DNA of 64,000 nt from Alloalcanivorax mobilis. GTDB lineage: Bacteria; Pseudomonadota; Gammaproteobacteria; Pseudomonadales; Alcanivoracaceae. Positions within the stretch are counted from its first letter, which is position 1, and each line of letters begins with the position of its first letter. Location of the stretch: the NCBI RefSeq assembly GCF_002864685.1, contig NZ_NMQZ01000014.1, forward strand, positions 1 through 64,000, given 5' to 3'. The position numbers were made by a program, and so were the translations under genes. Positions 1 to 64,000 of this stretch are shown here, one piece after another. Under the pieces are notes generated by a model. It saw only the letters and a program-made list of their open reading frames with translations. It did no database searches and was not told the origin of the DNA.

Positions 1-137
1 ACCCGAAGGGCGACACAACGGGGTGTCCTTCTTTGTCTACTTTCTTGGACAAGCAAGAAAGTAGAACGCCCAACAGGGCGTCAGCGGCGATGGGAGGTGG
101 ATCAGCATGCGTCAATTCCCGCTATTCCGCGAAGAAC
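1..137. repeat. Hairpin-array repeat, copy 1
   Basis: Positions 1-94 are nearly identical to 26135-26228 (one mismatch seen, near position 34), and weaker similarity continues to about 137. The unit holds three small inverted repeats in a row: GACAC/GTGTC, then TACTTTCTT/AAGAAAGTA, then CGCCC/GGGCG. No protein is evident in it. The window starts inside this copy, so the left boundary is unknown. It looks like a dispersed non-coding element in the gap upstream of ectD. Confidence 0.75.
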
Positions 138-152
138 CTTTTTTTAGGACCG

Positions 153-216
153 GCAAGCTTCAAACTGCAAGTGGCAGGCTACGTCGTCACCTCCCGCAGC
201 TTGAAGCTTGTAGCCC
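153..216. repeat. Degenerate 7-nt repeat pair, inverted
   Basis: The left arm 153-180 reads as four heptads (gcaagct, tcaaact, gcaagtg, gcaggct). The right arm 196-216 reads as three heptads in the opposite sense (gcagctt, gaagctt, gtagccc). The arms can pair around a short core. This is the most degenerate member of the heptad family described in the findings. Confidence 0.5.
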
Positions 217-368
217 CCCCTACAAAGCACGGCGTCCGATCCAGCACGGTCTCGCCCTGTTCCCCCTCCCCACGACGTCTTTACGTAATCTTTACAGTTC
301 CCCTGGTTGAAGAGCCGTGCCCTCCCCCTCAGGCTAGCCCCTGTCCGCGGACAATATTCTTTTCTCGT

Positions 369-385
369 TGTCCGGTTTTCGGAAC
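369..385. promoter_or_regulatory. Candidate IclR-type operator upstream of ectD
   Basis: The 17-nt sequence TGTCCGGTTTTCGGAAC is a near-palindrome that fits 14 of 17 positions of the IclR-family consensus as I recall it (GKTYCRYWWNRYGRAMC). It ends 23 nt before the ectD start codon. The IclR gene at 1342-2139 lies convergent on the other side of ectD. The consensus is from memory and binding is inferred. Confidence 0.35.
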
Positions 386-408
386 GACGTCTCTTAAGGA
401 GGAGAATG

Positions 409-1329
409 ATGACCAGCGAGGACCTTTTCCCAACCCGTCACGATGAGCGCCATGAGCGTTTCAGCCGCGTCGATCCGGTCATTCACGCCCGCAATCAGGA
501 GCGCTGGAACGGCCCACTCGACGAGGTATCCCTGTCCCGCTATGAACGCGATGGCTTTCTCTGGTTCGAGGGCTTTTTCTCGCGGGAGCGGATGAAACCG
601 TTCTTCGATGAGCTTAAGGAAATGGCCAGGGACACCGATCTGATGAATTCGGACCAGGTGATCAAGGATCCGGATTCCGGCGATTTGCGTTCGGTGTTTG
701 ATATGCACCGCATTTCCGAGCGTTTCGACAAACTCACCCGAGACCCGCGCATCCTCGGTATGGTGCGCCAGTTGCTCGGCGGCGACGTTTATATCCACCA
801 ATCGCGAATCAACGATAAGTTTGGCTTTCAGGGCAGCGGCTTTAACTGGCACTCGGATTTTGAAACCTGGCATTCCGAGGATGGCATGCCGCGTATGCGC
901 GCGGTGAGCGCGTCGATCATGCTCACCGACAACAACGAATTCAATGGCCCGCTGATGCTGATACCCGGCTCACACCACTATTTCGTGCCGTGCGAAGGCA
1001 GCACGCCGAAGGACAACTGGAAGGATTCCCTGAAAGCACAGCGTCTGGGCGTGCCCAGCCAGGAAAATCTGATTGATCTGGTCAATCAGGGCGGCATCCA
1101 AGCGCCCAAGGGGCCACCGGGGTCGCTGTTGCTGTTCGAGTGCAATACCCTGCACGCGTCCAACAAAAACCTGTCACCGTGGCCACGGGCGAACCTGTTT
1201 TTTGTCTACAACAGCGTGGACAACACACTGGAACAGCCCTACTGCGGCAATCAACCCCGGCCCGACTTTCTTGGCAATCGGGAGGACACCGAAGCGCTCG
1301 CCATGCACGACCATCTGGAGCCGCTGTAA
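409..1329 (+). CDS. ectD: Ectoine hydroxylase EctD
   Basis: This Fe(II)/2-oxoglutarate dioxygenase converts the compatible solute ectoine into 5-hydroxyectoine. The protein has 306 residues, the usual EctD length. The signature around residues 146-160 (FNWHSDFETWHSEDG) is plainly EctD. The iron ligands would be H148, D150 and H249, within two residues of the numbering I recall for the structurally solved enzyme. I chose the second of two adjacent ATGs because AAGGAGG at 396-402 is then spaced 6 nt away. No ectA, ectB or ectC is nearby, so substrate must come from another locus or from uptake. The gene stands alone and converges on an IclR gene 12 nt away. Identification is secure; in-vivo role without ectABC nearby is inference. 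Confidence 0.93.
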   Translation: MTSEDLFPTRHDERHERFSRVDPVIHARNQERWNGPLDEVSLSRYERDGFLWFEGFFSRERMKPFFDELKEMARDTDLMNSDQVIKDPDSGDLRSVFDMHRISERFDKLTRDPRILGMVRQLLGGDVYIHQSRINDKFGFQGSGFNWHSDFETWHSEDGMPRMRAVSASIMLTDNNEFNGPLMLIPGSHHYFVPCEGSTPKDNWKDSLKAQRLGVPSQENLIDLVNQGGIQAPKGPPGSLLLFECNTLHASNKNLSPWPRANLFFVYNSVDNTLEQPYCGNQPRPDFLGNREDTEALAMHDHLEPL

Positions 1330-1341
1330 CGCGGCTCCGGT

Positions 1342-2139
1342 TTACACGCCCAGTGATTCGATATCGCCGGCGAGAATCGCCAGTTGATGCGCGATCGAAT
1401 TGCGGAACGCCTCGGCGTTGACCAGATAGGAGGGGGCCGAGCAGGTCAGCGCCATGATGGTGCCGTCTTGCAAAAACACCGGTGCCCCGGCGGCGTTGAT
1501 GTTGCGATCCCAATCGCCCAGCGACAAACAGAAGCCGCTCTCTTGAAGCTGGCGGGTGGCGTCGTCCAGGGCTTCCTCGAAGCGCGGCCAGTCATCGCCG
1601 TATTTCTTCTCCAGGGTGATTTTCATCATATCCCGGTCGTTTTCACCGAGCGCGGCGAAATAAGCGCGCCCCGCCGCCGAGGTCGCCAGCGGCATGCGCA
1701 AACCGATCTCCATGCGCAACATGGAGGTGTCCGGCGGCAGCCGGTTTTCCACGTAGATCATGTGCAGCCGGTCACGGCAGGTCAGCCCCACCGAGACGTT
1801 ATTGCGGCGCGCGAACTCGTCCATATAGGGCTTGGCGAGCTGGCGCACTTTCAGGTTGGAGACATAGGCGTAGCCCAGCGATAACACGCCGGAACTGAGC
1901 TGGTACTTTTCCAGATCAGGCAGATAACTGAGGTAACCCAGGCGCGTCAGCGTGTACGTCATCCGTGACACGGTGGCCTTGGGCAGGCTGGTCAGGCGCG
2001 CGATGTCCTGATTGCCCAGAATCACCCCACCCTGACTGAAGGCACGAAGCACATTCAGGCCGCGGGACAACGCTTCAACAAATTTGCGATCTTTGGGTGC
2101 TGTTTCCAGATCCCCGATGGGTTCGATATTTTTAGTCAT
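1342..2139 (-). CDS. IclR-family transcriptional regulator
   Basis: This 265-residue protein has an N-terminal winged-helix domain (about residues 20-80, with a recognition-helix-like segment LPKATVSRMTYTLTRLGYL) and a C-terminal IclR effector domain (about 95-260). IclR proteins usually sense small aromatic or organic acids. The ATG at 2139 follows a weak purine stretch; an upstream in-frame start at 2223 adds a segment unlike the family. The gene lies downstream of, and codirectional with, the TRAP genes but is separated from dctM by a 340-nt gap. Candidate IclR-type palindromes lie upstream of this gene and of ectD. Its effector is unknown, and the LysR at 13358 is a competing regulator for the catabolic operon. 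Confidence 0.85.
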   Translation of the reverse strand: MTKNIEPIGDLETAPKDRKFVEALSRGLNVLRAFSQGGVILGNQDIARLTSLPKATVSRMTYTLTRLGYLSYLPDLEKYQLSSGVLSLGYAYVSNLKVRQLAKPYMDEFARRNNVSVGLTCRDRLHMIYVENRLPPDTSMLRMEIGLRMPLATSAAGRAYFAALGENDRDMMKITLEKKYGDDWPRFEEALDDATRQLQESGFCLSLGDWDRNINAAGAPVFLQDGTIMALTCSAPSYLVNAEAFRNSIAHQLAILAGDIESLGV

Positions 2140-2374
2140 TCGTCCAATTCGTCGCCAGATAAAACACAGCTTCCGGAACCAACCCGCGGTGCCGGCGCCG
2201 GCAAAAACCAACGCGGCGTCCATCGCCGCTGAGTCAGCGGCCGGGCCGCCCAGGGGGCGATCCGGAAGGTCCGATCAATGCAACTACCGGGAGCCCGTCA
2301 AAAGGTGTCTCCCCCTGCTCGGCAGAGCGACAGTGACGTTATGGGGCATATTGCATGTCCGGCCACGGTACCAT

Positions 2375-2391
2375 GTTTCACCCAGCGAAAC
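2375..2391. promoter_or_regulatory. Candidate IclR-type operator upstream of iclR gene
   Basis: The sequence GTTTCACCCAGCGAAAC is a clean inverted repeat (GTTTC/GAAAC, 7-nt spacer) and fits 15 of 17 positions of the recalled consensus GKTYCRYWWNRYGRAMC. It lies about 235 nt upstream of the IclR start codon, where autoregulation is common in this family. Binding is inferred. Confidence 0.4.
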
Positions 2392-2441
2392 CAAAACCTT
2401 CTTATCCGCACGTCCCTCTCTGCGTTTCTTTCCGTTCCACG

Positions 2442-2469
2442 GCCGGCGCCAGCACGAAGCGGCGCCGGC
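2442..2469 (-). terminator. Hairpin after dctM
   Basis: A perfect 9-bp stem, GCCGGCGCC (2442-2450) and GGCGCCGGC (2461-2469), with a 10-nt loop lies just past the dctM stop codon. There is no T-run, so it may protect or process the 3' end rather than act as an intrinsic terminator. Confidence 0.4.
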
Positions 2470-2479
2470 GCGGCGCGGC

Positions 2480-3817
2480 TCAGGACATTAAACCAGGCAG
2501 GAACAGGACGATCTGCGGAAAGGCGATCAGCAAAATCACGGTGACGATGTCGGCGACGATAAACCAGGTCACCCCTTTGAATATCTGGCCGATTGACACC
2601 TCATTACGCACCACCGCCTTGATAATAAAGCAATTAAGACCGATCGGTGGCGAGATCAGGCCGATCTCCAGATATTTGATCATGATGATGCCGAACCAGA
2701 CCAGGTTGTAATCCAGCCCTTTGATGATCGGAATCACGATCGGCAGGGTCAGCAACATGATCTCGATGGAGCCCATGAAGGTGCCGAGGAAAATATACAG
2801 CAACGACAGACAGGCGAGAATCACGAACGGCGGCACGTCGAAGCTGGCGGCCCAGGTGGTGAGATCCGCGGCAATGCCGGTCAGCGCGGTGAACGACGTA
2901 ACCATATAGGCGCCGATCACCGCCGCGAACAACATGGCGGTGGTTTTCAGTGTTTCGCCGAGCGCATTCGAGGTCTTTTTGCGGTCCAGACGGCGGCTGA
3001 ACACGCACAGAAGAAAAGCCACCATGGCGCCAATCCCGCCTGCCTCCGAGGGCGTGAACAGGCCACTGTAAAGGCCGGCCACGATCACCACGATCAGGAC
3101 CAGCATGCCCCAGGTCTTGTTCAGCGCGGCCAGCTTCTCGCCGGTAGTCGAGCGCTCCACCGGTGGCGCCAGAGCCGGATTGTGCTTTGCCCGGACCATC
3201 ACCACCGCCACATAAATGCCCAGCGACAGCAGCCCGGGAATCACCCCGGCGACGAACAGCTCGGCAATCGATTGCTCGGTGAACACGGCGTACAGGATGA
3301 TCAGAATGCTCGGTGGGATCAGCGAGCCCAGCGTGCCAGACGCGGCGACCACGCCGGTCGCCAAGCCTTTCTGATAACCCCGCTGCAGCATTTCCGGTAC
3401 CGCCATGCGCCCCATTGCAGCGGCAGTGGCCAGGCTTGAACCACTGATCGCGGCGAACAGCGCGCAACCCACCGCGGAGGCCACCGCCAGGCCGCCGGGC
3501 ACGCGGCCCAGCCACAACCGCGCGGCGCCATAGATATCCCGGGTAAAACCACCCTCGGTGGCCAGGTAGCCCATTAGCAAAAACATGGGAATGGTGGTGA
3601 AGGTGTATTCCGCGGTACTCGAATAGGGCAACTTACCGAGGAAGGAATTGGCGGTCATCATGCCCGCCTGAATATCGAATGACTGGCTGCGCGCGGCGAT
3701 CACCAGCACCATGCCGACGTAACCGGCGGTGACCAGCACCACGGCAATCGGCACGCGCAACAACAGCAGCACAATCATGCCGGTGGTGACAACGATGCCA
3801 ACGGTTTGCGGATCCAT
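2480..3817 (-). CDS. dctM: TRAP transporter large permease (DctM type)
   Basis: This 445-residue, strongly hydrophobic inner-membrane protein has the usual DctM length and about a dozen membrane segments. Recognisable family stretches include ISGSSLATAAAMGRMAVPEM and GTLGSLIPPSILIILYAVFTEQS. It forms the Na+-coupled transport channel of a tripartite TRAP system together with the DctQ and DctP proteins encoded just upstream. It is the last gene of the minus-strand operon that starts at 13167. The operon makes CoA-transferase, hydratase and lyase enzymes, so the cargo is likely a carboxylate. The exact substrate cannot be read from sequence. Confidence 0.92.
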   Translation of the reverse strand: MDPQTVGIVVTTGMIVLLLLRVPIAVVLVTAGYVGMVLVIAARSQSFDIQAGMMTANSFLGKLPYSSTAEYTFTTIPMFLLMGYLATEGGFTRDIYGAARLWLGRVPGGLAVASAVGCALFAAISGSSLATAAAMGRMAVPEMLQRGYQKGLATGVVAASGTLGSLIPPSILIILYAVFTEQSIAELFVAGVIPGLLSLGIYVAVVMVRAKHNPALAPPVERSTTGEKLAALNKTWGMLVLIVVIVAGLYSGLFTPSEAGGIGAMVAFLLCVFSRRLDRKKTSNALGETLKTTAMLFAAVIGAYMVTSFTALTGIAADLTTWAASFDVPPFVILACLSLLYIFLGTFMGSIEIMLLTLPIVIPIIKGLDYNLVWFGIIMIKYLEIGLISPPIGLNCFIIKAVVRNEVSIGQIFKGVTWFIVADIVTVILLIAFPQIVLFLPGLMS

Positions 3818-3861
3818 GCATCACTCCATTGTTGTTTTGTTGTGATTGTTGATGGGCGGCT

Positions 3862-4419
3862 TCACGGTTTTTTCGCCAGATCGGCGGTATCGCGCAGCGC
3901 CGCATCAAACTCGGTTTCGTCGTCGGGACGCGACGCCGGCCACAACAGCTGCGTCAGTATTCTCAGGCACCACCAGGCCAGCCCCAGCGGGATCAGCATC
4001 TTGGCCGGCCAATCACGCAGATCAAGCACGCTGTTGTAAGCCAGTTCATCGAACACGAACGCGTCGTGGGCGCTCATCCAGCTTACGTAGGTCATGGTCC
4101 CGAATACCGCCAGCCCAAGCAGCAGGCCGATCGAGACCAGCAGCGTCTGCACCGGTTTGGGCAGGAAGTCGGTGAGCACCGTGACCTCAAGATGAGCCCC
4201 CTGGGACTGCACCCAGCTCAGTGGCAAAAACACCAGCGCCACCATCAGCATTTCACTGATCAGCAGATCATCGGGCAGCGGCGTGTTGAAGAAAGTCCGT
4301 CCGATCACGGACAGAAAGGTGACCAGCACCATGGCGCACAACATCAGCTTGGCGATCACGATGAACACCGTGTCGACCAGCGACATACCACGCTCTATGT
4401 TTCGATGCAGATTATTCAC
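3862..4419 (-). CDS. dctQ: TRAP transporter small permease (DctQ type)
   Basis: This small four-helix inner-membrane protein (185 residues from the GTG at 4419) pairs with DctM. I prefer this GTG because GGGAG sits 8 nt upstream. An in-frame GTG at 4446 would add nine residues. The helix around FLPLSWVQSQGAHLEVTVL is typical of the DctQ family. It lies 44 nt upstream of dctM and 68 nt downstream of dctP, the standard P-Q-M order. Confidence 0.88.
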   Translation of the reverse strand: MNNLHRNIERGMSLVDTVFIVIAKLMLCAMVLVTFLSVIGRTFFNTPLPDDLLISEMLMVALVFLPLSWVQSQGAHLEVTVLTDFLPKPVQTLLVSIGLLLGLAVFGTMTYVSWMSAHDAFVFDELAYNSVLDLRDWPAKMLIPLGLAWWCLRILTQLLWPASRPDDETEFDAALRDTADLAKKP

Positions 4420-4487
4420 GGCATTGTCTCCCGGTTTAGTCAGCACACAGCCCGGGCCGGATGGCCCGGGCGAGGACCACTAGAAAG

Positions 4488-5582
4488 TTACTTGCGATCC
4501 CAGGGATAGCCGTTTTCTTCCACCTCTTTCTCGACTTTATCGATTTCCGCCATATAGGCTTTGTAGATCTTGGGGGCCGCCGGGTTGCGTTTGGCCAATC
4601 GACCCACCACGTCCTCGTCGGCCTGACTTACCGCCTTGGCCCAGCTTCGACGCTGTTCGGCGTTCAGGCGGATTACCTTGGTCGGGTACTTTTTGTCGTT
4701 GGTCAATTCATCGCGGCTGTTTTTGCTGTCGATCAGGTCTTCCCTTGCTTCGCGCAGCAGCAATTCGTCCTGCAATGACTTCAGTGCTTTCTTGGATTTT
4801 TCCGAAAGATTCTCGTAGACCCGTTTATTCATCACCACGATATTGGTTTGCTGGCCCAGGTTCGGCTCGATCACGTAATTGGCGATCTCGTGGTGACGGT
4901 AGGGAATCACCAGGTTGAGATAACTCTGAGCGCCATCGATGGTGCCGCGCTCCAATGCGGTGTAGATATCCGGAAAGGTCAGATTCACGGTGGCGACGTT
5001 CCATCCGCCCTGCTCCGCTGCCCTCGCCCAACGGGAGGCGAGACGGATTTTGTCGCCTTTCAGGTCGTCCGGGGTGTAATAGGGGCGGTTCTTACTGAGC
5101 AGCACGCTCGGTCCGATCGAGTAATGGGACAGATAGACCATGTTGTTGCGGTCCAACTCCTCCTTGAGCTCCGGAAAGCGATCGTACATGCGCCGCCAGG
5201 CTTCCATGGCCACGTACTGATCGCCGGTGCCGACACCGGTGGTGGACAGATAATGCAAAGGCATGCGCGCCTGGGAATAGGCGGGAATCACATAGCCGGC
5301 ATCGGCGACGCCGGAGCTGACACCATCGACCGCGTCTTTCAGCTTTACCAGGCTGCCCATGTAATGAATGTTCAGGCTTAGCTCGCCGTCACTACGTTTC
5401 TCCAATTCATCGGACCACCATTTCAGAACCCGGTTGTAAGAGGTGTTGGTCGGCGGTGTGGAACTGGCGAAAGAAATCGCCCGCGCCGAGGCGGCTCCGG
5501 AGATTGCCAGCCCCAGGCCGGCGATCGACAGGGTAATCAGGGCCTGAGTACAGAACGTCTTCAATATCTTCGTTTTAAACAT
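4488..5582 (-). CDS. dctP: TRAP transporter periplasmic binding protein (DctP type)
   Basis: This 364-residue secreted solute receptor captures substrate in the periplasm and delivers it to DctQM. The N-terminus is a signal peptide with likely cleavage after about residue 35. R180, within DLKGDKIRLASRWAR, occupies the region where TRAP receptors carry the arginine that pins the substrate carboxylate. The segment FPDIYTALERGTIDGAQ is a family hallmark. It is separated from the upstream SDR gene by 113 nt containing a 9-bp hairpin, which could raise its mRNA level over the enzymes. Confidence 0.92.
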   Translation of the reverse strand: MFKTKILKTFCTQALITLSIAGLGLAISGAASARAISFASSTPPTNTSYNRVLKWWSDELEKRSDGELSLNIHYMGSLVKLKDAVDGVSSGVADAGYVIPAYSQARMPLHYLSTTGVGTGDQYVAMEAWRRMYDRFPELKEELDRNNMVYLSHYSIGPSVLLSKNRPYYTPDDLKGDKIRLASRWARAAEQGGWNVATVNLTFPDIYTALERGTIDGAQSYLNLVIPYRHHEIANYVIEPNLGQQTNIVVMNKRVYENLSEKSKKALKSLQDELLLREAREDLIDSKNSRDELTNDKKYPTKVIRLNAEQRRSWAKAVSQADEDVVGRLAKRNPAAPKIYKAYMAEIDKVEKEVEENGYPWDRK

Positions 5583-5661
5583 ATTGCTACTCCCGATGGT
5601 CTTGTTGTTAACCCGCCCGGAAAAGCGGGTTTTGTGGCCGCTGCGAGCGGCGTGGAAGAGT

Positions 5662-5687
5662 CAGGAAGGCGATCGTTTGCCTTCCTG
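5662..5687 (-). promoter_or_regulatory. Intercistronic hairpin between SDR gene and dctP
   Basis: CAGGAAGGC (5662-5670) and GCCTTCCTG (5679-5687) form a perfect 9-bp stem with an 8-nt loop, 9 nt after the SDR stop codon. There is no T-run. In TRAP operons the receptor is usually needed in excess, so a stabilising or processing role is plausible. A second, GC-rich inverted repeat ending in TTTT lies near 5610-5635. Confidence 0.4.
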
Positions 5688-5695
5688 GCCGGGGA

Positions 5696-6463
5696 TCAAA
5701 ACATAAATTCGCCACCATTCACGTGCAGCGCCTGACCGTTGACGAAGCTGCCGCCATCGCCGCACAGATACAGACAAGCAGCGGCAAGATCATCGACCTC
5801 GCCCCAACGCCGCACTGGAATTTCCTGCTTTTTCTTTTCCAGATCGGTGTTCGGGTACTGGCTCCAATCACGGGTGGTGTTGATCGCCCCCGGCACCACC
5901 GTGTTGCTGGTGATGCCGAAAGGCCCGAATTCCCGCGCCAGCGCTTTACTGAAGCCATGCATCCCCGCCTTGCAGGCAATGTTGTGGGCACGGTTGAGAA
6001 TGTGACCGGTAAAGCCGTCATAGCCGGAAACGTGGATCAGTCGCCCCCAACCGCGCTCTTTCATGCCGGGAAGGACCAGGCGATCCAGGTAGAAAACAGC
6101 GCTGAGATTGGTTTCCAGAACCTGTTTCCAGTCGTCGATGGAGACCTCCAGAAACGGCTGGTGAAGGCGACGACCGACGTTGGAGATGGCGATGTCCACC
6201 GGGCCGAAGCGCTGCTCGGTGGCCGCCACCATTTTTTCCACCGCGTCGGGGTCGGACACATCGCAGAGATGGCCCATGGCCTCGCCGCCCATCTGCTCAA
6301 TCTCCGCCACCACCGCATCGACTTTTTCCTGACTGCGGCCACCATTGATCACCACTCGAACACCGGCCTGGGCCAGGCCAATGGCGATGGCTTTGCCGAT
6401 GTTCTGGCCGGAGCCGGTCACGATCGCGGTCTTGCCGCGCAGTACCTGATTGTTATCATTCAT
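5696..6463 (-). CDS. SDR-family protein lacking the catalytic Tyr
   Basis: This 255-residue protein has a Rossmann fold: a TGSGQNIG nucleotide-binding turn (residues 16-23), then N/D cofactor motifs and a C-terminal NGGEFMF. S146 and K165 of the catalytic set are present, but the residue four before the Lys is N161 (HNIACK) instead of the expected Tyr. It may therefore not work as an ordinary alcohol dehydrogenase. A strong GGAGG precedes the ATG. It sits between the CitE-like lyases and the TRAP genes, so it likely handles a pathway intermediate. Substrate unknown. Confidence 0.82.
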   Translation of the reverse strand: MNDNNQVLRGKTAIVTGSGQNIGKAIAIGLAQAGVRVVINGGRSQEKVDAVVAEIEQMGGEAMGHLCDVSDPDAVEKMVAATEQRFGPVDIAISNVGRRLHQPFLEVSIDDWKQVLETNLSAVFYLDRLVLPGMKERGWGRLIHVSGYDGFTGHILNRAHNIACKAGMHGFSKALAREFGPFGITSNTVVPGAINTTRDWSQYPNTDLEKKKQEIPVRRWGEVDDLAAACLYLCGDGGSFVNGQALHVNGGEFMF

Positions 6464-6509
6464 AGGCTTTCCTCCAGGGCACCAGGCCCCTCAGTACTCC
6501 GCATCCGGG

Positions 6510-7373
6510 TTATGCGGTTCGCGCCGCCAGCGCTTCGGCGAATGCCACTACTCTTTGCGCTTGGTCGGCGTGCAAGTTTTCAATCATGTTGCCGTCCAGA
6601 ACCGCCACGCCCTTACCCTCGGCGAGGGCGTCTTTCCAGGCGGCCAACACACGCCGCGCTTGTTCGACTTCACTGAGATCGGGGCCAAACAGGCGATTGG
6701 CGGGCTCGACCTGGCTGGGGTGGATCAGGGTCTTACCGTCAAAGCCCAACGCCCTGCCCTGCCGGCAAACCGATTCGAAGGCGGCAACGTCGCGCAGATC
6801 CAGACACACGCCGTCGAGCACCTCGCAGCCGAAGCGCCGCGCGGCCACCACCGTGCGTGACAGCGCATACAGCAGCGGCAACCGCTCGGCACCCGGCTCG
6901 ACACGCAGTTCCTTGATCAGATCGGAGGTGCCCATGACCATCACGGCGGCCCCGCTGGCCGCGATCTCATCCACATTGGCCAGCGCCTGAGGTGTCTCGA
7001 TCATGACCCAAAGCGCGGGCCGGTGTGCTGCATCGCCGAGCTGCTCAAGACAACGTTTCGCCATCGCCGCGTCGTCCACCTTTGGCACCAATACGGCGTC
7101 GGGCGCGGCGCCCACCGCGGCTTTCATGTCGTCTTGGAACCAGGGAGTTTGCTCGCCGTTGACACGCACGATCATCTCCCGATGCCCATAGCCGCCGGCA
7201 CGCACCTGGTCGCACACCAACCCGCGCGCCTCATCCTTGCGCGCCGGGGCGACGGCGTCTTCCAGATCAAGGATCACCGCGTCGCAATCCAGGCTCTTCG
7301 CCTTTTCCATGGCCCGCTGATTGACACCCGGCATATACAGCACCGAGCGTCGTGGTCTGAGTGTCATCGTCAT
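6510..7373 (-). CDS. CitE-like HpcH/HpaI CoA-ester lyase (A)
   Basis: This 287-residue TIM-barrel protein begins with RRSVLYMPGVNQRAMEKAK and has DLEDAVAP, typical of CitE-type acyl-CoA lyases. The Mg2+ and substrate elements MIETP and GKTLIHPSQVEPAN are present. Such enzymes cleave malyl-CoA, citramalyl-CoA and similar CoA thioesters, often releasing pyruvate or glyoxylate. In an itaconate-type pathway the match would be citramalyl-CoA lyase, giving acetyl-CoA and pyruvate. It is separated by 18 nt from a second lyase. Which of the two cleaves which substrate is unresolved. Confidence 0.85.
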   Translation of the reverse strand: MTMTLRPRRSVLYMPGVNQRAMEKAKSLDCDAVILDLEDAVAPARKDEARGLVCDQVRAGGYGHREMIVRVNGEQTPWFQDDMKAAVGAAPDAVLVPKVDDAAMAKRCLEQLGDAAHRPALWVMIETPQALANVDEIAASGAAVMVMGTSDLIKELRVEPGAERLPLLYALSRTVVAARRFGCEVLDGVCLDLRDVAAFESVCRQGRALGFDGKTLIHPSQVEPANRLFGPDLSEVEQARRVLAAWKDALAEGKGVAVLDGNMIENLHADQAQRVVAFAEALAARTA

Positions 7374-7391
7374 GGTGTCGCTCCCGCCGCC

Positions 7392-8288
7392 TTACATACC
7401 GATCAGATCGGCCTTGCGAATGGTGTTTTCGAGAATCCGTATCGAGGCCGCGTCGACCATATCGCCGTCCACGGCGACCGCGCCGAGGCCCTGGGCTTCC
7501 GCTTCCTGATAGGCCTTGGCGAGCTTGCGCGCGCGATCCACGCTGTCCTTGCTGGGCGAGTACTCATGGTTGGCGATTTCGATCTGACTGGGGTGGATTG
7601 CCCACTTGCCGCTGGCACCGAGAATCCGCGAACGTTTGCACTCTTCCCGATAGCCTTCCGGGTTCTTGAAGGCGGCGTAGGGACCATCAACCATGTCGAT
7701 GCCGGCGGCGCGCGCGGCGATGATTACCTTGTTGCGCGCGTAGTGCCAGATATCGCCGGGGTAGCCGTCGGACGAGCCGATTGCCTTCGTATCCACACCC
7801 TGGGACGCGGAATAATCGCCGGGGCCGAAAATCAGTGCTTCCAGACGCGGTGATGCCAGTGCGATCTCCTCGGCGTTGATCATCGCTTCCACCTCCTCGA
7901 TCAGCACCTCCAGGGCGATGCGGTTTTCAAGACCAAGCCGGGTTTCGAGCTGGGTCAGCAACACATCCACCCACCACACGTCCTTGGCGCTTTTCACCTT
8001 GGGAATAATGATCATGTCGAGATTGGCGCCGGCCTGCTCCACCACATCGATGATGTCGCGGTGGGCGTATTCGGTTTCCAGATTGTTGATTCTCACGGCA
8101 CGGGTTTTGTTGCCCCAGTCCAGGTTGTTCAACGCCGCCACCACCTTAGCGCGGGCGCCTTCCTTTTCGCTGGGCGCCACCGAATCCTCGAGATCAAGAA
8201 ACACCAGATCCGCGTCCGAGGCGGCGGCCTTGGCCATCATCTTTTCGCTGCTGCCCGGGGTGGACAGTTCCGAACGACGTAAACGCAT
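7392..8288 (-). CDS. CitE-like lyase (B), malyl-CoA/beta-methylmalyl-CoA lyase type
   Basis: This 298-residue protein belongs to the same fold as the adjacent lyase but differs in detail: RRSELSTPGSSEKMMAKA at the N-terminus, DLEDSVAPSEK, an EVLIEEVEAM segment and FGPGDYSASQG. These remind me of L-malyl-CoA/beta-methylmalyl-CoA lyases, which release glyoxylate plus acetyl- or propionyl-CoA. GKWAIHPSQIEIAN completes the active-site barrel. It lies 5 nt downstream of the CoA-transferase gene, so the two are likely translated together. Confidence 0.83.
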   Translation of the reverse strand: MRLRRSELSTPGSSEKMMAKAAASDADLVFLDLEDSVAPSEKEGARAKVVAALNNLDWGNKTRAVRINNLETEYAHRDIIDVVEQAGANLDMIIIPKVKSAKDVWWVDVLLTQLETRLGLENRIALEVLIEEVEAMINAEEIALASPRLEALIFGPGDYSASQGVDTKAIGSSDGYPGDIWHYARNKVIIAARAAGIDMVDGPYAAFKNPEGYREECKRSRILGASGKWAIHPSQIEIANHEYSPSKDSVDRARKLAKAYQEAEAQGLGAVAVDGDMVDAASIRILENTIRKADLIGM

Positions 8289-8293
8289 AAGTT

Positions 8294-9541
8294 TTATCCT
8301 TTTGAATAGCTCGCAATAACGTTTTCTTCTTCCAGCTTCGCCAGCTCATGGCCGGTGTAGCCAAAACTCTTCAGCACCGCCAGGGTATGCTCACCGAGCA
8401 TCGGCGCGCGCCGCGCGCCGGTGGACGGCGTGTCGCGCAGGCGGATCGGCGGAGCGGCAAACGTGCCGCTGTGCCGGCTGCCCGGATGTTGCAAGCGCAG
8501 AAACATGGAACGCGCGGGGATGTGAGGATCGTTGAAAATGTCTTCGGCGGTATTGATCGGCCCGGCCGGCACGAACCCACCCAGCGCCTCCATGATTTGC
8601 TGCTTGCTGCGCGGTGCGCACCACTGGGCCAGGACAGCGCGCACCTCGACGGCGTTCTCTACCCGCGATGGGTTATCCATGTAACGCGGGTCCTCGGCCA
8701 TGTCGGGGCGTCCGATGATCCGGCACAGCTCTCGCCAGAGGTTGTCCCGGGGCGCGGCGATGGTGACCCAGCCGTCCCGGGCGGGGAAATTGTCGAACGG
8801 ACACAGCAACGGATGGCTGGTGCCCTGGGGCTTTGGTATCTCGCCGGTGTAGCTGTATTGATAGACGATCCGTTCGCACAGGCTGAGGATGCTGTCGTAC
8901 ATGGCCACATCGAGAAACTGACCCTGGCCGGTGCGCTCGGCATGCCAGAGCGCGGCGGCAATACCAAAGGCGGTTTGCACCGCCGGGAAGATATCGCCGA
9001 CGCCCGGGCCGATCTTGATCGGGCTGTCGGCATCCGGCCCGGTGATGCCCATCAGGCCGCCCATGGCCTGGGCAACCACATCGTAGGCCGGCCAATGGGC
9101 GTAGGGGCTGGCGCCGGTGCGCGGGTCACCGAAACCGCGAATGCAGGCGTACACCAGCTTCGGATTGATTTCGCGCAGCCGTTCATAGCCCAGCCCCAAG
9201 CGATCCATTACACCGACGCGAAAATTTTCCAGCACCACGTCAACGCCGGCCACCATGCGCAGCAATACTTCACGGCCGGCCTGCTGTTTCAGATCCAGCG
9301 TGACGCTGGCCTTGTTGCGATTGACACTATGAAAATAGCCGCCGTAATGGCGATCAGTATCGTCGTCGAAGTGCGGCCCCTGCTTGCGGGTCTGATCGCC
9401 ACCAATCGGCTCCACCTTGATCACCTCGGCGCCCATGTCGCTGAGCATCATCGAGCAATAGGGGCCGGCCAGCATTTGCGTCAGATCAAGCACCGTGACG
9501 CCCTTAAGGGGGCCGCCGCCTTCGCGCTTCCAGGAACTCAT
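8294..9541 (-). CDS. Class III (CaiB/BaiF) CoA-transferase
   Basis: This 415-residue protein moves CoA between carboxylic acids and would activate the imported dicarboxylate. The family N-terminus (LKGVTVLDLTQMLAGPYCSM) and the catalytic Asp region (PGVGDIFPAVQTAFG, D183) are clear. The start at 9541 overlaps the upstream MaoC gene as ATGA. In the Pseudomonas itaconate locus, as I recall, a CoA-transferase sits beside a citramalyl-CoA lyase in the same way. Succinyl-CoA is the likely donor by analogy only. Confidence 0.88.
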   Translation of the reverse strand: MSSWKREGGGPLKGVTVLDLTQMLAGPYCSMMLSDMGAEVIKVEPIGGDQTRKQGPHFDDDTDRHYGGYFHSVNRNKASVTLDLKQQAGREVLLRMVAGVDVVLENFRVGVMDRLGLGYERLREINPKLVYACIRGFGDPRTGASPYAHWPAYDVVAQAMGGLMGITGPDADSPIKIGPGVGDIFPAVQTAFGIAAALWHAERTGQGQFLDVAMYDSILSLCERIVYQYSYTGEIPKPQGTSHPLLCPFDNFPARDGWVTIAAPRDNLWRELCRIIGRPDMAEDPRYMDNPSRVENAVEVRAVLAQWCAPRSKQQIMEALGGFVPAGPINTAEDIFNDPHIPARSMFLRLQHPGSRHSGTFAAPPIRLRDTPSTGARRAPMLGEHTLAVLKSFGYTGHELAKLEEENVIASYSKG

Positions 9542-10023
9542 GCACGACCCCAATGGCTGCGACGTTTGAGCATCACCCGTCGCTCCCCGGTGAACACCAC
9601 TTTGTCGTCCTGGTTGATACCGATATGCCGGAAGGTGATCACGCCGGCATCCTCGCGGGGCGCGTCGTCAACGGCCAGCACCTCGCTGAAGGCGTACAGG
9701 GTGTCGCCGTGAAACACTGGATTGGTGAAGCGGATCTTGTCCAGGCCCATTTCAAGCAGCGCCTGCTCGGCGGTGTCCTGAGAGGCCAGGCCAATAATGA
9801 ACGACGCGGTAATGCCGCCGAAATTAATGCGCTGCCCGAACGGCGACGACGCCATCCGATGCTCGTTGAAATGGCCCTGGGCGGTGTTCATCACCTGCAA
9901 GGTAATCAGCACATTGTCCATCTCGGTGATGGTTCGCCCGCGGGCGTGGCGAAATACCTGGCCGGGCTCGAAGGCTTCAAAGTAGTTGTCGTTCGCGGTG
10001 AGAGTGTCAGGCGTGGTGGTCAT
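9538..10023 (-). CDS. MaoC-type (R)-enoyl-CoA hydratase (A)
   Basis: This 161-residue single-hotdog hydratase would add water to an enoyl-CoA. The MaoC elements are an N-terminal helix YFEAFEPGQVFRHARGRTIT, then NEHRMASSPFGQRINFGG and DKIRFTNPVFHGDTLYAFSEV. It overlaps its neighbours by ATGA at both ends, so it is tightly coupled to the CoA-transferase and the acyl-CoA dehydrogenase. By context it could be the itaconyl- or mesaconyl-CoA hydratase of the pathway. Confidence 0.85.
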   Translation of the reverse strand: MTTTPDTLTANDNYFEAFEPGQVFRHARGRTITEMDNVLITLQVMNTAQGHFNEHRMASSPFGQRINFGGITASFIIGLASQDTAEQALLEMGLDKIRFTNPVFHGDTLYAFSEVLAVDDAPREDAGVITFRHIGINQDDKVVFTGERRVMLKRRSHWGRA

Positions 10024-11219
10024 GCTTTGATTGCTCCCAGAAGCCGGTCGGAGATAATCCGTTTCTGAATTTCCGAGGTGCCTTCGAAAATTTTGGTCAG
10101 CCGCGCGTCGCGCCAGTAGCGCTCGACGGCGAAATCGGTGGTGTAGCCGGCGCCACCGTGAATCTGCAAGGCCTCGCTGGTGACGCGCTCGGCCATTTCG
10201 GCGGCGAACAGCTTCACCATTGAGGACTCCTTGTCGCAGCGGCGGCCGCTGTCGATTTCGGTGGCCACGTAATACATAAGCTGGCGTGCCGCCTCGATCT
10301 GCGCGGCCATGTCGGCGATCTTGAAGCGGATCGCCTGGAAATGGGCAATCGGCATGCCGAACTGAACGCGCTCCTGGGCGTACTTGATGGCGTCTTCCAG
10401 CGCACCGCGAGCCAGGCCGATGGAGCGTGCCGCCGTGTGCGCGCGCGCCACTTCCAGTTTGCCCATTGTGGTGTAAAACGCTTTGCCCTCTTCGCCAATC
10501 AGCGCGCTGGCGGGCACCCGGCAGTTCTCGAAAGCCAGCTCGAAGGTTTTCCAGCCCCGGTAACCGATTTTCTTCACCGCGGTGCCCTGGACCCCCGGCG
10601 GCAAGGTGCCCCGTGGCTTGGGAATATGAAAGGCGCTGATGCCTTTATGGCGGGCTTTCGGGTCCACGTTGGGATCGGTGCGTGCCATCACGGTGAGGTA
10701 ATCCGCGCCGTCGGCGAAGGTGCACCACATCTTGCTGCCATTGATCAGCCAGTCGTCGCCGTCGCGGCGCGCCCGGGTGGAAAGGTTGGCCACATCGGAC
10801 CCAGCGTTGGGCTCGGACAGCGCGAACGCACCGAGGTATTCACCTCGGGCGATGCGCGGCAGAAAATCCGCTTTTTGCTGTTCGTTAAAGCCGCTGCCGG
10901 CGGCATTGCCGCGCGCCATAATGCTGGCCACGCTCATCCAGCCACGCGCCAGCTCTTCGGCCACCAGACAGTATTCAAAGCAGCCAAGGCCGAGACCTTC
11001 GTAACGGGTTGGAATCATGATTCCAAAGAAGCCCATCCGCGCCATCTGATCACGCAGCGACATCGGTATCTCGCCGTTGATCGGGTCAAGCTCGTTGGCC
11101 ACCGGCAGCACTTCTTTCATGGTGAAATTGCGTGCGGTCTCCTGGATCATCAACCGCTCTTCGGTCATGTAATCGGGCACGTCGTCGCGCGGCGGGATGG
11201 GGGGATTCTCTCTGCTCAT
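10020..11219 (-). CDS. Acyl-CoA dehydrogenase
   Basis: This 399-residue flavoprotein makes a 2,3-double bond in an acyl-CoA and passes electrons to ETF. The family signatures are ALSEPNAGSDVANLSTRA in the middle domain and GGAGYTTDFAVERYWRDARL near the C-terminus. The C-terminal KIFEGTSEIQ carries the usual catalytic Glu. Within this operon a saturated, branched dicarboxylyl-CoA such as methylsuccinyl-CoA is an attractive but unproven substrate. Its stop overlaps the MaoC start by ATGA, and MaoC (B) lies 2 nt upstream. Confidence 0.9.
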   Translation of the reverse strand: MSRENPPIPPRDDVPDYMTEERLMIQETARNFTMKEVLPVANELDPINGEIPMSLRDQMARMGFFGIMIPTRYEGLGLGCFEYCLVAEELARGWMSVASIMARGNAAGSGFNEQQKADFLPRIARGEYLGAFALSEPNAGSDVANLSTRARRDGDDWLINGSKMWCTFADGADYLTVMARTDPNVDPKARHKGISAFHIPKPRGTLPPGVQGTAVKKIGYRGWKTFELAFENCRVPASALIGEEGKAFYTTMGKLEVARAHTAARSIGLARGALEDAIKYAQERVQFGMPIAHFQAIRFKIADMAAQIEAARQLMYYVATEIDSGRRCDKESSMVKLFAAEMAERVTSEALQIHGGAGYTTDFAVERYWRDARLTKIFEGTSEIQKRIISDRLLGAIKA

Positions 11220-11221
11220 GG

Positions 11222-11719
11222 TTATTTTCCTTCCAGACGTTTGGCGATCAGGTTGGTGCGGTGGAATTCGATGACGCGCTCGCCGCGCTGATTGAAACCT
11301 TCCGTATGCCAGGTAGCGATGCCGCCATCGGGCCGGCTGTCGGAGTCACGCAGAGAGATCACTTTGCTGCGTGCCGTCAGGGTGTCACCGGGATAAACCG
11401 TGCCTTCGAAAGTCAGCTTTTCCACGCCCAGAAAGGCGCCGCCGGATTCACTGAGGGCTTCCACCGACAGCCCGAACACGGTGAGAAACACCAGCATTGG
11501 ATTGATCACGACGCTTTCGTGGTCGTGCGCGCGGGCATACTCGGTGTTGAAATAAAGCGGATTGAAATGCAACGTCATGGTGCTGAAGCGGGTGTTGTCT
11601 TCCTGCGACAGGGTGCGCCCCCAGTGGTGCTCGAACAGCTGGCCAACGGTCATGTCGTCCAGTCCGTTTCCTTTTGGCCAGTCACTCGCTTTCGCTTTCA
11701 GCGCCTGTACATCAATCAT
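11222..11719 (-). CDS. MaoC-type hydratase (B)
   Basis: This 165-residue hotdog-fold hydratase has NPLYFNTEYARAHDHESVVINPM, LTFEGTVYPGDTLTARSKVI and a C-terminal RGERVIEFHRTNLI, all usual for MaoC dehydratases. It differs clearly from MaoC (A) in the same operon, so the pathway probably has two hydration steps or the two form a heteromer. The gene follows the MmgE/PrpD gene after a 65-nt gap filled with a 14-nt-period repeat. Confidence 0.85.
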   Translation of the reverse strand: MIDVQALKAKASDWPKGNGLDDMTVGQLFEHHWGRTLSQEDNTRFSTMTLHFNPLYFNTEYARAHDHESVVINPMLVFLTVFGLSVEALSESGGAFLGVEKLTFEGTVYPGDTLTARSKVISLRDSDSRPDGGIATWHTEGFNQRGERVIEFHRTNLIAKRLEGK

Positions 11720-11732
11720 GGTGATTCCTCTC

Positions 11733-11788
11733 TGTCCGGAAATGGGTGTCCGGCAATGGGTGTCAGGGAATAGGTGTGCGGCGATCAG
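11733..11788. repeat. Four-unit tandem repeat with 14-nt period
   Basis: The units start at 11733, 11747, 11761 and 11775. Each reads roughly tgtccgg + aaatggg, so the period is exactly twice seven. The last unit runs into the stop codon of the MmgE/PrpD gene (11785). No inverted partner is present. It belongs with the heptad arrays elsewhere in the window and is the only one placed inside an operon. Confidence 0.7.
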
Positions 11789-13167
11789 TGTTGCGGCGTG
11801 GTCAGCGACAACAATTCGCCGATGTCACCGCTGTCGTGCAGGGCGGCAACACCGGTGAGCAGCGTGTGCGCGCGGTGGGCGCCGATCACCGGCGTCGCCA
11901 GGGCGAGAAATTTATCGCTCAGGCGCCGCCACTGTTCAGCCAGGCCCTGTCCGGAGGCGGGTCGTGAAACATCGCCGTGTCCGGTCACCGTGTCGCCGTT
12001 GGTGAGCACCACGCTCACCTCGCTGCTGTAGTTGTTGGCCAAGGTGTCCACCGCTTCGACGCGCACCTTGTCGCGAACCGCGATGATGTCCGCATCGCGG
12101 GCCATGCGGTCGGTGAACATGGACTCGCCGGTGCCCCTGCGCAGGAACGCAAGCGCCGCCGTCATGCGCAGGCTGAACTTGCCCTGCAGGCCGGTTTGCG
12201 GGTTTTCGATATTGCACACACGCAGATGGCCCGGGGGCACACGCACCACGATCTCGCGCACCTGCGAGGGCGTGAACGAGTGTTCCGATTGCAGCGCGGT
12301 GAGCGCCTCGATGGTGGCGTGGGTCAGGTAGCAGGCGGCGTGGTATTTAAACAACACCCCAGTGATGCCCAGGGGCTCGCCGGGGCCGGCGACGCCGGCG
12401 GGATTGATGCCGTCCGCCTGGGTGGCGACGAAGCCCTGTTCCGCCTCCAGCGCATTCGGATGGGCGGTAAATCCGCGCTCCGCCAGCTGCCATGCGAACA
12501 GGCCGGCGGCCGCCGCTTTACCCGCGTGCAGCGGTTTGGCCATGGTCCCGAACATGCATTTCAAACCGGCCGCCTGGGTGGCGGCAAGGCCAAACGCGGT
12601 GTTCCAGGTCGTCGGGTCGGCGCAGGCCAGATGGGCGCACGCGGCCGCGGCGCCGAACGTGCCCACCGTGGCGGTGCAGTGAAAACCTCGTGCGTAATGA
12701 CCCGGCGAGACCAGTGTTCCGACCCGGCATTCCGCCTCCACGCCCGCCACAAAGGCGGCGATGAAAGCTTTGCCAGTGGCGCCACGTTGCTCGGCCTGGG
12801 CCAGCAGAGCGGGAAAAACCGGAACCGAGGGGTGGCCGCCCATCTGTGAAACCACGTCATCGAAATCCAGAGCGTGGGAAGCGGCGCCGTTGATCAGCGC
12901 CGCCCAGCGCGGGCTGCTGCGCTGCCGATGACCAATCAGCGTGGCGCGTGGCGCGCACTCGTCGTCACCGGCCTCGTCGCGCAGTATCTTCACCAGCGGC
13001 TCGCCGCCACCGCCGAGGGTGACGCCCAGCCAGTCGAGAAAGCAGTGCTTTGCGAATTCCACTTCCTCGGCGTTGAGATCGGTGTATTTTATTGACCGGA
13101 CCCGGCCAACGATCGCCGACGTAATGTCGGAATTTTTCTGTTTATTGTTCTCGGATTCGGGGCTCAT
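11785..13167 (-). CDS. MmgE/PrpD family protein
   Basis: This 460-residue protein belongs to the family of 2-methylcitrate dehydratase, cis-aconitate decarboxylase and iminodisuccinate epimerase. Recognisable segments are FAKHCFLDWLGVTLGG at the N-terminus, INGAASHALDFDD, and LKCMFGTMAKPLHAGKAA. The start at 13167 is set by an AGGAGTG site; the open frame continues upstream without family-like sequence. It is the first gene of the operon and lies divergent from a LysR gene. As I recall, the Pseudomonas itaconate locus also contains a PrpD-family gene, of unclear role. A dehydratase, isomerase or decarboxylase acting on a branched tricarboxylate or dicarboxylate is the best guess. Confidence 0.87.
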   Translation of the reverse strand: MSPESENNKQKNSDITSAIVGRVRSIKYTDLNAEEVEFAKHCFLDWLGVTLGGGGEPLVKILRDEAGDDECAPRATLIGHRQRSSPRWAALINGAASHALDFDDVVSQMGGHPSVPVFPALLAQAEQRGATGKAFIAAFVAGVEAECRVGTLVSPGHYARGFHCTATVGTFGAAAACAHLACADPTTWNTAFGLAATQAAGLKCMFGTMAKPLHAGKAAAAGLFAWQLAERGFTAHPNALEAEQGFVATQADGINPAGVAGPGEPLGITGVLFKYHAACYLTHATIEALTALQSEHSFTPSQVREIVVRVPPGHLRVCNIENPQTGLQGKFSLRMTAALAFLRRGTGESMFTDRMARDADIIAVRDKVRVEAVDTLANNYSSEVSVVLTNGDTVTGHGDVSRPASGQGLAEQWRRLSDKFLALATPVIGAHRAHTLLTGVAALHDSGDIGELLSLTTPQH

Positions 13168-13357
13168 GATCACTCCTGAGATACCCGGCATTGCGTTCAT
13201 CCATGGGTGTACACTTTGATGAACCTGCCTTTTCAGTCGCGCGCCAATGAAAAAGATTGGATTTTTATCAACCGTGCGACCAACCTGATGTCTCATTATG
13301 GTGAGCCGCTCTTGCGACGCCATTTGCTAAACGTTAATGTCAAATTAACCGCAGGTT
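13168..13357. promoter_or_regulatory. Divergent promoter region of the dicarboxylate operon
   Basis: This 190-nt gap separates the minus-strand operon (start 13167) from the plus-strand LysR gene (start 13358), so it must hold both promoters. It is AT-richer than the flanks and contains the palindrome annotated at 13333-13349. I could not place -35/-10 boxes with confidence. Confidence 0.65.
13333..13349. promoter_or_regulatory. Candidate LysR-type operator (T-N11-A palindrome)
   Basis: GTTAAT (13333-13338) and ATTAAC (13344-13349) are perfect inverted arms around gtcaa. T13335 and A13347 give the LysR T-N11-A pattern. The site ends 8 nt before the LysR start codon, as expected for an autoregulatory binding site that also controls the divergent operon. 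Confidence 0.5.
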
Positions 13358-14329
13358 ATGCCGCGAGGTTTTCAAGTGCGCAGACGTCGTTTACCCCCTT
13401 TGAACCCGGTCAGAAGTTTTGAAGCGGCCGCTCGCCATGGCAGTTTCACGAAGGCCGCCGAGGAACTGCATGTGACGCCGGTCGCAATCAGCAGACAGGT
13501 GGCCGTGCTCGAAGGGTATTTTGGCATTCCTCTGTTCGACCGCCTGCACCAGACCTTGCGTCTGACCCAGGCGGGGCGCGATTTTCTGCCCTGCGCCACC
13601 GCCGCCTTTGATCTGCTCAGCGAGGGCGCGCGCAAGCTGCAGACGCGCAGCTCCGAGCCGGTGGTGATCTGCGCCTACCCTTCGGTGGCGATCCACTGGC
13701 TGATCCCGCGCCTGAGCCGTTTTCATGACAGCCACCCGGATATTGAAATTCGCATGACCACGGCGGTGGCGCCCAAGGAATTTGATTACGACGAAGTCGA
13801 CATTGGCCTGCAGTACCTGCACGACGCCCGTCAGGATCTGATCACTCAGCTGCTGCTGCCAGACATCATTCAGCCCGCCTGCAGCCCCAAACTGCTGGGC
13901 GGGCCGCACCCGCTGCCCCCGGCGGCCAACCTCAGCCACCATATCTTCCTGCACTCCCAGCATCGCCAGCAGGACTGGCAAGAGTGGCTGCAAGCCGCCG
14001 GGCTGGACGACATCAAACCGGCCCGAGAGCTGACGTTCACCGGCTCAAGCCTGGCCTATCAGGCCGCCGCCGAAGGCATGGGCGTGGCCGTGGTGCAAAG
14101 ACTGCTGGTCGACGAGGAATTTCGCTCGGGCCGCCTGGTGGCGCCCTTTAATCTGGCCGCGCAACGCACCAAGGGCATTTGCATGGTGAGCCGCCCGGAG
14201 CGGCTCGACGACCCCCGTGTGGCGGCCTTCCGCACCTGGCTGGAAGCGGAAGCGGATGTCGCCATCGCCCGCCTTGATCTTTCCAACACCATCAATCTGG
14301 GCGAGGAGGCTGTGCTCGAGTTCAGTTAA
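13358..14329 (+). CDS. LysR-family regulator (GcvA-like)
   Basis: This 323-residue regulator has an N-terminal winged helix (PPLNPVRSFEAAARHGSFTK, then VTPVAISRQVAVLEGYFGI) and a C-terminal effector-binding domain starting near residue 95. It is divergent from the CoA-transferase/lyase/TRAP operon with a palindrome between, so it is the probable pathway regulator; the Pseudomonas itaconate locus also has a LysR gene. The ATG at 13358 has a modest GCAGG site, and an in-frame GTG at 13376 would put the HTH closer to the N-terminus. Confidence 0.88.
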   Translation: MPRGFQVRRRRLPPLNPVRSFEAAARHGSFTKAAEELHVTPVAISRQVAVLEGYFGIPLFDRLHQTLRLTQAGRDFLPCATAAFDLLSEGARKLQTRSSEPVVICAYPSVAIHWLIPRLSRFHDSHPDIEIRMTTAVAPKEFDYDEVDIGLQYLHDARQDLITQLLLPDIIQPACSPKLLGGPHPLPPAANLSHHIFLHSQHRQQDWQEWLQAAGLDDIKPARELTFTGSSLAYQAAAEGMGVAVVQRLLVDEEFRSGRLVAPFNLAAQRTKGICMVSRPERLDDPRVAAFRTWLEAEADVAIARLDLSNTINLGEEAVLEFS

Positions 14330-14725
14330 CTGTTCCTCGTTTCGCCTTCTCTCCCGCTCGCCTTGCACACCGCCCATTTTGATTTTTTTGAAGCATCTGG
14401 CACCTCGAACCTTCTGTTTTTCTGGGGAACAGGGAACGAGGTGAAAGGGCCAGGCGGTGTGTCGTGGACGTTTTCCTTTTCGGTGTTACAGCGCGGGCAC
14501 GGCCTTTGCGCCGGCTATGCGCTGCCTCGCGCTGTTCCCTGCTCCCTGTTCCCGGCTCCCTAAAAAATACCCACAAAACTTCTGGTTAACCCTGCATTAA
14601 TTTTTTCCCAGTCGTAAAGTCGGGGTGGGGTTTCATAATCACTATGACAACCACCGTATGAAAATCCGCTTTCAGCCGTCGCTGCTTTTTGCCACGGCGT
14701 TTGGAATTTTCCGGGAGAACAAAAA
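14330..14725. other. Gap before the second acyl-CoA operon
   Basis: This 396-nt gap contains no gene that I can support. Its left half holds the inverted heptad pair at 14424-14561. The AT-rich segment from about 14562 to 14725 presumably contains the promoter of the plus-strand operon; GGGAGAA just upstream of 14726 is the ribosome-binding site. Confidence 0.55.
14424..14561. repeat. Inverted heptad pair with shared core
   Basis: The left arm has two 7-nt units (ggggaac, agggaac, 14424-14437). The right arm has four units of the reverse sense (gttccct, gctccct, gttcccg, gctccct, 14534-14561). The core between them contains GCGCGGGCACGGCCTTTGC at 14491-14509, a 19-mer also found at 29503-29521 inside another heptad pair. 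Confidence 0.7.
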
Positions 14726-15874
14726 ATGCAAGCTTTTCGTTTCGATCCGGTCGCCTTGCCGGAGAGCGCCAGACAGTTGCGACGAGAAGTTCGTGACTTT
14801 CTCGCCGAACAGATCAGTAAAGGTGGAATTACTCCGCACCGTAATTCCTGGGGCAGCTACGACGCTGACTTCAGTGCGTTATGCGGCGAGCGGGGTTACA
14901 TCGGCATGCGCTGGCCAAAACGCTACGGTGGCCATGAAAAAAGCGCCCTCGAGCGTTATGTGGTTACCGAGGAGATGCTTGCCGCCGGCGCGCCGGTGGG
15001 GGCCCATTGGGTCGCCGACCGGCAAAGCGGCGCCAATATCCTCGCCCACGGCAGCGAGCAGGCAAAACAGGAAATTCTGCCGGAAATCGCCGCCGGCCAG
15101 TGCTTTTTCGCGATTGGCATGAGCGAGCCCAATTCCGGCTCCGACCTGGCCGCCGCCACCACCCGAGCGGAACCCACCGAGGGTGGCTGGCTGATCAACG
15201 GCACCAAGATATGGACCAGCAGCGCGCACCGCGCGCACTACCTGATCGCGCTGGCCCGCACCGCCGCCAAAACCGAAGACCGGCACGCCGGGCTGACCCA
15301 GTTCATCGTCAAGCTCGGCGGTGACGACGTCAAAGTGCGGCCCATCTATAACCTCTACGGCGGCCATGACTTCAATGAGGTGGTGTTCGACAACACCTTC
15401 GTTCCCGCCCACCGCGTGATCGGCAAGGAAGGCGACGGCTGGCGCATGGTCACCGGCGAGCTGGCGTTCGAGCGCAGTGGGCCGGACCGCTTTCTGAGCA
15501 CCTTCCAATTGCTGCGGCAGCTTATCGATGCACTCGGCGAACAACCGGATCGCCGTGATCGCGCCGCCCTGGGCCGGCTGGTCGCCCATCTGGCCACCCT
15601 GCGCACCATGTCCACGTCGGTGGCGGGCATGTTGGAACGGGGCGAATCGCCCAACCTGGAAGCCGCTCTGGTCAAGGACATCGGCACCACCTTCGAACAG
15701 GAGATCCCCGAGATCGCCCGCTTGCTGGTGGAAGCCCGCCCCGGTCTTGAGCGTGGCGACCCATTTAACGAAGCGCTGGCCCGAGCGGTGCTTACCTCAC
15801 CGTCGTTCACCATTCGTGGCGGCACCCGGGAAATTCTGCGCGGCATTATTGCGAAAGGGCTGGGCCTGCGATGA
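14726..15874 (+). CDS. Acyl-CoA dehydrogenase, probable large partner
   Basis: This 382-residue flavoprotein has the middle-domain signature GMSEPNSGSDLAAATTRA and the segment TGELAFERSGPDRFL. At the C-terminus the sequence is IRGGTREILRG, so the Glu that precedes GT in many relatives is missing; a Glu in ELAFERSGPDR may serve instead, as in isovaleryl-CoA-type enzymes. The next gene starts inside its stop codon (ATGA) and encodes a shorter relative, a layout typical of heteromeric alpha2beta2 acyl-CoA dehydrogenases for sterols and other bulky acyl-CoAs. It is the first gene of the operon. Confidence 0.88.
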   Translation: MQAFRFDPVALPESARQLRREVRDFLAEQISKGGITPHRNSWGSYDADFSALCGERGYIGMRWPKRYGGHEKSALERYVVTEEMLAAGAPVGAHWVADRQSGANILAHGSEQAKQEILPEIAAGQCFFAIGMSEPNSGSDLAAATTRAEPTEGGWLINGTKIWTSSAHRAHYLIALARTAAKTEDRHAGLTQFIVKLGGDDVKVRPIYNLYGGHDFNEVVFDNTFVPAHRVIGKEGDGWRMVTGELAFERSGPDRFLSTFQLLRQLIDALGEQPDRRDRAALGRLVAHLATLRTMSTSVAGMLERGESPNLEAALVKDIGTTFEQEIPEIARLLVEARPGLERGDPFNEALARAVLTSPSFTIRGGTREILRGIIAKGLGLR

Positions 15875-16932
15875 GCGAACTAAAGGACATTTTTCTCTCG
15901 ACCTGCGACCGGCTACTCGGCGAATTGAACACCACCGACGCTGACGATCACGGCTGGCCACGGGCGGCCTGGCAGCGGTTGGTGGAACTGGGCCTGCCCG
16001 CAGCGCTGACGCCGCAGCACGGTGACGATGGCTTGAGCGTCGCCGACGCTCTGGCGGTGAGCGAGCTGTGTGGCTATCACACCCTGGCCTTGCCGTTACC
16101 AGAGACTCTGGTGGCGAACCGGTTGCTGGCGCTGGCCGGCTTACCGATCGGCGATCAGCCGTTGACCCTGGCGGCCACGGCGGGCGAGACCGTGCGCCTC
16201 GACCGTGAGCAGGACCATTGGCGGTTGCACGGCGAGTTGAGCGCGGTGCCCTGGGGGCGCCACGCCGACGCCGTGGTGCTGCAGGTGGAAAGCGATCAGG
16301 GCAGCCGGCTGGTGCGGATTGCCGGCGCCGGTCTTGCCTGGCGCGCGGCCACCAATCTGGCCGATGACCCGCGTGACGATGCCAGCGTGGATCTGCGAGT
16401 TGAAGACAGCCAGTGCCCGCCCTTCCCCGCCGGCTCCCCCTCGCTGCTGGAATGGGGCGCGCTGATTCGCGCCCTGCAAATGAGCGGCGCCATGCGCAAG
16501 ACACTGAAACTGGCGGTCGATTACGCCAATGAGAGGGTTCAGTTCGGTCGCCCGATCGCCCGTTTTCAGGCAATCCAGCACCAGCTCGCGGTGGCCGCCG
16601 GGCAGCTCGCCGCGGCCACCGCCGCCGCCGAGGACGCGGCCCGCCGCACCGATGGTCGCGACCATGGCTTTTCCATCGCGGTCGCCAAGGCGCGGGTTGG
16701 CGAGGCCGCCGGGCTGGTGGCGGCGATCGGACATCAGGTGCACGGCGCCATGGGCTATACCCGTGAACACACACTGCACCATGGCACCCGGAGGCTGTGG
16801 TCCTGGCGCGACGAATACGGCAACGAATCGTTCTGGCAAACACGGCTGGGCACGCTGGCGGCGAGCGGCGGCGGCGATGGCCTGTGGGCCACCCTGACCG
16901 CCCTGCAGGACAGCAGCGAGGAGCAACAATGA
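15871..16932 (+). CDS. Acyl-CoA dehydrogenase, probable small partner
   Basis: This 353-residue relative has a divergent N-terminal half and a recognisable C-terminal domain (YANERVQFGRPIARFQAIQHQ, then HQVHGAMGYTREHTLHHGTRRL). It lacks the SEPxxGSD flavin motif that its partner has, so it probably works only in a complex with the protein encoded at 14726. It overlaps both neighbours by ATGA (15871 and 16929), which supports coupled translation. Confidence 0.83.
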   Translation: MSELKDIFLSTCDRLLGELNTTDADDHGWPRAAWQRLVELGLPAALTPQHGDDGLSVADALAVSELCGYHTLALPLPETLVANRLLALAGLPIGDQPLTLAATAGETVRLDREQDHWRLHGELSAVPWGRHADAVVLQVESDQGSRLVRIAGAGLAWRAATNLADDPRDDASVDLRVEDSQCPPFPAGSPSLLEWGALIRALQMSGAMRKTLKLAVDYANERVQFGRPIARFQAIQHQLAVAAGQLAAATAAAEDAARRTDGRDHGFSIAVAKARVGEAAGLVAAIGHQVHGAMGYTREHTLHHGTRRLWSWRDEYGNESFWQTRLGTLAASGGGDGLWATLTALQDSSEEQQ

Positions 16933-17738
16933 GCGATGAACTGCTGTTCCAGGTCGACGACGGCGTGGCCCTGCTGACCCTCAACCGACCGGACAAACGC
17001 AACGCCTTCAACCGCGCCATGATCGAGCAATGGCTGCAAGCGCTGGAGCAATGCCGCACCCGGGCGGACATCGGCGCGGTGGTGCTCACTGGCGCCGGCG
17101 ACCGGGCGTTCTGCTCCGGCGGCGACATCGCCGATATGAATCGCGGCGAGCGTGGCACCTGGTCCACCAAGGACTATCTCTGGGAAGCCATCCACCGCAT
17201 TCCATTGGCGCTGGAGCGTTTGGACAAACCGGTGATCGCCGCCCTCAACGGCACCGCCACCGGCGCCGGCCTGGACATGGCGCTGATGTGCGACCTGCGC
17301 TTCTGCGCCGACCACGCCCGGCTTGGTGAAACCTACATCAAGGTGGGCCTGGTGCCCGGTGACGGCGGCGCCTACTTCCTGCCGCGCCTGGTAGGGCTGC
17401 CCAAGGCATTGGAACTGCTCTGGAGCGGCGACCTGATCGACGCCGGCGAGGCCCTGCGCATCGGTCTGGTCAACCGGGTGTATCCCAGTGACACGCTGCT
17501 GCCCGAGACGCTGGCCTTCGCCCGCCGCCTGGCGGACGGCCCGCGCCGGGCGCTGCGCCTGACCAAACGGACCGTCTACCAATGCCAGCGGTTGGATCTG
17601 AGTACCGCCCTGGATCTGGTGTCCTCGCACATGGGGCTGGTGACGCGCGGCGCCGAGCACATCGAAGGGGTGCGTGCGTTTTTGGAAAAGCGGCCCGCGG
17701 ATTTCCGTGCCGCCGGCGACCAGGAAGCTGGCCAGTAA
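16929..17738 (+). CDS. Enoyl-CoA hydratase/isomerase family protein
   Basis: This 269-residue crotonase-fold protein has the CoA-binding and oxyanion elements AFCSGGDIADM and GTATGAGLDMALMCDLRF. The segment LGETYIKVGLVPGDGGAYFL aligns with the active-site region; the acidic residue pattern differs slightly from classical hydratases (PGDGG where PGAGG is common). It most likely hydrates the enoyl-CoA formed by the dehydrogenase pair. Start chosen at the ATGA overlap; longer frames upstream have no family-like sequence. Confidence 0.88.
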   Translation: MSDELLFQVDDGVALLTLNRPDKRNAFNRAMIEQWLQALEQCRTRADIGAVVLTGAGDRAFCSGGDIADMNRGERGTWSTKDYLWEAIHRIPLALERLDKPVIAALNGTATGAGLDMALMCDLRFCADHARLGETYIKVGLVPGDGGAYFLPRLVGLPKALELLWSGDLIDAGEALRIGLVNRVYPSDTLLPETLAFARRLADGPRRALRLTKRTVYQCQRLDLSTALDLVSSHMGLVTRGAEHIEGVRAFLEKRPADFRAAGDQEAGQ

Positions 17739-17761
17739 CCCATCTCAGCGGAGGTATCTCA

Positions 17762-18511
17762 ATGCGCTTCAGTAATAAAGTCGCGGTGATCACCGGCGCC
17801 GCCCAGGGCATTGGCGAGGGCGTCGCCCGGCGGCTCGCCGAGGAAGGCGCGCGGGTGGCGTTGCTGGATCTGGACCTGCAAGGCGCCGAGCGGGTCGCCG
17901 CCACCCTGCCCGGCGACGCGCTGGCGCTGCGCTGCGACGTCAGCCAGCGGGATCAGGTTGAGGACAGCCTGGAACGGGTTCAGCAACGCTTCGGCCGGCT
18001 CGACGTGCTGGTGTGCAACGCCGGGCTGACCCGCGACAACCTGATTCACAAAATGACCGACGACGACTGGGATCGGGTCATCGACACCCACCTCAAAGGC
18101 AGCTTCCTGTGCTGCCGGGCCGCCCAGCGCTACATGGTCGACCAGCGCTACGGAAAGATCGTGCTGATGTCCTCGCGGGCGGCGCTGGGCAATCGTGGCC
18201 AGAGCAACTACGCCGCCGCCAAGGCCGGCTTGCAGGGCATGGCCCGGGTGCTGGCGATGGAGCTGGGGCCGTTCAACATCAACGTTAACGCCATCGCCCC
18301 CGGGCACATCGAAACCGAAATGACCCGCGCCACCGCCGCGCGCATCGGCATCGATTATCAGCAATTGCAGGAAAAAACCATCCAAGCCAATGCCATCAAA
18401 CGCGTTGGCCAGCCCGAAGACATCGCCGCGGCCGCCGCTTTTCTGGCCGCCGACGAAGCGGGCTTTATCACCGGCCAGGTGCTGTGGGTCGCCGGGCGGC
18501 CAACGGTCTGA
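17762..18511 (+). CDS. SDR-family dehydrogenase (FabG-like)
   Basis: This 249-residue oxidoreductase has TGAAQGIG for the nucleotide, CNAGLTRD, and a complete Ser-Tyr-Lys set (MSSRAALGNRGQSNYAAAK). It ends in a C-terminal FITGQVLWVAGG-like segment with RPTV. It would oxidise the 3-hydroxyacyl-CoA made by the hydratase upstream. GGAGG lies 7 nt before the ATG. All functional residues are in place, unlike the other SDRs in the window. Confidence 0.88.
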   Translation: MRFSNKVAVITGAAQGIGEGVARRLAEEGARVALLDLDLQGAERVAATLPGDALALRCDVSQRDQVEDSLERVQQRFGRLDVLVCNAGLTRDNLIHKMTDDDWDRVIDTHLKGSFLCCRAAQRYMVDQRYGKIVLMSSRAALGNRGQSNYAAAKAGLQGMARVLAMELGPFNINVNAIAPGHIETEMTRATAARIGIDYQQLQEKTIQANAIKRVGQPEDIAAAAAFLAADEAGFITGQVLWVAGRPTV

Positions 18512-18556
18512 CCTTCGCGGCCAACGCCGCCCATGCCAATAACAATGGAGTGTTTC

Positions 18557-20740
18557 ATGTCGACCTCGACAGCCCCGCTCGACTTTTCGCGCCTGCGCGC
18601 CCTGTTTCAACCGTCCTCGGTGGCGATTCTGGGGGCCTCCGACGACCCCGCTAAAATCAGTGGTCGCACCGTGCGCTATCTTCTGGAGAGCGGCTATAAA
18701 GGCCGGATTCTGCCAATCAATCCGCGCCGCGACCAGGTTCAGGGCCTGCAGGCCTACCCGGCGGTGGAGCAGGTACCCGGCGACATCGATCTGGCCATCG
18801 TCGCCCTGCCGGCGACGCTGGTCCTGGAGGCCGTGCAGGCCTGCGCGGATCGCGGGGTGCGGGCGTTGATACTGTTCAGCGCCGGGTTCGCCGAGACCGG
18901 CGAGGCCGGCCGCCGCCAACAAGCGCGCCTGACCCGCATTGCCCGCGAATCCGGCATGCGCATTCTCGGCCCCAACTGCCTGGGCGCGATTAATCTGCGC
19001 CACGGCATGATCGGCACTTTTACCTCGGGAATGGAAGGCGGGCTGTCGCAACCGGGCCGCATCGGCTTTGTCAGCCAGAGTGGCGCGCTCGGCTCGCACT
19101 GTTTTGCCGCCTTCCGGGAACGGGGTCTGGGTTTCAGTTACTGGGTCACCACCGGCAATGAATGCGATCTGGAGTTCGCCGATTGTCTGGCGTTTCTCGC
19201 CCAGGACCCGGACACCGACGTGATCGCCGCGTACATCGAGGGCTGCCGGGACGGCGAGAAACTGAAAAAAGCCTTGGAAGTGGCGCGCCAGAATCGCAAG
19301 CCGGTGATCTTGCTGAAGGTCGGCGAATCGGAAATCGGCGCGCAGGCGGCGGCGTCCCACACCGCTTCGCTGGCCGGTTCCGACGCCGTCTATGATGCCG
19401 TGTTCCGCCAGTACGGCGTGTGTCGCGCGCACTCGATTACCGAATTCATGGAGCTCACCTACGCCTGCCTGGGTCGCCGTTTCCCCGCCGGGGATCGCAT
19501 CGGCCTGGCCACCGTGTCCGGCGGTGTCGGGGTGCTGATGGCGGATCGTGCCTCGGCCCTGGGTCTGGATGTGGCGCCCATGCCACAGGCCGCCCAGCAA
19601 TGGATGAAGCAGCGCTGGGCGCCGGCGGCGGTGGCCAACCCAGTGGACACCACTGCCCAGGTCACCAGTGATCGCGCCCTGCTCACGGAGTTCGTGGAAA
19701 AGATGCTGGACCAGGGCGACTACCACGCCCTGGTGATCTTTCTGGCGCACACCGGGCTGGTCAAGGAAACCTCCGATCGCCTGCGCGATCAGTTGCGCAC
19801 GCTACGGCAACGCTACCCGGAACGCCTGATCATCATCAGTACGCTGTGCACGCCAGCGATCCGCGCCGATTACGAAGGCGACGGCTTCCCGGTGTTCGAG
19901 GACCCCAGCGTGGCGGTGCAGGCGGCGGCGGAGCTGATGCGCCTGGGCCGGCAGTTCAAGGCCGCCGAAGCTGGCGGCAACGGTGTGCCGCTGTTCCATG
20001 GCGGCGGCCTGCCGGCGCCGCCGGCGCACCTCAACGAATTCACCGTGAAACAGTATCTGGCGGAAGCCTGCGTGCCGGTGGTCGATGAACGGCTGGCGCA
20101 TTCCGCCGATGATGCCGCCAGCGCCGCCGCCGAAGTGGGCTACCCGGTGGTGTTGAAAATCGTCTCCCCGGACATCGCCCACAAAACCGAGGCCGGCGGC
20201 GTGATCCTCAACCTGGTCAACCCGACCCAGGTGCAATCCGCCTATCGCCAGATCATCAAGCGCATCCGCTGCCGGCACCCGGCGGCGCGCATCGATGGCG
20301 TGCTGGTTTCGCGCATGGTGATCGGCGGCACGGAAACCCTGATCGGCGTGCAGCGCGACCCGGTGTTCGGGCCGGTGGTGGCGTTCGGCCTGGGCGGCAT
20401 CTTCGTGGAAACCCTCAAGGACGTGGCGCTGCGGCCGGCACCTTTTGGTCTTGAAGAGGCGCACAGCATGATCCGCGAGATTCAGGGTTACCCGCTGCTC
20501 AGCGGCGCGCGCAATCGGCCGCCGGCGGACACCGACGCCCTCGCCCGCGCGCTGGTGGCGGTGTCCCAGGTGGCGTCGCGCAACCGCCACTCGCTGCTCA
20601 GCATGGACATCAATCCCTTCATTGTACTGCCCCGTGGCGAGGGCGCCGTGGCGGTCGACGCGCTGATGATTCAGGCCAGCGACAACGCCGCGCCCGCCCC
20701 CGGCAACGCCACCCATGAGGCGCCTTGCCATGCTTCCTGA
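18557..20740 (+). CDS. NDP-forming acyl-CoA synthetase (acetate-CoA ligase family)
   Basis: This 727-residue single-chain enzyme has, in order, a CoA-binding Rossmann domain (SVAILGASDDPAKISGR), succinyl-CoA-ligase-like domains with SQSGALGSHC and the phospho-His region ASHTASLAGSDAVYDA, and a C-terminal ATP-grasp domain (GYPVVLKIVSPDIAHKTEAG). It would activate a free acid to its CoA ester with release of ADP and phosphate, so it likely supplies the substrate of this operon. GGAG is 6 nt before the ATG at 18557. Substrate unknown. Confidence 0.88.
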   Translation: MSTSTAPLDFSRLRALFQPSSVAILGASDDPAKISGRTVRYLLESGYKGRILPINPRRDQVQGLQAYPAVEQVPGDIDLAIVALPATLVLEAVQACADRGVRALILFSAGFAETGEAGRRQQARLTRIARESGMRILGPNCLGAINLRHGMIGTFTSGMEGGLSQPGRIGFVSQSGALGSHCFAAFRERGLGFSYWVTTGNECDLEFADCLAFLAQDPDTDVIAAYIEGCRDGEKLKKALEVARQNRKPVILLKVGESEIGAQAAASHTASLAGSDAVYDAVFRQYGVCRAHSITEFMELTYACLGRRFPAGDRIGLATVSGGVGVLMADRASALGLDVAPMPQAAQQWMKQRWAPAAVANPVDTTAQVTSDRALLTEFVEKMLDQGDYHALVIFLAHTGLVKETSDRLRDQLRTLRQRYPERLIIISTLCTPAIRADYEGDGFPVFEDPSVAVQAAAELMRLGRQFKAAEAGGNGVPLFHGGGLPAPPAHLNEFTVKQYLAEACVPVVDERLAHSADDAASAAAEVGYPVVLKIVSPDIAHKTEAGGVILNLVNPTQVQSAYRQIIKRIRCRHPAARIDGVLVSRMVIGGTETLIGVQRDPVFGPVVAFGLGGIFVETLKDVALRPAPFGLEEAHSMIREIQGYPLLSGARNRPPADTDALARALVAVSQVASRNRHSLLSMDINPFIVLPRGEGAVAVDALMIQASDNAAPAPGNATHEAPCHAS

Positions 20741-21551
20741 CGCCCACTTCGCCGGCCGCGTGGCGCTGATCACTGGTGGCGGCACCGGCATCGGCCAGGC
20801 CATCGCCACGCAGCTGGCGGCGCTGGGCGCCGATCTGGTGATCGCCGGGCGCCGCCGCGAGCCGCTTGAAGACACCGCCAGCGCACTGCGCGGTTACGGC
20901 GTCAAGGTGCTGCCGGTGGCCATGGACGTGCGTGACGCCGAGGCGGTGCAAGCCATGGTCGACACCAGCCTGGCCACGTTCGGCCGCATCGACATGCTGG
21001 TCAACAACGCCGCCGGCAACTTTCGCGCGCCAGCCGTGGCGCTCTCGGAGAACGCCTGGCGGGCGGTCACCGACATCGTGCTGCATGGCACCTGGTTCTG
21101 CACCCAGGCGGTGGGGCGAGTGATGATCGAGGCCGGCGGCGGTTCCATCCTTAATATTGGCACCGTCGGCGGGTTCCACGGCGGGCCGCTGGCGGTGCAC
21201 TCGGCCAGCGCCAAAGGCGCGGTGCTGGCGATGAGCCGAACCCTGGCGGTGGAATGGGGCGCGCACCGGGTACGGGTCAACGTGCTGACGCCCGGCGCCA
21301 CCGCTGACACCGGTGCCGTTGGTCAGTTGTTCCCCGAGGCGGATGCGCAACAACGGATCATCGCCGCGATCCCCGCCGGCCGTTTCGCCCGCCGTGAAGA
21401 GATCGCCGACGCCGCCTGTTACCTGCTCAGTGATTACGCCGCCTACGTCACCGGCGCCAACCTGGTGATCGACGGCGGCAAATGGCTCGGGCGCGGCCAT
21501 CTGGACAACCCGAATCGCCCGGCACAGCCCGCACAAGGAGACACACCATGA
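20715..21551 (+). CDS. SDR-family 2,4-dienoyl-CoA reductase-like protein
   Basis: This 278-residue protein has TGGGTGIG and NNAAGNFRAP. The second motif is characteristic of peroxisomal-type 2,4-dienoyl-CoA reductases. Those enzymes lack the usual catalytic Tyr, and here too the sequence reads VHSASAKGAV. It would remove a double bond at an even position during breakdown of an unsaturated acyl-CoA. Two starts are possible (20715, 20730), both overlapping the synthetase gene. The stop overlaps the thiolase-fold gene as ATGA. Confidence 0.83.
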   Translation: MRRLAMLPDAHFAGRVALITGGGTGIGQAIATQLAALGADLVIAGRRREPLEDTASALRGYGVKVLPVAMDVRDAEAVQAMVDTSLATFGRIDMLVNNAAGNFRAPAVALSENAWRAVTDIVLHGTWFCTQAVGRVMIEAGGGSILNIGTVGGFHGGPLAVHSASAKGAVLAMSRTLAVEWGAHRVRVNVLTPGATADTGAVGQLFPEADAQQRIIAAIPAGRFARREEIADAACYLLSDYAAYVTGANLVIDGGKWLGRGHLDNPNRPAQPAQGDTP

Positions 21552-22711
21552 CACGCGAAGCAGTGATCGTCGGCGTCGCTGATACGCCGTTGCAAAACGG
21601 TGTTTTGAGAGACGGCGGCAGCGTTCTTCAGGTCCAGGCGCGCGCCGCCAAGGCGGCGCTTGACGAGGCCGGCCTGAGCATGGCGGAAGTGGATGGCCTG
21701 CTCAGCGCCGGCACCTGGGGGGTGCCCGGGCCGGGCAGCCTGATGACCATTACCCTTGGCGAGTACCTGGGCATCCGCCCGCGCTTCACCGACAGCACCA
21801 ACATCGGCGGCGCCGCGTTTGAAGCGCATCTGGCCCACGCCGCGCTGGCCATTGAACGCGGCTACTGCGACGTGGCGCTGATCTGCTATGGCAGCACCCA
21901 GCGCAGCGAGAGCAGCCGCACCCTGGGCGGGCGCGCGCCGACCCTGACGATGCAATACGAAAGCCCGTTCGGCATGTTGATGCCGATTGGCGGCTATGCG
22001 ATGGCCGCCATGCGGCACATGCACGATTACGGCACCACCGGCGAGCAGCTCGCCGAAGTGGCGGTGGCGGCGCGCGCCTGGGCATCGTTGAATCCGGCCG
22101 CCACCCGCCGCGAGCCGATCAGCGTCGACGACGTCCTGGCCAGCCCGATGGTGTCCGATCCGCTGCACAAACTGGACGCCTGCCTGGTCACCGACGGCGG
22201 CGGCGCGGTGGTGATGACCAGCGCCGAGCGCGCCCGCTCGCTGAACAGCAAACCCATTTACGTGCGCGGCTTTGGCGAGTCGCACACCCATTGGACCATC
22301 GCCCAGATGCCCGACCTGACCCTGACCACCGCCGCCGACACCGGGCGCCGCGCCATGAGCATGGCGGGCATCAGCCACGACGATGTGGACGTGGCGCAGA
22401 TCTACGCCTCTTTCACCATTACCGTGCTGCTGACGCTGGAGGCTCTGGGTTTTTGCCCACGCGGCGGCGCCGGCGAATTCGTCGCCAACGGGCGGCTGGC
22501 TCCGGGGGGCGACTTCCCGATCAACACCAACGGCGGCGGGCTGTCCTGCGCCCACCCGGGCATGTACGGGCTGTATCTGCTGGTCGAGGCGGTGCGCCAA
22601 CTGCGCGGTGAGTGCGGCCCGCGCCAGGTGCGCGATGCGCGCATCGCGTTGGTCAACGGCACTGGCGGCACGTTGTCCAGCACCGCCACCTGCGTTCTTA
22701 GCCGCGATTAG
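21548..22711 (+). CDS. Thiolase-fold protein (SCP2/Ltp type) without nucleophilic Cys
   Basis: This 387-residue protein has the thiolase fold, with NTNGGGLSCAHPGMYGLYLL near the C-terminus. The position where thiolases carry the acyl-accepting Cys reads STNIGGAAFEA (83-93), with no Cys. The C-terminal CxG is also replaced (NGTGGTLSSTATC). Such proteins (Ltp2 and relatives) act as retro-aldolases in steroid side-chain loss when paired with a DUF35 protein, and a DUF35 gene follows 10 nt later. C-C bond cleavage by retro-aldol reaction is the favoured role. Start set by the ATGA overlap and AAGGAG. Confidence 0.85.
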   Translation: MTREAVIVGVADTPLQNGVLRDGGSVLQVQARAAKAALDEAGLSMAEVDGLLSAGTWGVPGPGSLMTITLGEYLGIRPRFTDSTNIGGAAFEAHLAHAALAIERGYCDVALICYGSTQRSESSRTLGGRAPTLTMQYESPFGMLMPIGGYAMAAMRHMHDYGTTGEQLAEVAVAARAWASLNPAATRREPISVDDVLASPMVSDPLHKLDACLVTDGGGAVVMTSAERARSLNSKPIYVRGFGESHTHWTIAQMPDLTLTTAADTGRRAMSMAGISHDDVDVAQIYASFTITVLLTLEALGFCPRGGAGEFVANGRLAPGGDFPINTNGGGLSCAHPGMYGLYLLVEAVRQLRGECGPRQVRDARIALVNGTGGTLSSTATCVLSRD

Positions 22712-22721
22712 GAGAAACAGC

Positions 22722-23141
22722 ATGACCAATCGTCCCGCCCCGGTGATCGACGACGACAGCCGTCCGTTTTGGCAAGGCACCGCCCGCCAACAACTGCGCC
22801 TGCCCTACTGCCGCGCCTGCGCGGCGGCGTTCTTTTATCCGCGCGCGCTGTGCCCGCGCTGTCATGGCGATGATCTGGAGTGGAGAAACGCCAGCGGCCG
22901 CGGCACCGTCTACAGCTACACCGTGTCGCGGCGCCCCGCCGGCCCCGCTTTTCAGGCCATCACCCCCTACGTGGTGGCGCTGGTGGATCTCGAAGAAGGG
23001 CCGCGCCTGCTCACCAATGTGCTGGTGGACCGTCCCGATCAGGTGCACATCGGCCAATCGGTGACGGTGGTCTATCAACCGCTCGGCGACGGCGAAACCG
23101 TGTTGCCGCTGTTCCAGCCAGAGGCGGCGCCTGAGCGCTGA
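22722..23141 (+). CDS. DUF35/OB-fold zinc-ribbon partner protein
   Basis: This 139-residue protein has a rubredoxin-like zinc ribbon with two CxxC pairs (YCRACAAAFFYPRALCPRC) and then an OB-fold (GRGTVYSYTVSRRPAGPAF). DUF35 proteins bind acyl-CoA and form complexes with thiolase-fold enzymes. The gene directly follows the thiolase-fold gene (AGGAG then ATG), which supports a two-protein complex. Confidence 0.87.
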   Translation: MTNRPAPVIDDDSRPFWQGTARQQLRLPYCRACAAAFFYPRALCPRCHGDDLEWRNASGRGTVYSYTVSRRPAGPAFQAITPYVVALVDLEEGPRLLTNVLVDRPDQVHIGQSVTVVYQPLGDGETVLPLFQPEAAPER

Positions 23142-23183
23142 TCGAGGCGGTGAGCCGCCGCACAGCGCGGCCGGAGAATCCGA

Positions 23184-24560
23184 TTGACTGCTATTGACCA
23201 TACCGACGCTGAACAAGGGCTGCCCGTGCCCCGGCGTTACTGGGCGCTGTTGGCCACCGCGTTGAGCATTGGCATGGCGGTGATGGACAACACCATCGTC
23301 AACGTGGCGCTGCCCGCCATCGCCGAACAACTGCGAATCGCGCCGGCGCAATCCATCTGGGTGGTGAACGGCTACCTGCTGGCGGTGGCGATTGCCCTGT
23401 TGCCGCTCTCGTCGCTGGGCGAGATCATCGGTTACGGCAGGGTCTACCGGGGCGGGTTGCTGGTGTTCACCGTCGCCTCGCTGCTGTGCGCGCTGTCGGA
23501 TTCCCTGGTAACCCTGACCGCCGCGCGTTTTCTGCAGGGCTTGGGCGCGGCCGGCATCATGAGCGTCAACGTGGCGCTGGTGCGTTTTATTTTTCCGGCC
23601 CGCTCGCTGGGCAAGGGCGTGGGCATCAACGCCATGGTGGTGGCGGTCTCCACCGGCATCGGCCCGACCGCCGCCGCCGGCATTCTGTCGGTGGGCACCT
23701 GGCCCTGGCTGTTCGCTATCAATGTGCCGATCGGCTGCCTGGCGATGGTGATGGCGGCGCGTACCCTGCCCCACACGCCCCGTTCGTCGCACCGTTTCGA
23801 CGTGATCAGCGCGCTGCTCAATGCCTTTGGTATCGGCCTGTTGGTGATCGCCATCGACAGCCTCGCTCACGGTGTGCCGGGCTGGGTGATTCTGGTCGAG
23901 CTGGTCAGCGCGCTGCTGATTCTCTACTGGCTGGTGCGCCGGCAACTGTCCCGGCCATCGCCGCTGTTGCCCGTCGACCTGCTGAAGATCCGGCCGTTCG
24001 CGCTGGCCGTCGGCACCTCCATGTGCGCCTTTACCGGCCAGACCATGGCTTACATCACGCTGCCCTTTTATCTGCACGACGGGCTCGGCTACAGCGCCGT
24101 CTGGACCGGCCTGCTGATGACGCCTTGGCCGCTGGCGGTGATCATCATGGCGCCGATCGCCGGGCATCTGGCCGACCGCTACGCCGCCGGCGCGCTGTGC
24201 GGGCTGGGCCTGGCCCTGCAACTGGTCGGTTTGATCCTGCTGGCCACCATGCCCGACCCGCCGATGATGGCGGCGGTGCTCGCCAGCATGGCGCTGTGCG
24301 GGTTCGGTTTTGGTCTGTTCCACGCGCCCAACAACCGCACCTTGATGAGCTCGGCGCCGCCCCACCGCAGCGGCGGCGCCGCCGGCATGCAGGGCACCGC
24401 GCGCCTGATCGGCCAGACCCTGGGGGCCTCGCTGACCGCCTTGATATTCGGCCTGTTCCCCCAGCAAGCCATTCCCTGCGCGCTGCTGGTCGCCGCGGGC
24501 GCCGCCGGCATGGCCGCGCTGGTCAGCCTGCTGCGTCTGCGCACGCCCGCCTCACCCTGA
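23184..24560 (+). CDS. MFS transporter, DHA2 family (paralogue 1)
   Basis: This 458-residue inner-membrane protein fits the 14-helix DHA2 drug:H+ antiporters: GMAVMDNTIVNVALPAIAEQ in helix 1, then WVVNGYLLAVAIALLPL and FLQGLGAAGIMSVNVALVR. The start is a TTG with CGGAG 8 nt upstream. It lies in the same operon as the acyl-CoA genes and could export a toxic intermediate or substrate. A closely related gene lies at 28007. Confidence 0.87.
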   Translation: MTAIDHTDAEQGLPVPRRYWALLATALSIGMAVMDNTIVNVALPAIAEQLRIAPAQSIWVVNGYLLAVAIALLPLSSLGEIIGYGRVYRGGLLVFTVASLLCALSDSLVTLTAARFLQGLGAAGIMSVNVALVRFIFPARSLGKGVGINAMVVAVSTGIGPTAAAGILSVGTWPWLFAINVPIGCLAMVMAARTLPHTPRSSHRFDVISALLNAFGIGLLVIAIDSLAHGVPGWVILVELVSALLILYWLVRRQLSRPSPLLPVDLLKIRPFALAVGTSMCAFTGQTMAYITLPFYLHDGLGYSAVWTGLLMTPWPLAVIIMAPIAGHLADRYAAGALCGLGLALQLVGLILLATMPDPPMMAAVLASMALCGFGFGLFHAPNNRTLMSSAPPHRSGGAAGMQGTARLIGQTLGASLTALIFGLFPQQAIPCALLVAAGAAGMAALVSLLRLRTPASP

Positions 24561-24572
24561 CGGAGATCACCG

Positions 24573-25472
24573 TTGTCCGAACACCCTTTCCCGTACCCCG
24601 CGACGGCGCGTTCCCAGGTGGTGCGCCTGCAAAGCACCGACTGCCATCTGCGCCAATGGGGCGACCCGCACGCACCGACGTTGTTTTTATTGCACGGTTG
24701 GCTGGATACCTCGGTGTCGTTTCAGTTTCTTGCCGACGCCCTGGGCTCCGGCTGGCGACTGATCGCGCCCGACTGGCCCGGTTATGGCGATACCCCCGGC
24801 CGGCCCGGCCCCTATTGGATGTACGACGACGTGGCGATACTGGATGCCCTGCTCGACCAGTGCGCCGCGGATCAACCGGTGACCCTGGTCGGCCACAGCT
24901 ATGGTGGTCAGGTGGCCACGCTGTACGCCGCCGCCCGCCCCGAGCGGGTCGCCCGTTGCATCAGTCTGGAAGGGTTCGGGCCGCCCCAGGTGGCGCTGGC
25001 GGATGCCCCGCAACGGCTGGCCGGCTGGCTCGACACCATCAAACAACGCCCTCGCCATCGCCCCTACCGGGACCGCGCTGCCCTGGCCGATCGTCTGAGT
25101 CATGCCAACCCCCGGCTGACGCCGGAACGCGCCGCCTTTCTCAGCCGCCACATCGGCCAGCCCGATGCCGGCGGTGAGCTGATGCTGCACATGGACGACT
25201 GGCGACGCCTGCGCGGTTTGCCGCTGTCGTTCCCGGCGGCGGACCATTTTGAAACCATGTTGGCCGCGATTCAGGCGCCCACCTTATGGTTGCGCGGCGA
25301 CCAATCCCATTACATGGCCAACGTGTTCCCCACCGACGCCCTCTATCAGCACCGTTTCCAATGTCTGCGCCACGGCCAGCAGGCGCTGATCGAAAACGCC
25401 GGCCACAATCTCCATCACGACCAGCCCGAAGTCCTTGCCCACCACTTGCTCGAATTCATCGAGCGCACCTGA
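24573..25472 (+). CDS. Alpha/beta-hydrolase
   Basis: This 299-residue hydrolase has the oxyanion stretch FLLHGWLDTS, the nucleophile elbow VGHSYGG (S109) and a C-terminal His in ENAGHNLHHDQP. The start is TTG with GGAG a few nt upstream. It is the last gene of the plus-strand operon. It may hydrolyse an ester, lactone or CoA thioester linked to the pathway. I cannot tell which. Confidence 0.85.
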   Translation: MSEHPFPYPATARSQVVRLQSTDCHLRQWGDPHAPTLFLLHGWLDTSVSFQFLADALGSGWRLIAPDWPGYGDTPGRPGPYWMYDDVAILDALLDQCAADQPVTLVGHSYGGQVATLYAAARPERVARCISLEGFGPPQVALADAPQRLAGWLDTIKQRPRHRPYRDRAALADRLSHANPRLTPERAAFLSRHIGQPDAGGELMLHMDDWRRLRGLPLSFPAADHFETMLAAIQAPTLWLRGDQSHYMANVFPTDALYQHRFQCLRHGQQALIENAGHNLHHDQPEVLAHHLLEFIERT

Positions 25473-25596
25473 AAGCGCGGAACAGGATAAAGAAAACAGG
25501 GGACCATGCGAGGCCATGCCGAATTGGATGCCGTTCCTTGTGGGCAGGGGCTTCAAGCTTCAAGTGAGGTGCAGCGGCGTCGGTTTTTTTGGTTTA

Positions 25597-25822
25597 TCCC
25601 GCTTTAGCGGGAATTGTCTTTTGGGATCGTGTCTGGTTGGCGCTATTGAGGACGCGGGACAAGGGCGGTGCCTTCCGGGACCGCTCATGCCATCCCTGGC
25701 CGCTGTTTGTTTGGCCATCCCTGGCCAAACAGCTCCCGCCAGGCCCCGCCCTTGCCCCGCTCACTGAGCAGCGTCACCGCCACGGGTCACCAAACCGCCA
25801 GGACCGTGACGGCACGGTTTGG
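25597..25822. repeat. Inverted-repeat block
   Basis: Visible stems are TCCCGC/GCGGGA (25597-25602, 25607-25612); a 15-bp arm pair with one mismatch (25654-25668 and 25746-25760); inside it TTTGGCCA/TGGCCAAA (25710-25717, 25722-25729); and CCAAACCG/CGGTTTGG (25790-25797, 25815-25822). Together they could fold into several stable stems. Origin unknown. Confidence 0.6.
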
Positions 25823-26021
25823 CGCCAACAATGACGCTTGAGAGACTAGCGTCCCCATGATGGGTTTAAGGTCGATCTATTGGCTTACCGGGAAAGGGCT
25901 TTACTCACGGGTTTGCTAGCAGAGCCGTCAATACTCTTGGATGAAACTGCTTGGCCAGATTTTATCTCCAACGGCGACGGCCTGGTCGTGCCGCTCTGGA
26001 GGGCCTCCCCCTGTTGTGTCG

Positions 26022-26270
26022 CCGAGGCGCGGGAAATTGATAGGGCCAGTTGGCCAGGGACGGCCAACTGACGCGGCGGACGACAGGATGTCGTCTCGTC
26101 GCCGACCCGGCCATCAATTTCCCGCGACTCGGGTACCCGAAGGGCGACACAACGGGGTGTCCTTCTTAGTCTACTTTCTTGGACAAGCAAGAAAGTAGAA
26201 CGCCCAACAGGGCGTCAGCGGCGATGGGCAATGGATCAGCTCGAGACCATTCCCGCTAAACCGCGATGAA
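26022..26270. repeat. Hairpin-array repeat, copy 2 (longer)
   Basis: Outer arms 26022-26041 and 26113-26132 match over 20 bp with one mismatch. Inside are CAGTTGGCC/GGCCAACTG (26047-26055, 26062-26070) and GACGACA/TGTCGTC (26079-26085, 26089-26095). From 26135 the sequence repeats window positions 1-94 almost exactly. The DNA is therefore a row of at least six hairpins with no coding frame. Confidence 0.72.
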
Positions 26271-26272
26271 GC

Positions 26273-26299
26273 AAAAAAAGCCGCTCCCGAAGAAGCGGC
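26273..26299 (-). terminator. Rho-independent terminator of the porin gene
   Basis: On the minus strand, GCCGCT and AGCGGC form a 6-bp stem with an 8-nt loop, followed directly by seven T residues. It lies 47 nt past the porin stop codon. Confidence 0.8.
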
Positions 26300-26345
26300 A
26301 CAAGGTCACTATGACCGCGGCATGCGCCGCGGGTGGAGAGCCCGG

Positions 26346-27530
26346 TCAGAATACGAATTCAGCGCCCACCGAGACCGCGAACGGGTCGCCGCCGGCGACG
26401 GTGGCGACTTTGTCGCCGTGCGCGTAATCGGCGGTGCGGTATTTGCCGTTGTCACCGTTACGGGTGGTGGTGGCCAGGGTGTACACCTTCAGGCGCGGGA
26501 AGATCTGCTGGTACAGGCCCAGGGAGAACTGATCCGCTTCGTCGTCGCCGCCGGCCTGATCGGATTCATCCGCGTGCATCCACTGGGCGCCGACGGTGGT
26601 CTTGGGCAGCAATCGGTACTGGGCAAACAGGCCATAGGCCGAACGGGACAGGGAACCACCGGCCACATCGCTGTCGGTATCGATGTTCTCAAAGATAACG
26701 CCCATCTTGGCGGCGCCGGCGGTGTATTTGGCGGCGGCCCGCCAGGCCTCCACTTCGCCCCCGTAGATTTCCGAATAGTTGGCGTAAGCCGCGGTCAGCG
26801 TTACTGGCCCCAGGTCATAACCGGCGCTGGCACTGAACATGTCGCCGTCGTTGTCATCGATAAAACCCTGGTTGCCCTCGTTGACGTCGCCGCCGGGCTG
26901 ATCGTAGGCAACCTTGTTCTGATCCAGAGCGTACTGTACCGCCAGCTTTACATCGCCGACTTCGCCGTTCCAATACAGCGAGTTGGAGCCGCGCAGGTCC
27001 AGTCGTGAACCGTTCTGCGAGCTCTTACCAAGAATCGCGAAGGGGTCGCCAACGGTGGTCACGAATATGGTGTTAGCGAGCCCCGCCCGTTTAAAAGGGA
27101 TGTCCATCAGACCAACACGGAACAGACCTAACGGCGTTTCCACGCCAAGAAAAGTGTCCCGGTTGGACCAGGTGTCGTCGGTGGCGGTGTCCGGATTGAA
27201 GTTCTGCTCGACCTGCCACACCACGGTATAGGGCTGCTCTTTAACCGCGTAAGAACCGCGAAAGCCGATGATGGTGGTGTTGGATGAAAGCCCGACACTG
27301 CCGTCGGTGAGGCCGATGGATTTATTCTCTTCGGCGCCGCCCAGATCGGAATCCGCGTAATCCACCGAAAGGCGGACCTTGCCGTAGATTTCGAAGGTCT
27401 CGGCGGTTTGCTCGTCGCTGTCCAGATTGACCGGAAAGCTGACCGCGTAAGCGTTGCTGGCGAGCAGCAACATGGAGGGCAATCCCACCGATCCCAGCGC
27501 CAGGCTCAGCGCGGTTTTCTTGATTGTCAT
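26346..27530 (-). CDS. Outer-membrane porin (general porin family)
   Basis: This 394-residue beta-barrel protein has a signal peptide with likely cleavage after NAYA (about residue 26) and a C-terminal Phe (SVGAEFVF), as expected for outer-membrane insertion. Barrel-like strands FEIYGKVRLSVDYADSD and GFRGSYAVKEQPYTVVWQVEQ identify the Gram-negative trimeric porin group. The ATG at 27530 has GGAAGTGG upstream. It is divergent from MFS paralogue 2, and the shared gap has an IclR-like palindrome. Pore selectivity is unknown. Confidence 0.88.
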   Translation of the reverse strand: MTIKKTALSLALGSVGLPSMLLLASNAYAVSFPVNLDSDEQTAETFEIYGKVRLSVDYADSDLGGAEENKSIGLTDGSVGLSSNTTIIGFRGSYAVKEQPYTVVWQVEQNFNPDTATDDTWSNRDTFLGVETPLGLFRVGLMDIPFKRAGLANTIFVTTVGDPFAILGKSSQNGSRLDLRGSNSLYWNGEVGDVKLAVQYALDQNKVAYDQPGGDVNEGNQGFIDDNDGDMFSASAGYDLGPVTLTAAYANYSEIYGGEVEAWRAAAKYTAGAAKMGVIFENIDTDSDVAGGSLSRSAYGLFAQYRLLPKTTVGAQWMHADESDQAGGDDEADQFSLGLYQQIFPRLKVYTLATTTRNGDNGKYRTADYAHGDKVATVAGGDPFAVSVGAEFVF

Positions 27531-28006
27531 TTCCACTTCCTCTTGTTGTTGTACGGCCGGGCGTGCGCCCCGGCTCGAGGAAAGCCCCCGACACGCCGCT
27601 TCGTTGATTCCGTCATGGCTCCCGAGCCGGATGGTCGGAAATAAGGCTTGCTTTACTAACGAAACGTCGGATTTGTCAGGTGCCTTTTTATTTCGCATTG
27701 CGGAACATGGATCAGAGAATTTCAATGATCACGGATCTGTTCCGGGCCTCGAATATAGCGATGCGAATACAGCGAACAAGGAGGTTCAGCGGCTTTCTTA
27801 ACCGCCAAGACGGATTCTTTCCGGCACACTCGGGCTATCCCTTTAAGCGGCTTTTTGTTCCGCATAGAAATATTTAATTCTGCATGGCAGTACAAAAATG
27901 AAACGATTCATTGGTATCAACAGGCGCGCAAAGTTCGTCAGGAGGGGTATCATGTCGCGCCATTAGCAAATCCCCCGATCGGTGCCCTGTCAGCCGGAGC
28001 CATGAT
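27531..28006. promoter_or_regulatory. Divergent gap between porin and MFS genes
   Basis: This 476-nt, relatively AT-rich gap must hold the promoters of both genes. It contains a strong IclR-type palindrome (27690-27706) and, near 27858-27865, GTTCCGCA, the inverse of half of that site. I see no gene in it. Confidence 0.55.
27690..27706. promoter_or_regulatory. Candidate IclR-type operator, porin/MFS region
   Basis: ATTTCGCATTGCGGAAC matches 16 of 17 positions of the recalled IclR-family consensus GKTYCRYWWNRYGRAMC. It lies 160 nt upstream of the porin start. The only IclR gene in the window is 25 kb away. Confidence 0.42.
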
Positions 28007-29410
28007 TTGTCCCCCAGCGCCCTCCCCCAAAGCGACACCTCATCCCCCCTTCCACCGCAAGACGGTGTCCCCAAACCGCAGCGCTACTGGGCCATTCTGG
28101 CGGTGGCGGTGAGTACCGGCATGGCGGTGATGGACAGCAGCATCGTCAACGTGGCGCTGCCGGTGATCGCCGACAACCTGAATGTCAGCGCCTCCGAATC
28201 GGTGTGGGTGGTGAACGCCTATCTGATCGCCGTGGCGACCACTCTGCTGCCGCTTTCCGCGTTGGGCGACATCGTTGGCTACCGGCGCGTCTACCTGGCC
28301 GGGCTGGCCTTGTTCACCGTGTTCTCACTGGTTTGCACTTTTTCCGATTCGTTGCCGATGCTGGCCGCGGCGCGCTTTTTTCAGGGGCTTGGCGCGGCCG
28401 GCATCATGAGCGTCAACGCCGCCCTGATCCGCTTTATTTATCCGACCCGGAAACTGGGCAAAGGCATCGGTATCAGCGCCATGGTGGTGGCGTTCTCCAC
28501 CGGCATCGGGCCGACGGTGGCGGCGGGGATTCTGTCGGTGGGCGACTGGCCGTGGTTGTTCGCGGTCAACATTCCCCTGGGTTGTGTGGCGTTTTTTCTG
28601 GCCGCGCGCAGCCTGCCGTTTACCCCCCGCGCCAGCCATCGCTTTGATTTTCTTAGCGCGGTGCTCAATGTGCTCGGCATCGGTTTGCTGGTGACCGCCA
28701 TCGATGGCCTCTCTCACGGCGTCTACTGGCCCTGGTCGCTGTCACAAATCGCGCTGGCGGCGACGGTGCTGTGGCTGTTGGTGCGTCGTCAGCTCAATCG
28801 CAGCTCCCCCCTGCTGCCAGTGGATTTGCTGCGCAGCCGGCCGTTCGCGCTGGCCGTCTGCACGTCAATGTGTGCTTTCGCCAGCCAGATCACCGCCTTT
28901 ATCGTGCTGCCGTTCTACTTGCACGACACCCTCGGTTACAGCCCGGTGCAGACCGGCCTGCTGATGACGCCCTGGCCGGCGGCGGTGGTGGTGGCGGCAC
29001 CGATCGCCGGGCGGCTGTCGGACCGTTACCCGGTGGGCGCGCTGTGCGCGCTGGGGCTGTCGTTGAAGTTGATCGGACTGCTGCTGATCGCCGCGCTGCC
29101 GGCCCAGCCATCGCTGGCGGCCTTGCTGCCTTGCATGGCCCTGTGCGGGCTCGGCTTCGGTTTCTTTCAGGCGCCCAACAACCGCGCCATCATCGGCGCC
29201 GCCCCACGCCATCGCAGTGGCGGCGCCGCCGGCATGCAAGGCACCGCGCGCCTGCTTGGGCAAAGCACCGGGGCGGCGCTCACCGCGCTCGCCTTCGCGC
29301 TCACCGGCGGCGGCATCGTCGCGCCGCTGCTGATGGCGGCGGGTTTCGATGCCCTGGCGGTGTTGGTCAGCCTGTCGCGCCTGCGCAAGCGCCCGGACCC
29401 TGCGGTTTAG
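28007..29410 (+). CDS. MFS transporter, DHA2 family (paralogue 2)
   Basis: This 467-residue pump is closely similar along its length to the product of 23184-24560 (for example MAVMDSSIVNVALPVIADNL, FFQGLGAAGIMSVNAALIR). It too appears to begin with TTG (28007), with CGGAG 7 nt upstream; an in-frame ATG at 27911 would add a non-conserved, unlikely leader. It has the 14-helix DHA2 layout. It stands alone and is divergent from a porin gene, so the two may act in exchange of the same compound. Confidence 0.84.
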   Translation: MSPSALPQSDTSSPLPPQDGVPKPQRYWAILAVAVSTGMAVMDSSIVNVALPVIADNLNVSASESVWVVNAYLIAVATTLLPLSALGDIVGYRRVYLAGLALFTVFSLVCTFSDSLPMLAAARFFQGLGAAGIMSVNAALIRFIYPTRKLGKGIGISAMVVAFSTGIGPTVAAGILSVGDWPWLFAVNIPLGCVAFFLAARSLPFTPRASHRFDFLSAVLNVLGIGLLVTAIDGLSHGVYWPWSLSQIALAATVLWLLVRRQLNRSSPLLPVDLLRSRPFALAVCTSMCAFASQITAFIVLPFYLHDTLGYSPVQTGLLMTPWPAAVVVAAPIAGRLSDRYPVGALCALGLSLKLIGLLLIAALPAQPSLAALLPCMALCGLGFGFFQAPNNRAIIGAAPRHRSGGAAGMQGTARLLGQSTGAALTALAFALTGGGIVAPLLMAAGFDALAVLVSLSRLRKRPDPAV

Positions 29411-29462
29411 GGTTACCAAGGGGCGTGGAGCGACGCCGTTGGGGCGTTGGGGGTGGAGACGA

Positions 29463-29606
29463 GTTTTTAGTTTTCAGTGTTCAGTGTTCAGTTTTCCGTG
29501 GAGCGCGGGCACGGCCTTTGCCCCACCATGGCCGCACCCGTGTTGTCGCCTGAAGCTTGAAGCTTGCATTGCGCATGTTGCGTGAAGCGTGCCGCGTGCC
29601 AGCGTG
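29463..29606. repeat. Inverted heptad pair with shared core
   Basis: The left arm has five 7-nt units (gttttta, gttttca, gtgttca, gtgttca, gttttcc; 29463-29497). The right arm has eight units in unbroken 7-nt phase (from tgaagct to cagcgtg; 29551-29606). The core contains the 19-mer GCGCGGGCACGGCCTTTGC (29503-29521) shared with 14491-14509. The words of the two arms differ, so this is not a simple inverted duplication. Confidence 0.72.
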
Positions 29607-29607
29607 T

Positions 29608-29630
29608 CGCGGCGCCCTTCGGGCGCCGCG
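29608..29630. terminator. Strong hairpin between convergent genes
   Basis: CGCGGCGCCC and GGGCGCCGCG form a perfect 10-bp stem with loop ttc, 12 nt before the LysR stop codon at 29642. There is no T-run on either side. It follows directly on the heptad array. A bidirectional transcription block is plausible. Confidence 0.5.
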
Positions 29631-29641
29631 AACAACCGCCT

Positions 29642-30586
29642 TCATGCCCCGCCGCCAGCGTTGTCGGCGACCACGCCGGCTTTCATCATCCGCCACACCT
29701 GGCCGGCGGCTTCCGACAGCGGCCGCGAACGCAGCCGGTAGGCGGCGGTTTCCACCACCACGCCCATGTCCAGGGGCAGCACCTCAATGGCTCCGGCTTC
29801 CCGGTCACCGGTCAGCAGAATGTCCGGCGCGATGGTGATCGCCCGGCCGCTACGGCACAGCGCCAAACAGGAACTGATGGTGCCCAGTTGAAACTCAGCG
29901 CCGCGCCGGCGCAGTAATTCCCGCTGGAACCAGAACGGCGCCTGCGCGCCGTATTCCGGTGCCACTCGTGGCAACGCCCAGGGGCGGGACAACACCATGC
30001 GCAGGGCGGCGTCCGGGTCGTGGGCAGCACGGTGGCCAGCGCCGCGCAGCCATTGTCGCGGCGCGACCAGCCGCACCGGCATGCGCAGCAGCGGCTGAAT
30101 CACGCCGTCGGCCGGATCCGGCAGCTCTTGCAGCTTACGCACGTCGTAGACGAGAAAGTCGTGGCGGTAGGCGTACAGGCCCTCCAGCAACGCTTCGAAG
30201 TGATCGGTTTGAATGTCCAGGCGGATCGCCGTGCCCTGCCGCTGCAAATGGGGGGCCAGGGCCTGGGAGACGATGTCGGGAACGAACGGACCACAACCGA
30301 CCTTCACCAGCCCGGCCAGGCCGTCGTGGAAGCTTTCGATCACGCTGTCCAGGCCGGCGGCTTCGTCCAGCACCCGCACCGCCTGGCGGTACACCAAGGC
30401 GGCCAGCTCAGTGGGCCGCAGCGCACGGGTATGGCGCTGAAACAGCGCCGCGCCGACGCTTTCCTCCAGCTTTTGCAGGCTGCGGCTCAATGCCGGCTGA
30501 GTGAGACCCAGGGCGCGGGCCGCCGCCGACACGCTGCCGTGCTCATAGACGGCGCGGAACTGAGCCAGATGGTGAAGCTGCCACAT
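29642..30586 (-). CDS. LysR-family regulator next to sulfatase
   Basis: This 314-residue regulator begins with a winged helix (HLAQFRAVYEHGSVSAAARA, LTQPALSRSLQKLEESVG) followed by an effector domain from about residue 90. The ATG at 30586 follows GGAGAG. It is divergent from the Tat-sulfatase gene with about 110 nt between, so it likely controls that gene. Effector unknown. Confidence 0.87.
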   Translation of the reverse strand: MWQLHHLAQFRAVYEHGSVSAAARALGLTQPALSRSLQKLEESVGAALFQRHTRALRPTELAALVYRQAVRVLDEAAGLDSVIESFHDGLAGLVKVGCGPFVPDIVSQALAPHLQRQGTAIRLDIQTDHFEALLEGLYAYRHDFLVYDVRKLQELPDPADGVIQPLLRMPVRLVAPRQWLRGAGHRAAHDPDAALRMVLSRPWALPRVAPEYGAQAPFWFQRELLRRRGAEFQLGTISSCLALCRSGRAITIAPDILLTGDREAGAIEVLPLDMGVVVETAAYRLRSRPLSEAAGQVWRMMKAGVVADNAGGGA

Positions 30587-30695
30587 GGCGCTCTCCAATT
30601 CGAAAATGCATGGATATATTACCCCTTGTTATGAATCCGCCAAGCATACTCCCGGTCAGACGCAACAAAACAACAACAGGTACCGAGGGTTGGGC

Positions 30696-32414
30696 ATGGA
30701 CGACATCACACGCCGCCAGGTTCTCAAAAACATCGCCTTGGGCGCCGCTGCCCTGGGCGCCGCCCCCGCCTTGAAGGCGGCCCCGGCGCTGGGCAAGGGC
30801 ACATCGTCAGCCACAAAGGGCCCGCCGAACGTGCTGTTGCTGGTGTCCGACCAGGAACGCTGCTGGGAGGATCTGCCCGGCGCCCTGGATCTGCCCGCCC
30901 ACGAAAAACTGCTCACGCGCGGCACCGGCTTCACCCGCTACTACGCCAACACCTCGCCGTGCTCGCCGTCGCGTTCGGTGATGTACACCGGCCAGCACAC
31001 CATGCGCACGCACATGACCGCCAACCTACACGCGCCGCCCTTCCCCACCCTGAACCGGGATTTGCCCACCCTCGGCCATGTTTTTCGCCGGCTCGGCTAC
31101 CACACCGCCTACAAAGGCAAGTGGCACCTTTCCGACATCAAGGACGGCCCCGGTTTGATGTACGGCAGCTATCCCAGCCGAACCGATGCGCTGGATCAAT
31201 TCGGTTTCAGTGAATACAACCTCACCGGCGATGTGCACGGCTCGGTGTGGCAGGGTTTTATCGCCGATCGCATGGTTTCCGGCGAGGCCAGCCAATGGCT
31301 GATGCGCACCGGCCAGCAACTGGATAAGCCCTGGCTGTTGGCGGTGAATTTCGTCAATCCCCACGACATCATGTTTTTTTCCAGCGGTGAGAAACAGGAG
31401 CGCTCACGCACCAACCCGGCGTTCATGGCACCGTTGCGCCCCGCGCCCCACGACCCGATTTACCGCCGGGACTGGTCCCAGGTTGGTTTGCCGGCGTCGT
31501 TCTATAAGGACGATCTGCACGACAAGCCGTGGAGCCACCGTTCCTACGCCCAGGTGATCGACAGCCTGTATGGCCGCATGGACCGCGACGACGAAGCCGC
31601 CTGGCTGGCCAATCAAAGCTACTACTTCAATTGCATCCGCGACGTGTCGCGACAGGTCGACCAGGTACTGCAGGCTCTGGAAGAAAGCGGGCAATTGGAT
31701 AACACCATCATCGTGTACACCGCCGACCACGGCGAAATGGCCGGCGCCCACGGCCTGCGTCAGAAAGGCCCGATGATCTACAAGGAAAACAGCCGGGTAC
31801 CGTTGATCGTCAGCCATCCGGACGTGGCCGGCGGCCGCAGCGTGGAAAATCTCGGCTCGACGCTGGATCTGCTGCCCACGCTGGTGTCACTGGCCACCGA
31901 AGGTCAGGGGCAAAGCGACACGCCTGGCGTGGACCTCAGCCCGGCCCTGGGTGGCCAGGTCACCGACCGCGACCGCAAGGGCATTCTGTTCGCCTATGGC
32001 GTCACGCTTTACACCGACCCGGAAACCACCCGCCGGCTGGTCAAGGACGGCGACGAAATCACCCCGGTGAAACTGATGACCGAGTTTCTCAAGCAGCTTC
32101 GCCTGGGGCCCGAGCTCGGCAACCGTGGCCTGCATCGCGGGGTCTACGACGGCCGCTATAAGTTCGCCCGCTACTTCAGCCCGGACAGCCACCACACCCC
32201 GAAAGACTGGGACACCCTCACCGGGCATAACGACCTGGAACTCTACGACACCCTCAACGACCCGGACGAACTGGTCAATCTGGCCGCCAAACCGGAGCAG
32301 GTTAAACCGTTATTGATGGCAATGAGCAACCGCACCAACGCTCTGGTGGCGGAAGAAGTGGGCGAAGACAACGGCTCGGAATTTCCAGGACCGTCAATGA
32401 TGTACACGCTCTAG
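30696..32414 (+). CDS. Tat-exported sulfatase (alkaline phosphatase superfamily)
   Basis: This 572-residue hydrolase has an N-terminal twin-arginine signal (TRRQVLKNIALGAAALGAA), so it is exported folded to the periplasm. Type I sulfatase features are the metal-binding NVLLLVSDQ, the modification site C89-S-P-S-R (Cys converted to formylglycine) and DHGEMAGAHG near residue 344. It would release sulfate from an organic sulfate ester; a phosphonate ester substrate is also possible in this superfamily. The required sulfatase-modifying enzyme is not in the window. A stem-loop terminator follows. Confidence 0.88.
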   Translation: MDDITRRQVLKNIALGAAALGAAPALKAAPALGKGTSSATKGPPNVLLLVSDQERCWEDLPGALDLPAHEKLLTRGTGFTRYYANTSPCSPSRSVMYTGQHTMRTHMTANLHAPPFPTLNRDLPTLGHVFRRLGYHTAYKGKWHLSDIKDGPGLMYGSYPSRTDALDQFGFSEYNLTGDVHGSVWQGFIADRMVSGEASQWLMRTGQQLDKPWLLAVNFVNPHDIMFFSSGEKQERSRTNPAFMAPLRPAPHDPIYRRDWSQVGLPASFYKDDLHDKPWSHRSYAQVIDSLYGRMDRDDEAAWLANQSYYFNCIRDVSRQVDQVLQALEESGQLDNTIIVYTADHGEMAGAHGLRQKGPMIYKENSRVPLIVSHPDVAGGRSVENLGSTLDLLPTLVSLATEGQGQSDTPGVDLSPALGGQVTDRDRKGILFAYGVTLYTDPETTRRLVKDGDEITPVKLMTEFLKQLRLGPELGNRGLHRGVYDGRYKFARYFSPDSHHTPKDWDTLTGHNDLELYDTLNDPDELVNLAAKPEQVKPLLMAMSNRTNALVAEEVGEDNGSEFPGPSMMYTL

Positions 32415-32460
32415 CGAACGCTGAATAACACCCCACCCTTTTCAAGCCCTTGGGGGGCTG

Positions 32461-32487
32461 CCCCGGCCACGGCCGGGGTATTTTATT
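32461..32487 (+). terminator. Terminator of the sulfatase gene
   Basis: CCCCGGCC and GGCCGGGG form a perfect 8-bp stem (32461-32478) followed by TATTTTATT, 47 nt past the sulfatase stop codon. Confidence 0.75.
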
Positions 32488-32491
32488 GAAC

Positions 32492-32627
32492 GGAACAGGG
32501 AACAGCCCGCCGGGCGGGCGGCTGCAAGCTTCAAGCTTCAAATGTGTGCCACGGCGCCGCTTTTTGTAGCTTGCGGCTTGCGGCTTGCAGCTTGAAGCCC
32601 CCGCCCTGTTCCCCGCATCCTGTTTTT
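32492..32627. repeat. Nested inverted heptad arrays
   Basis: The left side has ggaacag twice (32492-32505) and then tgcaagc, ttcaagc, ttcaaat (32523-32543). The right side runs nine heptads without a phase break (32565-32627): four gct-ending words, tgaagcc, cccgccc, tgttccc, cgcatcc, tgttttt. The inner words pair with the inner left words and the outer words with the outer left words, so the array is nested. It ends on the stop codon of the membrane-protein gene. Confidence 0.75.
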
Positions 32628-33634
32628 CACCCGCCTAATGGCGGCGAGGCGGCGCGGGCGCGGCGCGCTTCGCGGGCGGTGAAGATCAGCATCACCAGGC
32701 CGCCGGCGATCAGATACCAGTAGAAGGTGATAAAGCGCCACACCACGATCACCGTGGCGGTAGTCAGGCTGCCCAGCCATGGGTTCAACATGGCGGCGCC
32801 GGCGACTTCCGCGCCACCGGCGCCACCGGGCAGCAGGGTCAGGTGCCCGGCGCCCATGGCCACCATTTGCACGAAGAACCCGTAGACCCAGTCGATCTGG
32901 TCGCCGAGCGACAATACCGCCAGCCAGATCACCGAATAACGCAATAACCAGTGCGCCAGGCACAGGCCAAACATGGCCAGCAGACGCCGTTTGGGCACCG
33001 CCAGGGTGTCTCCTATGCCGCTGCGAAAACGCAGCATCGAACGCGCCAGGCCAAACCGGCGCGAGCGCTTCACGCGCAGCCGGCGCAGCCACTCCCCGGT
33101 GGTGCTGAGCAGCGGGCGATGGGCGCGCGCCATCAGCACCACCAACAGCAGCCCTGCCGAGAGCAGCGCGAACGGCACCGCCAATTCCCACCAGCCATCC
33201 AGATTCAGATAGCGGGACAAGCCGTACAGCGCCAGCGTTGGCAGCAGCAGCAAAAACACCAGCAAATCGGTGAGCTGGTCAACGGCGAGCACCGCCGTGG
33301 CGGTGGCCGGCGCGACGCCATGGCGGCGCAACAAGGCGGCCATGGCGAACGGCGCGCCACTGCCACCGGGGGTGGCGTTAAGGGTGAACTCGGTGGCCAT
33401 CACCGTGGCCAGCGCGGCGCGGTGGCTGAGGTGGCGGGCGCGGCCCTTGAGCATCAGGCGCAAACGCAGGGCATTGAGATTCCAGCACAGGAAAATCAAC
33501 GCCACCATGCCCAGCAACCAGCTGGGCGGCACCTTGAGCAATTCGATAAACAAACCCTTGCCGCCGAGAATCAGCGGCACCGACGCGCCCACCAGCACGG
33601 CGACGAACAGCAAAACCACCCAGTGGCGTTTCAT
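32627..33634 (-). CDS. Flippase-like integral membrane protein (UPF0104/YbhN family)
   Basis: This 335-residue protein has about seven to eight membrane segments and belongs to the lysylphosphatidylglycerol synthase transmembrane (UPF0104) family without the synthase domain. Family stretches are EFTLNATPGGSGAPFAMAALL and LLPGGAGGAEVAG. Relatives move or sense lipids at the inner membrane. The ATG at 33634 overlaps the stop of the upstream deacetylase gene (ATGA), so it belongs to the cassette glycosyltransferase-deacetylase-membrane protein. Substrate unknown. Confidence 0.82.
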   Translation of the reverse strand: MKRHWVVLLFVAVLVGASVPLILGGKGLFIELLKVPPSWLLGMVALIFLCWNLNALRLRLMLKGRARHLSHRAALATVMATEFTLNATPGGSGAPFAMAALLRRHGVAPATATAVLAVDQLTDLLVFLLLLPTLALYGLSRYLNLDGWWELAVPFALLSAGLLLVVLMARAHRPLLSTTGEWLRRLRVKRSRRFGLARSMLRFRSGIGDTLAVPKRRLLAMFGLCLAHWLLRYSVIWLAVLSLGDQIDWVYGFFVQMVAMGAGHLTLLPGGAGGAEVAGAAMLNPWLGSLTTATVIVVWRFITFYWYLIAGGLVMLIFTAREARRARAASPPLGG

Positions 33635-34410
33635 GCGGCCTCCCGGCGCGGCGTGGGCAGCGTCTGTTCGGCGAGCCACTGTTGTTTAGTCAGGCTGCGG
33701 CGGCGGCCGTGCAGATCACGGATGGTGTCCAGCCAGAAACGCCGGGAATCGGCGAATCGCAGGTCCACCGGATGGATCGCCAGGCGCAGCACCGATTGAT
33801 CGTGGAAGCGCCGCAGGCGGTGCCGGTTGAGCGCGGCGAACAGGGTGCGCCGCCAGGCCGAACGCGACGACATCACCAGGGTCGGCAACGGCAAGCGGTG
33901 CTCGGAAGGCAACGCGTACAGGGCATGGGCGTCGGTGCGGTAGGCGAAGCCGGCGGCGGTAATCGCCCGCCGGCCGGCGGCGTTGCTGACCCAGCCCGGC
34001 GGCACGTAGCCCGCCGCCCGCCAGTTCTGGGCGTGGAACAACGCCAGGCCCTCGTCGATGCGCGCCTGGGCCTGGCGCTCATCGAGCGCCGCGAACTCCC
34101 CTTCGTGGGTGAGAATGCGCCGGCGTAAAATGCCGCCGGGCGATCGCGGTGGTGAGGCGTCGTCGGTGTGGGTATAGCCGTGCAGCACCAATTCGTCGCC
34201 GCGTGCCTGGCGAGCCACCATGGCGGCACAGAAGCCGGCGTCGTCGGCGGCGACGACGCCGCGATGAAAATGGGGCACCACCAACAGGGTGCACCTCACG
34301 TCTTGCAGATCGCTCAACTGGTCGAGGAAATCCCGATACAGAGGCCAACTGACCGGCGCCACATCGTGCAGGGATAACAGAAAGGCGGCGCGCTCAGGAG
34401 TGGGTTTCAT
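33631..34410 (-). CDS. DUF2334 polysaccharide-deacetylase-like protein
   Basis: This 259-residue protein starts MKPTPERAAFLLSLHDVAPV; the SLHDVAP segment with a following HGYTHTDD is typical of DUF2334, a branch of the NodB-type carbohydrate esterase fold with metal-binding Asp and His residues. It overlaps the glycosyltransferase gene by 17 nt and the membrane-protein gene by 4 nt. It probably modifies a sugar or glycolipid made by the neighbouring glycosyltransferase. Confidence 0.83.
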   Translation of the reverse strand: MKPTPERAAFLLSLHDVAPVSWPLYRDFLDQLSDLQDVRCTLLVVPHFHRGVVAADDAGFCAAMVARQARGDELVLHGYTHTDDASPPRSPGGILRRRILTHEGEFAALDERQAQARIDEGLALFHAQNWRAAGYVPPGWVSNAAGRRAITAAGFAYRTDAHALYALPSEHRLPLPTLVMSSRSAWRRTLFAALNRHRLRRFHDQSVLRLAIHPVDLRFADSRRFWLDTIRDLHGRRRSLTKQQWLAEQTLPTPRREAA

Positions 34411-35542
34411 TGGTGCCCGCCAGCAGTGCTTCGCCGCGACTGCCCAGCACCCGCCGATAATGCCCCAACAGACTTTCCACCACCGCGTCCCAACTGTGGC
34501 GCTCTTCCACGTAGGCGCGCGCCGCGCGACCCATGGCTTTCGGGTCGGCGTGTTCGAACAGATCGCGCACCGCCTCGGCCATCGCCGGGCCGTCGTTGGG
34601 CGGCGCGCGGCGGCCGCAATGCTCGGGCACCACTTCCGGCAGCGCGCCGGCGTCCACGCACACCACCGGTAGCCCGCAGGCCATGCCTTCCAGTGCCACC
34701 AGCCCGAAGGTTTCCTGATCGCCGGCGTGCACCAGGGCATCGGCGGAGGCCATCCAGCCGGCCACGTCTTCGGTGGCACAGAACTGGTCAATCACTGATA
34801 CGTTGTCGGGGGCGTCCGGTTGCAAACCGGTGCCGATCAACAGCAGATGGTAGTCCGAACCCAGTGCGCGCATCGCGTCGAGCAGAACCGGAATGTTTTT
34901 TTCCTGGGTGCCACGGCCAGCGAACACCAGCAATGGCTGGTCCTCGCTCAGGCCCAGTTCGCTTCTCGCGTCGGTACGACGGTGATCGGGGTGGAAGGCG
35001 CACAGATCCACGCCGAGAGGTTGCACGCGCACGTCGCGGATACCACAGCGGTGCAGCTGCTCCGCCATCACCTGGCTGGGGCTGAGCACCAGATCGAACC
35101 CTTCATAGAGACGGTTGATGTACAACCGGGTGCTGCTGTCGAGAAAACGGCTGACGCGATTATGAATCAGCGTGAACAGATCGGAATGGTAAAAACCCAC
35201 CGCCGGCACATCCAACAGACGCGCCGCCCGTTGCGCCGCCCACGCCGGGGTATAGGGGTCGCCGGCTTCAATAATGTCGGCCTGCAAGCCGGCCATCACG
35301 TTGCCCCACAACGGTACCCGCACCGGGAAGCGGAAACCCGGCGCCATCGGCAGGTTGATCGCCGGCAGTTGAATAAAATCGCCATCAAACAGGGCCTTCG
35401 CCCCCGGGTAGACCACTTTATGGTGAATGCCCGGGCGCTGGAGCAGCGCTTTTCGCTTGCTGTCGATGTAAGTGCGAACCCCGCCGCTGGACTGGGTATA
35501 AAACAAAGTGGTATCGACGATTTTCAAGCGGCTCTCCTTCAT
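34394..35542 (-). CDS. Group 1 glycosyltransferase (GT4)
   Basis: This 382-residue GT-B enzyme has a glycine-rich N-terminus (FYTQSSGGVRTYIDSKR) and the GT4 nucleotide-sugar motif HAGDQETFGLVALEGMACG, in which the E-x7-E pattern is seen. The central FAGRGTQEKNIPVLLDAM is also characteristic. It heads a three-gene overlapping cassette. Transfer of a hexose to a lipid is a reasonable guess, and glycolipid biosurfactants are known from Alcanivorax, but nothing in the sequence proves that. Confidence 0.87.
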   Translation of the reverse strand: MKESRLKIVDTTLFYTQSSGGVRTYIDSKRKALLQRPGIHHKVVYPGAKALFDGDFIQLPAINLPMAPGFRFPVRVPLWGNVMAGLQADIIEAGDPYTPAWAAQRAARLLDVPAVGFYHSDLFTLIHNRVSRFLDSSTRLYINRLYEGFDLVLSPSQVMAEQLHRCGIRDVRVQPLGVDLCAFHPDHRRTDARSELGLSEDQPLLVFAGRGTQEKNIPVLLDAMRALGSDYHLLLIGTGLQPDAPDNVSVIDQFCATEDVAGWMASADALVHAGDQETFGLVALEGMACGLPVVCVDAGALPEVVPEHCGRRAPPNDGPAMAEAVRDLFEHADPKAMGRAARAYVEERHSWDAVVESLLGHYRRVLGSRGEALLAGTNETHS

Positions 35543-35842
35543 CGTCCCTTATCGTCGTGAGCGTTCAGGCCGAAGCGCTATCCCGCTGCCTTCTCGGCCG
35601 TTCCCCGGCCTTCGCCCGAACCCTCTCGCTCTGCTCGCTGCTTCACCGTGCAAAGCCTCTGTGTTATTTGATAGAAGGAACCGGGCGCGGGTTCAAGTAA
35701 GCGGCGGTAAAATATCACTTAGCGATCAGTTTAAGTGGCACTGGGAAGGTAAAGGCTTGTAAAACGACACAAAAAGACGCATTTGAAGGCAATGACAGGC
35801 GGATCATGGTCACCGCCCTCAAGTCTGGAGCAGCGGAAAACG
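35543..35842. other. Divergent gap, glycosyltransferase/cbpA
   Basis: This 300-nt gap holds the promoters for both directions. The only structure I see is the dyad CACTTA/TAAGTG (35716-35721 and 35732-35737), about 105 nt before cbpA. I could not recognise a heat-shock promoter. Confidence 0.5.
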
Positions 35843-36796
35843 ATGGACTTCAAGGATTACTATCAGATACTCGGAGTCGAGCCGAATGCCGACGACAAAG
35901 CGGTGAAAGCCGCCTATCGGCGTCTGGCGCGCAAATATCACCCCGACGTCAGTAAGGACGACAACGCGGAAGCCCGCTTTAAGGAAGTGGCCGAGGCCTA
36001 CCAGGTGCTCAAGGACAGCGCCAAACGGGCCGAATACGATCAGCTTCGCCAGTACCGCGCCAGCGGCCATGGCACCGGCGGCGGTTTCGAGCCGCCGCCG
36101 GGCTGGCGCCCCTCGGCGGGTGGCGACGCCGCCACCGGGCATGGTGATTTTTCGGATTTTTTTGAAAATCTGTTCGGCGCTGGCGCGCAGGGGTTCTCTT
36201 GGAACGCCGGTGCGGCTGGACGCCATCGTGGTGAGGATCTGGAAGTCGAGTTGCCGCTGTTTCTCGAAGACACGGTCAGCGATACCAGCAAACAGATTCG
36301 GTTTGCCCTGCCCCAGTACGACGCGCGCGGCCGGCGCCTCGCCGACCGGGAAAAAACCCTTAACGTGAAGATCCCAGCCGGCACCGGCGACAACGAACGC
36401 ATTCGCCTGAAAGGCCAGGGGGCGCCGGGCCTGGACGACGCCCCCGCCGGCGATCTTTATTTACGCGTGCGGCTGGTGCCGCACCCGCTGTTCGATGTGG
36501 ATGGCCACGACCTGATCATTACCGTGCCGGTGGCGCCCTGGGAAGCGGCGCTCGGCGCCAAGGTGGATTTGCCCACCCTCACCGGCCGGCTCAGCCTGAC
36601 GGTGCCCGCGCACAGCCAGAGCGGCCGACGCCTGCGCCTTAAAGGCAAGGGCCTGCCCACGAAAGGGGGCGCTGGAGATCTCTACGCGGTGCTCAAGGTG
36701 GTGATGCCCGAGGGCGGCGACGAAAGCGCCGATGCGCTCTGGCGGCAACTGGCCGAGCAGGCGGACTTCAACCCGAGAGCGGATTGGGAGCATTGA
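35843..36796 (+). CDS. cbpA: DnaJ-family co-chaperone CbpA
   Basis: This 317-residue Hsp40 has a J domain (residues 1-70, with the KYHPDVSKD tripeptide loop), a glycine-rich linker, and two C-terminal beta-sandwich client-binding domains ending near residue 305. It lacks the zinc-finger region of DnaJ, as CbpA does. It stimulates DnaK, and CbpA also binds curved DNA. The next gene encodes its modulator CbpM, which strongly supports the name. Start chosen at the J-domain Met. Confidence 0.92.
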
Positions 36797-36797
36797 C

Positions 36798-37094
36798 ATG
36801 AGCAGTTGGCAAAACGGCACCCTTACCCTCAGTGAACTCTGCCATCGCGTCGCCCTGCCAAGGACCACGGTGGTGGAAATCGTCGAGGTGGGCATCATCG
36901 AACCGGTGCGCCACGGCAACGACTGGCATTTCGACGAACAGGTGGTGCTCCTGGTGACCCGCGCCTGTCGCCTGCACCAGGACCTGGGCATCGACTGGAA
37001 CGGCGTGGCTCTGGCCCTGGAACTGCTTGAGGAAGTGGCCTCCCTGCGCCAGGAAAATCAGCGTCTGCGGCAACGGCTGCAACGTTTTTCGTGA
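36798..37094 (+). CDS. cbpM: Chaperone modulator CbpM
   Basis: This 98-residue protein has a MerR-like N-terminus (LTLSELCHRVALPRTTVVEI) and a C-terminal leucine-rich helix (LALELLEEVASLRQENQRLR). CbpM binds the CbpA J domain and blocks its action on DnaK. It lies 1 nt after the cbpA stop. Confidence 0.9.
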   Translation: MSSWQNGTLTLSELCHRVALPRTTVVEIVEVGIIEPVRHGNDWHFDEQVVLLVTRACRLHQDLGIDWNGVALALELLEEVASLRQENQRLRQRLQRFS

Positions 37095-37097
37095 TCG

Positions 37098-37125
37098 GAT
37101 AAACGCCGGAACCGCCGCGTTTATC
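37098..37125. terminator. Hairpin between convergent cbpM and mtfA
   Basis: GATAAACGC (37098-37106) and GCGTTTATC (37117-37125) form a perfect 9-bp stem that overlaps the mtfA stop codon. It can serve both directions; there is no long T-run. Confidence 0.55.
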
Positions 37126-37873
37126 AGGGCGTTTGCCGGTAAAACAGGCTCAATTGCCGGTACACCTCGGGCAGCGATTCCTTGAGCAGAGGCGGGGATT
37201 CAAAGAAGCATTCGCTGGCAACGGCGAAAAACTCGCCCGGATCTTCCAGGGCGTAAGGGTCCATAAACGGCTGGCCACGGCGTTCCGCCTGTTCCAACGC
37301 CTGGTAACCCTGGGTGAACGCATCGTGCCAGGCTTGCGGGCTCATTCCCGCGTGCAACGGTGGCGCGCCGTTGGGGCCGTCGCTGAGCATGTCCAGCTTG
37401 TGCGCCAGTTCGTGCAGCACCACGTTGTAGCCGTCGTCGCCGCCGGCCTCGGTGACGTCCGCCCAGGACAACAGCAGCGGGCCGCGCAACCAGGCCTCGC
37501 CGGCCAGCTCGCGCCCCTGGGCGTGCACTACCCCGAACTCATCCATTTCGCCGTCCGGGGTGACGAAGGTGTCCTCGTAGACGATCAGGGTGTACCAGCC
37601 GTCGTACCAGTCCAGGCCCAACTCCAGAACCGGCACCACCGCCATGGTGGCGATCAGCAGACGCATGTCATCAGCCAGCTCGAAATCGCCGCCGGGGACC
37701 ATTTCCTTGCGCACCAGAAAACGCAACGTGGCATCGTACAGACGATCCCGGGCGGCGCCGCGATAGCGGGCCGCCACCGGCCAGACCGCCACCGCGCGCT
37801 CCCACTGCTGCCGGGTCACTGGCAGGCGAGCCACCTTGCGCGTTTCCAGCCACCGCCCCAGCCGTTTGAACAT
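37124..37873 (-). CDS. mtfA: MtfA-type zinc peptidase
   Basis: This 249-residue cytosolic protein has the zinc-protease motif HELAHKLDM and the M90-family segment DFELADDMRLLIATMAVVPVL. In Escherichia coli MtfA binds the repressor Mlc and so affects glucose PTS expression, and it has aminopeptidase activity. The C-terminus DPGEFFAVASECFFESPPLL is also conserved in the family. It is alone, convergent with cbpM. Confidence 0.9.
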   Translation of the reverse strand: MFKRLGRWLETRKVARLPVTRQQWERAVAVWPVAARYRGAARDRLYDATLRFLVRKEMVPGGDFELADDMRLLIATMAVVPVLELGLDWYDGWYTLIVYEDTFVTPDGEMDEFGVVHAQGRELAGEAWLRGPLLLSWADVTEAGGDDGYNVVLHELAHKLDMLSDGPNGAPPLHAGMSPQAWHDAFTQGYQALEQAERRGQPFMDPYALEDPGEFFAVASECFFESPPLLKESLPEVYRQLSLFYRQTP

Positions 37874-38010
37874 CGTCGCTCACTGCACACAAAGGAGTGG
37901 GCAGCTTGCCCATTTCCGCGCCGGCGCTCAAGTGCGCCGGTGTTTTGCGTCGTGCCCGCAAACGGGTTTATATGGAGCGCCTTGCCTAAGGAACCTGACT
38001 GGAACCCACC

Positions 38011-38688
38011 ATGGCGATCAGATCCGTTTCGTTAGCCTCTGCCCTGATATTGGCCCTGATGATGCTGGCCGTGCCCTCGCCGACCCGGGCGGATCAGTGG
38101 CAAGAAATGGAAGACAGCTTCGAACGGGGCGCCGATCAGGCGCGCTACTGGCAATGGGGCTGGGGCGCCTTTTACGCCGGCAGCAGCGCCTGGTCGCTGG
38201 TGCAGGCGCACCGCACCCATCACGCCGACGACCGCTATGACGATTACGTCGACGCCACCAAGGCGGCGCTGGGTCTGGCCGGCACCCTGCTGTTCGCCCC
38301 GCGGCACGGCCAGGCACTGCAACGGTTCCAGGCTCTGCGCGCCGACGGCGACCGCCAGGCCCTGGCCAGCGCGCGCATCGTCATGGCCACCCTGGCGGCG
38401 GAAGAAGAGCAACAACGGCGCTGGCGCAGCCGCCTGGGAGGGCTGATCGTCAACGGCCTCGCCGGCCTGGCCATCGGCCTGGACGACAACCGCCCCGGCG
38501 ACGCCTGGGTCAATTTCGCCACCGGCATGCTCACCACCGAACTGAACGTGCGCACCCGCCCGGACACCGCCACCGCGTTCCTCGAACAGCACCCGGATTT
38601 CACCGTCAAAGCCAACGGCGGGCGTTTGGATTTTTATGTTCAGCGTTGGGTGACGCCGATGGGCGCCGGGGTGGCGGTGAGGTTTTAG
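38011..38688 (+). CDS. Hypothetical secreted protein
   Basis: This 225-residue protein has a clear signal peptide (hydrophobic residues 5-22, likely cleavage after TRA at 27). The mature part is Ala/Arg-rich and helical with a hydrophobic patch (GLIVNGLAGLAIGLDD) and ends in a short beta-rich tail (GRLDFYVQRWVTPMGAGVAVRF). I do not recognise the family. It stands alone and is followed by a heptad array. Confidence 0.75.
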   Translation: MAIRSVSLASALILALMMLAVPSPTRADQWQEMEDSFERGADQARYWQWGWGAFYAGSSAWSLVQAHRTHHADDRYDDYVDATKAALGLAGTLLFAPRHGQALQRFQALRADGDRQALASARIVMATLAAEEEQQRRWRSRLGGLIVNGLAGLAIGLDDNRPGDAWVNFATGMLTTELNVRTRPDTATAFLEQHPDFTVKANGGRLDFYVQRWVTPMGAGVAVRF

Positions 38689-38700
38689 GTAAGGGGGCAG

Positions 38701-38802
38701 TTTTCAGTTTTCAGTTTTCAGTTTTCAGTTTTCAGTTGGGAGACTTTTCCCGTTGGCCAGGTTTACTAAACACTGAACACTGAAAACTGAACACCGAAAA
38801 CC
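38701..38802. repeat. Inverted heptad pair between convergent genes
   Basis: The left arm is ttttcag repeated five times without error (38701-38735). The right arm has about five opposite-sense units (actgaac, actgaaa, accgaaa and variants, 38764-38802). A 28-nt core separates them. The left arm starts 12 nt after one stop codon, and the right arm ends 9 nt before the stop codon of the convergent gene. Confidence 0.85.
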
Positions 38803-38811
38803 CGCTCTTGG

Positions 38812-39984
38812 TTAAATATAATACGCCTTTAACGGCGGAAAACCGTTGAATTCCACCGCCGAGTAGCTGGTGGTGTAGGCGCCGGTGGAGAACCAGTACA
38901 GACGATCGCCGATGGCCAGGTTAAGCGGCAGGCCGTATTTGTAGTTTTCGTACATGATGTCGGCGCTGTCGCAGGTGGGGCCGGCGATCACCACTTCTTC
39001 CATCTCGCCTTTTTTCTCGGTGTAGATGGGGTATTTGATCGCTTCGTCCAGGGTCTCGATGAGCCCGGAGAATTTGCCCACGTCGGTGAACACCCAGCGT
39101 TGCAGCGCGGTGCGGGATTTGCGTGAAATCAGCACCACCTCGCTGACCAGCACACCGGCGTTGGCGATCAGAGAGCGGCCCGGTTCGAGAATGATTTCCG
39201 GCAGCTGTTCGCCAAAATCCTCTTTCAGGAAACGAATAATTTCCTGGGCATAGAGCGCCAGATCGTTGGTCTTGGTGATGTAGTTGGCGGGGAAACCGCC
39301 GCCCAGGTTGATCATCTTCAGCTCGATGCCGACTTCGTCGCGCAGCCGCTCGAACATGATTTTCACTTTGCCAATGGCGGCGTCCCAGGCGCCGATGTCG
39401 CGCTGCTGGGAGCCCACGTGGAATGACACGCCATAGGGGTCCAGGCCCAGGTCGCGGGCCAGGATCATCAGGTCCAGGGCCATGTCGGTCTGGCAGCCAA
39501 ACTTGCGCGACAGCGGCCAGTCGGCGGTGTGGGTGCCCTCGGTGAGAATGCGCACGTACACCCGCGAGCCCGGCGCCGCCTTGGCGATGTTGCGCAGATC
39601 CGCCTCCGAGTCGGTGGCGAACATGCGCACGCCTTTTTCATAAAAAGCGCGAATGTCGCGGGCTTTTTTAATGGTGTTGCCGAAGATGCAACGCTCGGCG
39701 CCGACCCCCAGGCCCATCACCTTTTCCAGCTCATAGATGGAGGCGATGTCGAAGTTCGCGCCCCGGTCACGCAGCAGCGTGATCAGTTCCACGGCGGGGT
39801 TGGCCTTGACCGCGTAGTGCACTTTGGCGAACGGAAAATGGCCAATCAGCTCATCGTAATGCTTGCCGACGGTTTCCGTGTCGATCACCACGAAGGGCGT
39901 CTCCCTGGTGTCGGCCAGATCCTTGATGCGGCGAAAAGTCGCCGGTTCGTAATAGTCTTCGACGCGGATGGCCTCAGTGGTCAT
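38812..39984 (-). CDS. Fold-type III ornithine/lysine decarboxylase
   Basis: This 390-residue PLP enzyme has an alanine-racemase-like barrel and a C-terminal beta domain. K60 in VHYAVKANP is the PLP lysine, the glycine-rich NLGGGFPANY holds the phosphate, and C338 in GPTCDSADIM is the conserved cysteine of ornithine decarboxylases. It would make putrescine or cadaverine. Ornithine versus lysine preference cannot be read with certainty. ATG at 39984 preferred over an upstream leader of low complexity. Confidence 0.88.
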   Translation of the reverse strand: MTTEAIRVEDYYEPATFRRIKDLADTRETPFVVIDTETVGKHYDELIGHFPFAKVHYAVKANPAVELITLLRDRGANFDIASIYELEKVMGLGVGAERCIFGNTIKKARDIRAFYEKGVRMFATDSEADLRNIAKAAPGSRVYVRILTEGTHTADWPLSRKFGCQTDMALDLMILARDLGLDPYGVSFHVGSQQRDIGAWDAAIGKVKIMFERLRDEVGIELKMINLGGGFPANYITKTNDLALYAQEIIRFLKEDFGEQLPEIILEPGRSLIANAGVLVSEVVLISRKSRTALQRWVFTDVGKFSGLIETLDEAIKYPIYTEKKGEMEEVVIAGPTCDSADIMYENYKYGLPLNLAIGDRLYWFSTGAYTTSYSAVEFNGFPPLKAYYI

Positions 39985-40181
39985 GGGTTCCTGGTTTCCC
40001 CTGTGATGCGCTACGCCCGCCGGCGGTGATCCGCGCGGCCCCGGCGCGACCGCGCCCGGGGTGCCCACGTTATCAATTTGCTCGGGTTTTGGGGAGCCGC
40101 TGGTGTAAATTTTCCTTGCCTGCCAGGCCGGGCGGGCTCTGCTACACTGCGCTCCCCGAGTTCACCTGCATGGAGTCTTCA

Positions 40182-40649
40182 ATGGCCGCTGCCATGGCAC
40201 TGCCCCTTGCCCTTCACCTGCTCGCCGCCGTGGTCTGGGTCGGCGGAATGTTTTTTGCCTATATGGCGATGCGCCCAGCGGTCGGCGAAGTCCTCGACCC
40301 GGCCCGGCGGCCGGCGCTGTGGGCGGCCACCCTGGGACGCTTCTTCGCCTGGGTGTGGGGCGCGATTCTGGTACTGCTGATCACCGGCTTCGGCATGATC
40401 TTCGGCATTTATGGCGGCATGGCCCAGGTCGGCGGGGCGGTGCACGCGATGCTCGGTCTGGGCATCGTCATGATGCTGATTTTCGGCCACGTCTATTTCG
40501 CTGCCTTCCGCCGCCTCAAACAGGCGGTGGCCAGCGACGATGTGCAGGAAGGCGCGCGCCGGGTCGGCCAGATCCGCAAGCTGGTCGGCCTCAACCTGAT
40601 CCTTGGCCTGCTGGTGGTGGTGATCGCGGCCGCCGGGCGCTACCTGTAA
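40182..40649 (+). CDS. CopD-like four-helix membrane protein
   Basis: This 155-residue inner-membrane protein has four hydrophobic helices; LALHLLAAVVWVGGMFFAYM in helix 1 and a HVYFAAFRRLKQAV loop recall the CopD/DUF2269 group, where conserved His residues may bind copper or haem. GGAG lies 6 nt before the ATG. It is followed by a DMT transporter gene. Function unknown. Confidence 0.75.
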   Translation: MAAAMALPLALHLLAAVVWVGGMFFAYMAMRPAVGEVLDPARRPALWAATLGRFFAWVWGAILVLLITGFGMIFGIYGGMAQVGGAVHAMLGLGIVMMLIFGHVYFAAFRRLKQAVASDDVQEGARRVGQIRKLVGLNLILGLLVVVIAAAGRYL

Positions 40650-40719
40650 TCCCTTCCCGATGTGCCGTGCCCGCTAACCGGGCGGCGCGTCTTTACCTCT
40701 TTGATTCGGTGAGCGAACC

Positions 40720-41658
40720 GTGGGCGTGGTGAATTCGGGCAAGTCCGAACTGCTGCTGGTGGCGGTGACCCTGTTGGCCGGGGTCAGTTGGATGTTTTCC
40801 AAAGAGGCGGTGCTGCTGATGCCGCCCCTGTTGTTCATGGCGTTGCGGTTCGCCCTCGCCGGCCTGGTGCTGGGCCTCGCTGGCTGGCGCCAGTTACGGC
40901 GCATGAGCCGGGACAAGTACTGGCGCAGTTTCAAGGTGGGCGTGGTGTTCGGCCTGGCGATGAGCTTCTGGATCATGGGCCTGAGTGTCGGCAGCCATGT
41001 CGGCGAAGGCGCCTTTCTGACCAGCCTGGGGGTGGTGCTGGTGCCGGTGGTGGCACGGCTGGTGTTCAAGGAGACACCCCCGGCCAGCACCTGGGTGGCG
41101 CTGCCGGTGGCGGCCTCCGGTCTGGCTCTGTTGAGCCTGGATGGCGGCTTTCAAGCCGAGCTTGGGCAACTGTTCTATATTGCCTCCGCCTGCGTGTTCG
41201 CGTTGTTCTTTACCCTCAATTCCCGCGCCGCCAACGACGCCGTGGTACGCGCCGCCAACGGCGAGCAGATGCGCCGCGAGCGGGTGCCGGCGGTGGCGCT
41301 GACCACCGTGGTGTTGTTCACCGTCGGGCTGGTCACCGCCTGCGGCTCGTTACTGCTGGAGGACTGGCCCACCGCCATCGCCAATTTCACCCCGGTGATG
41401 CTCGGCTGGGTGGTGGCCAGTGCCACCGTCGGCACCGCCATGCGCTTCTTTGTGCAGACCTACGCGCAGAGCCTCACCGTGCACAGTCATGGCGTGGTGA
41501 TCATGGTGCTGGAACCGATGTGGACGGCCCTGTTCGCGGTGTTCTGGTTTGGCGAGAGCATGTCGGCGGTGCAAATCTCCGGTTGTCTGATGATCTTCCT
41601 GTCGCTGATGGTGAACCGCTGGTCCAGTGTGCGCCGCCTGCTCAAGGCCTGGCTGTGA
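40720..41658 (+). CDS. DMT-family transporter (EamA domains)
   Basis: This 312-residue inner-membrane protein has ten helices in two EamA repeats (LLAGVSWMFSKEAVLL; VMLGWVVASATVGTAMRFFVQ). EamA carriers export metabolites or amino acids. The start is a GTG. Cargo unknown. It is followed by about 85 nt and a small uncertain gene. Confidence 0.85.
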   Translation: MGVVNSGKSELLLVAVTLLAGVSWMFSKEAVLLMPPLLFMALRFALAGLVLGLAGWRQLRRMSRDKYWRSFKVGVVFGLAMSFWIMGLSVGSHVGEGAFLTSLGVVLVPVVARLVFKETPPASTWVALPVAASGLALLSLDGGFQAELGQLFYIASACVFALFFTLNSRAANDAVVRAANGEQMRRERVPAVALTTVVLFTVGLVTACGSLLLEDWPTAIANFTPVMLGWVVASATVGTAMRFFVQTYAQSLTVHSHGVVIMVLEPMWTALFAVFWFGESMSAVQISGCLMIFLSLMVNRWSSVRRLLKAWL

Positions 41659-41743
41659 CGGCGGCGCGCCGCCATTGCGCGCAACCAGCGGCCGGCTTAG
41701 CATTTGCCTGGCATCCGCCTACGTTAACAACTGGACACCGCCG

Positions 41744-42127
41744 TTGCGCCTGAACCGACTGCCCTCGCCGCCCTTAACCCGCGCCCTGCTGCCCTGGGCG
41801 GCGCTGCTCGGCTTATTGCTGGCGCTCGCTGTCGCCGCCGGCCCGGCGCTGGCCACCGGTGGCACGGCGGATGCGTTACCGCGCACCGTTGCCGTTGGCC
41901 AGGATGGCCAGCTCGCTCTGCTGCGCGACGTCGGCGCCGAATGGCAACGCCGTGGCGATGCGGACCATGGCGCCGGTGACCCGCCGCCGCCGGCCCTGCC
42001 CGGCCCGGCGTTTTCCGCGACGGCCGCCACATTTTTCCCTGCCCTGGCCAGCCGCGTGCCGATGGCACCGGCTCCGGTCATGGCCTTACGGTCCCGCCCA
42101 GGTGTTCCGCGCGCCCCACCTCTGTGA
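41744..42127 (+). CDS. Small hypothetical protein with signal-like N-terminus
   Basis: From a TTG at 41744 the frame gives 127 residues: a hydrophobic segment (LLPWAALLGLLLALAVAAGP) that looks like a signal peptide or anchor, then a Pro/Ala-rich tail. There is no good ribosome-binding site and the tail resembles no family I know. Coding is possible but unproven; the rest of the gap to secDF shows nothing else. Confidence 0.4.
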   Translation: MRLNRLPSPPLTRALLPWAALLGLLLALAVAAGPALATGGTADALPRTVAVGQDGQLALLRDVGAEWQRRGDADHGAGDPPPPALPGPAFSATAATFFPALASRVPMAPAPVMALRSRPGVPRAPPL

Positions 42128-42227
42128 AGTCCCGACCCGCCCCAGGCCGCGTTTTCGCGGCGATCAATAGCAACAAGCGGTAAGCGGCGCCTGAACGCCG
42201 TGCCTCCGCGTGGTTGGAATTCAGAGT

Positions 42228-44747
42228 ATGAAATCTTTACGCATCCGGGCGCTGTGCTATGGCCTGGTGATTCTGCTTGGCGTGCTGGCGGCGCTGCCCA
42301 ATGTGCTGCCCACCAAACTGCTCCAGGACCTGCCATCCTGGTATCGGAACAACACCCTCACCCTGGGCCTCGACCTTCAAGGAGGTTCGCATCTTCTTCT
42401 GCAAGTACAGACCAAACAGCTGGTGCGCGAGCGCACCCTGCAACAGGCCCGTGATCTGGCCGAACAGCTTGACCAGAAAGGCATTCGCCATGGCCGCGCC
42501 CTGCTCGATGGCGATCAGGCCCGGCTGGTGTTGCGCCCCGGCCCGGACCAGGACGCCGCGATTCAATTGGCCGGAGCCGGTGCCCGGGAAAATGGCGTCA
42601 CCCTGTTCGAGGTGAGCCGGGACACGCAAGGTATTCGTTTCGCGCCGAGCGGCGCGCTGCGCCAGCAATTGACCCAGGATGCCGTCTCCCGAAGCCTGGA
42701 AGTGGTGCGCCGGCGCATCGACGAAACCGGCGTGGTGGAACCTCTGATCACCCGCCAGGGCGAGGACGGTGTGCTGGTGCAACTGCCTGGTGTCACCGAT
42801 CCGGATCGGGTCAAGGCGTTGCTGGGCCGCACCGCCCGGCTGACCTTTCATCTGGTCGAGGCGCGCCCGGGTGCCGACACACTCAGTCTGCCGGCCAGCG
42901 ATCAATCCGGGCGCCACTATGTGGTCACCGCGGCGCCGCTGTTGGACGGCGGCCACCTCACCGACGCCCGCCTCGCCTTCGACCAGGCCAGCAACGCGCC
43001 GGTGGTCAACTTCCGCCTCGACAGCGAAGGCGCCAGGCGCTTTGGCGAGATCACCAGCGCCAACGTGGGCAGGCCGTTCGCGGTGGTGCTGGACGATGAA
43101 GTGATCACCGCCCCGGTGATCCGTTCGCCGATCACCGCCGGGCGCGGGCAGATCAGCGGCGGTTTCAGCAGCCGCGAGGCCGGCGATCTGGCGCTGTTGC
43201 TGCGCGCCGGCGCCCTGCCCGCGCCCCTGAAAGTGGTGGAGCAGCGCACCGTGGGGCCGGACCTGGGTCGCGACGCGATTCGCATGGGCGTGTCCACCGG
43301 GTTGCTGGGCGCCGCCCTGGTGCTGCTGTTCATGGTCGGCATCTATCGCCGTTGGGGGCTGATCGCCAACACCGCGCTGGTGGTCAACGTGGCCCTGGTG
43401 TTGGGCGTACTGGGCAGTCTCGGCGCCACCCTGACCCTGCCCGGCATCGCCGGGTTGATTCTCAGCGTGGGCATGGCGGTGGACGCCAATATTCTGATCA
43501 ACGAGCGCATTCGCGAAGAAAGCCGCCGTGGGAGCAGCGCCGAGGGCGCCCTGCAAGCCGGTTTTCAACGGGCCTATGCGACCATCGTCGACTCCAACAT
43601 CACCACGCTGATCGCGGTGGGGCTGCTGTTCATGTTCGGCAGCGGGCCGATCCGAGGCTTCGCCGTGACCATGGGGGTGGGCCTGGTGGTGTCGTTGTTC
43701 ACCTCGGTGTCGGTGACCCGGCTGCTGATGCAGTGGCGTTTGCGCCGCGCCGGCCGCGCGCCCCTGGACATCCCAGGAGTGGCGGCGCTGCAACGGGACG
43801 ACGACCGGCCGCCGATCCAGTTCATGCGCGTTAAAGGGCTGGGCGTTGCGCTGTCGGTGTTGTTGTCGGTGGCGTCGCTGATCGCCCTGGTGTACCCGGG
43901 TGTCAATCAGGGCATCGACTTTCGCGGTGGCACCAGCGTGGAGGTGCGTGCCGGCGCCACCACCGCCATTGAAACCGTGCGTCAGGGCCTCGCCGAACAG
44001 GGCCTGAGCGACGCGGCGATCCAGCAGTTCGGCGACGCCGGCCATTATCTGGTGCGGCTGCCGGCCAGCGCCGCCGCCGCCGCCCAGGTGGACCGGGTTA
44101 AAAGCGCGGTCACCACGGTGGCGCCGCAGGCCGATTTTCCCAAGGTGGATGTGGTCGGCCCCAGTGTCAGCGGCGGCTTCGTGCAAACCAGTTTGCTGGC
44201 GGTGTTGCTGGCCGGTGTCGGCATGTTCATCTATCTGCGCGTGCGGTTTAAGCCCTACTACGCATGGGCGGCGGTGATTACCCTGGGGCTGGATTTAAGC
44301 AAGACGCTGGGCTTTTTCGTGCTCACCGGCGTGGAATTCAATCTCACCGCGGTGGCCGCGCTGCTCACCTTGATCGGCTATTCCGTGAACGACAAAGTCG
44401 TGGTGTTCGACCGCATTCGTGAGAACCACGCACTGAATCCAGACCAGCCACTGGAAACCCTGATCAACCGCAGCATCACGCAAACGCTGACGCGCACCGT
44501 GTTCACCTCGACCACCACCTTCCTGGCGATTGTGCCGATGGCGCTGGCCGGCGGCCAGGCGGTGGCCAGTTTCGCTCTGCCGATGCTGTTCGGCATCGTG
44601 GTGGGCACCACTTCATCGATCTACATCGCCGCGCCAATGGTGATGATGCTCGGCAAACGTGCCCTCAGCCGGGAACGGCAAGAACAACAACGCATCGACA
44701 ACGCCGACCCGGACGACGAACGCGCCCTGTTCGCCCGCATCGATTGA
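42228..44747 (+). CDS. secDF: Fused SecDF protein-export subunit
   Basis: This 839-residue inner-membrane protein joins SecD (residues 1 to about 530) and SecF in one chain with twelve membrane helices. SecD motifs are LGLDLQGGSHLLL and GMAVDANILINERIREE; SecF motifs are GIDFRGGTSVEVR and TLIGYSVNDKVVVFDRIREN. SecDF uses the proton gradient to pull proteins through SecYEG. In gammaproteobacteria secD and secF are usually separate and next to yajC; here the genes are fused and yajC is absent, so this may be an additional copy or a specialised relative. Confidence 0.88.
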   Translation: MKSLRIRALCYGLVILLGVLAALPNVLPTKLLQDLPSWYRNNTLTLGLDLQGGSHLLLQVQTKQLVRERTLQQARDLAEQLDQKGIRHGRALLDGDQARLVLRPGPDQDAAIQLAGAGARENGVTLFEVSRDTQGIRFAPSGALRQQLTQDAVSRSLEVVRRRIDETGVVEPLITRQGEDGVLVQLPGVTDPDRVKALLGRTARLTFHLVEARPGADTLSLPASDQSGRHYVVTAAPLLDGGHLTDARLAFDQASNAPVVNFRLDSEGARRFGEITSANVGRPFAVVLDDEVITAPVIRSPITAGRGQISGGFSSREAGDLALLLRAGALPAPLKVVEQRTVGPDLGRDAIRMGVSTGLLGAALVLLFMVGIYRRWGLIANTALVVNVALVLGVLGSLGATLTLPGIAGLILSVGMAVDANILINERIREESRRGSSAEGALQAGFQRAYATIVDSNITTLIAVGLLFMFGSGPIRGFAVTMGVGLVVSLFTSVSVTRLLMQWRLRRAGRAPLDIPGVAALQRDDDRPPIQFMRVKGLGVALSVLLSVASLIALVYPGVNQGIDFRGGTSVEVRAGATTAIETVRQGLAEQGLSDAAIQQFGDAGHYLVRLPASAAAAAQVDRVKSAVTTVAPQADFPKVDVVGPSVSGGFVQTSLLAVLLAGVGMFIYLRVRFKPYYAWAAVITLGLDLSKTLGFFVLTGVEFNLTAVAALLTLIGYSVNDKVVVFDRIRENHALNPDQPLETLINRSITQTLTRTVFTSTTTFLAIVPMALAGGQAVASFALPMLFGIVVGTTSSIYIAAPMVMMLGKRALSRERQEQQRIDNADPDDERALFARID

Positions 44748-44765
44748 TCCGACGTCCGACGCTTA

Positions 44766-44779
44766 ACCGAAAACTGAAA
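44766..44779. repeat. Minimal heptad remnant
   Basis: Two 7-nt units (accgaaa, actgaaa) lie between the convergent secDF and acyl-CoA-binding genes. The words match the right arms at 38764 and 50557. No inverted partner is visible. Confidence 0.4.
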
Positions 44780-44791
44780 ACTCCGCTCTCT

Positions 44792-45055
44792 TTATTTATG
44801 ACTCTCAAGCAACGCGTCGACCTTGTCGACGTATTGCTGGCGGGCGTCGTCCTGGCTGGTGCCTTTCAGTTTCGCCCAGGCGTCGTATTTGGCGCGCCCG
44901 ACCATATCCAGCATGCCCGGCCTTTTGCCGCTCACGTCACCGCTGCTGCCCTGTTTGAAGTGAGAGTACAGATAAAGCAGATCGTCATTGGACGGTTTGC
45001 GGGTCAGCGTCTTTACGTCTTTCTGGGCCTGTTCAAAACGGGCTGCATCGGCCAT
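44792..45055 (-). CDS. Acyl-CoA-binding protein
   Basis: This 87-residue four-helix protein has the ACBP signature: the N-terminal FEQAQKDVKTL, then DLLYLYSHFKQGSSGDV and KYDAWAKLKGTSQDDARQQY. ACBPs bind long-chain acyl-CoA and buffer its level. They are common in eukaryotes and patchy in bacteria. ATG at 45055 is chosen as it gives the typical length. Confidence 0.9.
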   Translation of the reverse strand: MADAARFEQAQKDVKTLTRKPSNDDLLYLYSHFKQGSSGDVSGKRPGMLDMVGRAKYDAWAKLKGTSQDDARQQYVDKVDALLESHK

Positions 45056-45276
45056 TATTCGCACCTGTTGGTTAATTTAACGATAATTCATTAGGAGCCC
45101 GCGTGGCGGGCCCTCCCGAGTGGGCGCCGCATCGATCAACCGGCCACCGTCTTCGCGCATAACAACATAGCCACGCGAACAGCGTCACGTAAAGACGGCA
45201 CGCAAACAAAGCCACGCGGAAAGCCACGGCGAGAGACCAGCAAAAAAACACCGCGTCACCGGGGAAGGGGAAGTTT
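45056..45276. promoter_or_regulatory. Divergent gap, ACBP/GAF membrane protein
   Basis: This 221-nt region holds both promoters. A hairpin GCCCGC/GCGGGC (45097-45102 and 45106-45111) is visible. Nothing else is recognisable. Confidence 0.45.
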
Positions 45277-46491
45277 ATGTCGGGCACCAAATCATTGCCG
45301 TCGCTGGACAGCCGTCAGGAGCGGGCGCTCAAGCAATCTCTGAACACCTTGTGGGTGCGTTTTCCCGGCAGCCTGGAAGACACCTACACCGAGCACGCGG
45401 AACGCCGCGCCAAGAAGCTGATCAAGCGTTCCATCTATGTGCTGGTGTCGCTGTTTCTGCTGGTGGCGGTGCCGGTCTCGATCTTCAACCAGGAACACAA
45501 TCTGGCGCTCTGGCAAAGCTTCGGGGTGTACCCCATCGCGGCCTCACTGGGCCTGTTGCTGCTGGCGATCAAAGTGCCGCGCCTGGATCGCTGGGTGACC
45601 ACGCTGATCGGCCTGGCGCTGATGACGTCGCTGGCCGGCACCCTGATGGGGGCGATTTATCTGGAAGGCACTTTTCTCGGCCAGGTGGCGGCGTTTGAAA
45701 CCGTCTATGTGCTGATCATCGGCTTCTCGATTCTGCGCCTGCCGCCCACCCGCACCCTGTTCTGGTGCCTGGGCTCGCTGATACTGGCGTTGCTCACCGC
45801 CATGGTGGCGGGCTGGTCGGTGAGCCCGGCGGCGCTGTTGCTGTTTTACGGATTTCCGCTGATGGTGTGCGCGCTCAATGGCTACATGCTGGACGCCAGC
45901 GCCCGCACCAGCTACGCCAACACCCTGTTGCTCAACCGCGAATCCGGGCGCCTGCGCCAGTGGCGCGACAACGCCGACCGGGAAACCCGCCGCCAGCGCA
46001 TGCTCAACGAGTTCATGGCGCACATTGCCGGCAACCCAACGGTGGCGGTGTTGCTGGATCAGACTCTTGCGTTCCTGATCGCGGAAACCCCGGCGGTGGC
46101 GGGCGCCGCCTACCGGCTCGACGATGGCCTGCTTCACCAGGAGGCAGCGCGCGGCTTGAATCAGCAGGCCCGCCAACGGGACAACGTGGCCATCGAGGGG
46201 CTGCTGGGCGGGGCTCTGGAAGGCGGGCGCGGCGTCACCGTACGCCACGACGTGCCGGCCGGTTACCTGGATCTGGAAACCGGCCAGAGCCGGGTACGCC
46301 CGGCGCAGCTTCTGATGCTGCCGTTGTGGCACGGCGACCAGGCCCTGGGGGTCATTGAACTGGCGGCGCTGGAGCCGTTCGGCGACGACATGCGCACGCG
46401 AGTCGAGTCCCTCGGTGCCCCGCTCGCCTACGCCCTGACGGCGGCGATCGGCCGCGAGGCGTTTATCCGCCGGCACCGGGACGCCGGCTGA
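45277..46491 (+). CDS. Membrane protein with C-terminal GAF-like domain
   Basis: This 404-residue protein has a cytosolic N-terminus, about six membrane helices (residues 50-215), a short coiled segment (LLNRESGRLRQWRDNADRETRR) and a GAF-like sensory domain (about 245-395). Such N-terminal modules usually precede a histidine kinase or GGDEF domain, but here the protein ends after the GAF part. It may act through a partner. The ribosome-binding site GGGGAAGGGG precedes the ATG. Confidence 0.75.
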   Translation: MSGTKSLPSLDSRQERALKQSLNTLWVRFPGSLEDTYTEHAERRAKKLIKRSIYVLVSLFLLVAVPVSIFNQEHNLALWQSFGVYPIAASLGLLLLAIKVPRLDRWVTTLIGLALMTSLAGTLMGAIYLEGTFLGQVAAFETVYVLIIGFSILRLPPTRTLFWCLGSLILALLTAMVAGWSVSPAALLLFYGFPLMVCALNGYMLDASARTSYANTLLLNRESGRLRQWRDNADRETRRQRMLNEFMAHIAGNPTVAVLLDQTLAFLIAETPAVAGAAYRLDDGLLHQEAARGLNQQARQRDNVAIEGLLGGALEGGRGVTVRHDVPAGYLDLETGQSRVRPAQLLMLPLWHGDQALGVIELAALEPFGDDMRTRVESLGAPLAYALTAAIGREAFIRRHRDAG

Positions 46492-46500
46492 GCACCCGGC

Positions 46501-47163
46501 TTATGGCTGCCCGCGCCGGCGTTTGAGCGGCGCGGACAACCGCTCCGGATGGCGCGGACGCACGTCATCCAACAACGCATGGATCAGCTCCAGATCCCGC
46601 TGCAGATCGCCACTGGGCCAGATCGCCCGCAACACCCGCGCCTGACGGCGCCGATAGCAAAACGTCACCACGATGATCGGCAGGCGCAGATCCTCGGCGA
46701 TGCGGTAAAACCCGGTTTTCCACTCCCTGGCGCCGGCACGGGTGCCTTCCGGCGTGATCCCCAGCCAGAATGGCTCCTCGCCTTGCAGGCGGGCTTTTGA
46801 TTTCTCCACCACCCCACCGGCGCTGTCGCGGTTCACCGGCATGCCGCCCAGCGCCCGCAGCAACACACCCGCCGGCCCGCGAAACAGACTGTGCTTGGCC
46901 ATGAAGCGGATATCCAGGCGTAACGCCTGGATCGCGCTGACCCCCACCAGACCATCGAAATTGGAGGTGTGCGGCGCGGCGATCATCACCGCCCGGGGCA
47001 CATCCGGCAGAGTGCCCACTACCCGCCAGCCAATCAGTCTGAGGATCGCCCGGCCGAGAGCGGCCGCCAGCCAATGGCCGCGCCGCGGTACCCGGGGGCC
47101 GACGTCAGCGGCGCGCAGCGGCGGCAAGGCGTGGTCGGCGGCGCGGTCGCGAGGCGTATTCAT
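46501..47163 (-). CDS. 1-Acyl-glycerol-3-phosphate acyltransferase-like protein
   Basis: This 220-residue acyltransferase has the catalytic HTSNFD (H-x4-D) and the glycerol-phosphate site ITPEGTR. These belong to the PlsC family, which transfers acyl chains in phospholipid synthesis or related lipids. It lies 13 nt after a thioesterase gene in the same direction, so both likely act on acyl-CoA. Confidence 0.87.
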   Translation of the reverse strand: MNTPRDRAADHALPPLRAADVGPRVPRRGHWLAAALGRAILRLIGWRVVGTLPDVPRAVMIAAPHTSNFDGLVGVSAIQALRLDIRFMAKHSLFRGPAGVLLRALGGMPVNRDSAGGVVEKSKARLQGEEPFWLGITPEGTRAGAREWKTGFYRIAEDLRLPIIVVTFCYRRRQARVLRAIWPSGDLQRDLELIHALLDDVRPRHPERLSAPLKRRRGQP

Positions 47164-47176
47164 CGCCGCACCGGAC

Positions 47177-47962
47177 TCACGTGAACACCACGAAGGTCTG
47201 GCGGCTGAACGCCACCGGATTGCCGCGATCGTCCCAGATCGTGGCCTGGCTCTGCCCGTAGCCGTCAGCGAAGGCATCGGTGCGCACGTCGTATTGCCAG
47301 CAATCCACCGGCGGCAGCGTGGCGGGATCGACCAGATATTCCATGGTCCAGGTCAGCGAACTCATCGGCGCCGGCCGGCTCAGCATCGGAATCACCGACG
47401 AGGGCCAGGTGTCCGCCAGACACGCCAGGGTGGCGGCATCCTGGTTATCACTGGCCTCGCTGAAGCACATATAGCCTTGGAAATCCGGTTCCTTGGAGCC
47501 ACTGAACGGGATATTGCCACCGGCATAGAAAAGATTGAAATAGCGCAGAAAGTCCGGCGATTTGCCTTCCAGGAACGGGACCTTGAAGCATTCCGAGGGG
47601 GGCTTGCAGGCCGGCGCGCGCGGCGCCGGCACGCGCAATTGCGACTCTCGGCCGTGGCCCAGGCTGGCCAGCATGGTGGCCACCACCTGGCCATCCTGGC
47701 GGCCGCTCACCTGCACCTGGGTGACCGACTTGCCGGCCCGCAGGGTGACCATATCCAGATCCAGCGGGCCGGGCACCATCGGCGCCACGAACGAGAGTGA
47801 GAAACTGCGCAACAGCGCCGCGTCGGCGTCCATGTTGGCCTGCATATGGCGGATAAGGATCGCCCCCACCAGCCCCCCGAAGGTGGCCCGGCCCTGGCCC
47901 CAGCCCTCGGGCACCTGCATACGCGGGCCCTCGGCCGCCTTGATAATGGAATCAAATTTCAT
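47177..47962 (-). CDS. TesB-like acyl-CoA thioesterase
   Basis: This 261-residue double-hotdog protein has GWGQGRATFGGLVGAILIRHM at the N-terminus and the second-domain SSLTWTMEYLVDPATLPP and GYGQSQATIWDDRGNPVA. It would hydrolyse acyl-CoA to free acid and CoA. It precedes the acyltransferase gene. Chain-length preference is unknown. Confidence 0.84.
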   Translation of the reverse strand: MKFDSIIKAAEGPRMQVPEGWGQGRATFGGLVGAILIRHMQANMDADAALLRSFSLSFVAPMVPGPLDLDMVTLRAGKSVTQVQVSGRQDGQVVATMLASLGHGRESQLRVPAPRAPACKPPSECFKVPFLEGKSPDFLRYFNLFYAGGNIPFSGSKEPDFQGYMCFSEASDNQDAATLACLADTWPSSVIPMLSRPAPMSSLTWTMEYLVDPATLPPVDCWQYDVRTDAFADGYGQSQATIWDDRGNPVAFSRQTFVVFT

Positions 47963-48048
47963 AATGCGCTCCCGTGAAAAGCGGCTATTGATAGCAGAGA
48001 GGCGCGCCCCTGGAAAGGGCGGAAACGCTCAACCTTCAGCGCCGGCGC

Positions 48049-50475
48049 TTATTGGCGGCGCTTACTGGCAGAGGTAGCGACGGCGCTGAACGGGTCGTCC
48101 GGCCAGGGGTGCTTGGGATAGCGACCGCGCAGCGCCTTGCGCACTTGCGGGTAGCCGTGCCGCCAGAAATGCTCCAGATCCGCGGTGATCGCCGCCGGCC
48201 GCCCCGCCGGGGTGAGCAGTTCAACCACCAGCGGTACCCGACCTTCCGCCAGGGCCGGCAAGGCGCGCATGCCGAAACACTCCTGCAGTTTTACCGCCAG
48301 TCTCGGGCTGCCTTCGTTGTCATAGCGGATCATCGCGGTGCGCCCGGACGCCACCGCCACGCCGGCGGGCAGTTGTCGCTCCAGGGTCTGACGCTGGCCC
48401 GGCCCGAGCAGCAACCCGAGGGCGTCGGCCAGCGCCACCTTGCGCAGATCCCGCAGGCTGCGCAGGCCGGCCAGGAACGGCCCCAGCCATTGTTCCAGGT
48501 TAGCCAGCAAGGCCTGATCGCTGGTGTCCGGCCATTGCCGCGGCTCCAGCCGGGCCATCCAGCCCACGCGCGCGCGCCACTGGCGCAGCGCCGGCGTCCA
48601 CGGCAACGCTTCCAGACCCTGCTGGCGCACGCCATCGAGCAACCCCGCCTGTATTTGTTCGGCGGACGGCTGCTGCAGTGGCTGGCTGTCCACCTCGATG
48701 GCACCCAGGGTCAACACCCGGCGGGCGCGCACCCGCTGGGCGCCGTTGTCCCAGGCCACCCGCTCCTCCCAGACGCCGCGCTCATCCAGGCACCGTCGCG
48801 CCTGTTGCTCATCCAGCGCCCAGGCCAAACGGATGTTGGCCTCGCGGGGGTCGCCGTCGGTTTCCAGCACCACCAGCCAGGCCCGGGTGCCGAGCGCGCT
48901 GCCCGGGGGCAAGCGCGCGCCACTGCCGTCGGCGAGCAGGTAACGGGGCGCCTCGCCCTCGCGGCGGCGCGCCAGCCGATCCGGAAACGCCTGCGCCAGC
49001 AACCCGCCGGCGCCGGCCAGCGGCTCGGCGCGGTCCCGCGCCGCCCGGTTCGCCAGCAGCCGCTGAGTCACCTGATGCAGCGCAGGCCAGTCGCCGCTGC
49101 GCTCAGCAAACCGGTTCAGGCGCACCGCCAGGTCCGGTTCGCGATCCAGGCCCGGCGCTGGCTCGGAAAGCAGCACCGCCAGCCGCGCCGCGCTCAGTGG
49201 CAGGCCCTGCTCGCGTCCCAGCCACACCAGCGCCGCCAACTCCGGCGGCAGCGGCAATTGCGCCAGGCGCGCGCCCCACTCACTGATGGCGCCGTCCGCG
49301 CCGAGTGCGCCAAGCCGCTGCAAGCGCTGCCGGGCCGCCGCCCAGGCGCCGGCCGGCGGCGGGTCCAGCCAGAACAGCTCGGCCGGGTCACGGCAGCCCC
49401 AACGCGCCAGATCCAACACCAGCCCTTCCAGGCCCACTTGGCGAATCTCCGCCTCGCCGCGCCGCGCCAGCACCTCGTCCCGGGACCACAGCCGCACGCA
49501 ACGGCCGGGCCCCAGCCTTCCCGCCCGGCCGGCGCGCTGCGCGGCACTGGCCTCGCTGATGCGGCGCGTCACCAGGCGGCTGCGCTGGCGGCGTGGATCG
49601 TAATCCGGCCGCCGCTCCAGGCCGCTGTCGAGCACCGTGGTGACCCCTTCAATAGTGACACTGGTTTCCGCCACGTTGGTGCTCAACACCACCCGGGCCT
49701 GGCCCTCCACGTTGCGCAACACCGCCGCCTGGGCGTCGCCCTGCAAACGCCCATGCAGCGTCTCCACCGGCATCGGCAGGTCGGCCAGCAAAGCACCTAA
49801 CCGGTCGATCTCGCCCACGCCGGGCAAGAACACCAGCACCGTGCCCTGCCCCGCCAACGCCCGCACCTGGGCGGCGCAATGTTCCAGCCACCGGCGGCTG
49901 TCCGGCGGCGGAGCATGGCTCACCGTCACCGGATGGACGCGCCCCTCACTGCGCACCACCGGCAGCGCCAGCCCCTCGGCCAGGGGCCCCACCTCCAGGG
50001 TCGCCGACATCACCAGCAGACGCAGCTCACCACGCAGCGCCTGACGCACCTCCTGAACCAGGGCCAGCCCCAAATCCGCTTGCAGGGAACGCTCGTGGAA
50101 TTCATCGAACAGCACCGCCGCGTAGCCTTCCAGCGACGGGTCATCGAGCATCAGGCGGGTGAGCACGCCCTCGGTGACCACCTCGATCACGGTGGCGTGG
50201 CTGACCCGGCTGTCCAGGCGGGTGCGGTAGCCCACCGTGGCGCCCACCGGCTCACCCAACCGCTCGGCCATGAAGGCGGCCACCGCCCGCGCCGCCACCC
50301 GGCGTGGTTCGAGCAGCAGTATCTTGCCGTCGCCGCGCCAGGGCGCTGCCAGCAGCGCCAGCGGCACGCGCGTCGACTTGCCGGCGCCGGGCGGCGCTTC
50401 AAGCACGGCGCCGCCGCACTCCGCCAGACAGCGCAGCAGTTCGGGAAGGATGGTGTCGACGGGCAGAAGGGACAT
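48049..50475 (-). CDS. hrpB: ATP-dependent helicase HrpB
   Basis: This 808-residue DEAH/DExH-type helicase has Walker A in APPGAGKSTRVPLAL, the box LFDEFHERSLQ, SATLE, and the second RecA domain with STNVAETSVTIEGVT and QRAGRAGR. The C-terminal half is the HrpB-specific region. HrpB proteins are RNA helicases of poorly defined role in bacteria. Length fits the family. Confidence 0.93.
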   Translation of the reverse strand: MSLLPVDTILPELLRCLAECGGAVLEAPPGAGKSTRVPLALLAAPWRGDGKILLLEPRRVAARAVAAFMAERLGEPVGATVGYRTRLDSRVSHATVIEVVTEGVLTRLMLDDPSLEGYAAVLFDEFHERSLQADLGLALVQEVRQALRGELRLLVMSATLEVGPLAEGLALPVVRSEGRVHPVTVSHAPPPDSRRWLEHCAAQVRALAGQGTVLVFLPGVGEIDRLGALLADLPMPVETLHGRLQGDAQAAVLRNVEGQARVVLSTNVAETSVTIEGVTTVLDSGLERRPDYDPRRQRSRLVTRRISEASAAQRAGRAGRLGPGRCVRLWSRDEVLARRGEAEIRQVGLEGLVLDLARWGCRDPAELFWLDPPPAGAWAAARQRLQRLGALGADGAISEWGARLAQLPLPPELAALVWLGREQGLPLSAARLAVLLSEPAPGLDREPDLAVRLNRFAERSGDWPALHQVTQRLLANRAARDRAEPLAGAGGLLAQAFPDRLARRREGEAPRYLLADGSGARLPPGSALGTRAWLVVLETDGDPREANIRLAWALDEQQARRCLDERGVWEERVAWDNGAQRVRARRVLTLGAIEVDSQPLQQPSAEQIQAGLLDGVRQQGLEALPWTPALRQWRARVGWMARLEPRQWPDTSDQALLANLEQWLGPFLAGLRSLRDLRKVALADALGLLLGPGQRQTLERQLPAGVAVASGRTAMIRYDNEGSPRLAVKLQECFGMRALPALAEGRVPLVVELLTPAGRPAAITADLEHFWRHGYPQVRKALRGRYPKHPWPDDPFSAVATSASKRRQ

Positions 50476-50480
50476 GGGGC

Positions 50481-50584
50481 GTTTTCAGTTTTCAGCTTTC
50501 AGCTTTCAGCTTTCAGTTTTCAGTTTTCAGTTTTCAGTCGCGATTGTGCGGGTTTTACTGAACACTGAACACTGAAAACCGAAC
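50481..50584. repeat. Inverted heptad pair (longest left arm of this word)
   Basis: The left arm has eight units of gttttca, three of them gctttca (50481-50536). The right arm has four units (actgaac, actgaac, actgaaa, accgaac; 50557-50584). A 20-nt core separates them. The right arm ends 2 nt before the stop codon at 50587, and the left arm starts 5 nt from the hrpB start codon. It may therefore affect the hrpB ribosome-binding region. Confidence 0.85.
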
Positions 50585-50586
50585 CC

Positions 50587-51357
50587 TCACTCCCCTAAAT
50601 CCGGCGCCGTTTGCGCCGTTCGCTGCTCGCCCTGCTGGTAACAGTCATCCAGCGCCAGCAAATAATATTCCAGCCCCCGTTGCGCGGCGGCGAAGGCGCG
50701 CTGGCGGGCGGGCTCGTCGGTGGCCAGCCGCTTTACCAGTTCCATCGCTTCGTGGGGGTGGGCGTCGTCGTAGCTGGCATGGGCGCGCAGCCAGGCCAGG
50801 GTGTGGCGGGTAATGCTGGCCTGCCCTTGCTCGGCGTAGTGCTGCATGCCGCTGACCACATGCTGGCTCCATTCGCCGGTGGCCCATTCCACCGCCAGGT
50901 TGGTGGCGGCGATGCTCTCATCAAGGCTTCCCTGATGGCCGACATCCCACAAATAGTGATTGATCGCGTTCATCGCCGCTGGCGGGCGAACCTGCTCCAG
51001 CTCCGCCAGGGCCAGCCCGAAGCCGGCGGCCCAGTCCTGGTACCAATAGGCGTGGCGTTGTTCCACCTTGATGTTGCCGATCAACCAGTTCCTGGTCTCT
51101 TCATGGCCGGGGTACAGACCCGGCCGGGTTTTCGCCAGGGCCAGCCCCATGTATTTGGGAAAATGCTCCACCAGCGGATAGAAGTGCAGCAACGCATCGC
51201 GAAAACGCGGCAACGACAGCGCCCCCTCACCCATCTCCTGAAACAGCGGATGCCCCGCGACCCGGTCCTTGAGTGGCACCAAGGCGTCCCAGAAACGTTG
51301 CGCCCAGGGCGCGTGCGGGGTCAGTTCAAGCGCTTGCTTATAGCGGGCGATGGCCAT
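50587..51357 (-). CDS. TenA/haem-oxygenase-like helical protein
   Basis: This 256-residue protein is all-helical and belongs to the TenA/PqqC/haem-oxygenase fold (EHFPKYMGLALAKTRPGLYP, KVEQRHAYWYQDWAAGFGL, EWATGEWSQHVV). Members include thiaminases, iron-containing oxidases and proteins of unknown role. I cannot decide which. It lies between HrpB and the TgpA gene in the same direction. Confidence 0.75.
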   Translation of the reverse strand: MAIARYKQALELTPHAPWAQRFWDALVPLKDRVAGHPLFQEMGEGALSLPRFRDALLHFYPLVEHFPKYMGLALAKTRPGLYPGHEETRNWLIGNIKVEQRHAYWYQDWAAGFGLALAELEQVRPPAAMNAINHYLWDVGHQGSLDESIAATNLAVEWATGEWSQHVVSGMQHYAEQGQASITRHTLAWLRAHASYDDAHPHEAMELVKRLATDEPARQRAFAAAQRGLEYYLLALDDCYQQGEQRTAQTAPDLGE

Positions 51358-51456
51358 GCTTGTTCTCCTTATTGGTTCGCCAGTGAGTCAAGGGGAAGGC
51401 CCTGCAGATCGGCACCGGGCGCACCGTAACGCTGACAGTGCCTCTACAGCGGCGCC

Positions 51457-51591
51457 GTAGGAGCAGGCCGTGCAAGCGACGTCTTTTGGCCGAATGGCAC
51501 GGTGTCTTTGCCGCGAACCTGACGGGTTTGCGGTCAGACGTCCGACGCGAAAACCAGAATCAAACCCGTCGCTGGCTGGGCCTGCTCCTAC
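51457..51591. repeat. REP/REPIN-like inverted element
   Basis: Perfect 13-bp terminal arms GTAGGAGCAGGCC (51457-51469) and GGCCTGCTCCTAC (51579-51591) enclose a second perfect 10-bp pair GACGGGTTTG/CAAACCCGTC (51521-51530, 51561-51570). GTAGGAGC is the start of many Pseudomonas REP sequences. The element sits in the 284-nt gap between the TenA-like gene and the transglutaminase gene. Two REP units facing each other (a REPIN) is the best guess. Confidence 0.72.
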
Positions 51592-51641
51592 ACAAAGATA
51601 GAAACCTTTCCGCCGCGTGGGCAGGGCCGATGGCACCGCCG

Positions 51642-53672
51642 TCAGCGCCGCAGCGCCCGCAACAGCGCCCGCCGCCGCCGCGCCAGCGCCGCCAGTTCGG
51701 CCCGCGCCGGCGGTTGCTCGCCCCGGTAGGCGAGCTGCTCGAACAGGCAACGCCAGTGGCCGGCGGCGCGGGCGGCGGTGGGCCGCGCCCGGCTCACCAG
51801 CGCGGCCAGTTCAGCGGCGGACGCCGCCGCCGGCGCCGTCAGGTCGCGGCGCGCCAGCGCCCGGCGCAGCCGGTGGAACTCCCGCTGCAACGGAGTGATG
51901 GGGCGGTCACGCCGGCGCAGCAACACCCAGGCGCCGAGCACGGCGGCGAACACCGCCAGCGAGACCATCAACGCCAGCCCCACACGCCACGGCGAGACCC
52001 CGCCCAGCAGGCGCTGCCAGAGCGCCCGCTGTTGGTCCTGACGGTAACCGAGCACCCATTTTTGCCAGTTGAAATCCAGGTAGTCCACCCATTGCCGGAG
52101 CTGGAACAGCAGCGGCAGGCGGCCGATGCCGCCCAACGCCGCGTCGGCGCCATCGCCAGCGCGTTGCAGGGCGCCGCGCAGGCCCAGTTCCACACGCTCC
52201 GGCGCCACCGCCCCAGTCGGGTCGACGCGCACCCAGCCCTGCCCGCTCAACCACACCTCGGCCCAGGCATGAGCGTCGTACTGACGCACCTGAAGGTATT
52301 CGCCGGCGTTCATCTCACCGCCCTGGTAGCCGGCCACCACCCGGGCCGGCACGCCAGCGGCGCGCATCAAAAAGGTAAACGCGGACGCGTAGTGCTCGCA
52401 GAAGCCGCGCCGGGTGCCAAACAGAAAGCCATCCACGGTATCGCCGCTCAGGCGCGGCGGCTGCAGGGTGTAATGGAACGGCCGCTGGCGGAAATAACCC
52501 AGGGCGGCGTTGACCCGGGCGCTGTTATCCCGATATTGCCGCCGCCATTGCTCGGCCAGGGCGCGGGCGCGGGGGTTGCCGCCCTCGGGCAACGACAGCA
52601 TCAGGTCGCGCTCGGCCTGCTCCAGGGTGAGCGCCCCGGCCCGAGCGGCCGGCACGCTGTGCACCCGGTAACCCAGCGCCGTGTCCACGGCGTGATCGGC
52701 GACCAACCGCCAGTCACGGGCCAGGCCCATGCCATCCAGGTCGGTGAACGGCACCGCCAGGGCGTACAGCCAGCGCCGCTGGCTGGGCTCCATGATCACC
52801 CGGTAGCGATAGCCGGCGGCGTCGCCTCGGGCAGCCAGCAGACTCTGGTACCAGGGCGGCGCCGCGCCACGGCCCCGGTACAGGGTGTCCCGGTCACGCC
52901 AACCACGCGGGCGCGCCTGGCTCCAGGTGGTGCCGTCGAAGTAACTGTAGGTCAGGCCGCGCCAATAGCGCTCCCGGGGCGGCGGTGGCGGGCCCTGGAA
53001 CTCGACCCTGAACGCCAGCGCGCTGGATTCGGTCAGGCTACTGACCTGCCCCGGCGACATGGTATCGCTCATGCCGGTGCGGGCCTGACCGCCGCCGAGC
53101 GGCATGCTCCACATCGGCGCCACCCGGGGCACCAGGATAAACAGCACCACCGCCAACGGCAGTGCCTGGCCCAGCAGCACAGCGGCGGTGCGCACATGCT
53201 GGCGACGCCGGGCGTGGGTATCGCTGTAGTTGATGCCCGCCAGGCTGGCGGTCAGCAACAGCAGGCAGCCGGACACATACAGGGCGGCACCGGGCCCCCG
53301 GTAAAACAGCAACACCGTGGCACAGACAAAATAGCCCAGTACGATCAACACATAGGCATCGCGCTTGCTGACCAGCTCCAGATACTTCAGCGCGAACAAA
53401 CTGGTGATCAGCGCGGTGCCTGCTTCCGGGCCATGCAGCCGACCAAAGCTGCGCCAGGTCGCCGCCACCGTCGCCACCAGCAGCGCCAGCCGCACCAACC
53501 GGCCCGGCGACGCCAGCCGTTGCCGTTCGATCAAGGCCCGCCAGCCCAGCACCAGCAACAACAGAGCCGCCTGCCAGAGCGGGCCGCGCAACAATTGCGG
53601 CAGCGAGGCGGCGACGATGCCCAGGGTCAACCAGGTGCGCGCGTGGCTGGGAATCTGATAAATGCGCGCCAT
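51642..53672 (-). CDS. tgpA: Transglutaminase-domain membrane protein (TgpA type)
   Basis: This 676-residue protein has five to six N-terminal membrane helices (DUF3488), a periplasmic transglutaminase-like domain with the Cys-His-Asp set (GFCEHYASAF, DAHAWAEVW, VDPTG), one more helix near residue 560 and a DUF4129-type tail. In Pseudomonas aeruginosa the relative TgpA is essential. It forms the last gene of the MoxR-DUF58-TgpA operon; its ATG overlaps the DUF58 stop by 1 nt. Confidence 0.9.
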   Translation of the reverse strand: MARIYQIPSHARTWLTLGIVAASLPQLLRGPLWQAALLLLVLGWRALIERQRLASPGRLVRLALLVATVAATWRSFGRLHGPEAGTALITSLFALKYLELVSKRDAYVLIVLGYFVCATVLLFYRGPGAALYVSGCLLLLTASLAGINYSDTHARRRQHVRTAAVLLGQALPLAVVLFILVPRVAPMWSMPLGGGQARTGMSDTMSPGQVSSLTESSALAFRVEFQGPPPPPRERYWRGLTYSYFDGTTWSQARPRGWRDRDTLYRGRGAAPPWYQSLLAARGDAAGYRYRVIMEPSQRRWLYALAVPFTDLDGMGLARDWRLVADHAVDTALGYRVHSVPAARAGALTLEQAERDLMLSLPEGGNPRARALAEQWRRQYRDNSARVNAALGYFRQRPFHYTLQPPRLSGDTVDGFLFGTRRGFCEHYASAFTFLMRAAGVPARVVAGYQGGEMNAGEYLQVRQYDAHAWAEVWLSGQGWVRVDPTGAVAPERVELGLRGALQRAGDGADAALGGIGRLPLLFQLRQWVDYLDFNWQKWVLGYRQDQQRALWQRLLGGVSPWRVGLALMVSLAVFAAVLGAWVLLRRRDRPITPLQREFHRLRRALARRDLTAPAAASAAELAALVSRARPTAARAAGHWRCLFEQLAYRGEQPPARAELAALARRRRALLRALRR

Positions 53673-54616
53673 CAGCGTGGCCCGCCGTGGCGGGCGAGCA
53701 GATCCAGGGCACGCTGGCGGTGCTCATCGCCTTGCCCCGGGGCCAGGGTGGCATCGGGCAATTCCAGGGCAAACGGCCGGTTCTCGCGGGTCAGACGCAG
53801 CACCCAATAGCACAGCACCGAAAGGCGCGCTTCCATGCCCTGCCCCTCAAGACGCTGATAGCGCAACCACAGACGGCCATTGGCGGGCTCCTGGAACAGT
53901 TTGACGTGCAGACCTCGCCCGCGCGCGTACCCTTTCCAGTCCACCTGGCGCAGGGAATCGCCCGGCGCGTAGGCGCGCAGGCCCTGGAATTCCTCGCTGC
54001 CGATTTGCCCGGCCCGGGCCACCTCTCGGTGGCCGTCGCCACCGTCGGCCGGGCATTGCGCCGTGCTTTGTGGGCGCGGCCAGGCCCGGCAGGCCTGATC
54101 CAAGGCCACCAGAGACCAGCTGCGCAGCAGCCCCAGCGGGTAGCGGCTCTGCACCCGCAGGCGCGGCGGTGTCACCCGGCCACGACGCGGCAACGGCAGA
54201 TTGAACCACAGCGCGCTCTCTTCACCGGGCTCGATGCTGATTTCCTGGGGTGGCTGATCGAGCCAGCTCAGCCACAGGCTGCGGTGCGCGCGCCGTTGGG
54301 CGATCAACACCACCTGCAGGGCGCCCTGGCCGCCGGCGAAGCCACTGCGCGAGGCGCCGGCGCGCAGGCTCAGGCCGGAGAGATTGCGGTAAGTGTGCAA
54401 AATGGTGACCACGAACAGGCTGAGCATGACGAAACACAGCCCCAGGATCAGGTTGTTTTCGTAATTGATGCCGCCGATGAACAACAGCACCGCCACCAGC
54501 ACATAGAGGAAACCGTAACCGGAGGGAAAAATAAAAATACGGCGCTGATCAAGACGTACCTGAGCGGCGCGGGGAAGGCGGCGTTCCAGCCAGCGTTGCC
54601 AGGCTTGCTTGAACAC
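53672..54616 (-). CDS. DUF58 (von Willebrand-like) protein
   Basis: This 314-residue protein has two N-terminal hydrophobic segments and the DUF58 signature GSEEFQGLRAYAPGDSLRQV followed by DWKGYARG. DUF58 proteins are partners of MoxR ATPases. It sits between the moxR gene (15 nt upstream) and tgpA. Confidence 0.9.
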   Translation of the reverse strand: MFKQAWQRWLERRLPRAAQVRLDQRRIFIFPSGYGFLYVLVAVLLFIGGINYENNLILGLCFVMLSLFVVTILHTYRNLSGLSLRAGASRSGFAGGQGALQVVLIAQRRAHRSLWLSWLDQPPQEISIEPGEESALWFNLPLPRRGRVTPPRLRVQSRYPLGLLRSWSLVALDQACRAWPRPQSTAQCPADGGDGHREVARAGQIGSEEFQGLRAYAPGDSLRQVDWKGYARGRGLHVKLFQEPANGRLWLRYQRLEGQGMEARLSVLCYWVLRLTRENRPFALELPDATLAPGQGDEHRQRALDLLARHGGPR

Positions 54617-54631
54617 GGCGCTTCCTCCCGC

Positions 54632-55543
54632 TCAGTGACGCACCACCGGTACGCTCTGCAGCAGCGACTGGGTCATGGCGGCCACGCTGCCGCCCTGGCG
54701 CGACTGCAAGCGGTGCTCGGCCACCGCCGACCACACCGCCTGCACGTCTTCGGGCAACACGTAATTACGGTCGTGGAGCAACGCCCAGGCACGGGCGGCG
54801 CGCAACAGCCCCAGGCCGGCGCGTGGCGACAGCCCGGCCTCCAGGCGGTCGTCGGCGCGGGTGGCTTCCAGCAAACGCTGGATGTAATCCAGCAGTTCGT
54901 CGGTGGCGCGCACCTTGGCGACATGGGCGGTCAGTTTGATCAGACCGCTGGGGTCGATCACCGGCTTCAGGGCGCGGGCCGCTTCGCGCAGATCGCCACC
55001 GGCCAGCAGCGCGCGCTCCACCTCCGGCGAGGGGTAACCCAGGGAAATGCGCATCAGGAAACGGTCGAGTTGGGATTCGGGCAGCACGAAGGTACCGGCC
55101 TGGGTCACCGGGTTCTGGGTGGCGACCACGAAAAATGGATCGGGCAGCGCCCGGGTGGCGCCATCCAGCGTCACCTGCCGCTCTTCCATCGCTTCCAGCA
55201 AGGCGCCCTGGGTCTTGGGGGTGGCCCGATTGATCTCGTCGGCGAGCAGCAATTGGGTGAACACCGGCCCCTCACGAAGAGAAAACGCACGGCTGTCGGG
55301 GTCGAACACGGAAACACCGAGGATATCGGCGGGCAGCATATCGCTGGTGAACTGAACACGGCGGTAGTCGAGGCGGAACACCCGCGCCAGCGCATGCGCC
55401 AGCGTGGTCTTGCCCATCCCCGGCAGATCCTCGATCAACAGATGACCGCCCGCGAGCATGCAGGCCAGCGCCAGTTTCAGCTGTTCGGTTTTACCCAGCA
55501 CCACGCTGCCCACCTGGGCCAGCGCTTTATCCAACGCCTGCAT
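54632..55543 (-). CDS. MoxR-family AAA+ ATPase
   Basis: This 303-residue ATPase has Walker A (LPGMGKTTLAHALA), Walker B (LLLADEINRATPKTQGALLE), a sensor TQNPVTQAGTFVLPESQLDRF and the lid domain RAGLGLLRAARAWALL. MoxR ATPases work as chaperones or activators with the DUF58 and transglutaminase proteins encoded downstream. Start at 55543, 20 nt from a heptad array. Confidence 0.92.
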   Translation of the reverse strand: MQALDKALAQVGSVVLGKTEQLKLALACMLAGGHLLIEDLPGMGKTTLAHALARVFRLDYRRVQFTSDMLPADILGVSVFDPDSRAFSLREGPVFTQLLLADEINRATPKTQGALLEAMEERQVTLDGATRALPDPFFVVATQNPVTQAGTFVLPESQLDRFLMRISLGYPSPEVERALLAGGDLREAARALKPVIDPSGLIKLTAHVAKVRATDELLDYIQRLLEATRADDRLEAGLSPRAGLGLLRAARAWALLHDRNYVLPEDVQAVWSAVAEHRLQSRQGGSVAAMTQSLLQSVPVVRH

Positions 55544-55562
55544 AAACCCCCTCGAAGAAGAA

Positions 55563-55686
55563 AGTTAAAAGTGAAAAGTTGAAACGCGAAAAAGCTCGCC
55601 GCTATCCGGTTTCACCGTGCCCACGCCCAAAGTCCACGGTGGGCACCGGCCCAGCTCCTTTTAACTTTTAACTTTTAACTTTTAAC
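55563..55686. repeat. Inverted heptad pair with core hairpin
   Basis: The left arm has four heptads (agttaaa, agtgaaa, agttgaa, acgcgaa; 55563-55590). The right arm has ttttaac four times without error (55659-55686), ending 5 nt before the metZ stop codon. Between them the core has the inverted pair GTGCCCAC/GTGGGCAC (near 55617 and 55639). The left arm lies upstream of moxR, so the region doubles as its promoter. Confidence 0.85.
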
Positions 55687-55691
55687 TTGTT

Positions 55692-56903
55692 CTAGAATCC
55701 GAGCGCTTTGAGCCCCCTGCTCAAGTCGGTTTTCAGATCTTCCACGTGTTCCAGGCCAATCGCCAGCCGGATCAGGTTTTCTGTGATGCCGGCCCGCTCT
55801 TTTTCCTCGGGGTCGACGCGGCCGTGGGTGGTGGAGCCGGGGTGGGTGATGGTGGATTTCACGTCACCCAGGTTGGCGGTGATGGAAATCAGGCGGGTGC
55901 CGTCCATGAAACGCCAGGCGGCCTGGCGGTCGCGGTGGCCGTCGCTGTCTTCCACCTCGATGGCGATCACCGCGCCAAAACCGCTTTGCTGACGCGCCGC
56001 CAACTGGTGCTGAGGGTGGCTCTCCAGGCCGGAATAATGCACCCGGGCGATGCCCGGTTGCTGCTCCAGCCAGCGCGCCAGCAGCAGGGTATTTTCCGAA
56101 TGCGCTTTCATGCGCAGGCCGAGAGTTTCCAAGCCCTTGAGGAACACCCAGGCGTTGAACGGGCTCATGCTGGGCCCAGCGGAGCGCACGAACCCGAGCA
56201 CTTCGTCGGTGAGTGTGGCCGGGCCGACCACCGCGCCACCCAGGCAACGGCCCTGGCCGTCCAGATATTTGGTGGCGCTGTGAATCACCAGATCGGCACC
56301 CAGCTCAATCGGCTTTTGCAGCGCCGGCGTGCAAAAACAATTGTCCACGACCAACAACGCGCCCTGGTCGTGGGCAAGCCTGGCCAGCGCTTCGATGTCA
56401 CCGATCTCGGAGAGCGGATTGGACGGGCTTTCCAGAAACAGGATTTTGGTTTCCGGACGCATGGCGGCACGCCATTGATCCAGATCGGCCAGATCCACCA
56501 GCGTGGTGTCGATATTGAATTTCTTCAAATAACGGTTGTAGATCACATTGGTGGTGCCGAACACGCTGCGCGAGCTGACCACGTGATCGCCGGGCGCCAG
56601 CAGCGCGAAGAAGGTGCTGCTGATGGCCGCCATGCCGGAGGCCAGCGCCACCGCCTTTTCACCGCCTTCCATGGCGGCGAGCCGCTCTTCGAAGGCGCGC
56701 ACCGTGGGGTTGGTGAAACGGGAGTAGACATTGCCCGGCTGCTCGCCGGAAAAGCGCGCGGCGGCCTGGGCCGCGCTGTCGTACACAAAGCTCGAGGTGA
56801 GAAAGATCGGGTCCGAGTGCGCCATCTCGTCGGTGCGCAACTGCGCCCAGCGGATCGCCAGGGTATCGGTATGCAGTTCACTCGGGTCCGGTTTATCGCT
56901 CAT
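55692..56903 (-). CDS. metZ: O-succinylhomoserine sulfhydrylase MetZ
   Basis: This 403-residue PLP enzyme of the Cys/Met-metabolism family makes homocysteine directly from O-succinylhomoserine and sulfide. The PLP lysine is K212 in HSATKYLDGQG; YSRFTNPTVRAFEERLA and GDVKSTITHPGSTTHGR are hallmarks. As in Pseudomonas it follows purF, here after 21 nt. GAGG lies upstream of the ATG at 56903. Confidence 0.93.
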   Translation of the reverse strand: MSDKPDPSELHTDTLAIRWAQLRTDEMAHSDPIFLTSSFVYDSAAQAAARFSGEQPGNVYSRFTNPTVRAFEERLAAMEGGEKAVALASGMAAISSTFFALLAPGDHVVSSRSVFGTTNVIYNRYLKKFNIDTTLVDLADLDQWRAAMRPETKILFLESPSNPLSEIGDIEALARLAHDQGALLVVDNCFCTPALQKPIELGADLVIHSATKYLDGQGRCLGGAVVGPATLTDEVLGFVRSAGPSMSPFNAWVFLKGLETLGLRMKAHSENTLLLARWLEQQPGIARVHYSGLESHPQHQLAARQQSGFGAVIAIEVEDSDGHRDRQAAWRFMDGTRLISITANLGDVKSTITHPGSTTHGRVDPEEKERAGITENLIRLAIGLEHVEDLKTDLSRGLKALGF

Positions 56904-56924
56904 TACCACCTCGGCTGGTCTGAA

Positions 56925-58448
<1,524 letters not shown>

Positions 58449-58460
58449 GTTGAGAATCCT

Positions 58461-58982
58461 CTAGGACGAAGGGGTCGTGCCAAGGGCCGGATGGCCATTG
58501 AAGTTCATCAGATAGGCCAGCAACTGCTCCGCCATACGGCGGGTCCAGTCTTCCAGCAGAGCGAAATGCGGCACCAGCATGGACTGCCGCCACCAGGGGT
58601 CCTGGCCAAAAAAGCGGTGCCCAAGGGCCACCAGAACCACCACCACCAACGCGCCACGCAATGCGCCGAATACCATGCCCAGCAGACGATCGGTGCCACT
58701 CAGGCCGGTCACTCGGATCAGCTCGCCAAGCAAATGATTGATCAACGCCCCGACCACCAGGGTGATCGCGAACAGGGTACCGAAAGCGACCGCGGTGCGT
58801 AGACTCGGGGTCTGTATCTGGTCTTGCAGAAGCAGCTCCAGCGCCGGGCTGAACAGGCGCGCGACGAGAAAGGCGGCCACCCACGTCAGCAGGGAAAAGG
58901 CTTCCCGGGTGAAACCGCGACGCACACTCAACAGTGTCGACACGGCGATGATAAACAGGATGATGCCGTCTGCCAGATTCAT
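58461..58982 (-). CDS. cvpA: CvpA family membrane protein
   Basis: This 173-residue inner-membrane protein has four helices and the family start LADGIILFIIAVSTLLSVRRG, followed by GFTREAFSLLTW. CvpA was named for a role in colicin V production and is linked to envelope functions. It precedes purF in the usual order. Confidence 0.92.
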   Translation of the reverse strand: MNLADGIILFIIAVSTLLSVRRGFTREAFSLLTWVAAFLVARLFSPALELLLQDQIQTPSLRTAVAFGTLFAITLVVGALINHLLGELIRVTGLSGTDRLLGMVFGALRGALVVVVLVALGHRFFGQDPWWRQSMLVPHFALLEDWTRRMAEQLLAYLMNFNGHPALGTTPSS

Positions 58983-59063
58983 GGAAAAGCGCGCGGTTGG
59001 AACAGGTCGCAGAGTCTAACAGAGGCTCCCTCGCTTGCACATGGGTTGGTTGGCTGGGCGGTG

Positions 59064-59264
59064 GACGCGAGACGCCAAGCGCCAAGCGCCGGACGCCGGA
59101 CGCCAGACGCTAGACGCTAGACGCTAGACGCTTAAAGACAACCCCGGCGGTTTCGTATTGGCTGGCAGCACGAACACAGCACCTACCGTAGCCGCAACGC
59201 CTTCAACCACGGGTTTTGATTCTAGCGTCCGGCGTCCAGCGTCTAGCGTCTGGCATCCAGCCTC
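59064..59264. repeat. Inverted heptad pair with ten-unit left arm
   Basis: The left arm has ten heptads in unbroken phase (59064-59133), from gacgcga to gacgcta and gacgctt. The right arm has six opposite-sense heptads (tagcgtc, cggcgtc, cagcgtc, tagcgtc, tggcatc, cagcctc; 59223-59264), the last running into the stop codon of the SPOR gene. The core is about 89 nt. The region lies between two genes of the conserved block, where Pseudomonas has a simple gap. Confidence 0.85.
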
Positions 59265-59889
59265 AAGGCGCGAATCCACGCACCAGGCCCTGCAACGCAA
59301 AACGCTTATCGTCGGCGAGGCGCTGACGCAGGGCTTCGGCGCGGTCGCGTTTGATTTCCGGGCCCACGAACACCCGCTGCCAGGTGTTGCCATCCTGTTG
59401 CACGGCGCGCGCGTAGGCGTTGTAACCGGCCTCCTTGAGGCGCGCTGTCAGGGCATCGGCGTTGGCGCGGTCGCTGAAGCTGGCCACCTGAACGGTAAAA
59501 GCCGGGCTGGGGTTGTCCGGGTCGGCGGTCGGCTCGGCTTCGGCGGCGGGCTCGGGTCGCGCCTGCGGGGCCGGCTCGGCTTGCGGTTCCGGTGTGGCGT
59601 CGGCGGATGGCTGCCGCGCCCGATCGGCGCCCTGATCGGCGGCGGCCAGGTCGCCGGCATCGGCCACCGATTGCCGCTGCTCGCTGATCTGCTGGTCGGT
59701 TTGCTGGCGTTCGTCGTCGCTGATCACCGGCGCCACCTCCGGCTCTTCCAGGGCCGGCGGTTCCGGGATCGACATGTCCAGGGCCACCCGCACTTCATCC
59801 GGGCTGCGCAACACCAGCGGCACCAGGATCGCGGCCAACAGCAACAACAGCAGAAAACCGATCAACCGCTGACGGGATTTCACGTCCAC
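59263..59889 (-). CDS. SPOR-domain protein (DedD-like)
   Basis: This 208-residue inner-membrane protein has one N-terminal helix (LIGFLLLLLLAAILVPLVLR), a Pro/Ala/Glu-rich linker and a C-terminal SPOR domain (about residues 130-205, FTVQVASFSDRANADALTARL). SPOR domains bind denuded peptidoglycan at the division site. Its position between folC and cvpA matches dedD. Confidence 0.9.
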   Translation of the reverse strand: MDVKSRQRLIGFLLLLLLAAILVPLVLRSPDEVRVALDMSIPEPPALEEPEVAPVISDDERQQTDQQISEQRQSVADAGDLAAADQGADRARQPSADATPEPQAEPAPQARPEPAAEAEPTADPDNPSPAFTVQVASFSDRANADALTARLKEAGYNAYARAVQQDGNTWQRVFVGPEIKRDRAEALRQRLADDKRFALQGLVRGFAP

Positions 59890-59893
59890 TTTT

Positions 59894-61153
59894 TCACTCT
59901 CCCGGGTCCGTTTCGCGCTCGATGACGGCCAGCGCCTCCGCGACGGTAAAGAATGAGCCCACTATAACCACCTGATCCCCCGCCGCGCTATCCGTCACCG
60001 CCTGATCAAGGGCGTCGGCGACGCTGGCGCAGTGACGGGGGGCAATCCGCTCGGGCAAGGCCCGGGCCAGGCGGCGGGTGTCCGCCGCGCGGGGCAGATC
60101 CGGCCGCGCCAGATACCACCGCAGCGGCTCATCGGCGAGCCGGCGGACCACCGCGTCCACCGGTTTGTCGGCCATCATGCCGAGCACCAGGCGCCGCTCG
60201 CCGGCGCAGGGCGGCAGGCGCGTGAACAGGCGGCTGAGCGCCTCCAGATTATGACCCACGTCCAACACGCACTCCACGCCCCGATAGCGCAGTTGCTGGC
60301 AGCGGCCTTGCAAGCGCAGCGTCGCCGCCGCCGCCAGGTGCTCGCTGGCCGGGGCCAGCCCGGCGGCACACAGCGCCTGTACCGCGCTGGCCAGGTTGTC
60401 GGCACTCAGCGCCACCGGCTCCGGCATCGGGTACGCCACCGTTTGCCCGGCACCGTCGCGCAACCGTAATTCGCCATCGGCGAGGTCGAACTCGCGGCCG
60501 GCCCGATACGGCCGCGCGCCGATCCGCGCGATTTCCTGGTCCAGATTGGCCGGCGCGTCGATCTCCCCGTAGATCAGTGGCCTGCCGGCGCGGGCAATGC
60601 CCAGTTTTTCCACGGCAATGGCTTCACGGCTGTCGCCAAGCCAATCGGTGTGATCCAGGCCGATGGAGGTCACCACCGCCACCTGCGCGTCAATCAGATT
60701 GACCGCGTCGAGGCGGCCGCCCAGGCCCACTTCCAGGATCGTCAGGTGCGCGCCGCTGCCGGCGAACAGCCACAACGCCGCCAGCGTGGTGAACTCGAAA
60801 TAGGTCAGCGGCACCGTGCCGCGAGCCGCGTCCACCGCTTCAAAAGCGCGCACCAGGGCGGCGGCGTCGGCGGGGCCATCGGGCAGATGGATGCGTTCAT
60901 TGAAGCGCAGGATGTGCGGCGAGGTGTACACGCAGCAGCGTTGGCCGCCCTGCTCCGCCAGCGCGCGCAGCAGCGCAACCACCGAACCCTTGCCGTTGGT
61001 GCCGGCCACGGTGATCACCGGCATCGGCAGTGTGGTCACGGCCAGCCGCTCGGCCACCTGGCGCAGGCGCGCCAGGCCGAGTTCGATGTCGCTGGGGTGG
61101 AGCCGCTCGATGCGCTCCAGCCAGTGCCGGAGCTGGAGGGCCGCAGAGGTCAA
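59894..61153 (-). CDS. folC: Folylpolyglutamate/dihydrofolate synthase FolC
   Basis: This 419-residue ATP-dependent ligase makes dihydrofolate and adds glutamates to folates. The P-loop is [15 protein letters not shown], with [12 protein letters not shown] and the conserved GLDHTDWLG. It overlaps the accD stop by ATGA (61150), showing translational coupling, and lies 4 nt upstream of the SPOR gene. Confidence 0.95.
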
Positions 61154-62025
61154 ACAGCGTCCGCCAGCGGCGCCCCGGTCATGTTGGCGAGCAACCGGTG
61201 CAACGTGTCGCGCATATGCTGACGCTCCACGATCATGTCGATGGCGCCGTGGTCGAGCAGGAACTCACTGCGCTGGAAGCCTTCCGGCAGCTTCTGGCGC
61301 ACGGTCTGTTCGATCACGCGCGGGCCGGCGAAGCCGATCAGCGCGTTCGGCTCGGCCACATTGACGTCGCCGAGCATGGCCAGGGACGCGGACACGCCGC
61401 CATAGACCGGATCGGTGAGCACGGAGATAAACGGCAAGCCGGCCTCGCGCAGGCGCTCCAGAGCGGCGGAGGTCTTGGCCATCTGCATCAGCGAGAACAG
61501 TGCTTCCTGCATGCGCGCGCCACCGCTGGCGGCGAAGCACACCAGCGGCAGCTTTTGCTCCAGGCAGACGTTCACCGCGCGCACGAAGCGCTCGCCCACC
61601 ACCGACCCCATGGAACCGCCCATAAACCGGAACTCAAAGGCGCAGGCGACCAGCGGCAGACCGTTCAGCTTGCCCTTCATCACCACCAGGGCGTCTTTCT
61701 CCTCGGTCTCTTTCTGGGCGCCGCTGAGGCGATCCTTGTATTTTTTTGAATCCTTGAACTTGAGCCGGTCCACCGGCGCCAGATCGGCGCCGATCTCGCT
61801 GACCGGGCCCTCGTCCAGGAACAGCTTGAGGCGCTTGCGCGCGCCCACGCGCATGTGATGTTCGCATTTCGGACACACATCCAGATTGCGCTCCAGCTCC
61901 GGCCGGTACAGGGCGCTGTCGCAACGCGGACATTTCCGCCACAACCCTTCGGGAACATTGTTACGACGGCTCTCCTCCGGGCGGCGTACCGCGGGAAGGA
62001 TTTTTTCCAGCCAGTTGTTGCTCAT
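61150..62025 (-). CDS. accD: Acetyl-CoA carboxylase beta subunit AccD
   Basis: This 291-residue carboxyltransferase subunit has an N-terminal zinc ribbon with two CxxC pairs ([18 protein letters not shown]) and the crotonase-like acyl-CoA domain ([34 protein letters not shown]). With AccA it makes malonyl-CoA for fatty-acid synthesis. Order trpA-accD-folC is standard for Pseudomonas-like bacteria. Confidence 0.96.
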
Positions 62026-62063
62026 CGTCGACGCCTACTCTGTTGCGCGAACCGCGGGGCGGC

Positions 62064-62870
62064 TCAGGGCTTGTCCATGGCGGCACGCATGTCGGCGAGA
62101 ATCGCCGCCATGGCGGGGGCGATCTTCTCCGGGTGCTGCTCGTGTTCGGCGGCCTGGCTGACCAGTACGCTGCCGACCACGACACCGTCGGAGACCCGGC
62201 TCACCGCTTGTGCCGATTGCGCGTCCTTGATACCAAAGCCTACCCCAATCGGCAATTGGGCAAGGTTGCGAATTGTTTCAACGCGGGCCGCCACCTCGTT
62301 CACATCAAGGCTGGCGGAGCCGGTGACCCCTTTCACCGAGACGTAATACAGGTAACCGCTGGCGGCGGCGGCAATCGACCGGATCCGAGCGTCGGTGGTG
62401 GTCGGCGCGATCAGAAAGATCAGGTCGATGCCGCGTTCACGAAACAGCGGCGCTACGTCCTCGCACTCTTCCGGCGGCAGGTCCACCAGCAGCACGCCGT
62501 CCACGCCAGCGGCCACGCAGGCGTCGGCGAAGCGGGCGTAGCCCATGATCTCCACCGGGTTCAGATAGCCCATCAGCACCACCGGCGTGGTGTCGTTGTC
62601 GCGCCGGAACTGGCCGACCATTTCCAACACGCGGGTCAAGCTGGTGCCGGCGCGCAGAGCCCGCTCACAGGCTTTCTGGATCACCGGGCCGTCGGCCATC
62701 GGATCGGAAAACGGCACCCCCAGCTCGATCACGTCGGCGCCCGCCTCGACCATGGCGTGCATGGCCGGCACCGTGACTTCCAGGGTCGGGTCGCCGGCGG
62801 TGATGTACGGGATCAGGGCTTTGCGTTGCTGCTCACCGAGTCGGGCGAAGCAGTCTTGAATACGGCTCAT
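62064..62870 (-). CDS. trpA: Tryptophan synthase alpha subunit TrpA
   Basis: This 268-residue TIM barrel cleaves indole-3-glycerol phosphate to indole and glyceraldehyde-3-phosphate. The catalytic residues E49 and D60 fall at their classical numbers ([18 protein letters not shown]). It works in a complex with TrpB, encoded just upstream (41-nt gap). Confidence 0.97.
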
Positions 62871-62911
62871 GACTCTCTCTCTTATGCTGACTGTCAGGCT
62901 ACGCTTCGCGC

Positions 62912-64000
62912 CTAGAATTCGATGCCGTCGATCTCGGCCACGGTAAGGATGTCCTTGTCGCCCCGGCCGGACAGATTGACGATGATGTTCTGGTCCTTGT
63001 CCATGGTCGGCGCCAGCTTGCGCGCGTGGGCCACCGCGTGCGCGGACTCCAGCGCCGGCATGATGCCTTCCACCATGGTCAGTTCACGGAACGCGGCCAG
63101 GGCTTCCTGGTCGTTGGCGGCGACGTACTGCACCCGCCCCAGGTCCTTGAGCCAGGCGTGTTCGGGGCCAACGCCGGGATAATCCAGGCCGGCGGACACC
63201 GAATGGGTCTCGATGATCTGGCCGTTGTCATCTTCCATCAGATAGGTGCGGTTGCCGTGCAACACGCCCGGCCGGCCGGCGCTCAGCGGCGCCGCGTGGC
63301 GGCCGGTGTCAATGCCGTCACCGGCGGCTTCGACGCCGTACATGGCGACGCCGTCGTCATTCAGGAACGGGTGAAACAGACCGATGGCGTTGGAGCCACC
63401 GCCCACGCAGGCGACCAGGGCATCGGGCAGCTTGCCGGCTTGCTTGAGACATTGTTCGCGGGCTTCGCGGCCGATCACCGCCTGGAAGTCACGCACCAGC
63501 ATCGGGTACGGGTGCGGCCCGGCCACCGTGCCAATGATGTAGAAGGTGTCGTCCACGTTGGTGACCCAGTCACGCATGGCCTCGTTCATGGCATCCTTAA
63601 GGGTGCGCGAACCGGAGGTCACCGGCACCACGTTGGCGCCCAGCAGCTTCATGCGGTACACGTTGAGGCGCTGGCGGCGAATGTCTTCCTCGCCCATGAA
63701 CACGTGACACTCAAGCCCCAGGCGCGCGGCCACGGTGGCGGAGGCGACGCCGTGCTGGCCGGCGCCGGTTTCGGCGATCACGCGCTTCTTGCCCATGTGC
63801 TTGGCGAGCAGCGCCTGGCCAATGGTGTTGTTGACCTTGTGGGCGCCGGTGTGATTCAGATCTTCACGTTTGAGCCACACCCGCGCGCCGCCCAGTTCCC
63901 GGCTCCAGCGCTCGGCCAGATACAACGGCGAGGGGCGGCCCACGTAATGCGCCAGGTCGTAGTCGAAATCGGCCTGGAACTGGGGGTCGTCCTTAAGGCG
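62912..64000 (-). CDS. trpB: Tryptophan synthase beta subunit TrpB (5' end beyond window)
   Basis: The 362 visible residues cover nearly all of this roughly 400-residue PLP enzyme, which joins indole and serine. [15 protein letters not shown] carries the PLP lysine, and [12 protein letters not shown] and [14 protein letters not shown] are conserved loops. The frame is open to the window edge ([20 protein letters not shown]), so the start lies outside. A GTG at 63943 is internal. Confidence 0.96.

What the first reader, a model, noticed from the sequence alone, without database searches (positions are those of the whole stretch)
14424..59264. A family of 7-nt-period repeat arrays whose words differ from site to site
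Seen directly: at 153, 11733 (period 14), 14424, 29463, 32492, 38701, 50481, 55563 and 59064, intergenic DNA is built of tandem 7-nt units. The word changes by site (ttttcag, gcttcaa, ttttaac, gacgcta, ggaacag), but the period stays exactly seven. Most sites are inverted pairs around a short unique core, and right arms often touch a stop codon. A fixed period with free sequence suggests a copying or slippage mechanism that measures length, or an RNA with a 7-nt register, rather than spread of one repeat. Heptameric short tandem repeats are known in heterocystous cyanobacteria; a word-switching, paired form is not something I know to be described.
Basis: partly seen in the sequence, partly recalled or inferred. 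Interest (0 to 1): 0.82.

Follow-up and report, generated by a model that had tools for sequence, protein, structure and literature searches.

The report
Palindromic gene-end elements with seven-base-repeat arms
This marine bacterium carries many short palindromic DNA elements next to the ends of genes, built from arms of repeated seven-letter words in several families; similar arrays have been reported before, mostly one word at a time.

Summary
In 864 kb of the host genome (an Alloalcanivorax relative), period 7 gives 77 tandem arrays; other periods from 2 to 13 give 0-3, except 12 with 6. Of 95 arrays, 72 have a reverse-complement partner within 250 nt; the reversed-word control gives 3. 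The interpretation needs correcting. Words are not free: they form about seven families dispersed over the genome, and which word stands on the left is fixed within a family (79 of 79 assignable paired arrays). Cores are not all unique: F3 and F4 have family cores, with full-length copies in unrelated flanks. These are therefore dispersed palindromic elements, 61-206 bp here. They sit near gene 3' ends: in 20 of 58 convergent, 27 of 242 tandem and 1 of 89 divergent gaps. In sister species the same gaps are empty or hold the same element with drifted words; at one site the left arm has 9 units against 3. Precedents in print: heptamer inverted pairs in Xanthomonas, 7-nt indels in Cyanothece. New here: a multi-family repertoire with fixed polarity, nesting, and a phage contig with 22 such arrays. 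No mobilising enzyme was found; no function is shown.

The parts
153..214 (.). F2 pair, short (CAAGCT-type left arm 153-171, AGCTTG-type right arm 197-214)
   Evidence: read directly; below the array threshold, so not counted among the 95
11733..11791 (.). period-14 repeat made of two alternating 7-nt words; no partner seen; probably not the same thing
   Evidence: fold z +0.41
14424..14561 (.). F5 pair: left arm GGGAACA type 14424-14438, right arm CTGTTCC type 14532-14561
29462..29566 (.). F1 left arm 29462-29496 without an F1 partner; F2 right-type array 29551-29566
   Evidence: F1 array called unpaired
32492..32614 (.). nested element: F5 arms outside (32492-32505, 32605-32614), F2 arms inside (about 32518-32541, 32568-32600)
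   Evidence: fold of the inner part z -2.23, 5 of 200 shuffles as stable
38698..38802 (.). F1 element: left arm CAGTTTT x5.7 (38698-38737), right arm 38765-38802, in a convergent gap
   Evidence: fold z -4.59; no F1 array seen at this gap in 5 related loci, L031-L035
50481..50584 (.). F1 element: left arm 8.3 units (50481-50538), right arm 50557-50584
   Evidence: fold z -3.84
55560..55690 (.). F3 element: left arm GAAAGTT type from 55560, right arm TTTTAAC x4.4 (55656-55690)
   Evidence: fold z -6.25; same element in G003 and G006, absent in G005 and G007
59064..59261 (.). F4 element: left arm GACGCYR x10 (59064-59132), right arm 59223-59261, core ending in GGGTTTT
   Evidence: absent at the same gap in G003, G005 and G006

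Best explanation
The arrays are the arms of dispersed, non-coding palindromic elements (61-206 bp) that lie mostly just after stop codons. Several families coexist in the genome. Each has its own 7-nt word, a fixed order (the word on the left, its reverse complement on the right) and, in F3 and F4, its own core. SHOWN: period, pairing, fixed polarity, family cores, position near gene 3' ends, presence or absence between species, and arm length differing by whole units at one shared site. INFERRED: (1) copies arise by duplication of the whole paired element, which would explain the fixed polarity and the full-length copies in unrelated flanks. (2) The arms then lengthen, shorten and become uniform by slipped-strand replication in 7-nt steps while the words drift by substitution. 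(3) In the cell the element acts as a 3'-end hairpin that insulates or stabilises transcripts from either side. F3 and F4, whose arms or cores put A-rich sequence before and T-rich sequence after a hairpin, may act as two-way terminators. The enzyme that moves the elements is unknown. Why the period is 7 is not explained by anything done here.
For: Polarity: of 80 arrays with a partner at >=11 of 14, 79 fit a family word at >=6 of 7 and all 79 follow one left/right order per family; the other array (L173:769) fits none. F6 and F8 had arrays on one side only, so they test little. In a separate word scan 50 clusters read simply left-then-right and 1 right-then-left. Cores: two pairs of F3 or F4 cores are about 91% identical over their length. 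Five F3 copies, the query included, on three contigs (84-100% over 106 nt) align across arms and core; two of them share about 50 nt more on both sides, out to F2 arrays, and one shares it on the right only. Four F4 copies align across arms and core and diverge outside. F4 cores carry AACCC near the start in 13 of 19 and GGGTT near the end in 11 of 19 here, 11 of 14 and 10 of 14 in G005. Position: elements in 20 of 58 convergent, 27 of 242 tandem, 1 of 89 divergent gaps; convergent against divergent p 1e-8. Presence or absence: the F4 site 59064 is absent in 3 of 3 sister species aligned; the F3 site 55560 is present in 2 and absent in 2 of 4. Unit steps: G005 against G004, left arm 9 and 3, right arm 5 and 3. 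Hairpins: RNA fold z -2.2 to -8.7 at 6 paired sites.
Against: No clear covariation: in-register identity of the variable bases of F4 arms within a site is 0.164 against 0.237 across sites (p 0.94) in this genome, and 0.348 against 0.249 (p 0.07) in G005. Terminator-like signals in 29 of 51 elements (shuffled 10 of 51) are not clearly above other gaps (12 of 27 convergent, 80 of 194 tandem), and 0 of 7 F1 elements show one. No target-site duplication could be read in the aligned empty sites. Counts of Y1/RAYT transposase matches (3 here, 2-5 in sister species) do not follow element abundance. At two of three shared sites unit number is nearly unchanged. One divergent-gap copy exists.
Confidence: 0.55

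Rival explanations
1. Plain heptamer microsatellites: each array is born where it stands by slippage, pairs arise by local template switching, and there is no mobile unit and no function.
For: Heptamers are over-represented in many bacterial genomes (Rehm 2015, introduction read). Long pure arrays, such as 22 units, look like slippage. Arms do not covary clearly. In viral contigs most F1 arrays (29 of 32) and all 92 assessable F2 arrays are unpaired.
Against: Fixed polarity within families and shared cores at unrelated sites are not expected from local birth. Position is strongly tied to gene 3' ends.
Confidence: 0.25
2. Miniature transposons mobilised by a Y1/RAYT-type or other transposase, with heptad arms as end-binding repeats.
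For: Full-length copies in unrelated flanks; species-specific expansions (F4 815, 571 and 146 hits at one mismatch in three species, 0-24 in the ten others); Y1 matches in 13 of 13 genomes.
Against: Y1 numbers do not follow element numbers; no target duplication seen; the single GTAG or CGTC end tag that defines tagged REPs (PMC3733652, abstract and passages read) was not seen. The sequence CGTC does occur in F4 right-arm units.
Confidence: 0.15
3. The arrays are RNA motifs: heptads between stop codon and terminator bind a protein in a 7-nt register, and symmetry gives the same tag to both convergent transcripts.
For: [quoted passage not shown] MacGregor 2015 (PMC4679880, abstract) proposed post-transcriptional binding for TAACTGA.
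Against: Many different words in one genome would need many proteins; no significant shared word grammar across families (p 0.08 and 0.19); no Rfam match at gathering score in the window.
Confidence: 0.05

Closest known systems
GGGAATC heptamer repeats of Xanthomonas (Rehm 2015, PMC4692102; abstract, introduction, sections 13 and 16 and passages read)
   Same: 7-nt tandem arrays, mostly intergenic, near stop codons on the coding strand, under-represented between divergent genes; 70 and 75 convergent inverted pairs in two genomes; orthologous arrays differ in length, single or paired type usually kept
   Different: One word type studied, discussed as a G-quadruplex; no conserved core, nesting or several co-resident families seen in the parts read. 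Most words here have no G-run of three.
TAACTGA repeats of Beggiatoaceae, cyanobacteria and Bacteroidetes (MacGregor 2015, PMC4679880; abstract and section 10 read)
   Same: 7-nt arrays, mostly intergenic; indels mostly in 7-nt increments between two Cyanothece strains; a range of other heptamers in Microcystis
   Different: In the main genome 169 direct-repeat sets and one indirect, mostly just upstream of start codons; not described as palindromic elements in the parts read
REP/BIME elements and tagged REPs (Di Nocera 2013, PMC3733652; abstract and passages read)
   Same: Palindromic, many copies, several families per genome, convergent and unidirectional gaps, downstream of genes, possible RNA hairpins
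   Different: REPs are 20-40 bp with a GTAG or CGTC tag; the word heptamer does not occur in that paper
MITE with an internal minisatellite, Porphyromonas (PMC4596501; search listing and start of abstract only)
   Same: Tandem repeats inside a small inverted-repeat element
   Different: Not compared further
Heptad repeats in a Nostoc tRNA-Leu intron stem (recalled from memory, no call)
   Same: Recalled as degenerate heptads in two strands of one hairpin
   Different: One locus within an intron; not verified here

Membership tests
Heptameric simple sequence repeats (Xanthomonas/Nostoc type) | tandem unit of exactly 7 nt in excess over other periods | tested here: met
   77 arrays at period 7 against 0-3 at other periods from 2 to 13 except 12 (6) in 864 kb
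Heptameric simple sequence repeats (Xanthomonas/Nostoc type) | convergent inverted pairs near stop codons (Xanthomonas) | tested here: met
Heptameric simple sequence repeats (Xanthomonas/Nostoc type) | GGGNATC word with quadruplex potential | tested here: not met
   GGGAATC x3 has 0 exact matches in this genome; the consensus words of F1-F4 have no G-run of three. Quadruplex folding itself was not tested.
REP / RAYT system | high-copy palindromes at gene 3' ends | tested here: met
REP / RAYT system | 20-40 bp unit with a GTAG or CGTC tag at one end | tested here: not met
   elements are 61-206 bp and bounded by heptad arrays; CGTC recurs in F4 right-arm units but not as a single end tag
REP / RAYT system | matching Y1/RAYT gene flanked by the element | not tested
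   3 Y1_Tnp matches in the genome; their flanks were not examined for elements
MITE | terminal inverted repeats, non-coding, dispersed | tested here: met
MITE | target-site duplication | tested here: inconclusive
   none readable at 69-92% flank identity
Bidirectional intrinsic terminator | GC-rich hairpin between A-run and T-run | tested here: inconclusive
   F4 cores: AAA near start and TTT near end in 11 of 19, shuffles mean 0.14, max 2; overall rate 29 of 51 close to other gaps

The most novel reading that the evidence does not exclude
A general process, active in bacteria and in phage genomes, adds repeats to both strands at the base of 3'-end hairpins in steps of exactly seven bases whatever the word, for example fold-back copying by a polymerase or reverse transcriptase that advances one 7-nt footprint per cycle. 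This would build inverted heptad arms of many words with fixed polarity.
Probability: 0.1. Interest if true: 0.85.

Novelty: new variant of a known kind. Interest (0 to 1): 0.5.

Why it matters
The heptamer reports that I could read centre on one word type each. Here several word families coexist in one genome with a common architecture: heptad arm, core, inverted arm, mostly just after stop codons, at 51 paired sites in 864 kb. Families differ between sister species, so gain, loss and length change can be compared at the same gaps. That makes the old question of why seven testable by strain-level sequencing. It also gives annotators a reason to treat these gaps as elements and not as isolated microsatellites.

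Tried and rejected
1. Free words: rejected, words form dispersed families. 2. A shared grammar of left words across families (an AG anchor): suggested by eye, not significant when family polarity was flipped (p 0.08 with 13 word sets including three published ones, 0.19 with 10). 3. Compensatory change between arms: not significant in F4. One F3 copy in G006 looks matched nearly unit by unit, but that is a single case read by eye. 4. Palindrome continuing beyond the arms: 0 of 50 sites above the 99th percentile of cross-site scores, although individual nested cases exist (window 32492; copies). The two halves of a core match each other a little better within a site than across sites (8.83 against 6.70, 26 cores), again with 0 above the 99th percentile. 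5. RAYT as driver: counts do not follow abundance. 6. Terminators as the general role: not clearly above other gaps. 7. Xanthomonas word in the class sample: 0 of 274 genomes, so the polarity comparison with Xanthomonas could not be made on sequence. An F4-with-core pattern gave 0. Only 3 of 32 F1 arrays (all three in the usual order) and 0 of 92 assessable F2 arrays there are paired (16 further F2 arrays lay too near a contig end). Several of the 32 F1 arrays share one flank, so they are not all independent. Recurrence of a word is therefore not evidence for the element. 9. Rfam: no match at gathering score in the window. 10. Distribution of F4: 4 of 274 class genomes, three of them with one hit each. 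11. Alignments A1 and A2 mixed orientations of the copies; they were replaced and should not be used.
Full report
ORGANISM. The closest matches to a decarboxylase next to the 38698 array are Alloalcanivorax species at 89-92% protein identity, with one Alcanivorax metagenome bin at 94% (best segments). The genome has 4,098,096 bases in 92 contigs and the window is contig 6. The species name was not obtained.

THE OBSERVATION. Within the window, stretches with at most two mismatches in 21 compared positions occur only at period 7 and its multiples, of periods 2-40. For a wider sample I took 40 stretches of 20 kb. In 864 kb, arrays scoring 14 or more number 77 at period 7, with 0-3 at other periods from 2 to 13 except 12, which has 6; the high counts at 14, 21 and 28 are multiples of 7. 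The stretches come from contigs 1, 4, 6, 12 and 23, which I first saw because they hold F1 or F4 hits, so density may be slightly high. The period contrast is not affected.

PAIRING AND POLARITY. Of 95 arrays (score 12 or more), 72 have a reverse-complement partner at 12 of 14 or better within 250 nt; the reversed word gives 3 and the complement 10. At 11 of 14 or better, 80 are paired. Of these, 79 fit a family word at 6 of 7 or better and none breaks the left/right order of its family; one (L173:769) fits none. F6 and F8 have arrays on one side only in this count. A separate scan with family words found 50 simple left-then-right clusters and one right-then-left. That scan also lists many single doublets, mostly F4 and F2, some of which will be chance matches.

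FAMILIES. In left-arm orientation: F1 TTTTCAG/TGTTCAG, F2 CAAGCTN, F3 AAAAGTT/GAAAGTT, F4 GACGCYR, F5 GGGARCA, F6 CAGGAWW, F8 GTCKGAC. The labels are mine. F4 has 598 exact three-unit matches here (overlapping starts counted) and one match each in 3 other genomes of 274 in the class sample. With one mismatch it has 815 here; the 12 sister species hold 571 (G012), 146 (G005) and 0-24. A 1-kb query with the F1 element found F1 arrays in this genome only, among 13 of the genus; only 36 of 107-229 first-look candidates were scored in the 12 others, so F1 arrays there may be missed. F2 is in 23 of 46 family genomes, including all 17 of one sister genus. In one sister-genus array (L196) the word changes in register from GCTACAA to GCGAAGA.

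CORES. Merging pairs gives 51 sites. F4 cores tend to begin near AAAACCC and end near GGGTTTT, with one of several inner palindromes; the same holds in G005. Two F4 copies 1.1 kb apart in inverted orientation are 92% identical through the core. With orientation corrected, four F4 copies align across arms and core and diverge outside. Five F3 copies on three contigs align across arms and core; two share about 50 nt more on both sides, out to F2 arrays, and a third shares it on the right only, so an F3 element inside an F2 shell has been copied as a whole. F1 cores run from 0 to 161 nt; F1 and F2 cores of 20 nt or more gave no match to another core at E 0.01.

PLACE. Genes were called by a simple codon-usage script of mine, which errs at some sites, for example 55561. 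Gaps of at least 60 nt number 58 convergent, 242 tandem and 89 divergent; 20, 27 and 1 of them hold the midpoint of an element, and 49 of 51 sites are placed. Fisher tests: convergent against divergent p 1e-8, convergent against tandem p 6e-5, tandem against divergent p 0.0016. An earlier count by nearest genes gave 19, 28 and 1 sites, 1 inside a called gene and 2 at stretch ends. An element itself lengthens its gap, which inflates the share somewhat. In tandem gaps the element lies a median 6.5 nt from the upstream stop and 60.5 nt from the next start (28 sites, p 0.0015).

COMPARISON WITH SISTER SPECIES. The F4 site 59064 is absent in G003, G005 and G006. The F4 site at L188:6166 is absent in the same three, where the gap is 33 nt. 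The F3 site 55560 is present in G003 and G006 with the same layout and drifted words, and absent in G005 (4-nt gap) and G007 (29 nt). An F4 site in own stretch L111 is shared with G002 with similar unit number and drifted words. A site in G005 is shared with G004, with left arm 9 and 3 units, right arm 5 and 3 and core 90 and 42 nt. A G005 site (L204:12511) is empty in G006 at 89-92% flank identity. No target duplication could be read.

STRUCTURE AND FUNCTION. Folding as RNA gives z -4.6, -3.8, -6.3, -7.7, -8.7 and -2.2 at six paired sites. The variable bases of F4 arms do not covary significantly within sites. Terminator-like signals: 29 of 51 elements on either strand, 10 of 51 after shuffling, but 12 of 27 and 80 of 194 in other convergent and tandem gaps; 0 of 7 F1 elements. 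A 3'-end hairpin role is therefore an inference from place and fold, and termination is plausible only for F3 and F4.

ELSEWHERE. One IMG/VR contig (six pieces, 36.7 kb, no overlap of 60 nt or more at 99% identity) has 22 period-7 arrays scoring 14 or more, with words such as GAACRTC and GAGTTGA. Among 23 arrays at the lower cut, 10 are partnered, forming five pairs, four of one word and one of another; the four have the same left/right order. Two of its genes match terminase large subunit and portal families. The architecture is thus not confined to this genus, and can occur in a phage or prophage.

LITERATURE. Seen: PMC4692102 (abstract, introduction, sections 13 and 16, passages), PMC4679880 (abstract, section 10), PMC3733652 (abstract, passages), PMC4666352 (passages), others in listings only (searches). 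The paired form for one word and 7-nt indels are in print. In what those five searches showed I saw no description of several co-resident families with fixed polarity and family cores; most subscription papers are not held, and cyanobacterial repeat papers that I recall were not read.

VERDICT. A real and abundant class of palindromic elements with heptad arms: a new variant of known heptamer repeats and of REP/MITE-like elements. The reason for seven remains open.

Noticed in passing
L450, L456, L457, L464, L478, L480 (IMGVR_UViG_3300012347_000612): A phage-type contig (terminase and portal genes) carries 22 period-7 arrays of several words, five inverted pairs among them; found through a control pattern.
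   Followed up: partly
L213:9655-9713 (G003) and L033, gap matching window 29410-29642: In the sister species the same gap holds a pure period-14 array (CGCCTAAGGTATAA) in place of the heptad arrays.
   Followed up: no
L033 and L213, gap matching window 32414-32627: Several copies of a different palindrome (TGTAGGAGCGACTTTAGTCGCGAT type) fill the gap; it resembles a REP-type repeat (recalled, not tested).
   Followed up: no
window 14493-14509 and 29505-29521: The same 17-mer GCGGGCACGGCCTTTGC lies in the cores of an F5 site and the mixed F1/F2 site, and near-copies occur in F3 cores.
   Followed up: partly
L118:11785-11808 and L118:16284-16335: F1 right-arm arrays without a left arm, 4.5 kb apart; possible relics of broken elements.
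   Followed up: no
L196 (sister genus), 1496-1583: One array passes from one word to another in register, through a hybrid unit.
   Followed up: no
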